This document shows, one piece after another, positions 1 through 64,000 of a stretch of DNA of 64,000 nucleotides (position 1 is the first letter of the stretch; each line of letters opens with the position of its first letter). Made by a program: the position numbers and the translations under genes. Source of the DNA: Ascidia mentula (Eukaryota > Chordata > Ascidiacea > Phlebobranchia > Ascidiidae); NCBI GenBank assembly GCA_947561715.1, contig OX387204.1:997001-1061000 (forward strand), written 5' to 3'. Under the pieces are notes generated by a model. That model was not told the DNA's origin and searched no databases. It worked only from the letters and a program-made list of their open reading frames with translations.

Positions 1-1
1 G

Positions 2-481
2 TTGGTGGCACTCCTAGTGAGATCAGAGTTCGATTTTACGCGCGTTCGAAACAAGATGGCCGCGTCACGCCTGCCCTCCCAACGCCCCCGACCTTCTAAA
101 CAACTTTCACCATTCGAGATTGATCAGCAGCGTTATGACATCACAGAACCCTACATCAATGAAGAGCCGCGAAGAAGCGATACTGCGACGGCGAGACACC
201 ACCAAAGCTTCCTTGTATTAGATTCACTGGCGCAGCAGCTCCAGTGGATGAAGGTGGTGTGCGCGCTTTACATAGTCGGCACTGGTTGCATGGTTGGTCT
301 TGCCATTTACACACTTGCAACAAAAGATTATTCTTCACTTGCTGGCAAGGGTGATCAGGTCATATTCATATTTCTAATACCGACTCTGAGCGAAACGATT
401 GCGTCGATTGTGATCTGCACAAAGTTGCCCCGTTTAAGGCAAGCTGTACGCTCGATGGTGTTAAAAATATTTTCCTGTTAG
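2..481 (+). CDS. 3' end of a GPCR-like membrane protein gene (5' part outside window)
   Basis: The frame is open from the window edge to a TAG at 479-481. The translated stretch (up to 159 codons) has a polar Arg/Pro-rich segment, then two hydrophobic helices at about residues 83-105 and 118-140, then a short basic tail ending LKIFSC. This is what the last exon of a rhodopsin-type receptor looks like: third cytoplasmic loop, TM6, short loop, TM7, tail. The tail resembles that of the minus-strand receptor at 1308-5936 (both have LP, Arg, then Met..LKIF), so the two may be paralogues arranged tail to tail. The true exon start cannot be set: an upstream acceptor may lie outside the window, and a Met at residue 19 is not a likely start for a TM6-TM7 fragment. 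No NPxxY motif is visible in the second helix, so another multi-pass family is possible. Confidence 0.5.
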   Translation: MVALLVRSEFDFTRVRNKMAASRLPSQRPRPSKQLSPFEIDQQRYDITEPYINEEPRRSDTATARHHQSFLVLDSLAQQLQWMKVVCALYIVGTGCMVGLAIYTLATKDYSSLAGKGDQVIFIFLIPTLSETIASIVICTKLPRLRQAVRSMVLKIFSC

Positions 482-1307
482 ATTGATTTCATTTATGTTA
501 AAATTAGCACATTATATTTGAAGTCAATTCGATTTATTGTGGAAATTGCTTCTTCTGTGAGCAATGTAAAAAAATCTGTTTGACGTATAAAGTGTTAATA
601 TGTGTATATTACCATTGATGAAGTGTTGTTTTTACTGTGCCACATGTTTGTGAACTGAGTTGTAGCCTCATTTCAAATCAATGACGTAGACCATCACGAG
701 AAATAATTTTTCTGTTAAATTTTGGAATATTATGTTCTGTGTAGTGTTTTGTTTTCGACAAATATGCGGACACAATATTTTATACTACCCTGTGTTAAGG
801 CTTACTGACGGAAAGTAAAAAAAAGGCGGTACAAACAATTCTCATTCTTTCTAAGCCAGCAAGTGTTAAGCTGTTTTTAAAAATGTTTTTAATACAAATG
901 TGCTTGGAAAAAAATCTTGTCACAACACAATCAAACCTTATAAAGCATCGGTAGCTACCTCAGACAAAGTAACACAATTGTCCCTGTCCGTGTTGGTAAT
1001 ATATATATATATAAAACAGTCACAATGCACCACAGCATATAAAGCAAATTGTCTTGACAAAATTGGGCAAATATTAGGTTTTCAGATAGTCTAATACGAC
1101 CTTCGAAAGATCAGTCTCAAGGTCAAGCAGCAGGGGTGTCGTGACATCGCAAACCCCAAAAACCAAACAGGACGTCCCATTTACACTAACGTGATTTGCG
1201 AGGTGTTATACATTACTGTAATGTGTCACGTTGCAAAAGTAAATTAGCAACATCGTTAATATTACGCATACCTGCACCAAACGATAAAAAGTAACTTACC
1301 TTCGCAA
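482..1307. other. Intergenic: converging 3' ends
   Basis: AT-rich sequence between the stop of the + receptor fragment and the stop of the - receptor gene. It must hold both 3' UTRs. I see no consensus AATAAA for either gene and no other gene. Confidence 0.5.
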
Positions 1308-4300
1308 TCAGTTTGCTTTTCGTTCCAAATATAATCCAACATGGCTGTCTGTCAAGCAAACTGAGCAAAATATCTTTAAACAACGCATTAACAATCTCCA
1401 CGGTCTGCATTACAATTCACCTGTAGTACCACAACAAACACAATATCAGCACTTTTTGCCGCTCGCACTCACAGCAAAACGTTCAAATAAATTACTTGCC
1501 AGGCATTTTTCCTTGGGCACGCAAGGCTTGTTTTTTATTGGAACGAAATACGCCGATTGTGACGTAACAGTAGCAATTGCGCTTTGTACTGTGTTGTTGA
1601 GATTTCTATTTAAAATGGTTCCTTTTTGTGTAAAAGCATCTTTTTAAAACCTTAGAAATGGCCAGTCATCATTGCAAAATTTAACTGCAATTTCGTTTTA
1701 GTAGACAGTACAAAGTTTCCACGGCTAGGGCTGAGAAGTGATTTTTATTACATATCTGTGAAACAACAATTCTCACACAATAACAATGACACGAAAAACC
1801 TCACACAAAATGGGTACTAAAGTTAATTTTTTAGTTTCGTTGTAGGGTATTGCATACACATGAATATGCAAAGTAGCCCCAAGTTTATATCCATCTGTCC
1901 ATCCATATTTTAACCAGCTTCATTTATGTGCAGGCAAACACATTGCAAAAAGGTGTGGCTTGGCTTAGGGATTCAAAACTTCATTATAACGTTTAAAAAG
2001 CGTTACACATCTGATGAGTACAAGCATAATGAACACATGATATTGCTTGTATTATATGCTAAGGTAATGATAGCCAAACCCTCTACGCACGACGCATGCA
2101 GTGGTGGTTGTAATTTTTTCCTAACTGTGAACCTCTGTAGAGTAAAGAACTTAAAGAAGTTTTTCTTCAAGTTTATGCCGCGGTCACCTCCTATTGGCGT
2201 ATTTTTATTGAGCGTTGACAGTCTATAACGCATGTAGTTAAAAACGAACAACAAAATGTTCTGAAGGAAAAAGTATGTGCGGAATCACACCCACAAAATG
2301 ATTTTAATTGATCATTTGGGACATTGACAAAAAACACTTTCACACGATTAAGCTTTGATCAGTCTGTGGCGACCAATATACGTGCTGTCTATAAAGCAAA
2401 TTAACCTTAACCTATCGGCACAAAGAACATATACTCAAATCGATTTGGTAGTTGATGCTCCTCTGCTTACGTCATTGCGCTTTGTACCTCCTCCAGGCTT
2501 GGCCACCTGCAGCGCTAGAGAGATGAAGGCTTGCCTAAAACAAAATATTTTTTAGGGTCAAACTAGCTCTATATATTGTTGGTAGACGAATGTTGTGCTG
2601 AAGAAGTTTTGTTAAGGGTGTTTAAACTTTAGGGTAAAAGTTGGTTAACTATTTGATCAAAAAATTAGAACCAAATGGAAAAAAAATTATAAGAAGACAT
2701 CCAAGAAACTCAAACCTTATTCCAGGCAGGCACTTTGCCAGCAAAAATGGGCAGATCCAGCAGTAGACAAACGTGACACAGAGACACGTGTTTCCAAGTA
2801 CCATGCTGGGATTTTCCAGTGAGAAATAATCGTACAAGACAAGGGCCATCACTGGAGCTGTGCTGAACACGAAGAGGGCGATTATCCAGATTATGAAGCG
2901 GAGGCTACTGAGGGTTCGACGCTGTTGAAAAAAATTAAGGCCTAACGGGTTCGAAAGAAAAAAGGGAGAAAAATAAGCAGAGCAAAGATGACAAGTTCTT
3001 ACCAATACTTGATGGGACCTGATCAGTGATCTGTGACGTGTTTCCTTGACGTCAACTACGGGCATTATTACGTCATCGCTAGCAAGTTTAGTGGTGACAG
3101 AAATAGTTTGGTCGGTGTAAGCTTTCAAAGATTTGTCAATCCTAGGCCGGCTGCTGTTCTCCTTTTTCACTCTGCAACGCGATCAGGAGCCAAAAGAACA
3201 TTGAAAACATTTTTACGGCTTTCGCAAAGTTTAATGGTAGAAATATATGAGTTTATGAAGATATCACAATCACAGAAACGTTCATTTCGGGCAATTATCT
3301 GTCAGTCTTGGTTTGTAAGACAAATAATCGTCAGGACAAGTTGCAACAGAGTGGGAAATGATTCCAAAGATCAATCGACAAGTTTATGAAGGTAATTATT
3401 ACGATAATTGAGTCCTTAGTGTTAATGACGTCATTTGTTTTTAAGTTTTTCTCGTATTGACAAATAATGATGTATTTTTTTCCAATTTTAAGCAATTGCA
3501 CTCACAAAGCTGTACGGTTCGACAAACACACGAGCAACTTGCTTTATCCAAGCCGAGAAAAAAAAATAAAGTTTCAATTTTGTTGGTTAGTAGACGTTCC
3601 TTACTCTTAAAAAATATACCTTATGCTGCAGTAGCGAAAGTGCCGCTTGGTGTCGCGGACGGTGCGCCACAAGATGGCGACAACGACAATGACGGAGATG
3701 GACCACAGGCCGATGCTGACGACCATCCAGTCATAACGCATGGGGGGCCACACCCGGGAACACACCCTCTCTGACCTGGAATCGAGCTGGTGTCTGGCGT
3801 AGCAACCAGATAAACACGTGCATGAGTAAGCACAACTCCATCCCAAGGGGGCGCTCGTCACGAAAATCAACGGGAGAATCCACGAGAGGGCAATCAAGAT
3901 CCACGTCCGTCTGTGGCGCCTCTTGCGGTTAAAACCTACAATGGTTTCGTGGTTAATTGTGATTGGCGTTCTGTTTTTATTCTTGATTTAATTCATTTAT
4001 TTTGTTGGCGTTTTCGTTTCGACGAGGTTTACTTTGGCTAGCACGGGTGGGGAATCACCTGCTACATGGGTGCCTGATTCAATATCCTCTAAGATTTTCT
4101 CTGTACCCATGCCATTGTACCTTCCTTCATTCTTGTTTTTCGTGTGAAATGGGAAAAAAAATTCGCCTTTTTCCAACGTCACTTGTTGTGCGTGACACAG
4201 GTGAACATTTAATAGTTGTTGTTTCACTTTTTCCTTATAATAGTAGAACTTATGACGCTGTTTAGCGAAACATGTTTTCTTTAAAATAAAACTACGTATG

Positions 4301-5936
4301 GGCACGAGGTCATTTTATATTGCAGTAACATATTGGTTTCATGGCTTAAATAACCATCACAGAATAAGTGCGCGCTTGGCATTTGCGTGTGAGTGAAACA
4401 TTTCCAATCTGTCACCAAGTCTTTGCAAGAGTGCTGCAATAAAATGTTGGTACACATTCATGCTTTTAAACTTTGCAATAGAGTGATCACTGTGACTGAT
4501 GAGCTGGTTCTCACAAATTCTGCCTTATCAGCATCACTTCCTCATGAGCTTTATCGCGCGTTACAAATCTTTGATTGACGTTTCCCCGGACTTTGAGTGA
4601 GTTGTCGCTAAGTGCAAGCACGCAAATTTTCGACAGGCAGACAAAACTGGTGTTTTACCACCACATGGAATGTGATTGTTTGGAGTTATGACCAAGCCGC
4701 TTTGTTACATAAAATCTGACTTAAGTACAAGTAAAGGTAACTCGCTAAAATAAAGTTAAAGCGATTTTATCAAGTTGCAACCTGGACTAAACATAAATGG
4801 CCGCCTTTTTTCTTTTTTTCCATGAAACTTAGTGTTGGAAAGTTTTGTTGTCAGAACCGCACTGACAGCATGAAATATTGATAATGCCAATGCGAGGCTA
4901 AACTTAATGAATTGATTTTTGGCTGCGAGGACAGTAAACGTTAAGATCGAGATACGAGAGCTGGGATCGCCAAATATAAAGGGCCTGCGCAGAGAACCTG
5001 CCTTGCTATGCTTAAGCATGTAACCCCGTTCTTGCAACGTTAACATGCGATTCAGGCAACGTATTAACACACAGTAAGATTCGAGTGGCTTTATACATCA
5101 AACAGGAACAATACAAAGTGTTTACCCGTTACCCGTTTGTTACTCGAGTACTCACCCGCCAATAGTTTAGCGAGTTTTCTTCCCTCGTCAACAGTCGAGT
5201 CGCTTCCCGCGTTTAATTCGAGAGCACGTGACCCGAAAAGCAGTGGAGCGTGAGTGGTATCCCGGATGGAGGAAACGAGGATTCCGATGTTGCCACAAAT
5301 AATCAGGAACATCGCGGTTACCAGCGCTCTGTGACATCATAAACAGTTATTTATTCGCAAATAATCCAAATTGTGGTATTCATTTATTCGAAACATGAGA
5401 TTAATGTAAAGCTTGGCGGTAAATTGAACTGTTTTACAGTGGGATTGTGGAGATGTGATGATTTGATTTTAACCATGGATATTTGCATGTTTCGCTTACA
5501 ACATGATTTTCATCTTGGCGTTTATTGATTACAATATATTTGAATATTTGAAAAAACTGATTGTTTACCGGTAGAAGGACCACCAAACTCTGACGTCATC
5601 ACGGACTGCCCCCTCGTGGTCGTGGCCCATCCCCCTCTTTCCGTCCAAGACGAAGTACAGACTAAGAATTTGATAGAACGCAAGCAGCGAGAATACCACG
5701 TTGGCGAGCAATGTGCTGCCCACGTGCACGTAAACGTTATTCTGACGTAATTTACTTCTGTATGAGATCAGAGCCATGAGGACAATGCCGTTTATGACGA
5801 TTGAAACGGAGGGAAGAGCGGCGAAAATGAGGAAAACCGGGGTCCGTCGATTTTGGCAGTGCGTTGCGTTTACATCGGTTGAGACAGTGGTGGTGGGCAT
5901 TGCACGGCCCGTTGTGAAGTTTGTTGAATGCATCAT
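1308..5936 (-). CDS. Rhodopsin-type (class A-like) GPCR, six exons, about 442 aa
   Basis: Coding exons in transcription order are 5936-5569, 5328-5156, 3935-3620, 3171-3003, 2921-2716 and 1404-1308. Each join has GT..AG ends and the phases run on exactly (lengths 368, 173, 316, 169, 206, 97; total 1329 nt including TGA). The N-terminus has N-glycosylation sites (NFT, NAT). TM1 is at about residues 33-59 and carries the INGIVL signature. TM2 is in exon 1, TM3 in exon 2, TM4 and TM5 in exon 3 (TM4 ends PLGWSC), a cytoplasmic loop in exons 3-4, and TM6 and TM7 in exon 5. DRY is replaced by SSIRD and NPxxY by ICPFL, so this is a divergent receptor; ligand unknown. Intron 5 (1405-2715) is 1.3 kb and I see no gene in it. 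Exons 1-5 are well supported. Exon 6 rests on phase, an acceptor and a tail similar to that of the + fragment at 2-481. Confidence 0.72.
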
Positions 5937-7334
5937 TATGGCAAACCTTACAATTCTACAACAAATAAATAAACAGGAATTAAACTAAACCCGTTAAGAG
6001 CTAAAGTGTACCCACGAGTTTTACATTGAAAATACTTTTCTGTCACAAACTTTCCTATCTAAACGAGCAGGAGTTATAAATAAACACAATTGTTAAAACG
6101 ACTTCTTTATTCCTGCATAACTTCATGACGTAACGAAGCGATTTGGCGAAAACCGTAAGGTGAAGGGTTTTAATATCCGACAGATCGCTATGCCATCGAC
6201 ATACTCCTGACATAATTTAGTTTAGTGTTGACCCAATCTGCAGAAAAAAAAATCTATGTTTTGTTTATTGAAACGTTTCGTCATTTGTCAACTCCTGGCA
6301 TCAGACGTTTAATAAAATGGCGTTTGCGGTCCGGCTCAACTGTCATAGTTTGATGTTAATTTAAAAATAGTCCTTACAAAAACATATCACACCATCCAAG
6401 AGATAACAACGTCATGTTTAGCATACGTCACAGAACCGATGACGTCATTTTTGTCGAAAAGTATATAACACATATTAATGTTGTATATATACAATAAGAA
6501 CCTGCACATTTTGCCATTCTTTGACAAATCACAGATACAGTCTCAAAAACTCTGACCAGTAACATACCATTGTTGCCTAAACAGCATTATTGCTGGTTCA
6601 CAAAAATATTCGCTTCACGAACCAAATACTGGCGTCGAAATGATCTTCATTTAGTTCTAAACTGAAATATTACACGAAAATATCAACGCCAAAACCCACT
6701 AGTTTCAAACGACAATTTGCATCTACTCCATTCAGCAATCACGAAGAAGAATGCAGAGCAGAGCAGGTGGTAAATGAGGTTTCCCTTTCCCCCCACTCGC
6801 TGTTAACGTGCCCTTTCATGCCTTCTTCCCACACTCAGCATGACACATGCATCTGATGTAGTTAACCGGTTATGAACAATATGTTTCAAACCTCTGCAGA
6901 TATTGCAGTTTTGAATGACATGTAGATCACGCAACTTGTGAATTCACATAATTCACATAATTTATTTGTACTCGTCTTATTGGCAAGTACAACTTTGCGA
7001 ACTGAATGCACAAAAGAAACGAGAACTGACCAGCTAAAAAACGAAAGTGGTGACCGGAGAAAGTGGAAGAATCAAATTATGAAGGGACAAAAGTTAAGAA
7101 AGTAGAAGTCATTGTTGGAAAGAAAAGAAAAAAACACACACAAAAAAGCACTGATGCAGATAACACAATGACTGTAAAAACAACAAGTTTATCTTCAACG
7201 CATGCTGTTGGCGGCAATTTACTGCCATGATTGGTTGAGGAAGTCAAGCGAGCCGCACACCATAAACATACCTGAGGAATGTACACATCAAGGCACGTGG
7301 AGTTACTTGCAGATAAAGTGTTCTTACATAGCAC
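5937..7334. other. Intergenic, no gene seen
   Basis: AT-rich DNA upstream of the minus-strand receptor gene. It must contain that gene's promoter and 5' UTR. A palindromic CRE (TGACGTCA) lies at about 6439-6446 followed by a TATATAA-like stretch near 6462, in + orientation, with no + gene to assign it to. No coding exon is convincing. Confidence 0.4.
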
Positions 7335-7362
7335 AACCAAGGTTCGAATCCTGGTCACAGCA
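7335..7362 (+). pseudogene. 3' fragment of tRNA-His marking the left edge of the array
   Basis: The last ~28 nt of a tRNA-His (end of the anticodon arm, T arm, acceptor 3' strand) followed by the normal trailer with its T4 run. The sequence upstream is unrelated to the repeat, so the array starts inside a truncated His gene. Confidence 0.85.
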
Positions 7363-7488
7363 AGCTTTTGAGTATTCTTTGTTCTTCAAATTCAAATATT
7401 TTGTTCACACTCAAACATAGTATTCCACTTTTCGAAGTTGGAGATGAAAATTTGGGTATTTAATCAGATTTTCTTTCACCAAAACAGC

Positions 7489-7637
7489 AGCAGAGTGGCG
7501 CAGCGGAAGCGTGCTGGGCCCATAACCCAGAGGTCGATGGATCGAAACCATCCTCTGCTACATAGGCTGTGATCGTATAGTGGTTAGTACTTCACGTTGT
7601 GGCCGTGACAACCCAGGTTCGAATCCTGGTCACAGCA
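7489..7637 (+). tRNA. Pair 1: tRNA-iMet(CAT) + tRNA-His(GTG)
   Basis: iMet 7489-7560; His 7566-7637. Linker is catag, so a G is encoded at position -1 of the His; most other units have C there. Confidence 0.95.
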
Positions 7638-7763
7638 AGCTTTTGAGTATTCTTTGTTCTTCAAATTCAAATATTTTGTTCACACTCAAGCAGAGCATTC
7701 CACTTTTCGAAGTTGGAGGTGAAAATTTGGATATTTAATCAGATTTTGTTTCACCAAACCAGC

Positions 7764-7912
7764 AGCAGAGTGGCGCAGCGGAAGCGTGCTGGGCCCAAAA
7801 CCCAGAGGTCGATGGATCGAAACCATCCTCTGCTACATACGCTGTGATCGTATAGTGGTTAGTACTTCACGTTGTGGCCGTGACAACCCAGGTTCGAATC
7901 CTGGTCACAGCA
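7764..7912 (+). tRNA. Pair 2: iMet body with anticodon CAA + tRNA-His(GTG)
   Basis: iMet-like 7764-7835, otherwise normal, but the anticodon reads CAA instead of CAT; His 7841-7912. Confidence 0.92.
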
Positions 7913-8038
7913 AGCTTTTAAGTATTCCTTTTTCTTTCATTTCAATTATTTTGTTCACACTTTAACATAGCATTCCACTTTTCGAAGTTGGAGACGAAAA
8001 ATTGGGTATTTAATCAGATTTTGTTTCACCAAGCCAGC

Positions 8039-8187
8039 AGCAGAGTGGCGCAGCGGAAGCGTGCTGGGCCCATAACCCAGAGGTCGATGGATCGAAACCA
8101 TCCTCTGCTACATACGCTGTGATCGTATAGTGGTTAGTACTTCACGTTGTGGCCGTGACAACCCAGGTTCGAATCCTGGTCACAGCA
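8039..8187 (+). tRNA. Pair 3: tRNA-iMet(CAT) + tRNA-His(GTG)
   Basis: iMet 8039-8110; His 8116-8187. Consensus. Confidence 0.95.
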
Positions 8188-8313
8188 AGCTTTTGAGTAT
8201 TCTTTGTTCTTCAAATTCAAATATTTTGTTCACACTCGAGCAGAGCATTCCACTTTTCGAAGTTGGAGACGAAAATTTGGATATTTAATCAGATTTTGTA
8301 TCACCACGCCAGC

Positions 8314-8462
8314 AGCAGAGTGGCGCAGCGGAAGCGTGCTGGGCCCATAACCCAGAGGTCGATGGATCGAAACCATCCTCTGCTACATACGCTGTGATCG
8401 TATAGTGGTTAGTACTTCACGTTGTGGCCGTGACAACCCAGGCTCGAATCCTGGTCATAGCA
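8314..8462 (+). tRNA. Pair 4: tRNA-iMet(CAT) + tRNA-His(GTG)
   Basis: iMet 8314-8385; His 8391-8462 with a T-loop T>C (ggctcg) and an acceptor C>T giving a G-U pair. Confidence 0.93.
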
Positions 8463-8588
8463 AGATTTTAAGTATTCCTTTTTCTTTCATTTCAATTATT
8501 TTGTTCACACTTAAACATAGCATTCCACTTTTCGAAGTTGGAGACGAAAATTTGTGTATTTAATCAGATTTTGTTTCACCAAGCCAGC

Positions 8589-8737
8589 AGCAGATTGGCG
8601 CAGCGGAAGCGTGCTGGGCCCATAACACAGAGGTCGATGGATCGAAACCATCCTCTGCTACATACGCTGTGATCGTATATTGGTTAGTACTTCACGTTGT
8701 GGCCGTGACAACCCAGGTTCGAATCCTGGTCACAGCA
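8589..8737 (+). tRNA. Pair 5: variant tRNA-iMet + tRNA-His(GTG)
   Basis: iMet 8589-8660 with G7>T and a C>A in the 3' anticodon stem; His 8666-8737 with a D-arm G>T (box A region). Confidence 0.85.
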
Positions 8738-8980
8738 AGCTTTTAAGTATTCCTTTTTCTTTCATATCAATTATTTTGTTCACAGTTAAACATAGCATTC
8801 CACTTTTCGAAGTTGGAGACGAAAATTTGGGTATTTAATCAGATTTTGTTTCACCAAGCTTTTGTGTATTCTTTGTTCTTAAAATTCAAATATTTTTTTA
8901 CCGCCAGAGAGAGCACACCACTTTCCAAGTTAGAAGTAAAAATTTGGATATTTAATCAGATTTTTTCCCACCAAGCCAGC
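8738..8980 (+). repeat. Array unit that has lost its tRNA pair
   Basis: A full spacer and leader reach 'tcaccaagc' at about 8851-8859 and then run straight into 'ttttgtgtattc', the trailer that normally follows tRNA-His. The pair between them is missing, as if deleted by exchange at the short caagc shared by the leader end and the His 3' end. Confidence 0.85.
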
Positions 8981-9129
8981 AGCAGAGTGGCGCAGCGGAA
9001 GCGTGCTGGGCCCATAACCCAGAGGTCGATGGATCGAAACCATCCTCTGCTACATACGCTGTGATCGTATAGTGGTTAGTACTTCACGTTGTGGCCGTGA
9101 CAACCCAGGTTCGAAGCCTGGTCACAGCA
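8981..9129 (+). tRNA. Pair 6: tRNA-iMet(CAT) + tRNA-His(GTG)
   Basis: iMet 8981-9052; His 9058-9129 with T>G in the T-arm (cgaagcc). Confidence 0.93.
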
Positions 9130-9255
9130 AGCTTTTGAGTATTCTTTGTTCTTCAAATTCAAATATTTTGTTCACACTCGAGCAGAGCATTCCACTTTTC
9201 GACGTTGGAGGTGAAAATTTGGATATTTAATCAGATTTTCTTTCAACCAGCCAGC

Positions 9256-9404
9256 AGCAGAGTGGCGCAGCGGAAGCGTGCTGGGCCCATAACCCAGAGG
9301 TCAATGGATCGAAACCATCCTCTGCTACATACGCTGTGATCGTATAGTGGTTAGTACTTCACGTTGTGGCCGTGACAACCCAGGTTCGAATCCCGGTCAC
9401 AGCA
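9256..9404 (+). tRNA. Pair 7: tRNA-iMet(CAT) + tRNA-His(GTG)
   Basis: iMet 9256-9327 (gtcAatgg); His 9333-9404 with a T-stem A-C mismatch (tcccgg). Confidence 0.92.
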
Positions 9405-9528
9405 AGCTTTTGAGTATTCTTTGTTCTAAAAATTCAAATATTTTTTTACCGCCAGACATAGCACTCCACTTTCCAAGTTAGAAGTAAAAATTTGGATATT
9501 TAATCAGATTTTGTTCCACCAAGTCAGC

Positions 9529-9677
9529 AGCAGAGTGGCGCAGCGGAAGCGTGCTGGGCCCATAACCCAGAGGTCGATGGATCGAAACCATCCTCTGCTA
9601 CATACGCTGTGATCGTATAGTGGTTAGTACTTCACGTTGTGGCCGTGACAACCCAGGTTCGAATCCTGGTCACAGCA
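9529..9677 (+). tRNA. Pair 8: tRNA-iMet(CAT) + tRNA-His(GTG)
   Basis: iMet 9529-9600; His 9606-9677. Confidence 0.95.
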
Positions 9678-9803
9678 AGCTTTTGAGTATTCTTTGTTCT
9701 TCAAATTCAAATATTTTGTTCACACTCGAGCAGAGCATTCCACTTTTCGACGTTGGAGGTGAAAATTTGGATATTTAATCAGATTTTCTTTCAACCAGCC
9801 AGC

Positions 9804-9952
9804 AGCAGAGTGGCGCAGCGGAAGCGTGCTGGGCCCATAACCCAGAGGTCGATGGATCGAAACCATCCTCTGCTACATACGCTGTGATCGTATAGTGGTT
9901 AGTACTTCACGTTGTGGCCGTGACAACCCAGGTTCGAATCCTGGTCACAGCA
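9804..9952 (+). tRNA. Pair 9: tRNA-iMet(CAT) + tRNA-His(GTG)
   Basis: iMet 9804-9875; His 9881-9952. Confidence 0.95.
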
Positions 9953-10076
9953 AGCTTTTGAGTATTCTTTGTTCTTCAAATTCAAAAAAATTTTTACCGG
10001 CAGACAGAGCACTCCACATTCCAAGTTGGAAGTAAAAATTTGGATATTTAATCAGATTTTGTTCCACCAAGCCAGC

Positions 10077-10225
10077 AGCAGAGTGGCGCAGCGGAAGCGT
10101 GCTGGGCCCATAACCCAGAGGTCGATGGATCGAAACCATCCTCTGCTACATACGCTGTGATCGTATAGTGGTTAGTACTTCACGTTGTGGCCGTGACAAC
10201 CCAGGTTCGAATCCTGGTCACAGCA
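10077..10225 (+). tRNA. Pair 10: tRNA-iMet(CAT) + tRNA-His(GTG)
   Basis: iMet 10077-10148; His 10154-10225. Confidence 0.95.
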
Positions 10226-10350
10226 AGCTTTTGAGTATTCTTTGTTCTTAAAATTCAAATAATTTTTTTACCGCCAGACAGAGCACTCCACATTCCAAGT
10301 TGGAAGTAAAAATTTGGATATTTAATCAGATTTTGTTCCACCAAGCCAGC

Positions 10351-10499
10351 AGCAGAGTGGCGCAGCGGAAGCGTGCTGGGCCCATAACCCAGAGGTCGAT
10401 GGATCGAAACCATCCTCTGCTACATACGCTGTGATCGTATAGTGGTTAGTACTTCACGTTGTAGCCGTGACAACCCAGGGTCGAATCCTGGTCACAGCA
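10351..10499 (+). tRNA. Pair 11: tRNA-iMet(CAT) + His body with anticodon GTA
   Basis: iMet 10351-10422; His-like 10428-10499 with anticodon GTG>GTA and a T-loop T>G (caggg tcgaa), which weakens box B. Confidence 0.92.
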
Positions 10500-10623
10500 A
10501 GCTTTTGAGTATTCTTTGTTCTTCAAATTCAAAAAATTTTTTACCGGCAGACAGAGCACTCCACATTCCAAGTTGGAAGTAAAAATTTGGATATTTAATC
10601 AGATTTTGTTCCACCAAGCCAGC

Positions 10624-10772
10624 AGCAGAGTGGCGCAGCGGAAGCGTGCTGGGCCCATAACCCAGAGGTCGATGGATCGAAACCATCCTCTGCTACATAC
10701 GCTGTGATCGTATAGTGGTTAGTACTTCACGTTCTGGCCGTGACAACCCAGGTTCGAATCCTGGTCACAGCA
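10624..10772 (+). tRNA. Pair 12: tRNA-iMet(CAT) + His body with anticodon CTG
   Basis: iMet 10624-10695; His-like 10701-10772 with anticodon GTG>CTG, otherwise intact. Confidence 0.92.
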
Positions 10773-10897
10773 AGCTTTTGAGTATTCTTTGTTCTTAAAA
10801 TTCAAATAATTTTTTTACCGCCAGACAGAGCACTCCACATTCCAAGTTGGAAGTAAAAATTTGGATATTTAATCAGATTTTGTTCCACCAAGCCAGC

Positions 10898-11046
10898 AGC
10901 AGAGTGGCGCAGCGGAAGCGTGCTGGGCCCATAACCCAGAGGTCGATGGATCGAAACCATCCTCTGCTACATACGCTGTGATCGTATAGTGGTTAGTACT
11001 TCACGTTGTGGCCGTGACAACCCAGGTTCGAATCCTGGTCACAGCA
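10898..11046 (+). tRNA. Pair 13: tRNA-iMet(CAT) + tRNA-His(GTG)
   Basis: iMet 10898-10969; His 10975-11046. Confidence 0.95.
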
Positions 11047-11172
11047 AGCTTTTAAGTATTCCTTTTTCTTTCATTTCAATTATTTTGTTCACACTTAAAC
11101 ATAGCATTCCACTTTTCGAAGTTGGAGACGAAAATTTGGGTATTTAATCAGATTTTGTTTCACCAAGCCAGC

Positions 11173-11321
11173 AGCACAGTGGCGCAGCGGAAGCGTGCTG
11201 GGCCCATAACCCAGAGGTCGATGGATCGAAACCATCCTCTGCTACATACGCTGTGATCGTATAGTGGTTAGTACTTCACGTTGTGGCCGTGACAACCCAG
11301 GTTCGAATCCTGGTCACAGCA
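11173..11321 (+). tRNA. Pair 14: variant tRNA-iMet + tRNA-His(GTG)
   Basis: iMet 11173-11244 with G5>C (acceptor mismatch); His 11250-11321. Confidence 0.92.
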
Positions 11322-11446
11322 AGCTTTTGAGTATTCTTTGTTCTTAAAATTCAAATAATTTTTTTACCGCCAGACAGAGCACTCCACATTCCAAGTTGGA
11401 AGTAAAAATTTGGATATTTAATCAGATTTTGTTCCACCAAGCCAGC

Positions 11447-11595
11447 AGCAGAGTGGCGCAGCGGAAGCGTGCTGGGCCCATAACCCAGAGGTCGATGGAT
11501 CGAAACCATCCTCTGCTACATACGCTGTGATCGTATAGTGGTTAGTACTTCACGTTGTGGCCGTGACAACCCAGGTTCGAATCCTGGTCACAGCA
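11447..11595 (+). tRNA. Pair 15: tRNA-iMet(CAT) + tRNA-His(GTG)
   Basis: iMet 11447-11518; His 11524-11595. Confidence 0.95.
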
Positions 11596-11721
11596 AGCTT
11601 TTAAGTATTCCTTTTTCTTTCATTTCAATTATTTTGTTCACACATAAACATAGCATTCCACTTTTCGAAGTTGGAGACGAAAATTTGGGTATTTAATCAG
11701 ATTTTGTTTCACCAAGCCAGC

Positions 11722-11866
11722 AGCACAGTGGCGCAGCACGCTGCTGCGCCCATAACCCAGAGGTCGTGGATCGAAACCATCCTCTGCTACATACGCTGTG
11801 ATCGTATAGTGGTTAGTACTTCACGTTGTGGCCGTGACAACCCAGGTTCGAATCCTGGTCACAGCA
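11722..11866 (+). tRNA. Pair 16: degenerate iMet pseudogene + tRNA-His(GTG)
   Basis: iMet-like 11722-11789 is only 68 nt: rearranged D-arm/anticodon 5' stem (gcacgctgctgcgccc), G5>C and a base lost before tggatcg, so it cannot fold normally. His 11795-11866 is intact. Confidence 0.88.
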
Positions 11867-11992
11867 AGGTTTTGAGTATTCTTTGTTCTTCAAATTCAAA
11901 TATTTTGTTCACACTCGAGCAGAGCATTCCACTTTTCGACGTTGGAGGTGAAAATTTGGATATTTAATCAGATTTTCTTTCAACCAGCCAGC

Positions 11993-12141
11993 AGCAGAGT
12001 GGCGCAGCGGAAGCGTGCTGGGCCCATAACCCAGAGGTCGATGGATCGAAACCATCCTCTGCTACATACGCTGTGATCGTATAGTAGTTAGTACTTCACG
12101 TTGTGGCCGTGACAACCCAGGTTCGAATCCTGGTCACAGCA
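11993..12141 (+). tRNA. Pair 17: tRNA-iMet(CAT) + tRNA-His(GTG)
   Basis: iMet 11993-12064; His 12070-12141 with D-arm G>A. The trailer reads agccttt, so the usual T4 is broken. Confidence 0.93.
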
Positions 12142-12267
12142 AGCCTTTGAGTATTCTTTGTTCTTCAAATTCAAATATTTTGTTCACACTCGAGCAGAGC
12201 ATTCCACTTTTCGAAGTTGGAGACGAAAATTTGGATATTTAATCAGATTTTGTATCACCACGCCAGC

Positions 12268-12416
12268 AGCAGAGTGGCGCAGCGGAAGCGTGCTGGGCCC
12301 ATAACCCAGAGGTCGATGGATCGAAACCATCCTCTGCTACATACGCTGTGATCGTATAGTGGTTAGTACTTCACGTTGTGGCCGTGACAACCCAGGCTCG
12401 AATCCTGGTCACAGCA
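12268..12416 (+). tRNA. Pair 18: tRNA-iMet(CAT) + tRNA-His(GTG)
   Basis: iMet 12268-12339; His 12345-12416 (T-loop ggctcg). Confidence 0.94.
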
Positions 12417-12542
12417 AGCTTTTGAGTATTCTTTGTTCTTCAAATTCAAATATTTTGTTCACACTCGAGCAGAGCATTCCACTTTTCGACGTTGGAGGTG
12501 AAAATTTGGATATTTAATCAGATTTTCTTTCATCCAGCCAGC

Positions 12543-12691
12543 AGCAGAGTGGCGCAGCGGAAGCGTGCTGGGCCCATAACCCAGAGGTCGATGGATCGAA
12601 ACCATCCTCTGCTACATACGCTGTGATCGTATAGTGGTTAGTACTTCACGTTGTGGCCGTGACAACCCAGGTTCGAATCCTGGTCACAGCA
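12543..12691 (+). tRNA. Pair 19: tRNA-iMet(CAT) + tRNA-His(GTG)
   Basis: iMet 12543-12614; His 12620-12691. Confidence 0.95.
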
Positions 12692-12817
12692 AGCTTTTGA
12701 GTATTCTTTGTTCTTCAAATTCAAATATTTTGTTCACACTCGAGCAGAGCATTCCCCTTTTCGAAGTTGGAGACGAAAATTTGGATATTTAATCAGATTT
12801 TGTATCACCACGCCAGC

Positions 12818-12966
12818 AGCAGAGTGGCGCAGCGGAAGCGTGCTGGGCCCATAACCCAGAGGTCGATGGATCGAAACCATCCTCTGCTACATACGCTGTG
12901 ATCGTATAGTGGTTAGTACTTCACGTTGTGGCCGTGACAACCCAGGCTCGAATCCTGGTCACAGCA
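12818..12966 (+). tRNA. Pair 20: tRNA-iMet(CAT) + tRNA-His(GTG)
   Basis: iMet 12818-12889; His 12895-12966 (T-loop ggctcg). Confidence 0.94.
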
Positions 12967-13092
12967 AGCTTTTAAATATTCCTTTTTCTTTCATTTCAAA
13001 TATTTTGTTCACACTCAAACATAGCATTCCACTTTTCGAAGTTGGAGATGAAAATTTGGGTATTTAATCAAATTTTGTTTCACCAAGCCAGC

Positions 13093-13241
13093 AGCACAGT
13101 GGCGCAGCGGAAGCGTGTTGGGCCCATAACCCAGAGGTCGATGGATCGAAACCATCCTCTGCTACATACGCTGTGATCGTATCGTGGTTAGTACTTCACG
13201 TTGTGGCGGTGACAACCCAGGTTCGAATCCTGGTCACAGCA
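13093..13241 (+). tRNA. Pair 21: variant tRNA-iMet + variant tRNA-His(GTG)
   Basis: iMet 13093-13164 (G5>C, gtgTtgg); His 13170-13241 with A>C in the D-arm and a C>G in the 3' anticodon stem. Confidence 0.88.
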
Positions 13242-13367
13242 AGCTTTTGAGTATTCTTTGTTTTTCAAATTCAAATATTTTGTTCACACTCGAGCAGAGC
13301 ATTCCACTTTTCGACGTTGGAGGTGAAAATTTGGATATTTAATCAGATTTTCTTTCAACCAGCCAGC

Positions 13368-13516
13368 ACCAGAGTGGCGCAGCGGAAGCGTGCTGGGCCC
13401 ATAACCCAGAGGTCGATGGATCGAAACCATCCTCTGCTACATACGCTGTGATCGTATAGTGGTTAGTACTTCACGTTGTGGCCGTGACAACCCAGGTTCG
13501 AATCCTGGTGACAGCA
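13368..13516 (+). tRNA. Pair 22: variant tRNA-iMet + variant tRNA-His(GTG)
   Basis: iMet 13368-13439 with G2>C; His 13445-13516 with an acceptor C>G (ctggtGac). Confidence 0.88.
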
Positions 13517-13642
13517 AGCTTTTGAGTATTCTTTGTTCTTCAAATTCAAATATTTTGTTCATACTCGAGCAGAGCATTCCACTTTTCGACGTTGGAGGTG
13601 AAAATTTGGATATTTAATCAGATTTTCCTTCAACCAGCCAGC

Positions 13643-13791
13643 AGCAGAGTGGCGCAGCGGAAGCGTGCTGGGCCCATAACCCAGAGGTCGATGGATCGAA
13701 ACCATCCTCTGCTACATACGCTGTGATCGTATAGTGGTTAGTACTTCACGTTGTGGCCGTGACAACCCAGGTTCGAATCCTGGTCACAGCA
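13643..13791 (+). tRNA. Pair 23: tRNA-iMet(CAT) + tRNA-His(GTG)
   Basis: iMet 13643-13714; His 13720-13791. Confidence 0.95.
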
Positions 13792-13917
13792 AGCTTTTAA
13801 GTATTCTTTTTTCTTTCATTTCAATTATTTTGTTCACACTCGAGCAGAGCATTCCACTTTTCGACGTTGGAGGTGAAAATTTGGATATTTAATCAGATTT
13901 TCCTTCAACCAGCCAGC

Positions 13918-14066
13918 AGCAGAGTGGCGCAGCGGAAGCGTGCTGGGCCCATAACCCAGAGGTCGTTGGATCGAAACCATCCTCTGCTACATACGCTGTG
14001 ATCGTATAGTGGTTAGTACTTCACGTTGTGGCCGTGACAACCCAGGTTCGAATCCTGGTCACAGCA
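13918..14066 (+). tRNA. Pair 24: tRNA-iMet(CAT) + tRNA-His(GTG)
   Basis: iMet 13918-13989 (gtcgTtgg); His 13995-14066. Trailer agcattta lacks T4; a T6 lies ~14 nt further on. Confidence 0.93.
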
Positions 14067-14192
14067 AGCATTTAAGTATTCTTTTTTCTTTCATTTCAAT
14101 TATTTTGTTCACACTCAAACATAGCATTTCACTTTTCGAAGTTGGAGATGAAAATTTGGGCATTTAATCAGGTTTTGTTTCACCAAGCCAGC

Positions 14193-14341
14193 AGCAGAGT
14201 GGCGCAGCGGAAGCGTGCTGGGCCCATAACCCAGAGGTCGATGGATCGAAACCATCCTCTGCTACACACGCTGTGATCGTATAGTGGTTAGTACTTCACG
14301 TTGTGGCCGTGACAACCCAGGTTCGAATCCTGGTCACAGCA
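14193..14341 (+). tRNA. Pair 25: tRNA-iMet(CAT) + tRNA-His(GTG)
   Basis: iMet 14193-14264; linker cacac; His 14270-14341. Confidence 0.95.
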
Positions 14342-14467
14342 AGCTTTTGAGTATTCTTTGTTCTTCAAATTCAAATGTTTTGTTCACACTCGAGCAGAGC
14401 ATTCCACTTTTCGACGTTGGAGGTGAAAATTTGGATATTTAATCAGATTTTCCTTCAACCAGCCAGC

Positions 14468-14616
14468 AGCAGAGTGGCGCAGCGGAAGCGTGCTGGGCCC
14501 ATAACCCAGAGGTCGATGGATCGAAACCATCCTCTGCTACATACGCTGTGATCGTATAGTGGTTAGTACTTCACGTTGTGGCCGTGACAACCCAGGTTCG
14601 AATCCTGGTCACAGCA
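14468..14616 (+). tRNA. Pair 26: tRNA-iMet(CAT) + tRNA-His(GTG)
   Basis: iMet 14468-14539; His 14545-14616. Trailer agctatta lacks T4; T6 further on. Confidence 0.94.
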
Positions 14617-14742
14617 AGCTATTAAGTATTCTTTTTTCTTTCATTTCAATTATTTTGTTCACACTCGAGCAGAGCATTCCACTTTTCGACGTTGGAGGTG
14701 AAAATTTGGATATTTAATCAGATTTTGTTTTACCAAGCCAGC

Positions 14743-14894
14743 AGCAGAGTGGCGCAGCGGAAGCGTGCTGGGCCCATAACCCAGAGGTCGATGGATTGAA
14801 ACCATCCTCTGCTACATACGCTGTGATCGTATAGTGATTAGTACTTCACGCGGTTGTGGCCGTGACAGCCCAGGTTCGAATCCTGGTCACAGCA
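14743..14894 (+). tRNA. Pair 27: tRNA-iMet(CAT) + 75-nt tRNA-His variant
   Basis: iMet 14743-14814 (T-loop attgaa); His 14820-14894 with 3 extra nt in the anticodon arm (cacgcggttgtgg) and D-arm G>A. Confidence 0.92.
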
Positions 14895-15020
14895 AGCTTT
14901 TGAGTATTCTTTGTTTTTCAATTTCAATTATTTTGTTCACACTCAAACAGAGCATTCCACTTTTGGACGTTGGAGGTGAAAATTTGGATATTTAATCAGA
15001 TTTTCCTTCAACCAGCCAGC

Positions 15021-15169
15021 AGCAGAGTGGCGCAGCGGAAGCGTGCTGGGCCCATAACCCAGAGGTCGATGGATTGAAACCATCCTCTGCTACATACGCT
15101 GTGATCGTATAGTGGTTAGTACCTCACGTTGTGGCCGTGACAACCCAGGTTCGAATCCTGGTCACAGCA
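15021..15169 (+). tRNA. Pair 28: tRNA-iMet(CAT) + tRNA-His(GTG)
   Basis: iMet 15021-15092 (attgaa); His 15098-15169 (gtacCtcac). Confidence 0.93.
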
Positions 15170-15295
15170 AGCTTTTGAGTATTCTTTGTTCTTCAAATTC
15201 AAATATTTTGTTCATACTCGAGCAGAGCATTCCACTTTTGGACGTTGGAGGTGAAAATTTGGATATTTAATCAGATTTTCCTTCAACCAGCCAGC

Positions 15296-15444
15296 AGCAG
15301 AGTGGCGCAGCGGAAGCGTGCTGGGCCCATAACCCAGAGGTCGATGGATCGAAACCATCCTCTGCTACATACGCTGTGATCGTATAGTGGTTAGTACTTC
15401 ACGTTGTGGCCGTGACAACCCAGGTTCGAATCCTGGTCACAGCA
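15296..15444 (+). tRNA. Pair 29: tRNA-iMet(CAT) + tRNA-His(GTG)
   Basis: iMet 15296-15367; His 15373-15444. Confidence 0.95.
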
Positions 15445-15570
15445 AGCTTTTAAGTATTCTTTTTTCTTTCATTTCAATTATTTTGTTCACACTCGAGCAG
15501 AGCATTCCACTTTTCGACGTTGGAGGTGAAAATTTGGATATTTAATCAGATTTTCCTTCAACCAGCCAGC

Positions 15571-15719
15571 AGCAGAGTGGCGCAGCGGAAGCGTGCTGGG
15601 CCCATAACCCAGAGGTCGATGGATCGAAACCATCCTCTGCTACATACGCTGTGATCGTATAGTGGTTAGTACTTCACGTTGTGGCCGTGACAACCCAGGT
15701 TCGAATCCTGGTCACAGCA
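15571..15719 (+). tRNA. Pair 30: tRNA-iMet(CAT) + tRNA-His(GTG)
   Basis: iMet 15571-15642; His 15648-15719. Confidence 0.95.
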
Positions 15720-15845
15720 AGCTTTTAAGTATTCTTTTTTCTTTCATTTCAATTATTTTGTTCACACTCAAACATAGCATTTCACTTTTCGAAGTTGGAG
15801 ATGAAAATTTGGGTATTTAATCAGGTTTTGTTTCACCAAGCCAGC

Positions 15846-15994
15846 AGCCGAGTGGCGCAGCGGAAGCGTGCTGGGCCCATAACCCAGAGGTCGATGGATC
15901 GAAACCATCCTCTGCTACACACGCTGTGATCGTATAGTGGTTAGTACTTCACGTTGTGGCCGTGACAACCCAGGTTCGAATCCTGGTCACAGCA
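15846..15994 (+). tRNA. Pair 31: variant tRNA-iMet + tRNA-His(GTG)
   Basis: iMet 15846-15917 with A4>C; linker cacac; His 15923-15994. Confidence 0.92.
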
Positions 15995-16120
15995 AGCTTT
16001 TGAGTATTCTTTGTTCTTCAAATTCAAATGTTTTGTTCACACTCGAGCAGAGCATTCCACTTTTCGACGTTGTAGGTGAAAATTTGGGTATTTAATCAGA
16101 TTTTGTTTCACCAAGCCCGC

Positions 16121-16269
16121 AGCAGAGTGGCGCAGCGGAAGCGTGCTGGGCCCATAACCCAGAGGTCGATGGATCGAAACCATCCTCTGCTACATACGCT
16201 GTGATCGTACAGTGGTTAGTACTTCACGTTGTGGCCGTGACAACCCAGGTTCGAATCCTGGTCACAGGA
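16121..16269 (+). tRNA. Pair 32: tRNA-iMet(CAT) + variant tRNA-His(GTG)
   Basis: iMet 16121-16192; His 16198-16269 with gtaCagtgg and C72>G (first acceptor pair lost). Confidence 0.9.
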
Positions 16270-16395
16270 AGCTTTTAAGTATTCTTTTTTCTTTCATTTC
16301 AATTATTTTGTTCACACTCAAACATAGCATTTCACTTTTCGAAGTTGGAGATGAAAATTTGGGTATTTAATCAGGTTTTGTTTCACCAAGCCAGC

Positions 16396-16544
16396 AGCAG
16401 AGTGGCGCAGCGGAAGCGTGCTGGGCCCATAACCCAGAGGTCGATGGATCGAAACCATCCTCTGCTACACACGCTGTGATCGTATAGTGGTTAGTACTTC
16501 ACGTTGTGGCCGTGACAACCCAGGTTCGAATCCTGGTCACAGCA
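16396..16544 (+). tRNA. Pair 33: tRNA-iMet(CAT) + tRNA-His(GTG)
   Basis: iMet 16396-16467; linker cacac; His 16473-16544. Confidence 0.95.
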
Positions 16545-16670
16545 AGCTTTTGAGTATTCTTTGTTCTTCAAATTCAAATGTTTTGTTCACACTCGAGCAG
16601 AGCATTCCACTTTTCGACGTTGGAGGTGAAAATTTGGATATTTAATCAGATTTTCCTTCAACCAGCCAGC

Positions 16671-16819
16671 AGCAGAGTGGCGCAGCGGAAGCGTGCTGGG
16701 CCCATAACCCAGAGGTCGATGGATCGAAACCATCCTCTGCTACATACGCTGTGATCGTATAGTGGTTAGTACTTCACGTTGTGGCCGTGACAACCCAGGT
16801 TCGAATCCTGGTCACAGCA
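16671..16819 (+). tRNA. Pair 34: tRNA-iMet(CAT) + tRNA-His(GTG)
   Basis: iMet 16671-16742; His 16748-16819. Confidence 0.95.
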
Positions 16820-16945
16820 AGCTTTTAAGTATTCTTTTTTCTTTCATTTCAATTATTTTGTTCACACTCGAGCAGAGCATTCCACTTTTCGACGTTGGAG
16901 GTGAAAATTTGGATATTTAATCAGATTTTGTTTTACCAAGCCAGC

Positions 16946-17097
16946 AGCAGAGTGGCGCAGCGGAAGCGTGCTGGGCCCATAACCCAGAGGTCGATGGATC
17001 GAAACCATCCTCTGCTACATACGCTGTGATCGTATAGTGATTAGTACTTCACGCGGCTGTGGCCGTGACAACCCAGGTTCGAATCCTGGTCACAGCA
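16946..17097 (+). tRNA. Pair 35: tRNA-iMet(CAT) + 75-nt tRNA-His variant
   Basis: iMet 16946-17017; His 17023-17097, the insertion reading cacgcggctgtgg. Confidence 0.92.
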
Positions 17098-17223
17098 AGC
17101 TTTTGAGTATTCTTTGTTTTTCAATTTCAATTATTTTGTTCACACTCAAACAGAGCATTCCACTTTTCGACGTTGGAGATGAAAATTTGGGTATTTAATC
17201 AGATTTTGTTTCACCAAGCCAGC

Positions 17224-17372
17224 AGCAGAGTGGCGCAGCGGAAGCGTGCTGGGCCCATAACCCAGAGGTCGATGGATCGAAAGCATCCTCTGCTACATAC
17301 GCTGTGATCGTATAGTGGTTAGTACTTCACGTTGTGGCCGTGACAACCCAGGTTCGAATCCTGGTCACAGCA
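17224..17372 (+). tRNA. Pair 36: tRNA-iMet(CAT) + tRNA-His(GTG)
   Basis: iMet 17224-17295 (aaaGcatcc, T-stem); His 17301-17372. Confidence 0.93.
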
Positions 17373-17498
17373 AGCTTTTGAGTATTCTTTGTTTTTCAAA
17401 TTCAAATATTTTGTTCATACTCGAGCAGAGCATTCCACTTTTCGACGTTGGAGGTGAAAATTTGGATATTTAATCAGATTTTCCTTCAACCAGCCAGC

Positions 17499-17647
17499 AG
17501 CAGAGTGGCGCAGCGGAAGCGTGCTGGGCCCATAACCCAGAGGTCGATGGATCGAAACCATCCTCTGCTACATACGCTGTGATCGTATAGTGGTTAGTAC
17601 TTCACGTTGTGGCCGTGACAACCCAGGTTCGAATCCTGGTCACAGCA
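17499..17647 (+). tRNA. Pair 37: tRNA-iMet(CAT) + tRNA-His(GTG)
   Basis: iMet 17499-17570; His 17576-17647. Confidence 0.95.
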
Positions 17648-17773
17648 AGCTTTTAAGTATTCTTTTTTCTTTCATTTCAATTATTTTGTTCACACTCGAG
17701 CAGAGCATTCCACTTTTCGACGTTGGAGGTGAAAATTTGGATATTTAATCAGATTTTCCTTCAACCAGCCAGC

Positions 17774-17922
17774 AGCAGAGTGGCGCAGCGGAAGCGTGCT
17801 GGGCCCATAACCCAGAGGTCGATGGATCGAAACCATCCTCTGCTACATACGCTGTGATCGTATAGTGGTTAGTACTTCACGTTGTGGCCGTGACAACCCA
17901 GTTTCGAATCCTGGTCACAGCA
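17774..17922 (+). tRNA. Pair 38: tRNA-iMet(CAT) + tRNA-His(GTG)
   Basis: iMet 17774-17845; His 17851-17922 (T-stem cagTttcg). Confidence 0.93.
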
Positions 17923-18048
17923 AGCTTTTAAGTATTCTTTTTTCTTTCATTTCAATTATTTTGTTCACACTCAAACATAGCATTTCACTTTTCGAAGTTG
18001 GAGATGAAAATTTGGGTATTTAATCAGGTTTTGTTTCACCAAGCCCGC

Positions 18049-18197
18049 AGCAGAGTGGCGCAGCGGAAGCGTGTTGGGCCCATAACCCAGAGGTCGATGG
18101 ATCGAAACCATCCTCTGCTACGTACGCTGTGATCGTATAGTGGTTAGTACTTCACGTTGTGGCCGTGACAACCCAGGTTCGAATCCTGGTCACAGCA
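18049..18197 (+). tRNA. Pair 39: tRNA-iMet(CAT) + tRNA-His(GTG)
   Basis: iMet 18049-18120 (gtgTtgg); linker cgtac; His 18126-18197. Confidence 0.94.
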
Positions 18198-18323
18198 AGC
18201 TTTTGAGTATTCTTTGTTTTTCAATTTCAATTATTTTGTTCACACTCAAACATAGCATTCCACTTTTCGAAGTTGGAGATGAAAATTTGGGTATTTAATC
18301 AGATTTTGTTTTACCAAGCCAGC

Positions 18324-18472
18324 AGCAGAGTGGCGCAGCGGAAGCGTGCTGGGCCCATAACCCATAGGTCGATGGATCGAATCCATCCTCTGCTACATAC
18401 GCTGTGATCGTATAGTGGTTAGTACTTCACGTTGTGGCCGTGACAACCCAAGATCGAATCCTGGTCACAGCA
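18324..18472 (+). tRNA. Pair 40: variant tRNA-iMet + variant tRNA-His(GTG)
   Basis: iMet 18324-18395 (cccaTag, cgaaTcc); His 18401-18472 with T-arm ccaagatcg, which damages box B and the T stem. Confidence 0.9.
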
Positions 18473-18598
18473 AGCTTTTGAGTATTCTTTGTTCTTCAAA
18501 TTCAAATATTTTGTTCACACTCGAGCAGAGCATTCCACTTTTCGACATTGGAGGTGAAAATTTGGATCTTTAATCAGATTTTCCTTCAACCAGCCAGC

Positions 18599-18747
18599 AG
18601 CATAGTGGCGCAGCGGAAGCGTGCTGGGCCCATAACCCAGAGGTCGATGGATCGAAACCATCCTCTGCTACATACGCTGTGATCGTATAGTGGTTAGTAC
18701 TTCACGTTGTGGCCGTGACAACCCAGGTTCGAATCCTGGTCACAGCA
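18599..18747 (+). tRNA. Pair 41: variant tRNA-iMet + tRNA-His(GTG)
   Basis: iMet 18599-18670 with G5>T; the upstream TATTTAA is TCTTTAA; His 18676-18747. Confidence 0.91.
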
Positions 18748-18767
18748 AGCTTTTTCAACCAGCCAGC

Positions 18768-18916
18768 AGCAGAGTGGCGCAGCGGAAGCGTGCTGGGCCC
18801 ATAACCCAGAGGTCGATGGATCGAAACCATCCTCTGCTACATACGCTGTGATCGTATAGTGGTTAGTACTTCACGTTGTGGCCGTGACAACCCAGGTTCG
18901 AATCCCGGTCACAGCA
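18768..18916 (+). tRNA. Pair 42: tRNA-iMet(CAT) + tRNA-His(GTG)
   Basis: iMet 18768-18839; His 18845-18916 (tcccgg). Only 20 nt separate it from pair 41, so the TATTTAA element is missing. Confidence 0.93.
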
Positions 18917-19040
18917 AGCTTTTGAGTATTCTTTGTTCTTCAAATTCAAATATTTTTTTGCCGCCAGACAGAGCACTCCACTTTCCAAGTTAGAAGTAAA
19001 AATTTGGATATTTAATCAGATTTTGTTCCACCAAGCCAGC

Positions 19041-19189
19041 AGCAGAGTGGCGCAGCGGAAGCGTGCTGGGCCCATAACCCAGAGGTCGATGAATCGAAAC
19101 CATCCTCTGCTATATGCGCTGTGATCGTATAGTGGTTAGTACTTCACGTTGTGGCCGTGACAACCCAGGTTCGAATCCTGGTCACAGCA
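19041..19189 (+). tRNA. Pair 43: tRNA-iMet(CAT) + tRNA-His(GTG)
   Basis: iMet 19041-19112 (gatgAatc); linker tatgc; His 19118-19189. Confidence 0.93.
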
Positions 19190-19315
19190 AGCTTTTAAGT
19201 ATTCTTTTTTCTTTCATTTCAATTATTTTGTTCACACTCAAACATAGCATTTCACTTTTCGAAGTTGGAGATGAAAATTTGGGTATTTAATCAGATTTTG
19301 TTTCACCAAGCCAGC

Positions 19316-19467
19316 AGCAGAGTGGCGCAGCGGAAGCGTGCTGGGCCCATAACCCAGAGGTCGACGGATCGAAACCATCCTCTGCTACATACGCTGTGAT
19401 CGTATAGTGATTAGTACTTCACGCGGTTGTGGCCGTGACAACCCAGGTTCGAATCCTGGTCACAGCA
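19316..19467 (+). tRNA. Pair 44: tRNA-iMet(CAT) + 75-nt tRNA-His variant
   Basis: iMet 19316-19387 (gtcgaCgg); His 19393-19467 with the 3-nt anticodon-arm insertion. Confidence 0.92.
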
Positions 19468-19593
19468 AGCTTTTGAGTATTCTTTGTTCTTCAAATTCAA
19501 ATATTTTGTTCACACTCGAGCAGAGCATTCCACTTTTCGACGTTGGAGATGAAAATTTGGGTATTTAATCAGATTTTGTTTCACCAAGCCAGC

Positions 19594-19745
19594 AGCAGAG
19601 TGGCGCAGCGGAAGCGTGCTGGGCCCATAACCCAGAGGTCGAAGGATCGAAACCATCCTCTGCTACGTACGCTGTGATCGTATAGTGATTAGTACTTCAC
19701 GCGGTTGTGGCCGTGACAACCCAGGTTCGAATCCTGGTCACAGCA
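19594..19745 (+). tRNA. Pair 45: tRNA-iMet(CAT) + 75-nt tRNA-His variant
   Basis: iMet 19594-19665 (gtcgaAgg); linker cgtac; His 19671-19745 with the insertion. Confidence 0.92.
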
Positions 19746-19871
19746 AGCTTTTGAGTATTCTTTGTTTTTCAATTTCAATTATTTTGTTCACACTCAAACA
19801 GAGCATTCCACTTTTCGACGTTGGAGATGAAAATTTGGGTATTTAATCAGATTTTGTTTCACCAAGCCAGC

Positions 19872-20020
19872 AGCAGAGTGGCGCAGCGGAAGCGTGCTGG
19901 GCCCATAACCCAGAGGTCGATGGATCGAAACCATCCTCTGCTACATACGCTGTGATCGTATAGTGGTTAGTACTTCACGTTGTGGCCGTGACAACCCAGG
20001 TTCGAATCCTGGTCACAGCA
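19872..20020 (+). tRNA. Pair 46: tRNA-iMet(CAT) + tRNA-His(GTG)
   Basis: iMet 19872-19943; His 19949-20020. Confidence 0.95.
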
Positions 20021-20146
20021 AGCTTTTGAGTATTCTTTGTTTTTCAAATTCAAATATTTTGTTCATACTCGAGCAGAGCATTCCACTTTTCGACGTTGGA
20101 GGTGAAAAATTGGGTATTTAATCAGATTTTCCTTCAACCAGCCAGC

Positions 20147-20295
20147 AGCAGAGTGGCGCAGCGGAAGCGTGCTGGGCCCATAACCCAGAGGTCGATGGAT
20201 CGAAACCATCCTCTGCTACATACGCTGTGATCGTATAGTGGTTAGTACTTCACGTTGTGGCCGTGACAACCCAGGTTCGAATCCTGGTCACAGCA
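20147..20295 (+). tRNA. Pair 47: tRNA-iMet(CAT) + tRNA-His(GTG)
   Basis: iMet 20147-20218; His 20224-20295. Confidence 0.95.
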
Positions 20296-20421
20296 AGCTT
20301 TTAAGTATTCTTTTTTCTTTCATTTCAATTATTTTGTTCACACTCGAGCAGAGCATTCCACTTTTCGACGTTGGAGGTGAAAATTTGGATATTTAATCAG
20401 ATTTTCCTTCAACCAGCCAGC

Positions 20422-20570
20422 AGCAGAGTGGCGCAGCGGAAGCGTGCTGGGCCCATAACCCAGAGGTCGATGGATCGAAACCATCCTCTGCTACATACGC
20501 TGTGATCGTATAGTGGTTAGTACTTCACGTTGTGGCCGTGACAACCCAGTTTCGAATCCTGGTCACAGCA
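20422..20570 (+). tRNA. Pair 48: tRNA-iMet(CAT) + tRNA-His(GTG)
   Basis: iMet 20422-20493; His 20499-20570 (cagTttcg), copy of pair 38. Confidence 0.93.
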
Positions 20571-20696
20571 AGCTTTTAAGTATTCTTTTTTCTTTCATTT
20601 CAATTATTTTGTTCACACTCAAACATAGCATTTCACTTTTCGAAGTTGGAGATGAAAATTTGGGTATTTAATCAGGTTTTGTTTCACCAAGCCCGC

Positions 20697-20845
20697 AGCA
20701 GAGTGGCGCAGCGGAAGCGTGCTGGGCCCATAACCCAGAGGTCGATGGATCGAAACCATCCTCTGCTACGTACGCTGTGATCGTATAGTGGTTAGTACTT
20801 CACGTTGTGGCCGTGACAACCCAGGTTCGAATCCTGGTCACAGCA
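20697..20845 (+). tRNA. Pair 49: tRNA-iMet(CAT) + tRNA-His(GTG)
   Basis: iMet 20697-20768; linker cgtac; His 20774-20845. Confidence 0.95.
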
Positions 20846-20971
20846 AGCTTTTGAGTATTCTTTGTTTTTCAATTTCAATTATTTTGTTCACACTCAAACA
20901 TAGCATTCCACTTTTCGAAGTTGGAGATGAAAATTTGGGTATTTAATCAGATTTTGTTTTACCAAGCCAGC

Positions 20972-21120
20972 AGCAGAGTGGCGCAGCGGAAGCGTGCTGG
21001 GCCCATAACCCATAGGTCGATGGATCGAATCCATCCTCTGCTACATACGCTGTGATCGTATAGTGGTTAGTACTTCACGTTGTGGCCGTGACAACCCAAG
21101 ATCGAATCCTGGTCACAGCA
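20972..21120 (+). tRNA. Pair 50: variant tRNA-iMet + variant tRNA-His(GTG)
   Basis: iMet 20972-21043; His 21049-21120; same variants as pair 40. Confidence 0.9.
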
Positions 21121-21246
21121 AGCTTTTGAGTATTCTTTGTTCTTCAAATTCAAATATTTTGTTCACACTCGAGCAGAGCATTCCACTTTTCGACATTGGA
21201 GGTGAAAATTTGGATCTTTAATCAGATTTTCCTTCAACCAGCCAGC

Positions 21247-21395
21247 AGCATAGTGGCGCAGCGGAAGCGTGCTGGGCCCATAACCCAGAGGTCGATGGAT
21301 CGAAACCATCCTCTGCTACATACGCTGTGATCGTATAGTGGTTAGTACTTCACGTTGTGGCCGTGACAACCCAGGTTCGAATCCTGGTCACAGCA
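21247..21395 (+). tRNA. Pair 51: variant tRNA-iMet + tRNA-His(GTG)
   Basis: iMet 21247-21318 (G5>T); His 21324-21395; copy of pair 41. Confidence 0.91.
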
Positions 21396-21415
21396 AGCTT
21401 TTTCAACCAGCCAGC

Positions 21416-21564
21416 AGCAGAGTGGCGCCGCGGAAGCGTGCTGGGCCCATAACCCAGAGGTCGATGGATCGAAACCATCCTCTGCTACATACGCTGTGAT
21501 CGTATAGTGGTTAGTACTTCACGTTGTGGCCGTGACAACCCAGGTTCGAATCCTGGTCACAGTA
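21416..21564 (+). tRNA. Pair 52: tRNA-iMet(CAT) + tRNA-His(GTG)
   Basis: iMet 21416-21487 (gcgcCgcgg in the D-arm); His 21493-21564 (C72>T). Spacer before it is 20 nt, as for pair 42. Confidence 0.91.
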
Positions 21565-21687
21565 AGCTTTTGAGTATTCTTTGTTCTTCAAATTCAAATA
21601 TTTTTTTACCGCCAGACAGAGCACTCCACTTTCCAAGTTAGAAGTAAAAATTTGGATATTTAATCAAATTTGTTCCACCAAGCCAGC

Positions 21688-21836
21688 AGCAGAGTGGCGC
21701 AGCGGAAGCGTGCTGGGCCCATAACCCAGAGGTCGATGAATCGAAACCATCCTCTGCTATATGCGCTGTGATCGTATAGTGGTTAGTACTTCACGTTGTG
21801 GCCGTGACAACCCAGGTTCGAATCCTGGTCACAGCA
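21688..21836 (+). tRNA. Pair 53: tRNA-iMet(CAT) + tRNA-His(GTG)
   Basis: iMet 21688-21759 (gatgAatc); linker tatgc; His 21765-21836; copy of pair 43. Confidence 0.93.
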
Positions 21837-21962
21837 AGCTTTTAAGTATTCTTTTTTCTTTCATTTCAATTATTTTGTTCACACTCAAACATAGCATTTC
21901 ACTTTTCGAAGTTGGAGATGAAAATTTGGGTATTTAATCAGATTTTGTTTCACCAAGCCAGC

Positions 21963-22114
21963 AGCAGAGTGGCGCAGCGGAAGCGTGCTGGGCCCATAAC
22001 CCAGAGGTCGACGGATCGAAACCATCCTCTGCTACATACGCTGTGATCGTATAGTGATTAGTACTTCACGCGGTTGTGGCCGTGACAACCCAGGTTCGAA
22101 TCCTGGTCACAGCA
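21963..22114 (+). tRNA. Pair 54: tRNA-iMet(CAT) + 75-nt tRNA-His variant
   Basis: iMet 21963-22034 (gtcgaCgg); His 22040-22114 with the insertion; copy of pair 44. Confidence 0.92.
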
Positions 22115-22240
22115 AGCTTTTGAGTATTCTTTGTTTTTCAATTTCAATTATTTTGTTCACACTCAAACAGAGCATTCCACTTTTCGACGTTGGAGATGAA
22201 AATTTGGGTATTTAAACAGATTTTGTTTCACCAAGCCAGC

Positions 22241-22389
22241 AGCAGAGTGGCGCAGCGGAAGCGTGCTGGGCCCATAACCCAGAGGTCGATGGATCGAAAC
22301 CATCCTCTGCTACATACGCTGTGATCGTATAGTGGTTAGTACTTCACGTTGTGGCCGTGACAACCCAGGTTCGAATCCTGGTCACAGCA
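22241..22389 (+). tRNA. Pair 55: tRNA-iMet(CAT) + tRNA-His(GTG)
   Basis: iMet 22241-22312; His 22318-22389. Confidence 0.95.
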
Positions 22390-22515
22390 AGCTTTTGAGT
22401 ATTCTTTGTTCTTCAAATTCAAATATTTTGTTCATACTCGAGCAGAGCATTCCACTTTTCGACGTTGGAGGTGAAAATTTGGATATTTAATCAGATTTTC
22501 CTTCAACCAGCCAGC

Positions 22516-22664
22516 AGCAGAGTGGCGCAGCGGAAGCGTGCTGGGCCCATAACCCAGAGGTCGATGGATCGAAACCATCCTCTGCTACATACGCTGTGAT
22601 CGTATAGTGGTTAGTACTTCACGTTGTGGCCGTGACAACCCAGGTTCGAATCCTGGTCACAGCA
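22516..22664 (+). tRNA. Pair 56: tRNA-iMet(CAT) + tRNA-His(GTG)
   Basis: iMet 22516-22587; His 22593-22664. Confidence 0.95.
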
Positions 22665-22790
22665 AGCTTTTAAGTATTCTTTTTTCTTTCATTTCAATTA
22701 TTTTGTTCACACTCGAGCAGAGCATTCCACTTTTCGACGTTGGAGGTGAAAATTTGGATATTTAATCAGATTTTCCTTCAACCAGCCAGC

Positions 22791-22939
22791 AGCAGAGTGG
22801 CGCAGCGGAAGCGTGCTGGGCCCATAACCCAGAGGTCGTTGGATCGAAACCATCCTCTGCTACATACGCTGTGATCGTATAGTGGTTAGTACTTCACGTT
22901 GTGGCCGTGACAACCCAGGTTCGAATCCTGGTCACAGCA
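22791..22939 (+). tRNA. Pair 57: tRNA-iMet(CAT) + tRNA-His(GTG)
   Basis: iMet 22791-22862 (gtcgTtgg); His 22868-22939; trailer agcattta without T4; copy of pair 24. Confidence 0.93.
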
Positions 22940-23065
22940 AGCATTTAAGTATTCTTTTTTCTTTCATTTCAATTATTTTGTTCACACTCAAACATAGCAT
23001 TTCACTTTTCGAAGTTGGAGATGAAAATTTGGGCATTTAATCAGGTTTTGTTTCACCAAGCCAGC

Positions 23066-23214
23066 AGCAGAGTGGCGCAGCGGAAGCGTGCTGGGCCCAT
23101 AACCCAGAGGTCGATGGATCGAAACCATCCTCTGCTACACACGCTGTGATCGTATAGTGGTTAGTACTTCACGTTGTGGCCGTGACAACCCAGGTTCGAA
23201 TCCTGGTCACAGCA
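23066..23214 (+). tRNA. Pair 58: tRNA-iMet(CAT) + tRNA-His(GTG)
   Basis: iMet 23066-23137; linker cacac; His 23143-23214; copy of pair 25. Confidence 0.95.
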
Positions 23215-23340
23215 AGCTTTTGAGTATTCTTTGTTCTTCAAATTCAAATGTTTTGTTCACACTCGAGCAGAGCATTCCACTTTTCGACGTTGGAGGTGAA
23301 AATTTGGATATTTAATCAGATTTTCCTTCAACCAGCCAGC

Positions 23341-23489
23341 AGCAGAGTGGCGCAGCGGAAGCGTGCTGGGCCCATAACCCAGAGGTCGACGGATCGAAAC
23401 CATCCTCTGCTACATACGCTGTGATCGTATAGTGGTTAGTACTTCACGTTGTGGCCGTGACAACCCAGGTTCGAATCCTGGTCACAGCA
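23341..23489 (+). tRNA. Pair 59: tRNA-iMet(CAT) + tRNA-His(GTG)
   Basis: iMet 23341-23412 (gtcgaCgg); His 23418-23489; trailer agctatta without T4, as pair 26. Confidence 0.93.
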
Positions 23490-23615
23490 AGCTATTAAGT
23501 ATTCTTTTTTCTTTCATTTCAATTATTTTGTTCACACTCGAGCAGAGCATTCCACTTTTCGACGTTGGAGGTGAAAATTTGGATATTTAATCAGATTTTG
23601 TTTTACCAAGCCAGC

Positions 23616-23767
23616 AGCAGAGTGGCGCAGCGGAAGCGTGCTGGGCCCATAACCCAGAGGTCGATGGATTGAAACCATCCTCTGCTACATACGCTGTGAT
23701 CGTATATTGATTAGTACTTCACGCGGTTGTGGCCGTGACAACCCAGGTTCGAATCCTGGTCACAGCA
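23616..23767 (+). tRNA. Pair 60: tRNA-iMet(CAT) + 75-nt tRNA-His variant
   Basis: iMet 23616-23687 (attgaa); His 23693-23767 with the insertion and an extra D-arm change (tatatTga); copy of pair 27. Confidence 0.91.
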
Positions 23768-23893
23768 AGCTTTTGAGTATTCTTTGTTTTTCAATTTCAA
23801 TTATTTTGTTCACACTCAAACAGAGCATTCCACTTTTCGACGTTGGAGATGAAAATTTGGGTATTTAATCAGATTTTGTTTCACCAAGCCAGC

Positions 23894-24042
23894 AGCAGAG
23901 TGGCGCAGCGGAAGCGTGCTGGGCCCATAACCCAGAGGTCGATGGATCGAAACCATCCTCTGCTACATACGCTGTGATCGTATAGTGGTTAGTACTTCAC
24001 GTTGTGGCCGTGACAACCCAGGTTCGAATCCTGGTCACAGCA
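23894..24042 (+). tRNA. Pair 61: tRNA-iMet(CAT) + tRNA-His(GTG)
   Basis: iMet 23894-23965; His 23971-24042. Confidence 0.95.
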
Positions 24043-24168
24043 AGCTTTTGAGTATTCTTTGTTCTTCAAATTCAAATATTTTGTTCATACTCGAGCAGAG
24101 CATTCCACTTTTCGACGTTGGAGGTGAAAATTTGGATATTTAATCAGATTTTCCTTCAACCAGCCAGC

Positions 24169-24317
24169 AGCAGAGTGGCGCAGCGGAAGCGTGCTGGGCC
24201 CATAACCCAGAGGTCGATGGATCGAAACCATCCTCTGCTACATACGCTGTGATCGTATAGTGGTTAGTACTTCACGTTGTGGCCGTGACAACCCAGGTTC
24301 GAATCCTGGTCACAGCA
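24169..24317 (+). tRNA. Pair 62: tRNA-iMet(CAT) + tRNA-His(GTG)
   Basis: iMet 24169-24240; His 24246-24317. Confidence 0.95.
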
Positions 24318-24443
24318 AGCTTTTAAGTATTCTTTTTTCTTTCATTTCAATTATTTTGTTCACACTCGAGCAGAGCATTCCACTTTTCGACGTTGGAGGT
24401 GAAAATTTGGATATTTAATCAGATTTTCCTTCAACCAGCCAGC

Positions 24444-24592
24444 AGCAGAGTGGCGCAGCGGAAGCGTGCTGGGCCCATAACCCAGAGGTCGATGGATCGA
24501 AACCATCCTCTGCTACATACGCTGTGATCGTATAGTGGTTAGTACTTCACGTTGTGGCCGTGACAACCCAGGTTCGAATCCTGGTCACAGCA
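24444..24592 (+). tRNA. Pair 63: tRNA-iMet(CAT) + tRNA-His(GTG)
   Basis: iMet 24444-24515; His 24521-24592. Confidence 0.95.
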
Positions 24593-24718
24593 AGCTTTTA
24601 AGTATTCTTTTTTCTTTCATTTCAATTATTTTGTTCACACTCAAACATAGCATTTCACTTTTCGAAGTTGGAGATGAAAATTTGGGTATTTAATCAGGTT
24701 TTGTTTCACCAAGCCAGC

Positions 24719-24867
24719 AGCCGAGTGGCGCAGCGGAAGCGTGCTGGGCCCATAACCCAGAGGTCGATGGATCGAAACCATCCTCTGCTACACACGCTGT
24801 GATCGTATAGTGGTTAGTACTTCACGTTGTGGCCGTGACAACCCAGGTTCGAATCCTGGTCACAGCA
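24719..24867 (+). tRNA. Pair 64: variant tRNA-iMet + tRNA-His(GTG)
   Basis: iMet 24719-24790 (A4>C); linker cacac; His 24796-24867; copy of pair 31. Confidence 0.92.
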
Positions 24868-24993
24868 AGCTTTTGAGTATTCTTTGTTCTTCAAATTCAA
24901 ATGTTTTGTTCACACTCGAGCAGAGCATTCCACTTTTCGACGTTGTAGGTGAAAATTTGGGTATTTAATCAGATTTTGTTTCACCAAGCCCGC

Positions 24994-25142
24994 AGCAGAG
25001 TGGCGCAGCGGAAGCGTGCTGGGCCCATAACCCAGAGGTCGATGGATCGAAACCATCCTCTGCTACATACGCTGTGATCGTACAGTGGTTAGTACTTCAC
25101 GTTGTGGCCGTGACAACCCAGGTTCGAATCCTGGTCACAGGA
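24994..25142 (+). tRNA. Pair 65: tRNA-iMet(CAT) + variant tRNA-His(GTG)
   Basis: iMet 24994-25065; His 25071-25142 (gtaCagtgg, C72>G); copy of pair 32. Confidence 0.9.
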
Positions 25143-25268
25143 AGCTTTTAAGTATTCTTTTTTCTTTCATTTCAATTATTTTGTTCACACTCAAACATAG
25201 CATTTCACTTTTCGAAGTTGGAGATGAAAATTTGGGTATTTAATCAGGTTTTGTTTCACCAAGCCAGC

Positions 25269-25417
25269 AGCAGAGTGGCGCAGCGGAAGCGTGCTGGGCC
25301 CATAACCCAGAGGTCGATGGATCGAAACCATCCTCTGCTACACACGCTGTGATCGTATAGTGGTTAGTACTTCACGTTGTGGCCGTGACAACCCAGGTTC
25401 GAATCCTGGTCACAGCA
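25269..25417 (+). tRNA. Pair 66: tRNA-iMet(CAT) + tRNA-His(GTG)
   Basis: iMet 25269-25340; linker cacac; His 25346-25417. Confidence 0.95.
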
Positions 25418-25543
25418 AGCTTTTGAGTATTCTTTGTTCTTCAAATTCAAATGTTTTGTTCACACTCGAGCAGAGCATTCCACTTTTCGACGTTGGAGGT
25501 GAAAATTTGGATATTTAATCAGATTTTCCTTCAACCAGCCAGC

Positions 25544-25692
25544 AGCAGAGTGGCGCAGCGGAAGCGTGCTGGGCCCATAACCCAGAGGTCGATGGATCGA
25601 AACCATCCTCTGCTACATACGCTGTGATCGTATAGTGGTTAGTACTTCACGTTGTGGCCGTGACAACCCAGGTTCGAATCCTGGTCACAGCA
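25544..25692 (+). tRNA. Pair 67: tRNA-iMet(CAT) + tRNA-His(GTG)
   Basis: iMet 25544-25615; His 25621-25692. Confidence 0.95.
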
Positions 25693-25818
25693 AGCTTTTA
25701 AGTATTCTTTTTTCTTTCATTTCAATTATTTTGTTCACACTCGAGCAGAGCATTCCACTTTTCGACGTTGGAGGTGAAAATTTGGATATTTAATCAGATT
25801 TTGTTTTACCAAGCCAGC

Positions 25819-25970
25819 AGCAGAGTGGCGCAGCGGAAGCGTGCTGGGCCCATAACCCAGAGGTCGATGGATCGAAACCATCCTCTGCTACATACGCTGT
25901 GATCGTATAGTGATTAGTACTTCACGCGGTTGTGGCCGTGACAACCCAGGTTCGAATCCTGGTCACAGCA
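25819..25970 (+). tRNA. Pair 68: tRNA-iMet(CAT) + 75-nt tRNA-His variant
   Basis: iMet 25819-25890; His 25896-25970 with the insertion; positional copy of pair 35. Confidence 0.92.
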
Positions 25971-26096
25971 AGCTTTTGAGTATTCTTTGTTTTTCAATTT
26001 CAATTATTTTGTTCACACTCAAACAGAGCATTCCACTTTTCGACGTTGGAGATGAAAATTTGGGTATTTAATCAGATTTTGTTTCACCAAGCCAGC

Positions 26097-26245
26097 AGCA
26101 GAGTGGCGCAGCGGAAGCGTGCTGGGCCCATAACCCAGAGGTCGATGGATCGAAACCATCCTCTGCTACATACGCTGTGATCGTATAGTGGTTAGTACTT
26201 CACGTTGTGGCCGTGACAACCCAGGTTCGAATCCTGGTCACAGCA
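26097..26245 (+). tRNA. Pair 69: tRNA-iMet(CAT) + tRNA-His(GTG)
   Basis: iMet 26097-26168; His 26174-26245. Confidence 0.95.
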
Positions 26246-26371
26246 AGCTTTTGAGTATTCTTTGTTTTTCAAATTGAAATATTTTGTTCATACTCGAGCA
26301 GAGCATTCCACTTTTCGACGTTGGAGGTGAAAATTTGGATATTTAATCAGATTTTCCTTCAACCAGCCAGC

Positions 26372-26520
26372 AGCAGAGTGGCGCAGCGGAAGCGTGCTGG
26401 GCCCATAACCCAGAGGTCGATGGATCGAAACCATCCTCTGCTACATACGCTGTGATCGTATAGTGGTTAGTACTTCACGTTGTGGCCGTGACAACCCAGG
26501 TTCGAATCCTGGTCACAGCA
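26372..26520 (+). tRNA. Pair 70: tRNA-iMet(CAT) + tRNA-His(GTG)
   Basis: iMet 26372-26443; His 26449-26520. Confidence 0.95.
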
Positions 26521-26646
26521 AGCTTTTAAGTATTCTTTTTTCTTTCATTTCAATTATTTTGTTCACACTCGAGCAGAGCATTCCACTTTTCGACGTTGGA
26601 GGTGAAAATTTGGATATTTAATCAGATTTTCCTTCAACCAGCCAGC

Positions 26647-26795
26647 AGCAGAGTGGCGCAGCGGAAGCGTGCTGGGCCCATAACCCAGAGGTCGATGGAT
26701 CGAAACCATCCTCTGCTACATACGCTGTGATCGTATAGTGGTTAGTACTTCACGTTGTGGCCGTGACAACCCAGTTTCGAATCCTGGTCACAGCA
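26647..26795 (+). tRNA. Pair 71: tRNA-iMet(CAT) + tRNA-His(GTG)
   Basis: iMet 26647-26718; His 26724-26795 (cagTttcg). Confidence 0.93.
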
Positions 26796-26921
26796 AGCTT
26801 TTAAGTATTCTTTTTTCTTTCATTTCAATTATTTTGTTCACACTCAAACATAGCATTTCACTTTTCGAAGTTGGAGATGAAAATTTGGGTATTTAATCAG
26901 GTTTTGTTTCACCAAGCCCGC

Positions 26922-27070
26922 AGCAGAGTGGCGCAGCGGAAGCGTGCTGTTCCCATAACCCAGAGGTCGATGGATCGTAACCATCCTCTGCTACGTACGC
27001 TGTGATCGTATAGTGGTTAGTACTTCACGTTGTGGCCGTGACAACCCAGGTTCGAATCCTGGTCACAGCA
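26922..27070 (+). tRNA. Pair 72: variant tRNA-iMet + tRNA-His(GTG)
   Basis: iMet 26922-26993 with two G>T in the 5' anticodon stem (gctgttcccat) and cgTaacc; linker cgtac; His 26999-27070. Confidence 0.89.
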
Positions 27071-27196
27071 AGCTTTTGAGTATTCTTTGTTTTTCAATTT
27101 CAATTATTTTGTTCACACTCAAACATAGCATTCCACTTTTCGAAGTTGGAGATGAAAATTTGGGTATTTAATCAGATTTTGTTTTACCAAGCCAGC

Positions 27197-27345
27197 AGCA
27201 GAGTGGCGCAGCGGAAGCGTGCTGGGCCCATAACCCATAGGTCGATGGATCGAATCCATCCTCTGCTACATACGCTGTGATCGTATAGTGGTTAGTACTT
27301 CACGTTGTGGCCGTGACAACCCAAGATCGAATCCTGGTCACAGCA
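27197..27345 (+). tRNA. Pair 73: variant tRNA-iMet + variant tRNA-His(GTG)
   Basis: iMet 27197-27268; His 27274-27345; same variants as pair 40. Confidence 0.9.
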
Positions 27346-27471
27346 AGCTTTTGAGTATTCTTTGTTCTTCAAATTCAAATATTTTGTTCACACTCGAGCA
27401 GAGCATTCCACTTTTCGACATTGGAGGTGAAAATTTGGATCTTTAATCAGATTTTCCTTCAACCAGCCAGC

Positions 27472-27620
27472 AGCATAGTGGCGCAGCGGAAGCGTGCTGG
27501 GCCCATAACCCAGAGGTCGATGGATCGAAACCATCCTCTGCTACATACGCTGTGATCGTATAGTGGTTAGTACTTCACTTTGTGGCCGTGACAACCCAGG
27601 TTCGAATCCTGGTCACAGCA
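27472..27620 (+). tRNA. Pair 74: variant tRNA-iMet + variant tRNA-His(GTG)
   Basis: iMet 27472-27543 (G5>T); His 27549-27620 with G>T in the anticodon stem (tcacTttgtgg). Confidence 0.89.
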
Positions 27621-27746
27621 AGCTTTTAAGTATTCTTTTTTCTTTCATTTCAATTATTTTGTTCACACTCAAACATAGCATTTCACTTTTCGAAGTTGGA
27701 GATGAAAATTTTGGTATTTAATCAGGTTTTGTTTCACCAAGCCAGC

Positions 27747-27895
27747 AGCAGAGTGGCGCAGCGGAAGCGTGCTGGGCCCATAACCCAGAGGTCGATGGAT
27801 CGAAACCATCCTCTGCTACATACGCTGTGATCGTATAGTGGTTAGTACTTCACGTTGTGGCCGTGACAACCCAGGTTCGAATCCTGGTCACAGCA
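27747..27895 (+). tRNA. Pair 75: tRNA-iMet(CAT) + tRNA-His(GTG)
   Basis: iMet 27747-27818; His 27824-27895. Confidence 0.95.
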
Positions 27896-28021
27896 AGCTT
27901 TTGAGTATTCTTTGTTCTTCAAATTCAAATATTTTGTTCATACTCGAGCAGAGCATTCCACTTTTCGACGTTGGAGGTGAAAATTTGGATATTTAATCAG
28001 ATTTTCCTTCAACCAGCCAGC

Positions 28022-28170
28022 AGCAGAGTGGCGCAGCGGAAGCGTGCTGGGCCCATAACCCAGAGGTCGATGGATCGAAACCATCCTCTGCTACATACGC
28101 TGTGATCGTATAGTGGTTAGTACTTCACGTTGTGGCCGTGACAACCCAGGTTCGAATCCTGGTCACAGCA
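28022..28170 (+). tRNA. Pair 76: tRNA-iMet(CAT) + tRNA-His(GTG)
   Basis: iMet 28022-28093; His 28099-28170. Confidence 0.95.
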
Positions 28171-28296
28171 AGCTTTTAAGTATTCTTTTTTCTTTCATTT
28201 CAATTATTTTGTTCACACTCGAGCAGAGCATTCCACTTTTCGACGTTGGAGGTGAAAATTTGGATATTTAATCAGATTTTCCTTCAACCAGCCAGC

Positions 28297-28445
28297 AGCA
28301 GAGTGGCGCAGCGGAAGCGTGCTGGGCCCATAACCCAGAGGTCGATGGATCGAAACCATCCTCTGCTACATACGCTGTGATCGTATAGTGGTTAGTACTT
28401 CACGTTGTGGCCGTGACAACCCAGTTTCGAATCCTGGTCACAGCA
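28297..28445 (+). tRNA. Pair 77: tRNA-iMet(CAT) + tRNA-His(GTG)
   Basis: iMet 28297-28368; His 28374-28445 (cagTttcg). Confidence 0.93.
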
Positions 28446-28571
28446 AGCTTTTAAGTATTCTTTTTTCTTTCATTTCAATTATTTTGTTCACACTCAAACA
28501 TAGCATTTCACTTTTCGAAGTTGGAGATGAAAATTTGGGTATTTAATCAGGTTTTGTTTCACCAAGCCCGC

Positions 28572-28720
28572 AGCAGAGTGGCGCAGCGGAAGCGTGCTGT
28601 TCCCATAACCCAGAGGTCGATGGATCGTAACCATCCTCTGCTACGTACGCTGTGATCGTATAGTGGTTAGTACTTCACGTTGTGGCCGTGACAACCCAGG
28701 TTCGAATCCTGGTCACAGCA
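28572..28720 (+). tRNA. Pair 78: variant tRNA-iMet + tRNA-His(GTG)
   Basis: iMet 28572-28643 (gctgttcccat, cgTaacc); linker cgtac; His 28649-28720; copy of pair 72. Confidence 0.89.
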
Positions 28721-28846
28721 AGCTTTTGAGTATTCTTTGTTTTTCAATTTCAATTATTTTGTTCACACTCAAACATAGCATTCCACTTTTCGAAGTTGGA
28801 GATGAAAATTTGGGTATTTAATCAGATTTTGTTTTACCAAGCCAGC

Positions 28847-28995
28847 AGCAGAGTGGCGCAGCGGAAGCGTGCTGGGCCCATAACCCATAGGTCGATGGAT
28901 CGAATCCATCCTCTGCTACATACGCTGTGATCGTATAGTGGTTAGTACTTCACGTTGTGGCCGTGACAACCCAAGATCGAATCCTGGTCACAGCA
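28847..28995 (+). tRNA. Pair 79: variant tRNA-iMet + variant tRNA-His(GTG)
   Basis: iMet 28847-28918; His 28924-28995; same variants as pair 40. Confidence 0.9.
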
Positions 28996-29121
28996 AGCTT
29001 TTGAGTATTCTTTGTTCTTCAAATTCAAATATTTTGTTCACACTCGAGCAGAGCATTCCACTTTTCGACATTGGAGGTGAAAATTTGGATCTTTAATCAG
29101 ATTTTCCTTCAACCAGCCAGC

Positions 29122-29270
29122 AGCATAGTGGCGCAGCGGAAGCGTGCTGGGCCCATAACCCAGAGGTCGATGGATCGAAACCATCCTCTGCTACATACGC
29201 TGTGATCGTATAGTGGTTAGTACTTCACGTTGTGGCCGTGACAACCCAGGTTCGAATCCTGGTCACAGCA
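29122..29270 (+). tRNA. Pair 80: variant tRNA-iMet + tRNA-His(GTG)
   Basis: iMet 29122-29193 (G5>T, upstream TCTTTAA); His 29199-29270. Confidence 0.91.
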
Positions 29271-29396
29271 AGCTTTTAAGTATTCTTTTTTCTTTCATTT
29301 CAATTATTTTGTTCACACTCAAACATAGCATTTCACTTTTCGAAGTTGGAGATGAAAATTTTGGTATTTAATCAGGTTTTGTTTCACCAAGCCAGC

Positions 29397-29545
29397 AGCA
29401 GAGTGGCGCAGCGGAAGCGTGCTGGGCCCATAACCCAGAGGTCGATGGATCGAAACCATCCTCTGCTACATACGCTGTGATCGTATAGTGGTTAGTACTT
29501 CACGTTGTGGCCGTGACAACCCAGGTTCGAATCCTGGTCACAGCA
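29397..29545 (+). tRNA. Pair 81: tRNA-iMet(CAT) + tRNA-His(GTG)
   Basis: iMet 29397-29468; His 29474-29545. Confidence 0.95.
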
Positions 29546-29671
29546 AGCTTTTGAGTATTCTTTGTTCTTCAAATTCAAATATTTTGTTCATACTCGAGCA
29601 GAGCATTCCACTTTTCGACGTTGGAGGTGAAAATTTGGATATTTAATCAGATTTTCCTTCAACCAGCCAGC

Positions 29672-29820
29672 AGCAGAGTGGCGCAGCGGAAGCGTGCTGG
29701 GCCCATAACCCAGAGGTCGATGGATCGAAACCATCCTCTGCTACATACGCTGTGATCGTATAGTGGTTAGTACTTCACGTTGTGGCCGTGACAACCCAGG
29801 TTCGAATCCTGGTCACAGCA
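29672..29820 (+). tRNA. Pair 82: tRNA-iMet(CAT) + tRNA-His(GTG)
   Basis: iMet 29672-29743; His 29749-29820. Confidence 0.95.
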
Positions 29821-29946
29821 AGCTTTTAAGTATTCTTTTTTCTTTCATTTCAATTATTTTGTTCACACTCGAGCAGAGCATTCCACTTTTCGACGTTGGA
29901 GGTGAAAATTTGGATATTTAATCAGATTTTCCTTCAACCAGCCAGC

Positions 29947-30095
29947 AGCAGAGTGGCGCAGCGAAAGCGTGATGTGCCCATAACCCAGAGGTCGATGGAT
30001 CGAAACCATCCTCTGCTACATACGCTGTGATCGTATAGTGGTTAGTACTTCACGTTGTGGCCGTGACAACCGAGGTTCGAATCCTGGTCACAGCA
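29947..30095 (+). tRNA. Pair 83: variant tRNA-iMet + tRNA-His(GTG)
   Basis: iMet 29947-30018 with gcgAaag and a damaged anticodon stem (gAtgTgccc); His 30024-30095 (accGagg). Confidence 0.88.
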
Positions 30096-30221
30096 GGCTT
30101 TTGAGTATTCTTTGTTCTTTCATTTCAATTATTTTGTTCACACTCAAACATAGCATTTCACTTTTCGAAGTTGGAGATGAAAATTTGGGTATTTAATCAG
30201 GTTTTGTTTCACCAAGCCAGC

Positions 30222-30370
30222 AGCAGAGTGGCGCAGCGGAAGCGTGCTGGGCCCATAACCCATAGGTCGATGGATCGAATCCATCCTCTGCTACATACGC
30301 TGTGATCGTATAGTGGTTAGTACTTCACGTTGTGGCCGTGACAACCCGAGATCGAATCCTGGTCACAGCA
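30222..30370 (+). tRNA. Pair 84: variant tRNA-iMet + variant tRNA-His(GTG)
   Basis: iMet 30222-30293 (cccaTag, cgaaTcc); His 30299-30370 (cccgagatcg). Confidence 0.9.
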
Positions 30371-30496
30371 AGCTTTTGAGTATTCTTTGTTCTTCAAATT
30401 CAAATATTTTGTTCACACTCGAGCAGAGCATTCCACTTTTCGACATTGGAGGTGAAAATTTGGATCTTTAATCAGATTTTCCTTCAACCAGCCAGC

Positions 30497-30645
30497 AGCA
30501 TAGTGGCGCAGCGGAAGCGTGCTGGGCCCATAACCCAGAGGTCGATGGATCGAAACCATCCTCTGCTACATACGCTGTGATCGTATAGTGGTTAGTACTT
30601 CACGTTGTGGCCGTGACAAACCAGGTTCGAATCCTGGTCACAGCA
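30497..30645 (+). tRNA. Pair 85: variant tRNA-iMet + tRNA-His(GTG)
   Basis: iMet 30497-30568 (G5>T, upstream TCTTTAA); His 30574-30645 (gacaaAcc). Confidence 0.9.
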
Positions 30646-30771
30646 AGCTTTTAAGTATTCTTTTTTCTTTCATTTCAATTATTTTGTTCACACTCAAACA
30701 TAGCATTTCACTTTTCGAAGTTGGAGATGAAAATTTTGGTATTTAATCAGGTTTTGTTTCACCAAGCCAGC

Positions 30772-30920
30772 AGCAGAGTGGCGCAGCGGAAGCGTGATGG
30801 GCCCATAACCCAGAGGTCGATGGATCGAAACCATCCTCTGCTACATACGCTGTGATCGTATAGTGGTTAGTACTTCACGTTGTGGCCGTGACAACCCAGG
30901 TTCGAATCCTGGTCACAGCA
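30772..30920 (+). tRNA. Pair 86: tRNA-iMet(CAT) + tRNA-His(GTG)
   Basis: iMet 30772-30843 (gtgAtggg); His 30849-30920. Confidence 0.93.
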
Positions 30921-31046
30921 AGCTTTTGAGTATTCTTTGTTCTTCAAATTCAAATATTTTGTTCACACTCGAGCAGAGCATTCCACTTTTCGACGTTGGA
31001 GGTGAAAATTTGGATATTTAATCAGATTTTCCTTCAACCAGCCAGC

Positions 31047-31195
31047 AGCAGAGTGGCGCAGCGGAAGCGTGCTGGGCCCATAACCCAGAGGTCGATGGAT
31101 CGAAACCATCCTCTGCTACATACGCTGTGATCGTATAGTGGTTAGTACTTCACGTTGTGGCCGTGACAACCCAGGTTCGAATCCTGGTCACAGCA
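31047..31195 (+). tRNA. Pair 87: tRNA-iMet(CAT) + tRNA-His(GTG)
   Basis: iMet 31047-31118; His 31124-31195. Confidence 0.95.
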
Positions 31196-31321
31196 AGCTT
31201 TTAAGTATTCTTTTTTCTTTCATTTCAATTATTTTGTTCACACTCGAGCAGAGCATTCCACTTTTCGACGTTGGAGGTGAAAATTTGGATATTTAATCAG
31301 ATTTTCCTTCAACCAGCCAGC

Positions 31322-31470
31322 AGCAGAGTGGCGCAGCGGAAGCGTGCTGGGCCCATAACCCAGAGGTCGATGGATCGAAACCATCCTCTGCTACATACGC
31401 TGTGATCGTATAGTGGTTAGTACTTCACGTTGTGGCCGTGACAACCCAGGTTCGAATCCTGGTCACAGCA
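31322..31470 (+). tRNA. Pair 88: tRNA-iMet(CAT) + tRNA-His(GTG)
   Basis: iMet 31322-31393; His 31399-31470. Confidence 0.95.
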
Positions 31471-31596
31471 AGCTTTTAAGTATTCTTTTTTCTTTCATTT
31501 CAATTATTTTGTTCACACTCAAACATAGCATTTCACTTTTCGAAGTTGGAGATGAAAATTTGGGTATTTAATCAGATTTTGTTTCACCAAGCCAGC

Positions 31597-31745
31597 AGCA
31601 GAGTGGCGCAGCGGAAGTGTGCTGGGCCCATAACCCAGAGGTCGATGGATCGAAACCATCCTCTGCTACATACGCTGTGATCGTATAGTAGTTAGTACTT
31701 CACGTTGTGGCCGTGACAACCCAGGTTCGAATCCTGGTCACAGCA
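31597..31745 (+). tRNA. Pair 89: tRNA-iMet(CAT) + tRNA-His(GTG)
   Basis: iMet 31597-31668 (gaagTgtg); His 31674-31745 (tagtAgtt). Confidence 0.93.
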
Positions 31746-31871
31746 AGCTTTTGAGTATTCTTTGTTTTTCAATTTCAATTATTTTGTTCACACTCAAACA
31801 CAGCATTCCACTTTTCGAAGTTGGAGATGAAAATTTAGGTATTTAATCAGATTTTGTTTCACCAAGCCAGC

Positions 31872-32020
31872 AGCAGAGTGGCGCAGCGGAAGCGTGCTGG
31901 GCCCATAACCCAGAGGTCGATGGATCGAAACCATCCTCTGCTACATACGCTGTGATCGTATAGTGGTTAGTACTTCACGTTGTGGCCGTGACAACCCAGG
32001 TTCGAATCCTGGTCACAGCA
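31872..32020 (+). tRNA. Pair 90: tRNA-iMet(CAT) + tRNA-His(GTG)
   Basis: iMet 31872-31943; His 31949-32020. Confidence 0.95.
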
Positions 32021-32146
32021 AGCTTTTGAGTATTCTTTGTTTTTCAATTTCAATTATTTTGTTCACACTCAAACATAGCATTCCACTTTTCGAAGATGGA
32101 GATGAAAATTTGGGTATTTAATCAGATTTTGTTTTACCAAGCCAGC

Positions 32147-32295
32147 AGCAGAGTGGCGCAGCGAAAGCGTGCTGGGCCCATAACCCATAGGTCGATGGAT
32201 CGAAACCATCCTCTGCTACATACGCTGTGATCGTATAGTGGTTAGTACTTCACGTTGTGGCCGTGACAACCCAGGTTCGAATCCTGGTCACAGCA
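32147..32295 (+). tRNA. Pair 91: tRNA-iMet(CAT) + tRNA-His(GTG)
   Basis: iMet 32147-32218 (gcgAaag, cccaTag); His 32224-32295. Confidence 0.92.
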
Positions 32296-32421
32296 AGCTT
32301 TTAAGTATTCTTTTTTCTTTCATTTCAATTATTTTGTTCACACTCGAGCAGAGCATTCCACTTTTCGACGTTGGAGGTGAAAATTTGGATATTTAATCAG
32401 ATTTTCCTTCAACCAGCCAGC

Positions 32422-32570
32422 AGCAGAGTGGCGCAGCGGAAGCGTGCTGGGCCCATAACCCAGAGGTCGATGGATCGAAACCATCCTCTGCTACATACGC
32501 TGTGATCGTATAGTGGTTAGTACTTCACGTTGTGGCCGTGACAACCCAGGTTCGAATCCTGGTCACAGCA
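32422..32570 (+). tRNA. Pair 92: tRNA-iMet(CAT) + tRNA-His(GTG)
   Basis: iMet 32422-32493; His 32499-32570. Confidence 0.95.
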
Positions 32571-32696
32571 AGCTTTTAAGTATTCTTTTTTCTTTCATTT
32601 CAATTATTTTGTTCACACTCAAACATAGCATTTCACTTTTCGAAGTTGGAGATGAAAATTTGGGTATTTAATCAGGTTTTGTTTCACCAAGCCAGC

Positions 32697-32845
32697 AGCA
32701 GAGTGGCGCAGCGGAAGTGTGCTGGGCCCATAACCCAGAGGTCGATGGATCGAAACCATCCTCTGCTACATACGCTGTGATCGTATAGTGGTTAGTACTT
32801 CACGTTGTGGCCGTGACAACCGAGGTTCGAATCCTGGTCACAGCA
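32697..32845 (+). tRNA. Pair 93: tRNA-iMet(CAT) + tRNA-His(GTG)
   Basis: iMet 32697-32768 (gaagTgtg); His 32774-32845 (accGagg). Confidence 0.93.
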
Positions 32846-32971
32846 AGCTTTTGAGTATTCTTTGTTCTTCAAATTCAAATATTTTGTTCACACTCGAGCA
32901 GAGCATTCCACTTTTCGACGTTGGAGGTGAAAATTTGGATATTTAATCAGATTTTCCTTCAACCAGCCAGC

Positions 32972-33120
32972 AGCAGAGTGGCGCAGCGGAAGCGTGCTGG
33001 GCCCATAACCCAGAGGTCGATGGATCGAAACCATCCTCTGCTACATACGCTGTGATCGTATAGTGGTTAGTACTTCACGTTGTGGCCGTGACAACCCAGG
33101 TTCGAATCCTGGTCACAGCA
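32972..33120 (+). tRNA. Pair 94: tRNA-iMet(CAT) + tRNA-His(GTG)
   Basis: iMet 32972-33043; His 33049-33120. Confidence 0.95.
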
Positions 33121-33246
33121 AGCTTTTGAGTATTCTTTGTTTTTCAATTTCAATTATTTTGTTCACACTCAAACATAGCATTCCACTTTTCGAAGTTGGA
33201 GATGAAAATTTGGGTATTTAATCTGATTTTGTTTTACCAAGCCAGC

Positions 33247-33395
33247 AGCAGAGTGGCGCAGCGAAAGCGTGCTGGGCCCATAACCCATAGGTCGATGGAT
33301 CGAAACCATCCTCTGCTACATACGCTGTGATCGTATAGTGGTTAGTACTTCACGTTGTGGCCGTGACAACCCAAGATCGAATCCTGGTCACAGCA
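33247..33395 (+). tRNA. Pair 95: variant tRNA-iMet + variant tRNA-His(GTG)
   Basis: iMet 33247-33318 (gcgAaag, cccaTag); His 33324-33395 (ccaagatcg). Confidence 0.9.
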
Positions 33396-33521
33396 AGCTT
33401 TTGAGTATTCTTTGTTCTTCAAATTCAAATATTTTGTTCACACTCGAGCAGAGCATTCCACTTTTCGACATTGGAGGTGAAAATTTGGATCTTTAACCAG
33501 ATTTTCCTTCAACCAGCCAGC

Positions 33522-33670
33522 AGCATAGTGGCGCAGCGGAAGCGTGCTGGGCCCATAACCCAGAGGTCGATGGATCGAAACCATCCTCTGCTACATACGC
33601 TGTGATCGTATAGTGGTTAGTACTTCACGTTGTGGCCGTGACAACCCAGGTTCGAATCCTGGTCACAGCA
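33522..33670 (+). tRNA. Pair 96: variant tRNA-iMet + tRNA-His(GTG)
   Basis: iMet 33522-33593 (G5>T, upstream TCTTTAA); His 33599-33670. Confidence 0.91.
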
Positions 33671-33796
33671 AGCTTTTAAGTATTCTTTTTTCTTTCATTT
33701 CAATTATTTTGTTCACACTCAAACATAGCATTCCACTTTTCGAAGTTGGAGATGAAAATTTGGGTATTTAATCAGATTTTGTTTTACCAAGCCAGC

Positions 33797-33945
33797 AGCA
33801 GAGTGGCGCAGCGGAAGCGTGCTGGGCCCATAACCCAGAGGTCGATGGATCGAAACCATCCTCTGCTACATACGCTGTGATCGTATAGTGGTTAGTACTT
33901 CACGTTGTGGCCGTGACAACCCAGGTTCGAATCCTGGTCACAGCA
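33797..33945 (+). tRNA. Pair 97: tRNA-iMet(CAT) + tRNA-His(GTG)
   Basis: iMet 33797-33868; His 33874-33945. Confidence 0.95.
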
Positions 33946-34071
33946 AGCTTTTAAGTATTCTTTTTTCTTTCATTTCAATTATTTTGTTCACACTCAAACA
34001 TAGCATTCCACTTTTCGAAGTTGGAGATGAAAATTTGGGTATTTAATCAGATTTTGTTTTACCAAGCCTGC

Positions 34072-34220
34072 AGCAGAGTGGCGCAGCGGAAGCGTGCTGG
34101 CCCCATAACCCAGAGGTCGATGGATCGAAACCATCCTCTGCTACATACGTTGTGATCGTATAGTGATTAGTACTTCACGTTGTGGCCGTGACAACCCAGG
34201 TTCGAATCCTGGTCACAGCA
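34072..34220 (+). tRNA. Pair 98: tRNA-iMet(CAT) + tRNA-His(GTG)
   Basis: iMet 34072-34143 (anticodon-stem ctggCccc); His 34149-34220 with C2>T (T-G pair) and D-arm G>A. Confidence 0.92.
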
Positions 34221-34346
34221 AGCTTTTGAGTATTCTTTGTTCTTCAAATTCAAATATTTTGTTCACACTCGAGCAGAGCATTCCACTTTTCGACGTTGGA
34301 GGTGAAAATTTGGGTATTTAATCAGATTTTGTTTCACCAAGCCAGC

Positions 34347-34495
34347 AGCAGAGTGGCGCAGCGGAAGCGTGCTGGGCCCATAACCCAGAGGTCGACGGAT
34401 CGAAACCATCCTCTGCTACATACGCTGTGATCGTATAGTGGTTAGTACTTCACGTTGTGGCCGTGACAACCCAGGTTCGAATCCTGGTCACAGCA
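34347..34495 (+). tRNA. Pair 99: tRNA-iMet(CAT) + tRNA-His(GTG)
   Basis: iMet 34347-34418 (gtcgaCgg); His 34424-34495. Confidence 0.95.
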
Positions 34496-34621
34496 AGCTT
34501 TTAAGTATTCTTTGTTTTTCAATTTCAATTATTTTGTTCACACTCAAACATAGCATTCCACTTTTCGACATTGGAGGTGAAAATTTGGATCTTTAATCAG
34601 ATTTTCCTTCAACCAGCCAGC

Positions 34622-34770
34622 AGCATAGTGGCGCAGCGGAAGCGTGCTGGGCCCATAACCCAGAGGTCGATGGATCGAAACCATCCTCTGCTACATACGC
34701 TGTGATCGTATAGTGGTTAGTACTTCACGTTGTGGCCGTGACAACCCAGGTTCGAATCCTGGTCACAGCA
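34622..34770 (+). tRNA. Pair 100: variant tRNA-iMet + tRNA-His(GTG)
   Basis: iMet 34622-34693 (G5>T); His 34699-34770. Last unit; the usual trailer is replaced by unrelated flanking DNA. Confidence 0.92.
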
Positions 34771-34780
34771 GGTTCCTTTG

Positions 34781-34785
34781 TTTTT
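34781..34785 (+). terminator. T5 run after the last tRNA-His
   Basis: TTTTT 10 nt past the last His gene, usable as a Pol III stop in place of the agctttt trailer found in other units. Confidence 0.5.
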
Positions 34786-34790
34786 CTAGG

Positions 34791-36249
34791 CCGATGGCAG
34801 ATGGCCATGTAGGAAGTACAGTTAACGGTTGTGTTTTCTCTTGTCTTGTTAAAATTTCCTAAAGCGCATACGTTTGCAATGACAGACGACTAATATCAAG
34901 ACTAACACTTTATTATATTGAAAGATTAGATTTTTTTAAGTTTCAGTAGCGAATCTTACTCTAAAAAGTTGATTAATAATTACTCTGTACAATTATTTTA
35001 AGTTAAATCATTGCTTTAAACTTTCACATAAGCTAGCCATATAGATACTTACAAATGCTTTTGTTCTGGAATATTGGAAATGATGATGAGTTCGATTTGC
35101 AGTCTTTCCATCTTTCCGAATATCTTCAACAACTTCCAACGCCAACCAAATGCACGCACCCTCAGCGAAAATTTTACTTTCTCATGCGTATTTGTTACGG
35201 CACAGGACTTGTTTTGTTTGCTTTACGCAATAAAAATCGTTCTCGTCACGGTAGCTGCGTTTTGTTGTTGACTGTAAAGATTGACTGAACAAAATTGACT
35301 TTCAGAGAAGTAAACACAAAATGGAGGGGGAGATTTTGTTTAATTGAAATACTTGTACTAAATTCATTTTCTGTTACATGAGGTTCGATTTGGGCGCAAT
35401 AGCCCATTGTTTGAAATATCGAAACTTAAATTGTTTTAAACTGTAAATACAATATACGTAGCTTGAACTACTGAACTTCATTTATGTTTGCTGCTTAGAC
35501 ATTTTTAACTTACTCGAAACATTAGTTGACAAAGAGGAGGTTTGCAAATTGATGGTATTATAAACCTTCCTGCACTAATAAATGTTAAATTTCACATTAT
35601 ATTTACAAACATTTGAATTTAATCTGTATTGTTTATTGTACAGTAGTCATCAGATGTTGTATTACTGTAAATAATATATTTTGGCTTTGTTGTTAATATG
35701 AAGTTGTTTTTATTGGACTTTCTGTTGTAATTTTGAATGTTGAACCAGTTTCATGATCACACACAATCTTTACTTTATGACATCACCTGCTGCTTAAACC
35801 AAAAAAATACTTAACGAGGCTGTTGATCATCATAAGTATAATCTTTAATGTTTTGAAAAGCAACAGAAATAATATTTTTTCCTAAAATGGTATCGTTTTT
35901 GTCTTCCTCTCGCAACTGATGACTTTAAGCTTTGTATGGTTGAAATATATTCAATGTTATGTTTCTGAATTATTGTCAAGGAAGCATTGATTGTTTGTGT
36001 CTTAATTAAAATCACAAGTGGTGGTTGTTTGAAGTGCAGTCCATTTTATTAGCGATATACTTACTGACAATTGCTTTAAAAGCAACTACTTTGTCATTAA
36101 AACTTTGATGTATATATAAAAGGGCTTGTTTTATATTTAAACATATGCACAATGGAAGGCCTAATAACAGGTTACTTTTTGTCATACTTACAGCTCTAGA
36201 AGGATATCAATGTTTGTGGAATAAGCTTTGTTTTTACACAAGATCAGCA
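34791..36249. other. Gene-poor AT-rich interval right of the array
   Basis: No convincing gene. On the minus strand a GTAAGT donor lies just after codable sequence at about 35055-35170, and an acceptor followed by 32 open codons runs from about 34857 into the last tRNA-His, but two incompatible frames are open and I could not settle a gene. On + an acceptor-like site at about 36192 may be the end of a 5' UTR intron (or a trans-splice site) of the next gene. Confidence 0.35.
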
Positions 36250-37445
36250 ATGGCCGAAAACCTGGAAAATCAACTTTGCAGTAAATTTACCACAGTTGTC
36301 ATTCTCGGTTTGGGGGGAAACACCGAGCGAATCGGTCGCGCTGATGCTCGCGCGTTGCGTGAAACAATATTCGGACTCGATTACGAATCATCACAACTGA
36401 AGATTTTCACAAATTATTCCACTGTTTTCCACGAGATGGCGGATACGCGCGACGAAGAATTGTTGAAAGAAATTGTTGATGAAGTTACGTCGACCCCCAA
36501 ATGCGACAGGGTCGGTTTGGTTATTTTTGCGCACAGTCACGGCGCCAAAATGCTCGACATAGCCCTGCAGAAAATTGCTTCTGAAACTCCAGATTATCAA
36601 ACGCTCGCGAGGAACATGGCGATTGTGACGCTGGGTGGCGTAACGTTCATCAAGCCAAGCATGGCACGGGTCGGTTTTTAACTAGTTTACAACGTGCCTT
36701 TTGGAGCACTTTGTATGCAAGATTTTCAAATTCTGCTGCAATCATCGAACTAGTTTTAAAGTAAATAATTCAAACGTACAAAATTCGTACAAGATGTTTT
36801 TTGAACGTAAAACTATGTTCATAACCTTCTGAAGCACTCAACATTTTTAATCTGCTACGATTATGGAACTAGTCTTATTTTAAAAGTAAATAGTTCAAAT
36901 GTTGTGTAAAAAAATCCTACCGACCGAGCGATCAATAGTTTTGTTGCTGTTCTCGACTGCGCATTATAAATCGGTGATTGGTTGGCCATCTTGGCCAAGT
37001 GTGCGTGATGTTAAACTTTTTTTTTGTGCAGGTCGTGATGAACGTGGATTGTGAGAATGATTATCACTCCAAAGTAGCTGTGAAAGTTGGAATGGGAAGT
37101 CACGAAGAAGAATTTATGAAAATCGGACCAATCAAAGACAACACGTGCATGTGTTGTATTCCAAAACCGACAGAGGACCATTCACACATAACAAACGAAC
37201 CAACCCCTCCCGAAGCAGCCAACACCAACTCTGGTTTTGGGTTTAAAACGTTTGTGAAGTTTATACCTCAGTTTTTTCACTCAACGAAGGTCACGGGTCA
37301 TTACATGAGCGATTACGTCTTGTGCACGAAATGGCGAAAAGAATTGCAACGTAAGCTTGGTATTTATAACCCTAGTCAATGCGCATGCGCGGAAAGATCT
37401 TCCGGAGAGGCAGAGACTCACGCAACGCCGGATGGAAATCTTTAA
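36250..37445 (+). CDS. Alpha/beta-hydrolase-like protein, two exons, 277 aa
   Basis: Exons are 36250-36669 and 37032-37445, both phase 0, with an acceptor tttttttgtgcag. The donor CGG|GTCGGT is weak but is the only one that keeps the frame. The ATG at 36250 was chosen because a possible acceptor at about 36192 lies downstream of the earlier ATG at 36145. Residues 15-22 (VVILGLGG) look like a first beta strand and glycine turn. Residues 86-100 carry a nucleophile-elbow-like AHSHG with Ser96. After the splice, NVDCEND with Asp150 sits where lipase-like folds often put the catalytic acid. No signal peptide or membrane helix. The fold assignment is inference from these motifs; a catalytic His cannot be named and the substrate is unknown. 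Codon use and the long clean frame support a real gene. Confidence 0.68.
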
Positions 37446-37602
37446 TGATTTGTTTGCAGCCAATTTCCTGCGCTTCAATATTCAGAAGCTGTTGATCAAT
37501 ATTAACAATGTATGCTGAATTTATGTTGTTTCACTGTGGAATTACCGAAAATTTGTAACGCTTTTATAACTAAAGGCAATCGAAAATTCCTCTTTATGAT
37601 CG

Positions 37603-37608
37603 AATAAA
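37603..37608 (+). other. Poly(A) signal AATAAA
   Basis: About 160 nt after the stop of the hydrolase-like gene. Confidence 0.65.
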
Positions 37609-37894
37609 AATTTTCAATTTTTTGTCTAAAAACTATGTAAAAATGCTTTCAATTCCTGGTGTTGTTATTACTTTTTTCTCCACCGCTATTACTGTGATCT
37701 GTGCGAAACTTTGCTTTTGCTCGCCTGTAATTTCCTAATTTATGTGTGTTGTCTTGGTGCAAGTCGCACATTATTTATGTAGAATTTGTTGCGAGTGGTT
37801 GGTAGGGAATTTAAATTATTTCTGTTCACTGTTGATTGTCTGAATATGCAGGGAAACCTGTGTACAAGAATTAGTCTTGTATTGATTTCTAAGG

Positions 37895-38050
37895 CAGGGT
37901 TTTTTCAACGCTGGTCTATGACCTACTCCTGGATGCCAAGAGGTGTTTTCCGGGGGCCACGAACAACATTCTTATTTCAATGATGAGCAGGGAGCCACGA
38001 GGCTTGAGCATTGCTGTATGGCATGAAACATAAAAGGTTGAGAAACCCTG
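37895..38050. mobile_element. hAT-like MITE, 156 bp
   Basis: Starts CAGGGTTTTTTCAAC and ends GTTGAGAAACCCTG, imperfect terminal inverted repeats of about 15 bp with the CAG..CTG ends common in hAT-type elements. No coding capacity. Flanking 8-mers do not match, so no target-site duplication supports it. Confidence 0.5.
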
Positions 38051-39162
38051 TGTCGTGGGGTCGGATAGGAAAACCAATAATCTAACGTTTAATATTGAAT
38101 CTAAAACTTTGTTCAATCGTAAGATATTGACTGGAAGAAAAAAAAATTATTTTTTACAACAGACAAATTTATAATATTGTATTTAATTATTCTGTCCTCC
38201 TCCTGGCACACTAAAAGGTAACTTTTATCAACCGTTGAAACGTATCGCCTGCTGTTTAGCTGTAGGCTTCGTAAACCTTACGACCTGGTGGTCAAAGCCT
38301 ATTTTCAGTTTTCACGTTTAACTGTGTCGGAAAAACAGAAGAATTAAAAACAAACTTGTTTGTGTTTTTCGAGCTAAGACATACTGGTATTATTGATACG
38401 TCACAAACAACTAAAACCATTACCGGACTCCAATGCTATTTTGTCCGTTCAATCTGTGTTGTTTTTTGCTTGTATTTACCAAATCCTGCTTTGTTGAAAG
38501 GAAGATTTATTTTACGACCAGTTTCGTCGTTAAATCTGCTTTGAGGATCGCGTTTGACTTGTTGGAATTTGTCGCTAAAATAAACCATAAAGCAGGCATT
38601 AATCACCTTGTTTTCGTGTTGAATTCTATTCTTTTACTACCTATGTGGTTTAACTGATGCGTTTAACACGATCAATATTAAGACAATATTATCAGGCCGT
38701 TTATTTAAATGCCCTTGTTGAAGGATGTGGATTTCATCGTATGCTAAGAGGTTGCAATACACTTACCCGTACATGGTCAATAAGTAAGCCACAGTTAATC
38801 CTTTTACCCCCCTTAATTTATGCTCACCACATCCAGTACAGCTCGTAAGCGAACAAAGGTCATTTAATGCTTAAAGCGAGCGCGGGGATTAAAATAGGCG
38901 AATACCTTTTGGCAACAAAAGGAAAATTCACTGCCGCTCTCTGTTCAATAATAAATTCTCTTATCGAAATTGCTGTTTTATATCCTTACTATAGGGTCTA
39001 TAATAGATTGTGTTAAGCGTATACGAGCACAGGAACAATGCTTGGTTCGGCAGCAAGTCGTTCACCACGTATAGTGTCTGTGGAACATGGTAGTTTGGGA
39101 TGAGTTTTCGTAACAAGCAAAAGTGACAAATGTTGAGAATTGTAAAACACATAGACGTGGCA

Positions 39163-39817
39163 ATGGATGCAAAAACAGTAATATGGTTTCTTGCCATTGT
39201 TGCGATTGGAAGTGGGATTTCTTCGATTTTAACTGCACACTTAGTCAAGGTAAGACTGAATCGGAATATTTAAGTTTGGTTGCAGATTCAAAGAGAATTG
39301 AAGTCGTTTTTCTACACACTCGGTGTTCTATAATCCAGTGCCAAACAACCTTTGTTGTATAAATGGCAGCGTTGGTGGCTAAATCAACATTGGAGAGCAT
39401 ATTTACGACCCGCATTCAAAGTTGTTTTTTTGTTTCAGACTGGCCACTTAAAAGTATTGGCACAAACTTCTCCCTCATCAGGTGCTACACATAAGTTCGT
39501 GCCAATAAAGTTTTTAAGTGGTCAGTCTGTCAAAAATAGTCAACCAACAATTGCAGTCGTGCAGTTTAGTGCAATTGGCATTAGGATTTAAACTTATCTT
39601 TATTTGAATACAGAAGCAACCACTGGGATCGCGTGTGTCCGGGTCGTTGCGGGCCATGTCCTTCTTCTTTTTGCTCCTCTTCTTCGCAAACCTTCTGGTT
39701 TTCTGTGTAAACAAATATAAATCCAACAACCAGAAGAGCTGGGATTCGACGTACAGCGCCACAATCCTCGTAGACCGACGTAAAGTCGATGCTGACGTGC
39801 AAGTGACTGAGGTTTGA
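39163..39817 (+). CDS. Putative two-exon small membrane protein, 96 aa, with PDZ-ligand C-terminus
   Basis: Exon 1 (39163-39249) starts at ATG and encodes 29 residues, mostly one hydrophobic helix, ending AAG|GTAAGA in phase 0. Exon 2 (39614-39817) follows an acceptor aatacag in phase 0 and encodes 67 residues: a short basic stretch, a second hydrophobic helix (MSFFFLLLFFANLLVFC), a basic anchor (NKYKS), then a hydrophilic tail ending VQVTEV. T-x-V at the C-terminus is a class I PDZ-binding motif. Exon 1 resembles exon 1 of the PMP22/claudin-like gene downstream, so this may be a reduced relative. The intron (39250-39613) holds the hairpin element at 39436-39529. Not recognised as a known family; the join rests on splice sites and phase only. 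Confidence 0.42.
39436..39529. repeat. Foldback element, 94 bp
   Basis: CAGACTGGCCACTTAAAA ... and its near-perfect reverse complement (one mismatch plus small gap) about 30 nt apart, including an inner TATTGGCAC/GTGCCAATA pair. It would form a long hairpin; likely a MITE remnant. Confidence 0.7.
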
Positions 39818-40853
39818 TCAAACCTCCCGCATGTTGTTGTTTGTTGTCGTTCAAGACGATTCGCAAAATGGAAAACTTTTGCATTGGTCCAAATTTTTGA
39901 ACAAACGAAATTTGACTGGATTTTTTTGAGTAACGAATCATGTCAGTTGATGTTTTTGAAAATATTGTACGCCTGTGACAATTTTTTTGAACAAAAGAAG
40001 TTGATTCGAAACCGATGACGACGTGACACGAAACTTGAGCCGCCGTTAAATAATAATCGGAAATATTTTGAGTTCAAAACGTGCATTTTTACGAAGAATT
40101 TCGTCGACACGTCTGGTGACGTCATATTTCCGATGTAATGCCTGGTGAGGTTCGCACTAAAAAGTGTATGTGCGTGCAGTCAATCGTGTCGCTTTTTGAG
40201 CATTACAAGGATTTGATGTAAAAAAAAGTTTACTTTGCAGAAGGTTCATTTGCCACCAAATATTTTCACCAACGGAATACGGAATTTTAGAAATAAAAAT
40301 ATTTGAATCATTAATTTTAACATATTTCAATAGCATTAGTGCAAGGATTGTTGGCAGCTGGCTTGTGTAGTGTTAAAAGTGTTTGCATTATGACAAGGCA
40401 ACGACAGGCAAGCAATGATCGATTAGCTCGCAGCGCAAACCGAAAGATCGGAAACTAAGGTTGATGTTTCGGTCTCTTTGCTTCCAATATTATCAAGTTT
40501 AATATGAAAGGTATTGAGAATGGTGGGGTCATTATTGGATTCTTAATTTTACTTCAGAGAGAGCATTTGTTGATGAAGGCATGAGGGAATTTTATTTGAA
40601 TTGAGTTTCGCTTCTGTGGTTTATTACCATGCTAGCTCAGAAAACTACCCACAAAATTTTATTACCGCATTTAGGCGTAGTCTTGAATTAGCACAGGGTT
40701 TATGACAAAAAGGCTCGTCCGTTTCGCTTAACGTTCTTTGCTAACAAGTGGTGCGGTATAAGGCTCAGTGAATAATAAGGAATAACTAGAACATCGAGTT
40801 CGTTGTGTTCAGAATTAAATTGCCAATATAGGCAAGTATTGGTAACACGTGAT
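39818..40853. other. Intergenic, nothing convincing
   Basis: AT-rich; contains the 3' UTR of the small gene to the left and the promoter/5' UTR of the gene to the right. Confidence 0.4.
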
Positions 40854-42754
40854 ATGGCGTCCGGAAATAAAACGGCAGTTGTGATTGGGTTTCTGTCAAT
40901 GTCTTTTATTGCCTTGGTGATTGGACTTACGGCCCTTGTGACTGACCAGTGGATGACGGTAGGTGTTTTCATTTAAAGCCCGGTTAACTATGTGTCTTAG
41001 AAAGATCCCTCATACGCTCACTTTCCTTCTCATTTTCCTCTGGTATTTAATAGCTCATAAATATATGCCATGTGGTAACCTTACTTAAAAATGCCGCAAT
41101 TCATTCATGTCTTACATTTGATAAGGCAGGTGTCACACTTTTTCCATTGCCAAGGTTGGCCTGCCCCGCTAAAAAGGCCCTTGCAGACGATCTCCGTGAA
41201 TATACAAATCATTTGGTTAACAGTGGCATCGAAATAGCAAAGTGGCATTCACCCGACATGTTAGAGTGAAGCACGAAAAACACCCAATTCTGTTAAGTTT
41301 CCGAAACCTCTATGATAAATATCGTCCATTATCAGGTTTGCATTGATACGAATAAGTTCTTGGACATTCTCATGAGTAATCACGATGACGTCGGAATTTC
41401 CGAATCGACCATGAAGTTTCTGTACAAGATCTACCACGACACGGGCATGTGTTTTAATATCGGTGTATTTCGGGCTACATTAGGACTGGGCGATACACGG
41501 CTGTCATTGCCAAGTAAGTGTATAAACCTAACAGTATTCCAATGCTGTTTTGTAACCGTGTATTCCTTACATAAAATAAGACAAAGGCCTCATCGATGTT
41601 AATGAGTCCATGGCATAATGATCAAGGATTTTTTACTGCGCCACATAGCAATAGAGATGTTGTGGTCTGCCGCAGAATCAAGGACGGTTTGTGTCACATA
41701 TTGGTTAATAATTACCACTCTTGGCGGTTAAAGTGCAAAGCTAACATTAGCTGCTCCGTGGAACCTGCTATGCCACTGTTTCTAATCTTTTCACATGTTT
41801 TTGTGATCTACGAATCAACAAAACCTGTTCGCGTCACAGCTATATACAAGTTTGAATACTCGACCACAGTGATGGTGGCGGTGGTGACTGAAAAGGACTT
41901 CAATCGTCCTCCTGTCAACATCAACCGATAAAACAACTATTTTTTCCTCCCTATAATCTGATTGTTAATATACATTGATTGTTTGTGGAATAAACTGACT
42001 GGCTGATTGATCTTCAGTAGAACTTTTTATTTACAAATATTAGTCGCTGTACTGAATCACAGCAGCTTCGATCATCTCATACAAAATATTTCATTTGCTT
42101 TATTCTAGTGACAGAAATGGACATCTACAACACTTTGTGTCGCGGTCTGTTGATGCTGGGACTGGTGATCCTTCTTATTGGCTTCGTCTTTCTCTGCAGA
42201 AACAAGAATATCAATTCTCTGAAACGTTATAACGAACTTCAAATCATAACTATGTTTATATTTATTGGAGGTAAATAACCTGTTTAGTCTGGCCACCTAT
42301 TAGGCCTACCCGAATTAAGGTTATTTTGTCAATTATAAACATAATCTGAAACTTGAGATTGTGCGTCCAGTAGCAGGACATTGTTCGTCATTATACTTTA
42401 CCATAACGTGAAGCATTTTTTATGATTTCAGGTTTTTTGTTGACCGCCTGTATGGTATTATACACAGCAACAAACTATGAAATCGTCAAAAACCCGGAAA
42501 AGTTTTACAGCATATTTGAGACAGAGGTCGTGGAAGTATTTACCAGAGAGCCCTGGTCCGGAGCCTACAACCAAACAAAGGTGGTCCTGGACGAATCACA
42601 CCCACATTTTGGCTACTCTTATATATTGGGCTGGGTGGCTACTGCCATGGTTACTGCCAGTTACCATGTAGGGTTTGTGGCCCTGGCTTTATTGCATGAC
42701 CGATTTGTTAAATCCAGTATCATGTACAGCAGTATGATTAATGAACAAGAGTAA
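40854..42754 (+). CDS. PMP22/claudin-like four-helix membrane protein, four exons, 255 aa
   Basis: Exons are 40854-40958, 41336-41513, 42109-42270 and 42432-42754, with GT..AG ends and phases 0, 1, 1 that join exactly (768 nt with stop). TM1 is at about residues 8-30 followed by the VTDQWM motif typical of the start of the first extracellular loop in the PMP22/EMP/claudin superfamily. A long first loop (exon 2) lacks the claudin W-GLW-C-C signature. TM2 is in exon 3 (LLMLGLVILLIGFVFLC), TM3 spans the exon 3/4 join, and TM4 (SYILGWVATAMVTASY) is in exon 4. The tail is short and ends NEQE, without a claudin YV PDZ motif. Probably a plasma-membrane tetraspan of the EMP/TMEM/CACNG-like branch; exact relative not recognised. 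Confidence 0.75.
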
Positions 42755-42927
42755 AACTTTTCTATTTTCCACTCTTATTGTTTTTATTTCATTGGTATTT
42801 TCAAAGTTCTCATTAATTATCCACTGCGTGCAGCATTAGGTTTTTATTCATTTGCAGATTATTTGCCATTTCAAATAATTATTTTTTCCCATTTTTGTCA
42901 AGGGAAACAAGAAAACAATTTAAATTC

Positions 42928-42933
42928 AATAAA
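42928..42933 (+). other. Poly(A) signal AATAAA
   Basis: About 175 nt after the stop of the PMP22/claudin-like gene. Confidence 0.6.
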
Positions 42934-43291
42934 ACTGTACATATTTAAGCTTTACGTGTTTTTGCAAATAAAAGTTTTGTGTCCCCGTTATATGAAGAAA
43001 GTACATGTGATTGCCGGTGATTTTTCTGGAATACTTCAACAATCCGCAGCTACAAAAGCTTCGCCGCACCAGACCAGAAACTGATTATTTTAGTCAATGC
43101 TTAAAGTTTTTGTCATTTGTAAGCAATGACACGCCGCTAAAAGGACGGCTTAAACTAAGAGTGTTATATTTACAAATAGAAAATAACAAAAAGAAAGCGG
43201 GCTGTGTCGCTTGGTAAACAATGTTTCGTAGAAAATTCTCGTACAAACACGTTTCCGTTGTGCAGGTCCGGATAAATACGCAGTGAGCAAA

Positions 43292-46200
43292 ATGTCTGCG
43301 CTCAGGCGAACGTGTGATGTAATTCGTGTTTGTAAAAATATTAAAAATGTCAGTGAAAGTGGACTTTTGTACGCTTCTCAATGTCACAAGTCCAGTCGCA
43401 AATATTTCCACTTTATTTCTCATTCAAAAAGATGTCAAAAATTGTTGCAAAACAATGGTAAGTCGCTATTTAAAATTTGCACCTATAATTAATTGCCCAA
43501 TTTTTAAATCAAATTGAAAACCTTCTAACACAAATTTTCTGATTGCATCTGCAGAATACTTTGCACAGAACCTTGCAGCAATTTCCGCAATACACACTTC
43601 ATCGATAAATTTTGCTAACAAAGATTATTACAAAGTTCTCGGAGTGTCAAAAAATGCAACACAAAAAGAAATCAAAAAATCTTATTACCAGGTATTTTTA
43701 CATGTAGCAAAACTTGTATTTTAACAGTTTTATTAAATTTTTTGCCAACTTAAGTCTAATAGTGTTGGATGCCTTATTGTTTAGCAGCTGAGCAGTATTG
43801 CGTATTAGTTTAAATGTGAAATGTTTTGTTAGTTGGCAAAAAAATTTCATCCTGACACCAACAAAGGAGATAAAAATGCTTCAAAAAAGTTTTCAGAAGT
43901 TGCTGAGGCTTATGAGGTATGTTAGATTGGAGGTAATGAATGTTTGAGCAAACATGTGTTTACAGAATTTCACCGTAACTTCCTGGTTAATGTCACAGTG
44001 AAATTTTTTTTTATCCTCTACAACCTTTAATAACACACTTTATCATTAGGTTTTGGGAGATGACACCAAGCGACAACAATATGATATACTTGGAAGCAGT
44101 GGTTACCAAGCCAACCAACAGGGCCACTCACATTGGGGTGCTCAGGGTTTTGGGGGCCATATGGACCCTGAAGATTTATTTCGAAAAATATTTGAAGAGT
44201 TCTCTGGTGGGCAGTCAAGGGCGGGATTTGAAGATTTTAGGGAGTTTGCCCCGTTAGAAGTAAAAACACATTGTTACATACTTATGTGCTCCTGTATGTC
44301 ATCCTATGTGTAATATTCTTACCAAAACCTATACAATTGCAAACAGAATCTAATAATTTTATTCATGTTTCTTCTGCAAAACAGAAAATCACTTCTACTT
44401 TACGTGACTAAAGAAGCAAATATCAAATTAAATATGCTTTGCAATACATAAACATGAAAAACCTGTTTGATATTTAATCAGGTTTTCATGGATCTGACAT
44501 TTTCTGAGGCCGCTAAAGGAGCAAACAAAACCTTAAACATTGACATGATGGACACTTGCCCGTCGTGCAAAGGAAAAGGGAATGAGCCTGGAACAAAAGT
44601 GACCAAATGTGGACATTGTGGTGGAAGTGGAACGGTGAGTAACGACTTTTGATGTTGATGTGCACTGGGGAAATGTTCTCATCATGTTAAATAAGACACA
44701 CATCGTTATGAACAACTTTACCAAAAATGGTCAATACAAAGCTCGGTAAAGTAAATGAAATGATGTCAAAATTTTAAAACACAATCAATAAAAAAACTGT
44801 TTACTCAGTTTAAAAAAAGGTAATTTTAATCACCATGCTTTGTGTCTATCTCAGTTAGTTGGTTAGTTTATGATTCCAAAAGCAAGAACAAAAATTAATG
44901 CATAAAAGGTTCCAAAGGTAATGTTTGAACTTTCTCCATCTTTTTACAGGAACAAATTGTAACCGGACCCTTTGTAATGCGTTCAACGTGCAGGAGGTGC
45001 AAAGGCACCGGCAAACTCATCACATATCCATGTGTAAAGTGCAAAGGCAAAGGACAAGTTAAACAAAACAAAGCTATCACAGTGCCTGTTCCAGCAGGTG
45101 AGGCCCCTATACACATGTAACATGCACAATGTAGTGTAAAAATACTGGCGCCCAGTATCCCAAAAAGCTAAGAGGACCACTATGTGTGGTGCATATTTCA
45201 ACCTTGAAAACGTCATCTGCTTTGTTTTATGTAAAGATCCATGCTAAACATAGAAAAGTGAAATTTTTGCCTTTTTTAACCTTGTCCGAATGCATAAAAA
45301 AATTCCTTTTCAAAAAAAATTATTGCACACTTTATTTTTTAAACTTTATTTGTTTTGTTCAGGAATTGAGGACAAACAAACTGTCCGGATGCAAGTTGGA
45401 ACGAGGGAAATTTTTATAACGTTTAGGGTAAAAAATTGTTCTTGTAAACTTACCACAAAATACAAAAAATCAAAGTTATCATTGATATTTTGTTGTAGGT
45501 TGGAACAAGTCGATTGTTTCGTCGTCAAGGTGCAGATGTTCATTCCGATGTTGAAATCTCTATAGCACAAGCAGCACTAGGTGGCACTATACGAGTGCCT
45601 GGAGTCCACAGTGACACCCAACTTGTTGTAAGTTCCACAGATGAATTCAGTGCTTTAAATTTTGCTCTATCACAATTTGTTGGTTGTGTTTGCATGTGGT
45701 ATGCTACACATACAGACTAGTGCACTGGGTTTACCGGATTTGCAGCCAATTAAGATCAGCCATTTTTTCCAGCATGTCGGAGCGAGATGTTAAACCAAGC
45801 TCTCATTGAGGTTTTAACTCGCGATCCTGGGCTAACCAGGCCCAATGCTCTACCAATTGAGGCTAGGACAAATGGTTTTCAGAATTTTTTTAGCTTTTTG
45901 AAATTAGATTACAATTAAACTTAACTGGTTGACCAAATCCGACTACACAACCGTACAATCAGAAAGATAAAATCAGACAAACTTTTGGTTCCAGATTCCC
46001 CCTGGAACAAACTCACACGAAAGATTCGAATTTCCCGGGCAAGGTATTAAGAAAGTCAACAGTTATGGTTTTGGAATACATTACGTCCATGTTAAGATCA
46101 AGATACCAAAGTAAGTTCTTGTTTTGAAATTCATTCACTATTCTGTTACAATCACGATGAGGATTTCCACCTTTTATACCGCAGGAAATATTAGTTTCCA

Positions 46201-47166
46201 AGTTTGTGGAACCAAAGTTACTTGCAACTGATTTCATAATAATGTATGGAAATGTTTCAAGGTCAAATACAACGATATTTATTCCTACTGTTATTTAAAG
46301 TTTAATAAAAAGACTGAATTCCATTTACAAACTTTTCACACATATTTGGCCCAAGATATCGTTGTTCATCAAAACCAAAATATTGTTTGAATCATAACGG
46401 ACGGTTTTATGTATATTTAATACAAACAAAACATAGCATGAAGTTCTCAACCATTGTATCGGCAATTTTGTTTGTATCAAAATATCCTTTGTGTAAAGTA
46501 ATGCAATTTTACTGGGCGCCAAAATTGTTGTAGTTTTCTTTTTTCTAAAAAGTTGCCTGGTGGCGTAGCACCGGATGCAGGATTCTAAATTATTGTACGA
46601 TTCGTCACAGAGTTCTGACGTCACGACAGAGAGAATCCTTACTTGAATTTACCGAGGATGACGAAGAATTTGACGGAACCGTTGAAGGACATCACCCAAC
46701 AGAAAGTAAGTGACGAGAAGCAGATAATTGTTGTAAATGGTATCGTTAGAAAGCGGTGACGGCTTACACTGGCCCATTGTTTTCCTTGTATTATAGAAAG
46801 TAAAAGGGAAATTCTAGCAAACTAATTAAAATCCAACCCAGCCTTCGGTTAATTATAATGTTCCCGTCTAATAGTTATGCAATTTTGTCAGGATGTAAAA
46901 TATAACGGTGGAAAATGTTGTTTGCGTCTGGTTCGGTTAAAAATATCGAATGTGACTGTTATTTAAACGTACCAAGACTTGCCGTTGGCAAAAGAACCAA
47001 GACTGTCATATTCGAGCTAAATTGAAAGCGGTTTCTCCTTTTCTCAGAAAAAGTCGAAACGAAGAAATCTTCGCGAGTCGACACAGAAAAGGAGAAATCG
47101 GATGAGAGCAGCGAAGGCGAAAATCCCGGATTTTTTTCCAAAATAAAGAAATCGATTTTCGGTTGA
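43292..47166 (+). CDS. DNAJA3: Mitochondrial DnaJ homologue TID1 (DnaJ subfamily A member 3), 11 exons, 473 aa
   Basis: Hsp40 co-chaperone that stimulates mitochondrial Hsp70. Exons: 43292-43457, 43555-43691, 43833-43916, 44050-44259, 44482-44634, 44950-45097, 45363-45427, 45499-45627, 45995-46110, 46611-46705, 47048-47166; all phases agree (1422 nt). Residues 1-75 are basic and fit a mitochondrial presequence. The J domain (DYYKVLGVS onward) has HPD at 107-109. A Gly/Phe-rich linker (to ~199) leads to the zinc-binding domain with four CxxCxGxG repeats ([32 protein letters not shown]) over residues ~225-290. The beta-sandwich substrate domain follows, and the C-terminus [12 protein letters not shown] resembles the end of the long TID1 isoform. 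Length is close to the human protein (about 480 aa). An alternative last exon lies at 47815. AATAAA at 47367-47372 follows this stop by ~200 nt. Confidence 0.93.
45790..45872 (-). repeat. tRNA-derived sequence (SINE head or tRNA pseudogene) in DNAJA3 intron 8
   Basis: On the minus strand there is a good box A/D-arm (TAGCCTCAATTGGTAGAGCA), a 5-bp anticodon stem TGGGC/GCCCA closing a 7-nt loop (CTGGTTA), then a poor T arm (GAGTTAAAACCTC). The box B region is too divergent for a working tRNA. Confidence 0.45.
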
Positions 47167-47814
47167 CGTTGCGCATCACGTGATGCGTTTAGATAATTGT
47201 GATTGGCTGGTTTAAATTTTGCGTAGAAACTTGTGTCGTCTTTCACTACGTTTTAGGATTCTTGTTGAAAATATATTTAATCCGGTTTTCGTTTCAACTC
47301 CTCCGCAATTTTGTTGAATTCTTCTCAGTGTTTGAGGAACTATTGTGGGGAACCACCTTGTATGCTAATAAACATGCTGTGAAAAAATTTTAAAACGAAA
47401 CATCCAACAACGTCATACTTAAAGACAATTTATTTTCTGTGTATTACTTGATGTATTCGTAGACAGACCTGAAGAAGCGTTTCTATTTGTAAGCCCAAGG
47501 TCATAGCATCGTTTAAGTAAATGTTTTGCGTAAAGTTGCGGACATCGGGAATATTTGCGCCTGAAAAGCCATGCTCCTGAAGGTCCTTCTGACACCATGT
47601 AGCGTTTATTCGCCAAGCCAAGCAGTTCCAAAGAGAAGGTCACATTGCATTGATCGTTCATATATATATATGCGTGTGCGACACCTAGTGGGTTTGTGCA
47701 TAGAAATAACACCACAATACTCGGCGAAATGCTGGAGGACCAACAGTAACCCCAGAAACTTGTGCAAGATACAATAAACTTTAAGCTAATACTTTTCTTT
47801 TTTTGTTTTTGTAG

Positions 47815-47834
47815 AAAAATCGTCGAAGGAATGA
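47815..47834 (+). CDS. DNAJA3: Alternative last exon of DNAJA3 (short TID1-type C-terminus)
   Basis: A strong acceptor (long pyrimidine run, gtag) is followed by 20 coding nt. Joined to exon 10 (ends in phase 1 with A) it reads KKSSKE and stop, giving a 440-aa protein in place of the 39-codon exon 11. As I recall, human TID1-S likewise replaces the end of TID1-L by six residues (KRSTGN). AATAAA at 48105-48110 would serve this 3' UTR. Confidence 0.55.
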
Positions 47835-48104
47835 GGCCACGAACTCTACTTCTGTGCAAATATAGACCATTCTCCCTTGCAGCTTCCCGTCTTTTTTGTT
47901 GTAAACCCGTTTAATTTTTCCTCGCAAACCATGCCTGTTTAACGTAAGCAAGGAGACAACATATACAGCAAAAAATAAGCTTCAGTCCTTCTCATTTGGA
48001 GGTCTCAACTCCATGTTGTACTTTTAAGTAAACGCAAGCTGCCATCGTGGGTAACTATGTATGTCTGGAACTAATGTAAATTGTCTCGCTTTCATTTTGC
48101 CGCA

Positions 48105-48110
48105 AATAAA
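48105..48110 (+). other. Poly(A) signal AATAAA
   Basis: About 270 nt past the stop of the alternative DNAJA3 last exon. Confidence 0.5.
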
Positions 48111-48329
48111 ACAAATAAGTGTTGGAAATTGATCGTTTCCTGCATCTTATACGGCCCCGTGATCTGTTAAACAATACTGCTGCTAACTATATTCAAAGTT
48201 TGCGATGTTGGACCGTTGTTGCTCGACTGGGAATAAGAACTGCTAAAAATTTGTGCGACTTCCGCTAGATGTCGCTAATGTACCACTTGTAAACTGCGCG
48301 ATATACCAAGAAAAAAAACCTGATCGGGA

Positions 48330-48367
48330 TTCGTGCCCAGGATATGTGAGTTCAAATCCCGGTGCGG
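48330..48367 (+). repeat. tRNA-like 3' half (box B) remnant
   Basis: GAGTTCAAATCCCGG matches a tRNA T arm/box B and is followed by tgcggtca; no matching 5' half is visible. Probably a SINE fragment. Confidence 0.3.
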
Positions 48368-51351
48368 TCAAAATAAAAACGAATATATTCGGCAAAAAAA
48401 TTAAATAAATCGGCATTGGGACTTCAAGTTATTTTGACTCAACATCTTGTTTTTCTTTGGAGCTGCGTGACGAAACGATGTCTGCGTGATTTTGTCAACA
48501 ACAATTTACGAACTCATGCGACGTGAGACGGTTTCGATGTGACGCATTTCTAACCTTGACACGTCATCGTGTCCACGCATTCCCTGTACTGGTTTAAAGT
48601 TTTTGTTCCTCGGTGAGAAATCAGATGTTTACCAACCAGTGTTTAATGTAAATATTTATCAAGTGAGTGGAGGTTTCGAAATCGTGGGAATTTTGTTATC
48701 GTGAAAGAATGAATTACGATCGTACTCCGATCTTCGCTAATTGGACTTAAGTCTTGGTTTTATTCACATTTTGTGCGGTTCACGAAAGCGTTTGTGTTCT
48801 GAGCTCAATAAAAACATGTGAATATCTTTTGTCACTTCCAGTGATAAATTTTAATAATTTTTAACCTAGTTTATTTAATGTTGATCTGAGGCCCGTTGTG
48901 CATTTTCTGGGAGGAGATGACAAAACAAAACTGTTGATCTCTGCTCCGTAGCGTGGTTGGCAACAGGAAAACCGTAGTTACGTATTCTTAAACCTCTAAT
49001 AAACAAAAGTAAACGACTGCGGGGAATTTGTTACGCAGACCTGGTCGGTGGTAATAGGCTTGTGGAGGCCGTCGCGAAATCGGATTAACCTTTTCATGGG
49101 AAATAGTAAACAACTTCTTATGTCTAAGGCTACTGTGAGTCAATTGTTGATATTTCTATGGACTCGCCAGCTTCTGTGTTGCTTCGACAATCACAATATT
49201 CATTAAAACATTTCAATTGAGAGGCTTTTGAACGTTTTCGACAAGAAAATATGTAAACACAATGTATTGTTTTGTCGTAAGGAAAATCGCCGTTTTTTTA
49301 TTGGAAACGCAAGATTTTTGTCAACTTAATGAGATTTCTCTGGGATAGCTTTGGGTTCTTTAAAACCACATCTCCAAAAGTAAAAACGAAGGTAGTTGAA
49401 CTCTTTGTTGTAAAATAATTGTGTATATGACCTAGAAAAATATGTTTTAATTAAGTTTAGACAGGCGTCATTTAAACCTCTGACAAAGTAACGTTAAAGA
49501 AATGTTACTGTTTTTTTGTCATTCATGTCATTTTCATCCCAGTTTTTCACTCTTTAGGGTTGGTTTAACCCAGCTTTATGATTAGGCTACGTAACCTTCA
49601 AGCTACATATAGATGTGTATCAGACAAGGTAAAGCTTTGATCCAGTATCGTTTCACAACAAACATCGATAATCGCGATACTTTCGCAGTGGCTGGCAGTG
49701 ACGTTAGTTCGAGAATTGCCCTTTAATTTCCATTATATATTAAAGCCACAACCAGTGATGGAAATAAGTTCGGCTATATTCGTTTCGACGAGTCTTTGGC
49801 CTGACGGAAACCAACTGATTAAACTTGGACTTGGTAAACTCCGATTTCCCAAAGGATATCTGAGGTAGTTTCGTATCGTGATTTATCGTGATTGTTTGTG
49901 AGTCGAAACAAATATAACCAGGGCCTTTGAGAGGAAACGTATGAGGAGGTACAAAGACCTTTTTTAAGATCGAATGGAATTGCAGGGATTAAGTCTTTGC
50001 GGTAGAAATCCCTCCGCTTCATAGCCCCATACTATATATTCTTAGGAGCCTGGACTTTTATGTCCCCCGGCGTGCGTTACAGGTCGCGGAAATGGCCCGA
50101 ACAGCAATGATTTCTCAGTGTTTTATTCCAACCTCTATCTTACTCCAGAAAAAGATTGTCCGGTCGACAGCGCCACAAACGTCACCAGTTAAACACTTAT
50201 GTTTAATCAGATCTCGATTCCTGGTGCGTCGCCAATCTTAGGTAGCACTGCTTGCGTCACACATAATGGGAGGTATCATTTAAACACGTGACTCACAATG
50301 CATTTTTTTCCTTTTTTGAGAAGTTTTGCCTTCGCTCAGCCTGCATCGAAAATTTGATAATCCCTGTAGCAGATTTTGTGAAGTAGGCAAAATGGACATA
50401 CCTTTGCAAAACGGAGAAATAACGATGTGTTGGTTGTTTTTACATGAAAAATTCGTGCTGTGCCTGAAAAAAAAAGTTTTTCAACTTGTCCCATGCACAT
50501 AAAGAGAGCAAGACGTGGTCTTAAAAGAATGCAATTTGGATAATTTTCTACAAACACCATTTATATCTAGACATGAAATGGTCATCACATGTTAAAACGT
50601 ATCATCAGCGTTTATAATAAATCTTGTATTTGCATCACACACTTTAATACCCGGTTCTCACAGAATTGAATACATACCAGACGCATTTGCAACCCTCCTA
50701 TTACTATCTTTGTCAAGTACAGGTTAAAGCTCTTCTCCAAGCTTGTGTATGTGTGCAGTAAACAACTAAAGCTGACGCACGAAACCTTGCAAAGTAATTG
50801 GTTGTGAACTACGCGGTATTCGCATTATGTGGAACTTGTCCAAAACATGTTCGTTACCGCGGTTTCTCGGAACAAGAATATTTGTTTGATCATCTCAAGC
50901 ACGTTTAAGAGGCGGCGAATTGAAGATACTAATTACCCATTGATATCTCCGTATCACAAAAAAACAAATTGGTTAAGATAAGTGCCCGCAGTAGACGAGG
51001 TTTGTTGCTGGCAATCGAATCGCGGAATAAAATTAGCGATTTTTGTATTTCCAGAAGAAGTTTTTTTTTACATTATGAACATGCCTGGCAGCATCACTAA
51101 TAGAAGAATCCGAAAATACTTAAAAGATTAAAATCGGTTGACATGTACAGGCGCGTAAACTCTGCAATTACTGGTCCCTATTTGGTAACATGGATTCAAG
51201 TGAAGCCTCTCGTTTGAAGTAAGTCCACTTTTCTACAGATACGGTTGTTGATCGACAGCCTACCAGTGTGGCTTGGTTCACCGATCCGGTGTAGTTTATT
51301 GTTTTTTTATCAGTTATTAGTCAATGTTTGTAATCTAGGAAAATGCCATAG

Positions 51352-52214
51352 ATTCTACTTGAACTTGAAAAAAGTACAGAAACTGACGATGTTGTTGGGG
51401 CGAAATTTATATTTCTGATTGCTTTTGGTAAAAAGATCGCAATGGCGCTGATCACCTGCCACTCTTTGCGAGTAAGTTCAAATATTTTTCCTCTAGTTTC
51501 CCAACAGAATGCTAATTGACGCTAACTTCGAATGTGAGGTATGTCTTCATACGTACGTGTGCGTACAAGAATGCGCTACAAAATAGCGGCCCTATAAAGA
51601 TTGTGTAAAGTCGTAGGATGAGTTCATCACCAGTTTCGTAGCTTGTCTGGGGGAACGGATCGGAAATTTTGGACGTTATTTTGGGAACCGATGTTGCATT
51701 TTGTTTACCGGTAAATTCCATCCTGGAAAATACGAACCAGTGACAACAAAGACGACATTTTTAACATTTGACGCAGGTAACTGACTTCAAGTAAGGGTTC
51801 AAAATTACTGACACTATTTTCCTCCCCTGTCATGAACAGCCAGTTTGACAAAGATAAGCTTTAACGTTGCGTTTCCGTGAAGCCCCATGGTATTTAAAGT
51901 AACGAAATTGTGATACTTTACTGGACAAATTCGCATTGTTTAGATGAAAAATCAGAAAGATGGTGGGCTAGAGGCCTGAAATGAAATGACTGGATCAGTT
52001 GTTAGCAACGTTTTTACACGAGTTTTACACGTTTTTTCGACAGCGTTTAATTCCACAAACCGCAAATCACCTGATCAACGTTCGCCCGCACATCTGTGAG
52101 AGTAAAATTTGCGCAAGGCACAAAGTAGAGGCATTGCTACTGAGTGACAAAAGTGCTCTAATCGTGTCTGTCGAACTTGTCTCGTTGCCGAACCGCACAA
52201 TCACCGCAGGTTGA
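51352..52214 (+). CDS. Candidate 3' part of an unrecognised gene (two exons)
   Basis: Segment 51352-51471 (40 open codons, after catag, before GTAAGT) and segment 52044-52214 (acceptor after a pyrimidine run cgttttttcgacag, 57 codons including TGA) join in phase 0. The first includes a hydrophobic stretch (AKFIFLIAFGKKIAMALI). The second contains HICESKICARHKVEALLLSD and ends NRTITAG. An AATAAA at 52452-52457 follows the stop by about 240 nt. The composition looks protein-like in both, and no homologue comes to mind. The 5' exons are unknown, and the acceptor of the first segment is weak. Confidence 0.33.
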
Positions 52215-52451
52215 TTGTTGTCGGTGGATTGAATCCAACTGTTCTTCGAACTGTTATTGTGGCGCATTCTTTGCATTATATTTTGAATGAAACTTTTTGC
52301 TTTTCTTCGAGAAAATATTGAACGAGCAAGAGTAACTGCACGAGCGACGAATCACCAAACGCCCCAAGTTTTATCAACTATTTGTAAAACTGCGCCATTG
52401 TTCGGTATTAACATATGTAATCATATAGTGTATGTCATATTTTGTACAACC

Positions 52452-52457
52452 AATAAA
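52452..52457 (+). other. Poly(A) signal AATAAA
   Basis: Downstream of the candidate terminal exon ending at 52214. Confidence 0.4.
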
Positions 52458-53207
52458 CATATTTTTAAATTCATTATGGAGAAATTCACACAGCACAAAT
52501 GACGGTTAAGTGATTTTTGTGATATTTGGTTATTTCATTTTTCTTCCGTGTTAAATCACTAAACTTAATTTTTGCACAGTTTCTCACGAAAACTTCCGCA
52601 TTTATTGAGAATATGAAGATTCTCAAGTGCTTGCAATGACTCAATTAAAAGTTATCACCAATTTTAGAACCACTTTTCAATAAAAAGAGTTTCTTCTACC
52701 ACGCAAACGGCATTCTCGCATCTTACACGTCTGTTGCGGTCAATTCGTCGAAGAGGTTGGAACCGCGGACACAAAGACCTTGTCATTGACGGGCGATTAA
52801 CCTCATGTCCCATGATTCTAACGATTGTTTTTAATGTTTAACTGGTTTCCATACATTCTAATGCTAAAAATTATTTGCCTGAAAATTCAAACCAACTTAA
52901 ATATTACAATTAAATACCTTTAAGCCCTCATAAGATCGATGGACATTTTTGGCTACACTTTGTCCATCTCTTACAATTGTCTCAAAAAATCCACAGTGCA
53001 AAATAGCAGTTTACAGAAAGCATGTAAACTTGTAACCAAATATCACTTTCAATTGTTAATAATCGTTAGAAGTGATGAAAGGTTTACTTATTATGTGAAA
53101 TTAAAAAAGAGTTAATTACACGGAATAATGATTAGCATATTACCTTTGGCTTTTCTCTTCCGTGTAATTGAAATCATTAGATAAACTAATATCAGTGGCC
53201 ACAAAGT

Positions 53208-53680
53208 ATGATGGACTATTCAAGCTCATCATGTGCGTTGTACTTTCAATGCGGTTTAAAACAGTGGAATCCCCTCAAGTTTAATCCGTTGTCTTTGAAA
53301 CACGGATGCGGACAAGACAGGAGCACGGATTCTGTTGGTTCAGACGACCTTAAAGGAGAACAGGAATCGGGTGGAAATAATTGGAAACAGATTCTAACCT
53401 TAAAGGAGAAACTATCCCCTAGCAAGGAAGAGCGCCCAGCTAGGGCAGGGACCATAATACATTCTGACGTTTTAACGCTGTAAGGAATTCGCCTCGGGCT
53501 GGGGGAGTCCCCATTTCGGTTGACGCAGTCACTCGGTTTGCAAGATCCTTATCGGCGGAGGAACATCAAACTATCGACGTCCCCGAATCTTCTGGAGCCA
53601 TTATTCTTTGTAGGAAGCCTGTGTCGTCCATCAACGAGCAATATTGCTCTCGCGACGCGCGTGCAAATAAAATTTTCGAC
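53208..53680 (+). pseudogene. Coding-like region with a frame break
   Basis: A frame from 53208 to a TAA at 53481 encodes 91 residues rich in Lys/Glu/Ser (for example SDDLKGEQESGG). From 53468 a second frame, shifted by two, stays open for 66 codons to a TGA near 53681 (for example PVSSINEQYCSRDARANK). An intron cannot fit in the overlap, so this is a decayed exon, a sequencing indel, or chance. AATAAA at 53908-53913 suggests a + strand transcript ends here. No family recognised. Confidence 0.25.
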
Positions 53681-53907
53681 TTTTGATCTCGCGGAGATTT
53701 CACTCCTATTTTCGGGTTCCTTTGTTTGCGATTGTTTGATGACAAACCTCGTCCCGATGATGCGGTGCCTCGCGCGGCCTCACACGATAACCTTCACCTC
53801 AATCGGACTCCAATGAAACAAATGTTTTTCATGGGACCTTGTCTGACCACAACAGACAGAGTATCCATTTTGTGCGAATGTATATTTGCCCCATACGACT
53901 TGTATTA

Positions 53908-53913
53908 AATAAA
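53908..53913 (+). other. Poly(A) signal AATAAA
   Basis: Follows the coding-like region at 53208-53680 in the same orientation. Confidence 0.4.
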
Positions 53914-53979
53914 GTCAAACACAAACATGACACATTTTTTTTATATATTTTCAGTGTTGTTTACACTCATACACTCTGT

Positions 53980-54017
53980 CCTGAAGAAGGCCGATTGTAT
54001 GACGACCGAAACGTCGA
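53980..54017 (+). repeat. CTGAAGA ... GAAACGTC motif
   Basis: CTGAAGA at 53981-53987 and GAAACGTC at 54008-54015. This spacing and sequence is a recurrent signature near the ends of several eukaryotic retroelements and resembles a hammerhead ribozyme core, though the putative stem II pairs poorly. Probably a repeat fragment. Confidence 0.35.
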
Positions 54018-54075
54018 TCAAGTTTCCTTTATTTAGTTTCCTTTACTAGAAGATCTTTGAAATTAACTAAATAAT

Positions 54076-54165
54076 ATGTCTGATACAGCGTCATCGGCAA
54101 GTTGTTCAACAAATAGTCAGCATAAGGAAGAACCAGAAAACCCTATCAAGGTCAACAACCTCTAA
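54076..54165 (+). CDS. Small open frame, 29 codons
   Basis: ATG to TAA encoding a Ser/Glu-rich peptide (starts MSDTASSASCSTNSQHKEE). It could be a short exon (AAG|GTCAAC near its end) or chance. No homology recognised. Confidence 0.15.
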   Translation: MSDTASSASCSTNSQHKEEPENPIKVNNL

Positions 54166-54210
54166 ATGAAAAAGCACCTTTCGGCTTGTGAAAATAACAT
54201 CGTCTCATCA

Positions 54211-54218
54211 TGACGTCA
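54211..54218. promoter_or_regulatory. CRE palindrome TGACGTCA upstream of the LU-sushi-VWA gene
   Basis: Perfect CREB/ATF site about 165 bp upstream of a TATA-like box, with a CACGTG E-box at about 54233 and a TTACGTCA half-match at about 54277. Confidence 0.4.
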
Positions 54219-54379
54219 CGTAAAGAAGCACCACGTGCATTTCGTCGCAGCTGCACGACGCGTCACGAGTGCAGATTACGTCACAAACGGGTGCATTGTT
54301 TTTCGCTCTTTTCGAGCGCCTGCGTCGCGGTTTTGCGTTTTCGCGCTGAAAAAGCGAGGAAAAAATCTTAGGTCGCGCG

Positions 54380-54387
54380 TATATATT
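54380..54387 (+). promoter_or_regulatory. TATA-like box TATATATT
   Basis: 68 nt before the ATG at 54448; a start about 30 nt downstream would leave a 5' UTR of roughly 37 nt. Confidence 0.45.
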
Positions 54388-54447
54388 ACCCGGCTTACCG
54401 CGTGGTATCAGTTTGAAGTTTATCGCGAGTATCGCTCACTTAGAGAG

Positions 54448-57400
54448 ATGAGGATTTTATTAACACACTTCGCCACTTTGGCCGCACTGGCTCTGTCATG
54501 TCAAGGTAAGGTTAATAAGTGTGCTTGTAGTTACTGATACAATTTTTATTTACAACCGTGTTTTTTTGCGCACTTGGTGATGTTGTGTTTGACCTTTTGT
54601 TGCCTTTTAAGCATTGTGTGTGTAACGACAAATTGTTGCAACTCTTTAAGATTCTATTTGAATAAGATACCGAGGCTGCTTACAGCGCATAAGCGATATC
54701 GATATTTCAAACAAATCTGCAGACATCAATCAGAGGTGTTTTATTAATTCACATAACACTCACAGTAATTTAATATCGCAAAGAAAAAGATAATAACGCC
54801 CAACCGAGTGTCAGAATCCTTCAGAATTAATGTGCGTGTTGCCTCTCTAAGAACATTTATGTATAAATTCGCGTGCGTGTAAGAGTTATTTTTGGCGGGC
54901 AATATTTAGATAAAGTGTACACATGACATTTATTGCCACGAAAATCCCCAAGCACAATTAGATTTTCGTGGATTTTAAATGTGGTGCTTACTTTTGGCGC
55001 AATCTAACCCTCAATTAGACATTGCCTTATTTCTGCGACACCACTATATCGAAATACGAATTAAATTGTTTGAACCAAGATGTTTCGGAGTTAGCTTGTT
55101 GTAATTTACTTGTGTTGAAGTTACCTCTAACTCTCTCTCTCTCTTTGCAGCCCTGAGATGCTGGGTTTGCGAAAACGCAATGAGTAATTCCGAATGTCTG
55201 CAGAGGGGAAAAGTTGAGCGTTGCATGAACAACCAGGTGAGTTAATCAACTCTGAGATCTGATCACCTAAAAACTGTTTCATGCCAAAAGCCACGTTGCT
55301 TATCGGAAGCACGCGCTTACACAGGCGCTGTCTGCCTTGCACGTTCTTGTGTTTAATTGCGTGCAGAAGGTGAAGTAGTCAATTGGTAACAGCAACTTTT
55401 AACTTGATATAGCAATGCGATAATATTTTGCTTTTCCACTGACATTGGAAAAGAGTAAGCTTAGTTAAACCGACATTATTTGATCAATGGTTTTTTCGTT
55501 CTTTGTCATAAAAAAAATCGTTACATTTGGATGCTTTCCCCTTCCGCAGCACATTTGACGAGCTTCAAGATTAACTATTTTTTCGTGTGACAGGAATCTT
55601 GCGAAACCGTTATGCGGCAAATCGACCGGGGAGTTTTAATCACCAAGAAATGCAAACAAGGACACGCGTGCCGGAATAACAACATGCAGGTGGGGGATTT
55701 ATTATTATTACTGTCCAAAGCTTTGTGGTGGCGTTGACATCATCTTCAATATAGGATACTAAGAATAATGTACATGGGATTGTTACACATGTTACCAGTT
55801 GGATCAATTTTATTCGGCAAAATGCTGGTGTCTTTTATTCCAAAACGGGAAAACATTGAGCCAGCAACCACTATTGACGCAGAGAAGAACTTGTGCATTG
55901 CTTGTCACTGACTCAAACTTTAAAAAGTCTCCAGAATTATGCCTGGCGGGCGCATTTTGTCGACAAAGGTGATATGCAAACCCTTCATTGGCAAGCGAAA
56001 CAAACCCGCAAATAGGTGTATTGTAACGTTCCAGACCATATGCTTGATCCCTTGTCTAAAGCAAGTTAAGCCCGCGGCACACTTGGCACGTTACCCGACC
56101 TGCTTGTTTTGAGTTGAAAACAGACAAAATACGTTAATATTTTTTCCAGGTTAAAACAACAATGTTTCAATATATTTTTTACGTAACATATCCTCAAAAA
56201 ATATGCTTGATATAAGTTGTGGAAAATACCGATCTGTCATTTATTTTGAGCACGAGTAGGTAAAGTACATTATTCTTAGGTCAGGTCTTGTTTGTACAAA
56301 GTTGTTCATATTCAACCAACTCTGTTCCAACTTTGACACGCCCTGTATTTAAGAGTGTCCGTGTATTCCTGTTTAAAAATTCCGTTAGGTTCGACTTATG
56401 TTATTACAGCGAACAGTCAAAAGTAACTTGGTTTTGTAACAACAGAACGAAATGCCAGCATGGTTTCCAACGCAATGCAACGGAGACAGTACAGCTTCAC
56501 TATGCACATGCTGCTGTTTATTTGACGAATGCAATACATTCTCAAACTGTCAATCATGTAAGTAGCTTTATGACGTAACGCTAGGTCCTTATGGCATGAC
56601 AATAAGTGTGTTTGATGACTTAAGTCAAGGTTGACGTTTAATCCAAGGCTAAAGTCAAGGTTACAGTTTTGAACTTGACTTACAGAATCATTTAATGAAT
56701 GCTTGTAAAAGCGACCACAGTACTTTGTACATGACAATTACCTTGACTTTTGGACTGGATTAAACGAAGATTTCCGCAACATTTAAACACTTTTAGTTTT
56801 ATGAGATGACGTAATAATGTGTTGTAATCATCATTGTGCTTTAACAATGCAGTAATTCTTTTTCTTTCTAACGTTTGTTATCGACCACAGCTTCCCCTAA
56901 ATGCTCAGAGCCTAAAATTCCCGAACATGGATCTCGCACGTGTGATATTCAACCTAACAACATTCGCGGGACGAACTGTGAATATTCTTGCGACGAAGGT
57001 AAGGCCATCTTGCTTCCATAGAAATCATGCGTTAAGTTGATCCATCTATAAAAATCATACATTTAATTAGTTACCGTGTTGTTGTTGAAAGTAGCAAAGT
57101 AAATTTCCACTATGGCATAATTTATGGTGTGTTGCAACGTTGACGGCATGACTGAGTGAGACTGTAAATGAGGCATTAATAAACAAAAAAATCGTAACTC
57201 TTCCACAAGAACCCAGAAAATAATAACGTTAGTTTTTCTACAGGTTACACATTGTCGGGGTCTTCAACATCATCATGCACAGCAGCAAAACCTCACGGTT
57301 CGTCTTGGAATCCACCAGCACCTGAGTGCATTCGAAGTAAGAATCAAAAAACTTTAATGTAAATTGAAATGACTTTCCTATTATTTTTTGAAAGACTTAT

Positions 57401-60400
57401 TTTTTAATTTCATAAATTATAAAATTCAGGCATTAATTTTCTTTCTTAGGCTTGAATTGTGTTTTGTATTTTACCATTTTTTAACAATTTCACACATACA
57501 CGATTTTGTTTATTTTGGACTTCGCCGAGATTTGAGCCTCCGCGCTGTTGTTTATAATTTACCGTGGCTTTAACCTTGCTATCTAATACGCCTTAGTGTG
57601 TTCGCATCATAACTTGATGCGATTAAGTCATTAAGTGCCAGAGGTCTAAGCGGTCTGGATGCTAACATTGGCAACCAGTCAAGCAGTGGTTCTTTTGGCT
57701 AAACCGATTTCCGCCATTAACCCGCATTGCCTGCTGTTATGTTCGTATCGACTTGGCGATGGTTTTAGTTTTTGTGTCTTTGTGTGGACGGGCAGCCACA
57801 AACAAGCTCTTGTTTACGAATTTCAGTCATCAAATGTGGCGAGCAAGCAGCTCCCAGCAACGGAATGGTGGCGTGCTCGAATAAAGATAACTTGCAGAGT
57901 GAATGCACTTTCTCTTGTGATGATGGATTTGAGTTGAACGGTGAAGAGAGCACGACGTGCTTGGCACAAGGAGGTGACTCAGGAGAGTGGAGCAACCCAG
58001 CGCCGACTTGTCTGCAAGGTGAGATTAGGTTGGAGCGAATTCTTGGTTGTTGTGATCACCGGTGTACGGTCAGGTATTGAATTGAATGCTCGCCCGCACA
58101 AGACACTAAACCTATAGTCATGACTTCTCAAAAAAAATCGTAAAGAATTTAAATCGCTTATAGTTATTGTGTTTCTCTTGTGAACATGTAGCGATAGGTC
58201 CCAAATGACTAAGAGTCCAACAACGCTACAAGACAAAGAGAGCATTTTCTTATTCGCTTTATCTTGGTATTTCATAATCCATGAGATGTTGTTTTAAATG
58301 TTTTGGTAAAATTATTACCTTGGAACTTGAACGAACATGAAAGTGTTTTAATTGAAGTAAAATTACAACTTGTCATCATAATATGTGGGACGTTATTATT
58401 TTTCAGTTCCTCTGAACAATCCCGAAGGATGTCCTCCCCATATTCTCATGGATGCTTGCATCATTCTCGACTCCTCGTCATCGGTCAGAAGGAAAAATTG
58501 GCCAACCGTGAAAAATTTTGCGAAAAATATCATAAAGTAAGACTTGTTTTGAATCGTTATATCCACAAATCCAAATGAAGTTTTACAAACGATTTTTCCA
58601 TAAATACACTAGGGCTTTGGTGACATTACCATAATTTCGATACGAATGCAAACAATCAAAAGCTTTTCGCTTCTCCAACGTGAATATTTGAAAATATTTT
58701 CCTCATTTTGCCCACCACCATACTTTCCGCGTCATTGTGTAAAACTTATTTTATTCATTTTTCCCTCAGTTTGTTCAAGATGTCACGTGACGACACACAA
58801 TTCTCAGTATTCAGTTACGACACCAGAGTTCACCGGGATTCTCAGATTCTCTTTAATAAATATGGAACTGATAAGAACGCGTTGATATCTGAGGTGGACG
58901 GTTTGGAATATCACAGTGGATGTAAGTGTTTGTATGTAGTGTCGTAATATACCAGTTTAACAACTCATATACACTTAATTGGTTTCCAAATATTCTTAAA
59001 TTCTTGGTGAATGGAGTTTTGATTTCTACAAAATCCTTAGATTTCATTAAACTGATTCGAATCGAATAACGAACAGCTTCTCAATCTTTTTTGTTCTGCG
59101 ACAGCATTTCAAAAGAAAATTTCTATGCGAGCCTAATTCGAAAAAAAATGTTTGTGCGTTCCCATTAAAAAGAAGAACTTTCTATTTGCCCGCTTCTATT
59201 CGACAACCAAAAGTCAATTTGTTCCGCGACCGCAAAATGACATTTTTCTGCTGCTGGGATAAACGTAATAACTTATTCATTTTTCAACACTTTATCAAAA
59301 ACTTCGCAAGTCGCTACCGATAGTTTAAGAAGCCCTAGTATGACGTACGTAGCTCTGAGGTACTTTGTAATACTATCGTAATTTGTCGGATATAAACTTC
59401 CTATTTACTACCCACGCGTTTCAATTAAACGTCTTGTGTTTCCATAGTAACCATGACCGGAGGCGCCCTCGAACATGCCCGTGACGTCATCTTCGCCCCT
59501 GGTAACGGTCAACGTGACGGAGTAAGGAAGGTGATTATTTTGGTTACGGATGGGAATTCGGACGCCACCAGTCCAGTGAAGGAAGTGGCGCAGGACTTGA
59601 GGGACCGAGGAACGCTGGTTGGTAACTTTATACTGAATACGTAAATACCTAAAGTATTAAAATCTCCCGCGTAAGTCAGATACTGTGACCAAGTGTTATT
59701 ATTGAAAGGTGAAGGCTGTGAAGGTCAAAGTAACAATTATGGATTACAAAGTCCTCCGTATTGATAGAAATTGGACAAATGTTTCTGTTTGTTTTTTAGT
59801 TTAATGATTTTTTTCAGCGCGAAATCATAAAGACCCGAACAAACCTGTGTTACATCATAAACGCGAGAAAACGAATGTGCGTTGGAATGTGGCGACACTT
59901 TCAAAGCTGTCGCGTAAATCTCTGTAATTCTGCTTTTGACAGATATACGCCATCGGCGTGGGATTCGATATTGATCCGGATGAACTCCTGGATTTGACCG
60001 GAACAAACGAGCAGGTATTTTACCAAGAAGACGGATTCGATACTTTGGATAAAAACCTTGCTGACGCAGTTGGGAAGAAGATTTGCGAAAGGGGAATTTA
60101 CGGTAGAAAAATAATATCAAAGTTTTTTAATTTTTTGTTTTTTTGTCATATAATATCTAATGATAAAAAAGTGAATCATAGCAGTGGATTAACAAGAAAA
60201 ATATGTAATTTAAAGTTAAGACAAGAAATACACGTCATTGATATGCTAATTGTAAACTAAGTGACAGGTGTTCATCTTATAAATATGTGTCTAGCAATAA
60301 TCTTTGTATGCTCCACAATTAATTCATCAATTTCCTTCAATATTCTTCTCGATATTTTAACTCAAAAACCACTAAAATTCCGTGACACTTTTATTGGTTG

Positions 60401-63400
60401 AAGAACGCTGGTTCAGACCAAAGTAGTTCTTCGCCGCTACCATGCAACAACACCTTCATATTATTCACAGGCGATATATGCGAGGAACAAGTCGCACCAC
60501 AAAATGGCGATATGATGTGCTCACAAAATAATGACGTCAATAGCGTGTGTGTGTTCAAGTGTGACGACGATTTCGTGTTGGAAGGAGATTCTTTCATAAT
60601 GTGCCAACAAAAAGATTCCGGCATAAGTTGGACTTCGAGCTCCCCTTCTTGTGTTAAACGTGAGAAAGTTGATGCAAAATTATTGGATCTCAAACCGTTT
60701 TTCATTTTTTCATGGTTTACCTGTATTGAAAGATGTTTTGAATGGTTAAGTTAACGTGATTTCTAATATTTGCCTTGGTACAATTTTACCTTAACATACC
60801 ACCACCAAATTATATGAGTAATGAATCACTAAACCCTTTATTTCCAAAATCATTTTTCCAGTATTTGATGAGAAATGTGAAGCTCCTGTACCGCCACCCA
60901 ATGGACGTATTTTGTGTTCCGCCGGCAACGATTTAAACAGCGTCTGTTCGTTTAACTGCGATTCCGGATACAGAATTGAAGGATCGCTAACTTCAGAATG
61001 TGTTAAAGATAATACTAAAGCTGTGTGGACGTTTGTGGCGCCGAGATGTATTGCGGGTGAGATTCTGCTTAATTTATCCGCGTCTGGTAAAGAATTTCGG
61101 CACCTTTAGCAATTCACCTCCCTCAATTCTTCAAAAAAAAATTCTTTTAAATACTTTTATTGAAATCAAATTATTTATTTATTTTCACGTGATTTCTTTA
61201 ACACTTTCAGCTCCTAAGTGTGATGTGATGAGAGCGCCCACTAACGGGCAAGTTTCGTGTACATCCGGAAGGGATTTGGAGAGCGTTTGCACATTTTCAT
61301 GTCTTCCGGAATATTCTCTCGATGTTCAGCAAACCGCAACTTGTTTTGAAACCAAAGACGGCGCTGATTGGTCGACGGGAGTCCCTACCTGCGTAAGAGG
61401 TAACGGACCGTAACGAATCGATACCTGAATTTTTGTCTCAGTCAAAAGAATTTGTATTCAAAAAACGCAAACCCGATCATTTGCAGTTTGCAAACTTGTA
61501 TTTTCACAAACATACTCGTGATATTGCAATGTAACTTGATCACACACCAGCTAATGAACAAAACAAAATACCTTCCCAATAATTCACCAGACGTCTGCGA
61601 TGAACTCCATGCACCGACGAACGGGGATTTTATTTGTTCTGCCGGAAATGACGTTAACAGCGTATGTGCGTTCAACTGTGACGACGGGTTTTTGATGGAT
61701 GGAGATTCGTTCTCTTTGTGTGAACGTAGAGATTTTGTCCTGGCCTGGAGCTCAAACGTCCCGTCTTGTGTTGAAAGTGAGTGCTCACATTTCGGTTATC
61801 AGCCACCTTTTGTTCGCCAAATAAGGACCTCCAATCATGTCATTGCATGAAACATTACTTTTAAGTCAAATATATCGGTTCAGCAATGATCAAAATATCA
61901 TCTTGACCTGAGGAACGATCACACGATTTTAACCTTGTTCTTTGTCCGTTTTTTAGTTCCAGCTTGCCGTGTTGCAACAGCGCCCACTGACGGTACAGTT
62001 TCATGCACATCAGGTGGTGACATCAGTAGTGTTTGTACATACACGTGTAATGATGGATATAAACTCAGCAATCTGAATGTTGTGACTTGTCTGGAATCAA
62101 CTGAAGGAGCTGAATGGTCGTCAGAGGCACCACGTTGTGTCGAAAGTACGTTTTATGTTTTCTTTTCTCAGCTACAAACGTTTCAAAAACAAATTACAAC
62201 AACGAAACAAAAATAAAACATTATCCAAACACAGAATATAAACTTTGATAGCTGGATACACACAGCTCACAAAAATATTGGCTCCATGTTCATTTTAAAA
62301 AATACACAATTTACCTGTGAATCATTTGCAAAACACTGGAATTTGACATTCTCTTTTGACTTCAGTTCCAAAGTGCAGCAACCCACAAACTCCCACCAAC
62401 GGCCAAGTATCTTGTACTTCCGGAAGTGACGTCAACAGTGTTTGTTCTTACTCGTGTAATGATGGATACAGAATGCTTGAACCCCACATCGTAACCTGTT
62501 TGGAGGTGGAAGGTGGGGCTGAATGGTCAACCAATGCACCACTCTGCCAACTAAGTAAGTTATACCAAAAACGAGGGGTTGTTTTTTTTGCTTTTGCAAA
62601 GAGATTCTTGTCCTATTACATATTTACAGCTTTTCCTTTCCTCTGTAATAAACTCTATACACCACTTTTCATTTTTAGTCCCCATCTGTGACAGTGCTGT
62701 ATCCCCCACATTCGGCCAAGTTACTTGCACCTCTGGTGGGGATCTGAACAGTGTTTGTACATTTACCTGTGATGAGGGATATTTACTTGAAACCGAGGGA
62801 ACAGCAACTTGTTTGGAAACCAAAGATGGAGCTGAATGGACGAATTCGTCGCCAAGATGCGTCATAAGTAGGTTTGCTTTCGGAATCTTGACTTGATATT
62901 TTGTGCAATGTAAATTTAAGTTCTCTGGTGATTTGCTTTAAACACGGTTGTGTTTGACACAAGTAGTTGAGTCAAAAATTCAATAAACTGTATTATAGCA
63001 AACTTTCATATTATAACGAATCACGTAAAAATGGAACAAAATTGCTTGTAACTTTGTCGCCCAAACTGCAATACATGACACATCATATTTGAACAAAACT
63101 TTCCACTTTTTAGTTCCAACATGCAGCGTCGCAACAGCGCCACTTAACGGTCAGGTTTCATGCACGTCTGGTGGTGATTTGGGCAGTGTTTGTTCATATT
63201 CGTGCAACCAAGGGTTCAAGCTCGATGCAGAAAAGACTCCAACTTGCCAGCAAACAAACCTGGGACTGCGATGGTCCACGGATCCACCGCTCTGCGTAAA
63301 AGGTGAGTGGGGTTTCATTCTATTCTTGAACGGCTTCTTATTATTTTGGCATATTCCCTCCTCCAAGACTTACCTCTGATATTACCAGACTACACACAGT

Positions 63401-63957
63401 TACACTTATTTAAAAGGAATTAATTTTTGTTGTAATTTTTAGAGAGCAAGATTGAATGTCCACCCCATACATTGATGGACGCTTGTATTATTCTCGATTC
63501 ATCAGCATCTGTGAGAAGGAGGAATTGGCCAACCATGAAACAATTCGCAAAATCAATTATAAGGTTTGTTTGATATTGAGGGAAAGTTGGGGAACATTCC
63601 CTAAACTGATACGAGAAAGTATACGAAAGCTGACTAAAAATACAGAAACATGAAAATGAATTTGGAGCAAAATGAATGACTTCAAAATGTTTAAAATGGT
63701 TGAACTTTTCATAAATTAAGTTTTGTAAATAAACTTGGAAATATACAGTTTAAAATACCTGTAAGTTTAAACATCATAGACTCGATCATATATGATATAT
63801 TGCAGATCGTTTGATATGTCGCACGATGACGCTCGGTTCTCAGTATTCAGTTACGATACCAGAGTTAACAGAGAGTCCCAGATTCTTTTCAACGAGTTCG
63901 TGAGGAATGAAGCCGGGTTACTCGCTAAGATGGACAGGATGAATTACAACGCTGGAT
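54448..63957 (+). CDS. Large secreted LU + sushi + VWA protein (21 exons in window, 3' end missing)
   Basis: Exons: 54448-54505, 55151-55236, 55594-55689, 56446-56557, 56891-56998, 57244-57336, 57827-58018, 58407-58536, 58770-58921, 59448-59617, 59943-60102, 60471-60659, 60862-61056, 61211-61399, 61591-61776, 61957-62145, 62366-62554, 62679-62867, 63114-63302, 63443-63563, 63806-63957. All phases agree over 3145 nt (1048 residues). Residues 1-19 are a signal peptide. Residues 20-117 form a Ly6/uPAR domain (LRCWVCEN start, CCCLFDECN end). Sushi 1 uses two exons (to ~184), sushi 2 one (to 248). VWA 1 (249-452) has an intact MIDAS: D270-S272-S274, T346, D377. Eight sushi domains follow (453-957), one exon each, of the six-cysteine type seen in selectins. 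VWA 2 begins at 958 with D976-S978-S980. Likely an extracellular adhesion or immune-recognition protein; that role is inference. Confidence 0.9.
56635..56766. repeat. Foldback repeat in intron 4 of the LU-sushi-VWA gene
   Basis: Arm 56635-56663 (CGTTTAATCCAAGG..., ending GTCAAGGTTA) and arm 56739-56766 are imperfect reverse complements about 75 nt apart. A third copy of AAGTCAAGGTT lies just upstream at about 56622. Confidence 0.55.
57633..57700 (+). repeat. tRNA-Leu/Ser-like 5' half in intron 6
   Basis: GGTCTAAGCGGTCTGGATGC resembles a class II tRNA D-arm/box A. No acceptable T arm follows, so this looks like a SINE head fragment rather than a tRNA gene. Confidence 0.35.
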
Positions 63958-64000
63958 GTAAGAATTGATTGTTTCCAAAATTTTATCGTCGGTTGCGTTA

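What the first reader, a model, noticed from the sequence alone, without database searches (positions are those of the whole stretch)
7335..34790. 100 tandem two-tRNA units: 200 tRNA genes, only iMet and His, in 27 kb
I counted 100 pairs by position, all on one strand with 275-bp spacing. Large tandem tRNA arrays are known, but one made purely of initiator Met plus His in a fixed 1:1 ratio is unusual. Initiator tRNA limits translation starts, so ~100 genes in one block suggests a dose need such as oogenesis or early embryo. Functional coupling with His is unexplained.
Basis: partly seen in the sequence, partly recalled or inferred. Interest (0 to 1): 0.9.

Follow-up and report, generated by a model that had tools for sequence, protein, structure and literature searches.

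The report
Sea-squirt array of paired tRNA genes
A sea squirt carries 100 head-to-tail copies of a start-codon tRNA gene set almost directly against a histidine tRNA gene, one of several such long tRNA arrays in its genome, so the pairing looks like part of a wider architecture rather than something special to these two tRNAs.

Summary
In detail: the window holds 100 full-length initiator-Met and 100 full-length His tRNA genes, alternating, all on + (7489-34770), mostly 275 bp apart. The genome fits the sea squirt Ascidia mentula.

Two facts change the interpretation. iMet and His lie 5 nt apart in 100/100 units, with no T4 inside the pair and a T4 3 nt after His in 94/100, so each unit should yield one dicistronic Pol III precursor. 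And the array is not peculiar to iMet/His: 8 of 8 isotype queries of this genome hit tandem arrays, a Lys+Glu array has about 271 units, and tight pairs recur as Glu-Gly and Ile-Phe.

Singleton variants are as dense in tRNAs as in spacers (30 vs 25), but shared variants are depleted in tRNAs (27 vs 56, p=1.6e-4), as expected of a homogenised, selected gene family.

Tandem tRNA arrays and dimeric tRNA genes are each known; I found no report of the combination in an animal in the listings. Transcription is untested.

The parts
7333..34770 (+). tandem array of 100 iMet-His units (plus a 30-bp His remnant at the left end)
7333..7362 (+). truncated 3' end of a His gene: left edge of the array
   Evidence: 30 bp, 96.7% identity to His 43-72
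7489..7560 (+). initiator tRNA-Met(CAT), unit 1, equal to the consensus (A1:T72, GGG/CCC anticodon stem, A54/A60)
   Evidence: identity elements recalled
7561..7565 (+). 5-nt iMet-His linker of unit 1 (CATAG here; CATAC in 86 of 100 units), no T-run
7566..7637 (+). tRNA-His(GTG), unit 1
7641..7644 (+). T4, presumed Pol III terminator, 3 nt after His (same position in 94 of 100 units)
7638..7763 (+). 126-bp spacer between His of unit 1 and iMet of unit 2 (terminator, then leader of the next unit)
8589..8980 (+). unit 5, 392 bp instead of 275
18599..18767 (+). unit 41, 169-bp short unit: both tRNAs and a 20-bp spacer that keeps a T-run and the last bases of the leader
21247..21415 (+). unit 51, second 169-bp short unit, identical in sequence to unit 41
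34622..34770 (+). unit 100, last pair; right edge, T-run 10 nt after His

Best explanation
This is a functional tandem array of dicistronic RNA polymerase III units in the ascidian Ascidia mentula. In each unit Pol III starts just upstream of iMet, reads through the 5-nt linker and His, and stops at the T4 about 3 nt after His. RNase P (or RNase MRP, which cuts the fission-yeast Ser-Met dimer) and RNase Z then separate the pair, and Thg1 would add G-1 to His. The 1:1 ratio needs no functional link between the two tRNAs: once they sat in one unit, tandem duplication and unequal exchange copied them together. The array is one of several in a genome where every tRNA isotype queried lies in tandem arrays. 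Shown: gene content, 5-nt linker, T-run position, arrays in 8 of 8 isotype queries, depletion of shared variants in the tRNAs, repeated blocks of identical units. Inferred: transcription as a dimer, the processing enzymes, selection and unequal exchange as causes, and expression of most copies.
For: Linker is 5 nt in 100/100 units. T4 occurs inside 0/100 pairs and at +3 after His in 94/100 (+10 to +36 in the other 6). Other tight pairs (Glu-Gly on C67 and C72, Ile-Phe on C67) also have no T4 between the genes, while most widely spaced genes have their own T4 within about 15 nt, with exceptions. Same genome: Lys-Glu array with 271 Lys and 271 Glu(CTC) calls over 83 kb; Val/Arg, Thr/Ile/Asn, eMet/Leu, Ala and Asp arrays. 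Selection (99 units): singleton variants 30 in 144 tRNA bp vs 25 in 126 spacer bp (p=0.89); shared minor variants 27 vs 56 (p=1.6e-4). The Lys-Glu array (269 units) shows the same depletion of shared variants (66 in 145 bp vs 112 in 158 bp, p=0.004). Homogenisation: repeated runs of identical units (6 units at 29 and 62) and closer nearest neighbours after the first 20 units (0.0042 vs 0.0106, p=3e-5).
Against: No RNA data. His keeps full tRNA structure, so it could also be transcribed alone. T4 is not an absolute stop: the Lys-TTT genes read carry T4 in the anticodon loop. 23 of 100 units have neither tRNA equal to the consensus. tRNA changes are not more frequent at the array's left end (1.3 vs 1.2 per unit, p=0.64), so edge decay holds only for whole-unit divergence. 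Singletons are somewhat denser in the Lys and Glu genes than in their spacer (58 vs 41, p=0.03). The orphan pair on C73 has a 1-nt linker. The variant tests treat variants as independent, which block duplication violates. Ser, Pro, Gln, Cys, Trp and Tyr were not searched.
Confidence: 0.77

Rival explanations
1. Dose amplification specific to initiator tRNA (and His), selected for oogenesis or early embryos.
For: 100 iMet copies in one block, 98 of 99 of normal length with CAT; A. mentula spawns eggs and sperm freely.
Against: 8 of 8 isotypes queried are in arrays, elongator Met among them with 117 first-look candidates of which 40 were scored, so iMet is not singled out. Another tunicate, Didemnum vexillum, has almost 99% of its tDNAs unclustered, so large arrays are not a general tunicate need.
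Confidence: 0.12
2. The two genes are packed tightly but transcribed independently, each from its own A and B boxes.
For: Both genes keep full tRNA structure in most copies.
Against: No T-run between them in 100/100, so Pol III starting at iMet should read into His; the initiation-factor site of His would lie on the iMet gene (inference).
Confidence: 0.12
3. A tRNA-derived satellite or SINE cluster without tRNA function, or a transcriptionally silent array.
For: Period, block duplications and mutated copies resemble a satellite; the Arabidopsis Ser-Tyr-Tyr array is silent in most tissues (abstract).
Against: Shared variants are depleted in both tRNAs relative to the spacer; 98 of 99 iMet and 91 of 93 His copies of normal length keep their anticodon; the 40 spacer matches scored, of 98 candidates, all lie in this array, so it does not look dispersed. 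None of this excludes silence.
Confidence: 0.07
4. Assembly artefact: an inflated or collapsed copy number.
For: Tandem repeats are prone to this; reads were not available here.
Against: 70 of 100 unit sequences are distinct and the longest exact repeat is 1,816 bp, far below usual HiFi read length (recalled); the published A. mentula assembly is 74x HiFi, QV 64.9.
Confidence: 0.04

Closest known systems
Entamoeba histolytica tRNA gene arrays (PMC2652664; abstract and passages)
   Same: Almost all tRNA genes there, and every isotype queried here, lie in tandem arrays whose units hold one to several tRNA genes.
   Different: Protist; E. histolytica units carry short tandem repeats and some encode 5S RNA. 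Here the tandem-repeat finder reports only the array periods and the 150 of 198 Rfam matches listed are all tRNA. Tight terminator-less pairs were not mentioned in the passages I saw.
Dimeric Ser-Met tRNA precursor of fission yeast (PMC4234475; passages) and Arg-Asp of budding yeast (a reference title in PMC4982682)
   Same: Two tRNAs in one precursor; Met as a partner in fission yeast (that it is the initiator is recalled).
   Different: Not known to me as 100-copy tandem arrays (recalled); partners and order differ; the fission-yeast junction is cut by RNase MRP.
Tunicate tDNA clusters (PMC5006418; passages and section 14)
   Same: Ciona savignyi has 90% of tDNAs in clusters, C. intestinalis and Botryllus about 40%, mostly direct tandem copies.
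   Different: No unit composition or dicistronic pairs in the section read.
Arabidopsis Ser-Tyr-Tyr tRNA cluster (PMC12308677; abstract and outline)
   Same: Tandem multi-tRNA unit; evidence that an array can serve supply in chosen cells.
   Different: A plant cluster of Ser and Tyr tRNAs, silent in most tissues; I did not read whether its genes share transcripts.
Xenopus laevis 3.18-kb tRNA repeat (recalled; no paper found)
   Same: Animal tandem array that includes an initiator Met gene (recalled).
   Different: Eight separate tRNA genes per unit (recalled).

Membership tests
Tandem tRNA gene array (Entamoeba type) | Head-to-tail near-identical units each with one or more tRNA genes, tens to hundreds of copies | tested here: met
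   100 units, mostly 275 bp; Lys-Glu array of about 271 units
Tandem tRNA gene array (Entamoeba type) | Most of the genome's tRNA genes lie in such arrays | tested here: inconclusive
   8 of 8 isotype queries hit arrays; 23 anticodons counted in them; a few dispersed Gly, Val and Ala copies too; other isotypes not searched, counts are lower bounds
Dicistronic (dimeric) Pol III tRNA gene | Two tRNAs on one strand, short spacer, no terminator between, terminator after the second | tested here: met
   5-nt linker 100/100, T4 inside 0/100, T4 at +3 in 94/100
Dicistronic (dimeric) Pol III tRNA gene | A dimeric precursor is made and cleaved | not testable with these tools
   no RNA data
tRNA-derived SINE or satellite | Dispersed copies, or tRNA part as free to vary as the rest | tested here: not met
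   the 40 spacer matches scored (of 98 candidates) all lie in this array; shared variants 27 in tRNA vs 56 in spacer

The most novel reading that the evidence does not exclude
An animal has rebuilt its nuclear tRNA gene set as Entamoeba-like tandem arrays, and in several of them pairs of unrelated tRNAs (iMet-His, Glu-Gly, Ile-Phe) are fused into operon-like dicistronic Pol III units. This locks their stoichiometry and ties the cell's supply of initiator tRNA to an elongator tRNA, with copy number set by array-wide exchange.
Probability: 0.5. Interest if true: 0.72.

Novelty: new variant of a known kind. Interest (0 to 1): 0.58.

Why it matters
If the dimers are made, this is a natural case in an animal, in the sister group of vertebrates, where initiator tRNA output is bound to that of an elongator tRNA. 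The arrays also let mutation and selection be read within one genome: singletons give the mutation input and shared variants show what homogenisation lets through, a direct test of concerted evolution in tRNA genes. The same material bears on why tRNA arrays arise repeatedly in eukaryotes although some relatives lack them.

Tried and rejected
Rejected: tRNA-derived satellite or SINE; assembly inflation; iMet-specific amplification as the main cause; chance.

Led nowhere: the iMet-His pair pattern gave 0 matches in viral contigs and in prokaryotic genome contigs. A protein search with a right-flank ORF found 2 unnamed relatives. Pfam on 9 flanking ORFs gave Sushi repeats in 2, a sub-threshold claudin-like match in 1 and nothing in 6. 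Folding the pair gave z = -1.43, not remarkable. A search for Xenopus tRNA repeats found no paper. Edge decay is supported for whole units but not for tRNA changes.
Full report
WHAT IS THERE. ARAGORN finds 197 tRNA genes in the window, all on + between 7489 and 34770. Rfam reports 198; the 150 listed are all tRNA in that stretch. BLASTN with the two consensus genes counts 100 full-length iMet and 100 full-length His copies and one 30-bp His remnant at 7333-7362. The period is 275 bp in 78 of 99 intervals. The iMet consensus has the initiator hallmarks A1:T72, three G:C pairs in the anticodon stem and A54/A60; 88 of 99 copies of 72 nt keep all three (the hallmarks, and the identity with human iMet, are recalled). 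Copies are not all intact: both genes equal the consensus in 39 of 100 units and neither does in 23.

WHICH ORGANISM. The mitochondrial COX1 of the same genome reads correctly with the ascidian code, AGR = Gly (my reading of conserved glycines). Its nearest named relative is Phallusia, 87%. The mitochondrial contig is 19,461 bp, and contigs of 22.72, 21.17, 19.66 and 15.45 Mb agree with chromosomes 4, 6, 8 and 9 of Ascidia mentula kaAscMent1.1: 197.0 Mb in 95 scaffolds, mitochondrion 19.46 kb, 74x HiFi, QV 64.9 (part 1 of 3 of PMC11109543 read). The held copy has 195.84 Mb in 79 contigs, and two of the contigs are about 1 and 5 kb shorter than the scaffold N50 and N90 lengths printed there, so it agrees to rounding, not base for base. 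The window is C72:997001-1061000, chromosome 8 by length.

THE TIGHT PAIR. iMet and His are 5 nt apart in 100 of 100 units: CATAC 86, CACAC 6, CGTAC 5, TATGC 2, CATAG 1. No run of four T lies in iMet, linker or His in any of the 100; the first T4 is 3 nt after His in 94, and 10 to 36 nt after in 6. The two 169-bp units, identical to each other, have only a 20-bp spacer, which keeps a T-run and the last bases of the leader. Pol III that starts at iMet has no signal to stop before the end of His, so a dimeric precursor is the natural reading. That is inference: no RNA was available.

NOT ONLY iMet AND His. The Rfam tRNA model on the whole genome (63 of 19,702 first-look candidates scored) led to a second array on C70 at 14198647-14281939: 271 Lys(TTT), 271 Glu(CTC) and 6 more calls read as Glu(TTC), mostly 302-303 bp apart, with one gene called Asp at its end. 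DNA searches, one isotype each, then placed: Gly on C67 (hits over 10.12-10.33 Mb), in units of about 1,018-1,088 bp with Glu(TTC) and in some of them Ile and Phe, and in a smaller Glu-Gly cluster on C72 at 18.82 Mb (about 8 kb of the C67 stretch read); Val (TAC, AAC, CAC) with Arg(TCT) on C67 at 9.36-9.42 Mb; Asn with Thr (CGT, AGT) and Ile(TAT) on C69; Ala (TGC, CGC) every 140 bp on C2; elongator Met with Leu (TAG, AAG) and Thr on C2; and Asp about every 2,140 bp on C67 (from hit positions only). With iMet and His, 8 of 8 isotype queries hit a tandem array. Dispersed Gly, Val and Ala copies were also listed. Ser, Pro, Gln, Cys, Trp and Tyr were not searched, and the tool states that its counts are lower bounds.

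OTHER TIGHT PAIRS. On C67 Glu(TTC) is followed after 5 nt by Gly in 5 pairs read in L032 and L033, and Ile(AAT) after 5 nt by Phe in 3 pairs of L032; other copies there border withheld stretches. In the C72 cluster 5 of 5 Glu genes are followed by Gly after 3 nt by ARAGORN's ends, 4 by my reading of the Gly start. No T4 lies between the genes, and one follows the second gene within 16 nt. One Gly copy of L032 has a T4 inside. Widely spaced genes in the stretches examined (Lys, Glu(CTC), Val(AAC), Val(CAC), Arg, Thr, Asn, Ile(TAT), lone Gly) mostly have their own T4 within about 15 nt; exceptions are 7 of 20 Ala copies (35-36 nt), 3 of 3 Val(TAC) copies (31-69 nt, one with a T4 inside the gene) and one Thr (52 nt). 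The dicistronic layout is recurrent, which argues against a special link between initiator Met and His.

HOW IT IS KEPT. In the iMet-His array (99 units, last one left out) singleton variants are as dense in the tRNAs (30 in 144 bp) as in the spacer (25 in 126 bp; p = 0.89), but variants shared by two or more units are depleted in the tRNAs (27 vs 56; p = 1.6e-4). The Lys-Glu array (269 units of 295-310 bp) shows the same depletion (66 in 145 bp vs 112 in 158 bp; p = 0.004), with somewhat more singletons in the tRNAs (58 vs 41; p = 0.03). Mutation enters both parts, and what harms a tRNA seems to be kept from spreading. The tests treat variants as independent, which block duplication violates, so the p-values are rough. 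Exchange is visible as repeated runs of identical units (6 units at 29 and 62, 4 at 70 and 76, 3 at 23 and 56). The first 20 units are more isolated than the rest (nearest-neighbour distance 0.0106 vs 0.0042, p = 3e-5) but do not carry more tRNA changes (1.3 vs 1.2 per unit, p = 0.64).

ASSEMBLY. 70 of 100 unit sequences are distinct and the longest exact repeat is 1,816 bp; in the Lys-Glu array it is 3,124 bp. HiFi reads of usual length (recalled) span these, so a false array is unlikely; reads were not examined.

ARE iMet AND His ELSEWHERE? The iMet search scored 32 of 32 candidates: 31 in the window and one on C73. That one lacks the first 19 nt of iMet, has a 1-nt linker and a His with 2 extra bases, and is followed by diverged array spacer, so it looks like a relic. 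For His, 40 of 100 candidates were scored and all lie here. For the spacer, 40 of 98, all here. Limits: fetched genome loci contain withheld stretches and one search found 5 of the 72 exact matches that the window really has, so identical iMet genes elsewhere are not excluded.

COMPARISON. Entamoeba histolytica has almost all tRNA genes in 25 kinds of array unit (PMC2652664, abstract and passages). A survey of eukaryotes states that large tDNA clusters arose many times independently (PMC2888827, passages). Among tunicates C. savignyi has 90% of tDNAs clustered, C. intestinalis and Botryllus about 40%, and in Didemnum almost 99% are unclustered (PMC5006418, section 14). Dimeric precursors are known from fission yeast, pre-tRNA Ser-Met, cut by RNase MRP (PMC4234475, passages), and budding yeast, Arg-Asp (a reference title in PMC4982682). 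In the listings of searches (at most 25 papers shown each, of up to 3,038) I saw no report of dicistronic nuclear tRNA-tRNA genes in an animal, nor of these arrays. The library lacks most subscription journals, so this is weak evidence of absence. Verdict: new variant of a known kind.

Noticed in passing
L013-L022 (G000:C70:14198647-14281939): 83-kb array of about 271 Lys(TTT)+Glu(CTC) units, mostly 302-303 bp, with a 3,124-bp exact internal repeat about 7.5 kb apart that suggests multi-unit block duplication.
   Followed up: yes
L032, L033 (C67, within 10.12-10.33 Mb) and L034 (C72, 18.82 Mb): Other tight tRNA pairs: Glu(TTC)-Gly(GCC) on two chromosomes with different 3-5-nt linkers, and Ile(AAT)-Phe(GAA) with 5 nt.
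   Followed up: partly
L024:1975-2102 (C73:15166975): Orphan relic of one unit: iMet without its first 19 nt, a 1-nt linker, a His with 2 extra bases, and diverged array spacer.
   Followed up: partly
L047, L048 (C2:14786658-14794129): Ala array with a 140-bp single-gene unit that mixes TGC and CGC anticodons along the array, as if one array drifts between isoacceptors.
   Followed up: no
window 60386-63379: Series of short ORFs that look like exons of a Sushi-repeat protein; Pfam Sushi in both of the two that were tested.
   Followed up: no
window 18599-18767 and 21247-21415: Two 169-bp units of identical sequence ten units apart: probably one spacer deletion copied by block duplication.
   Followed up: partly
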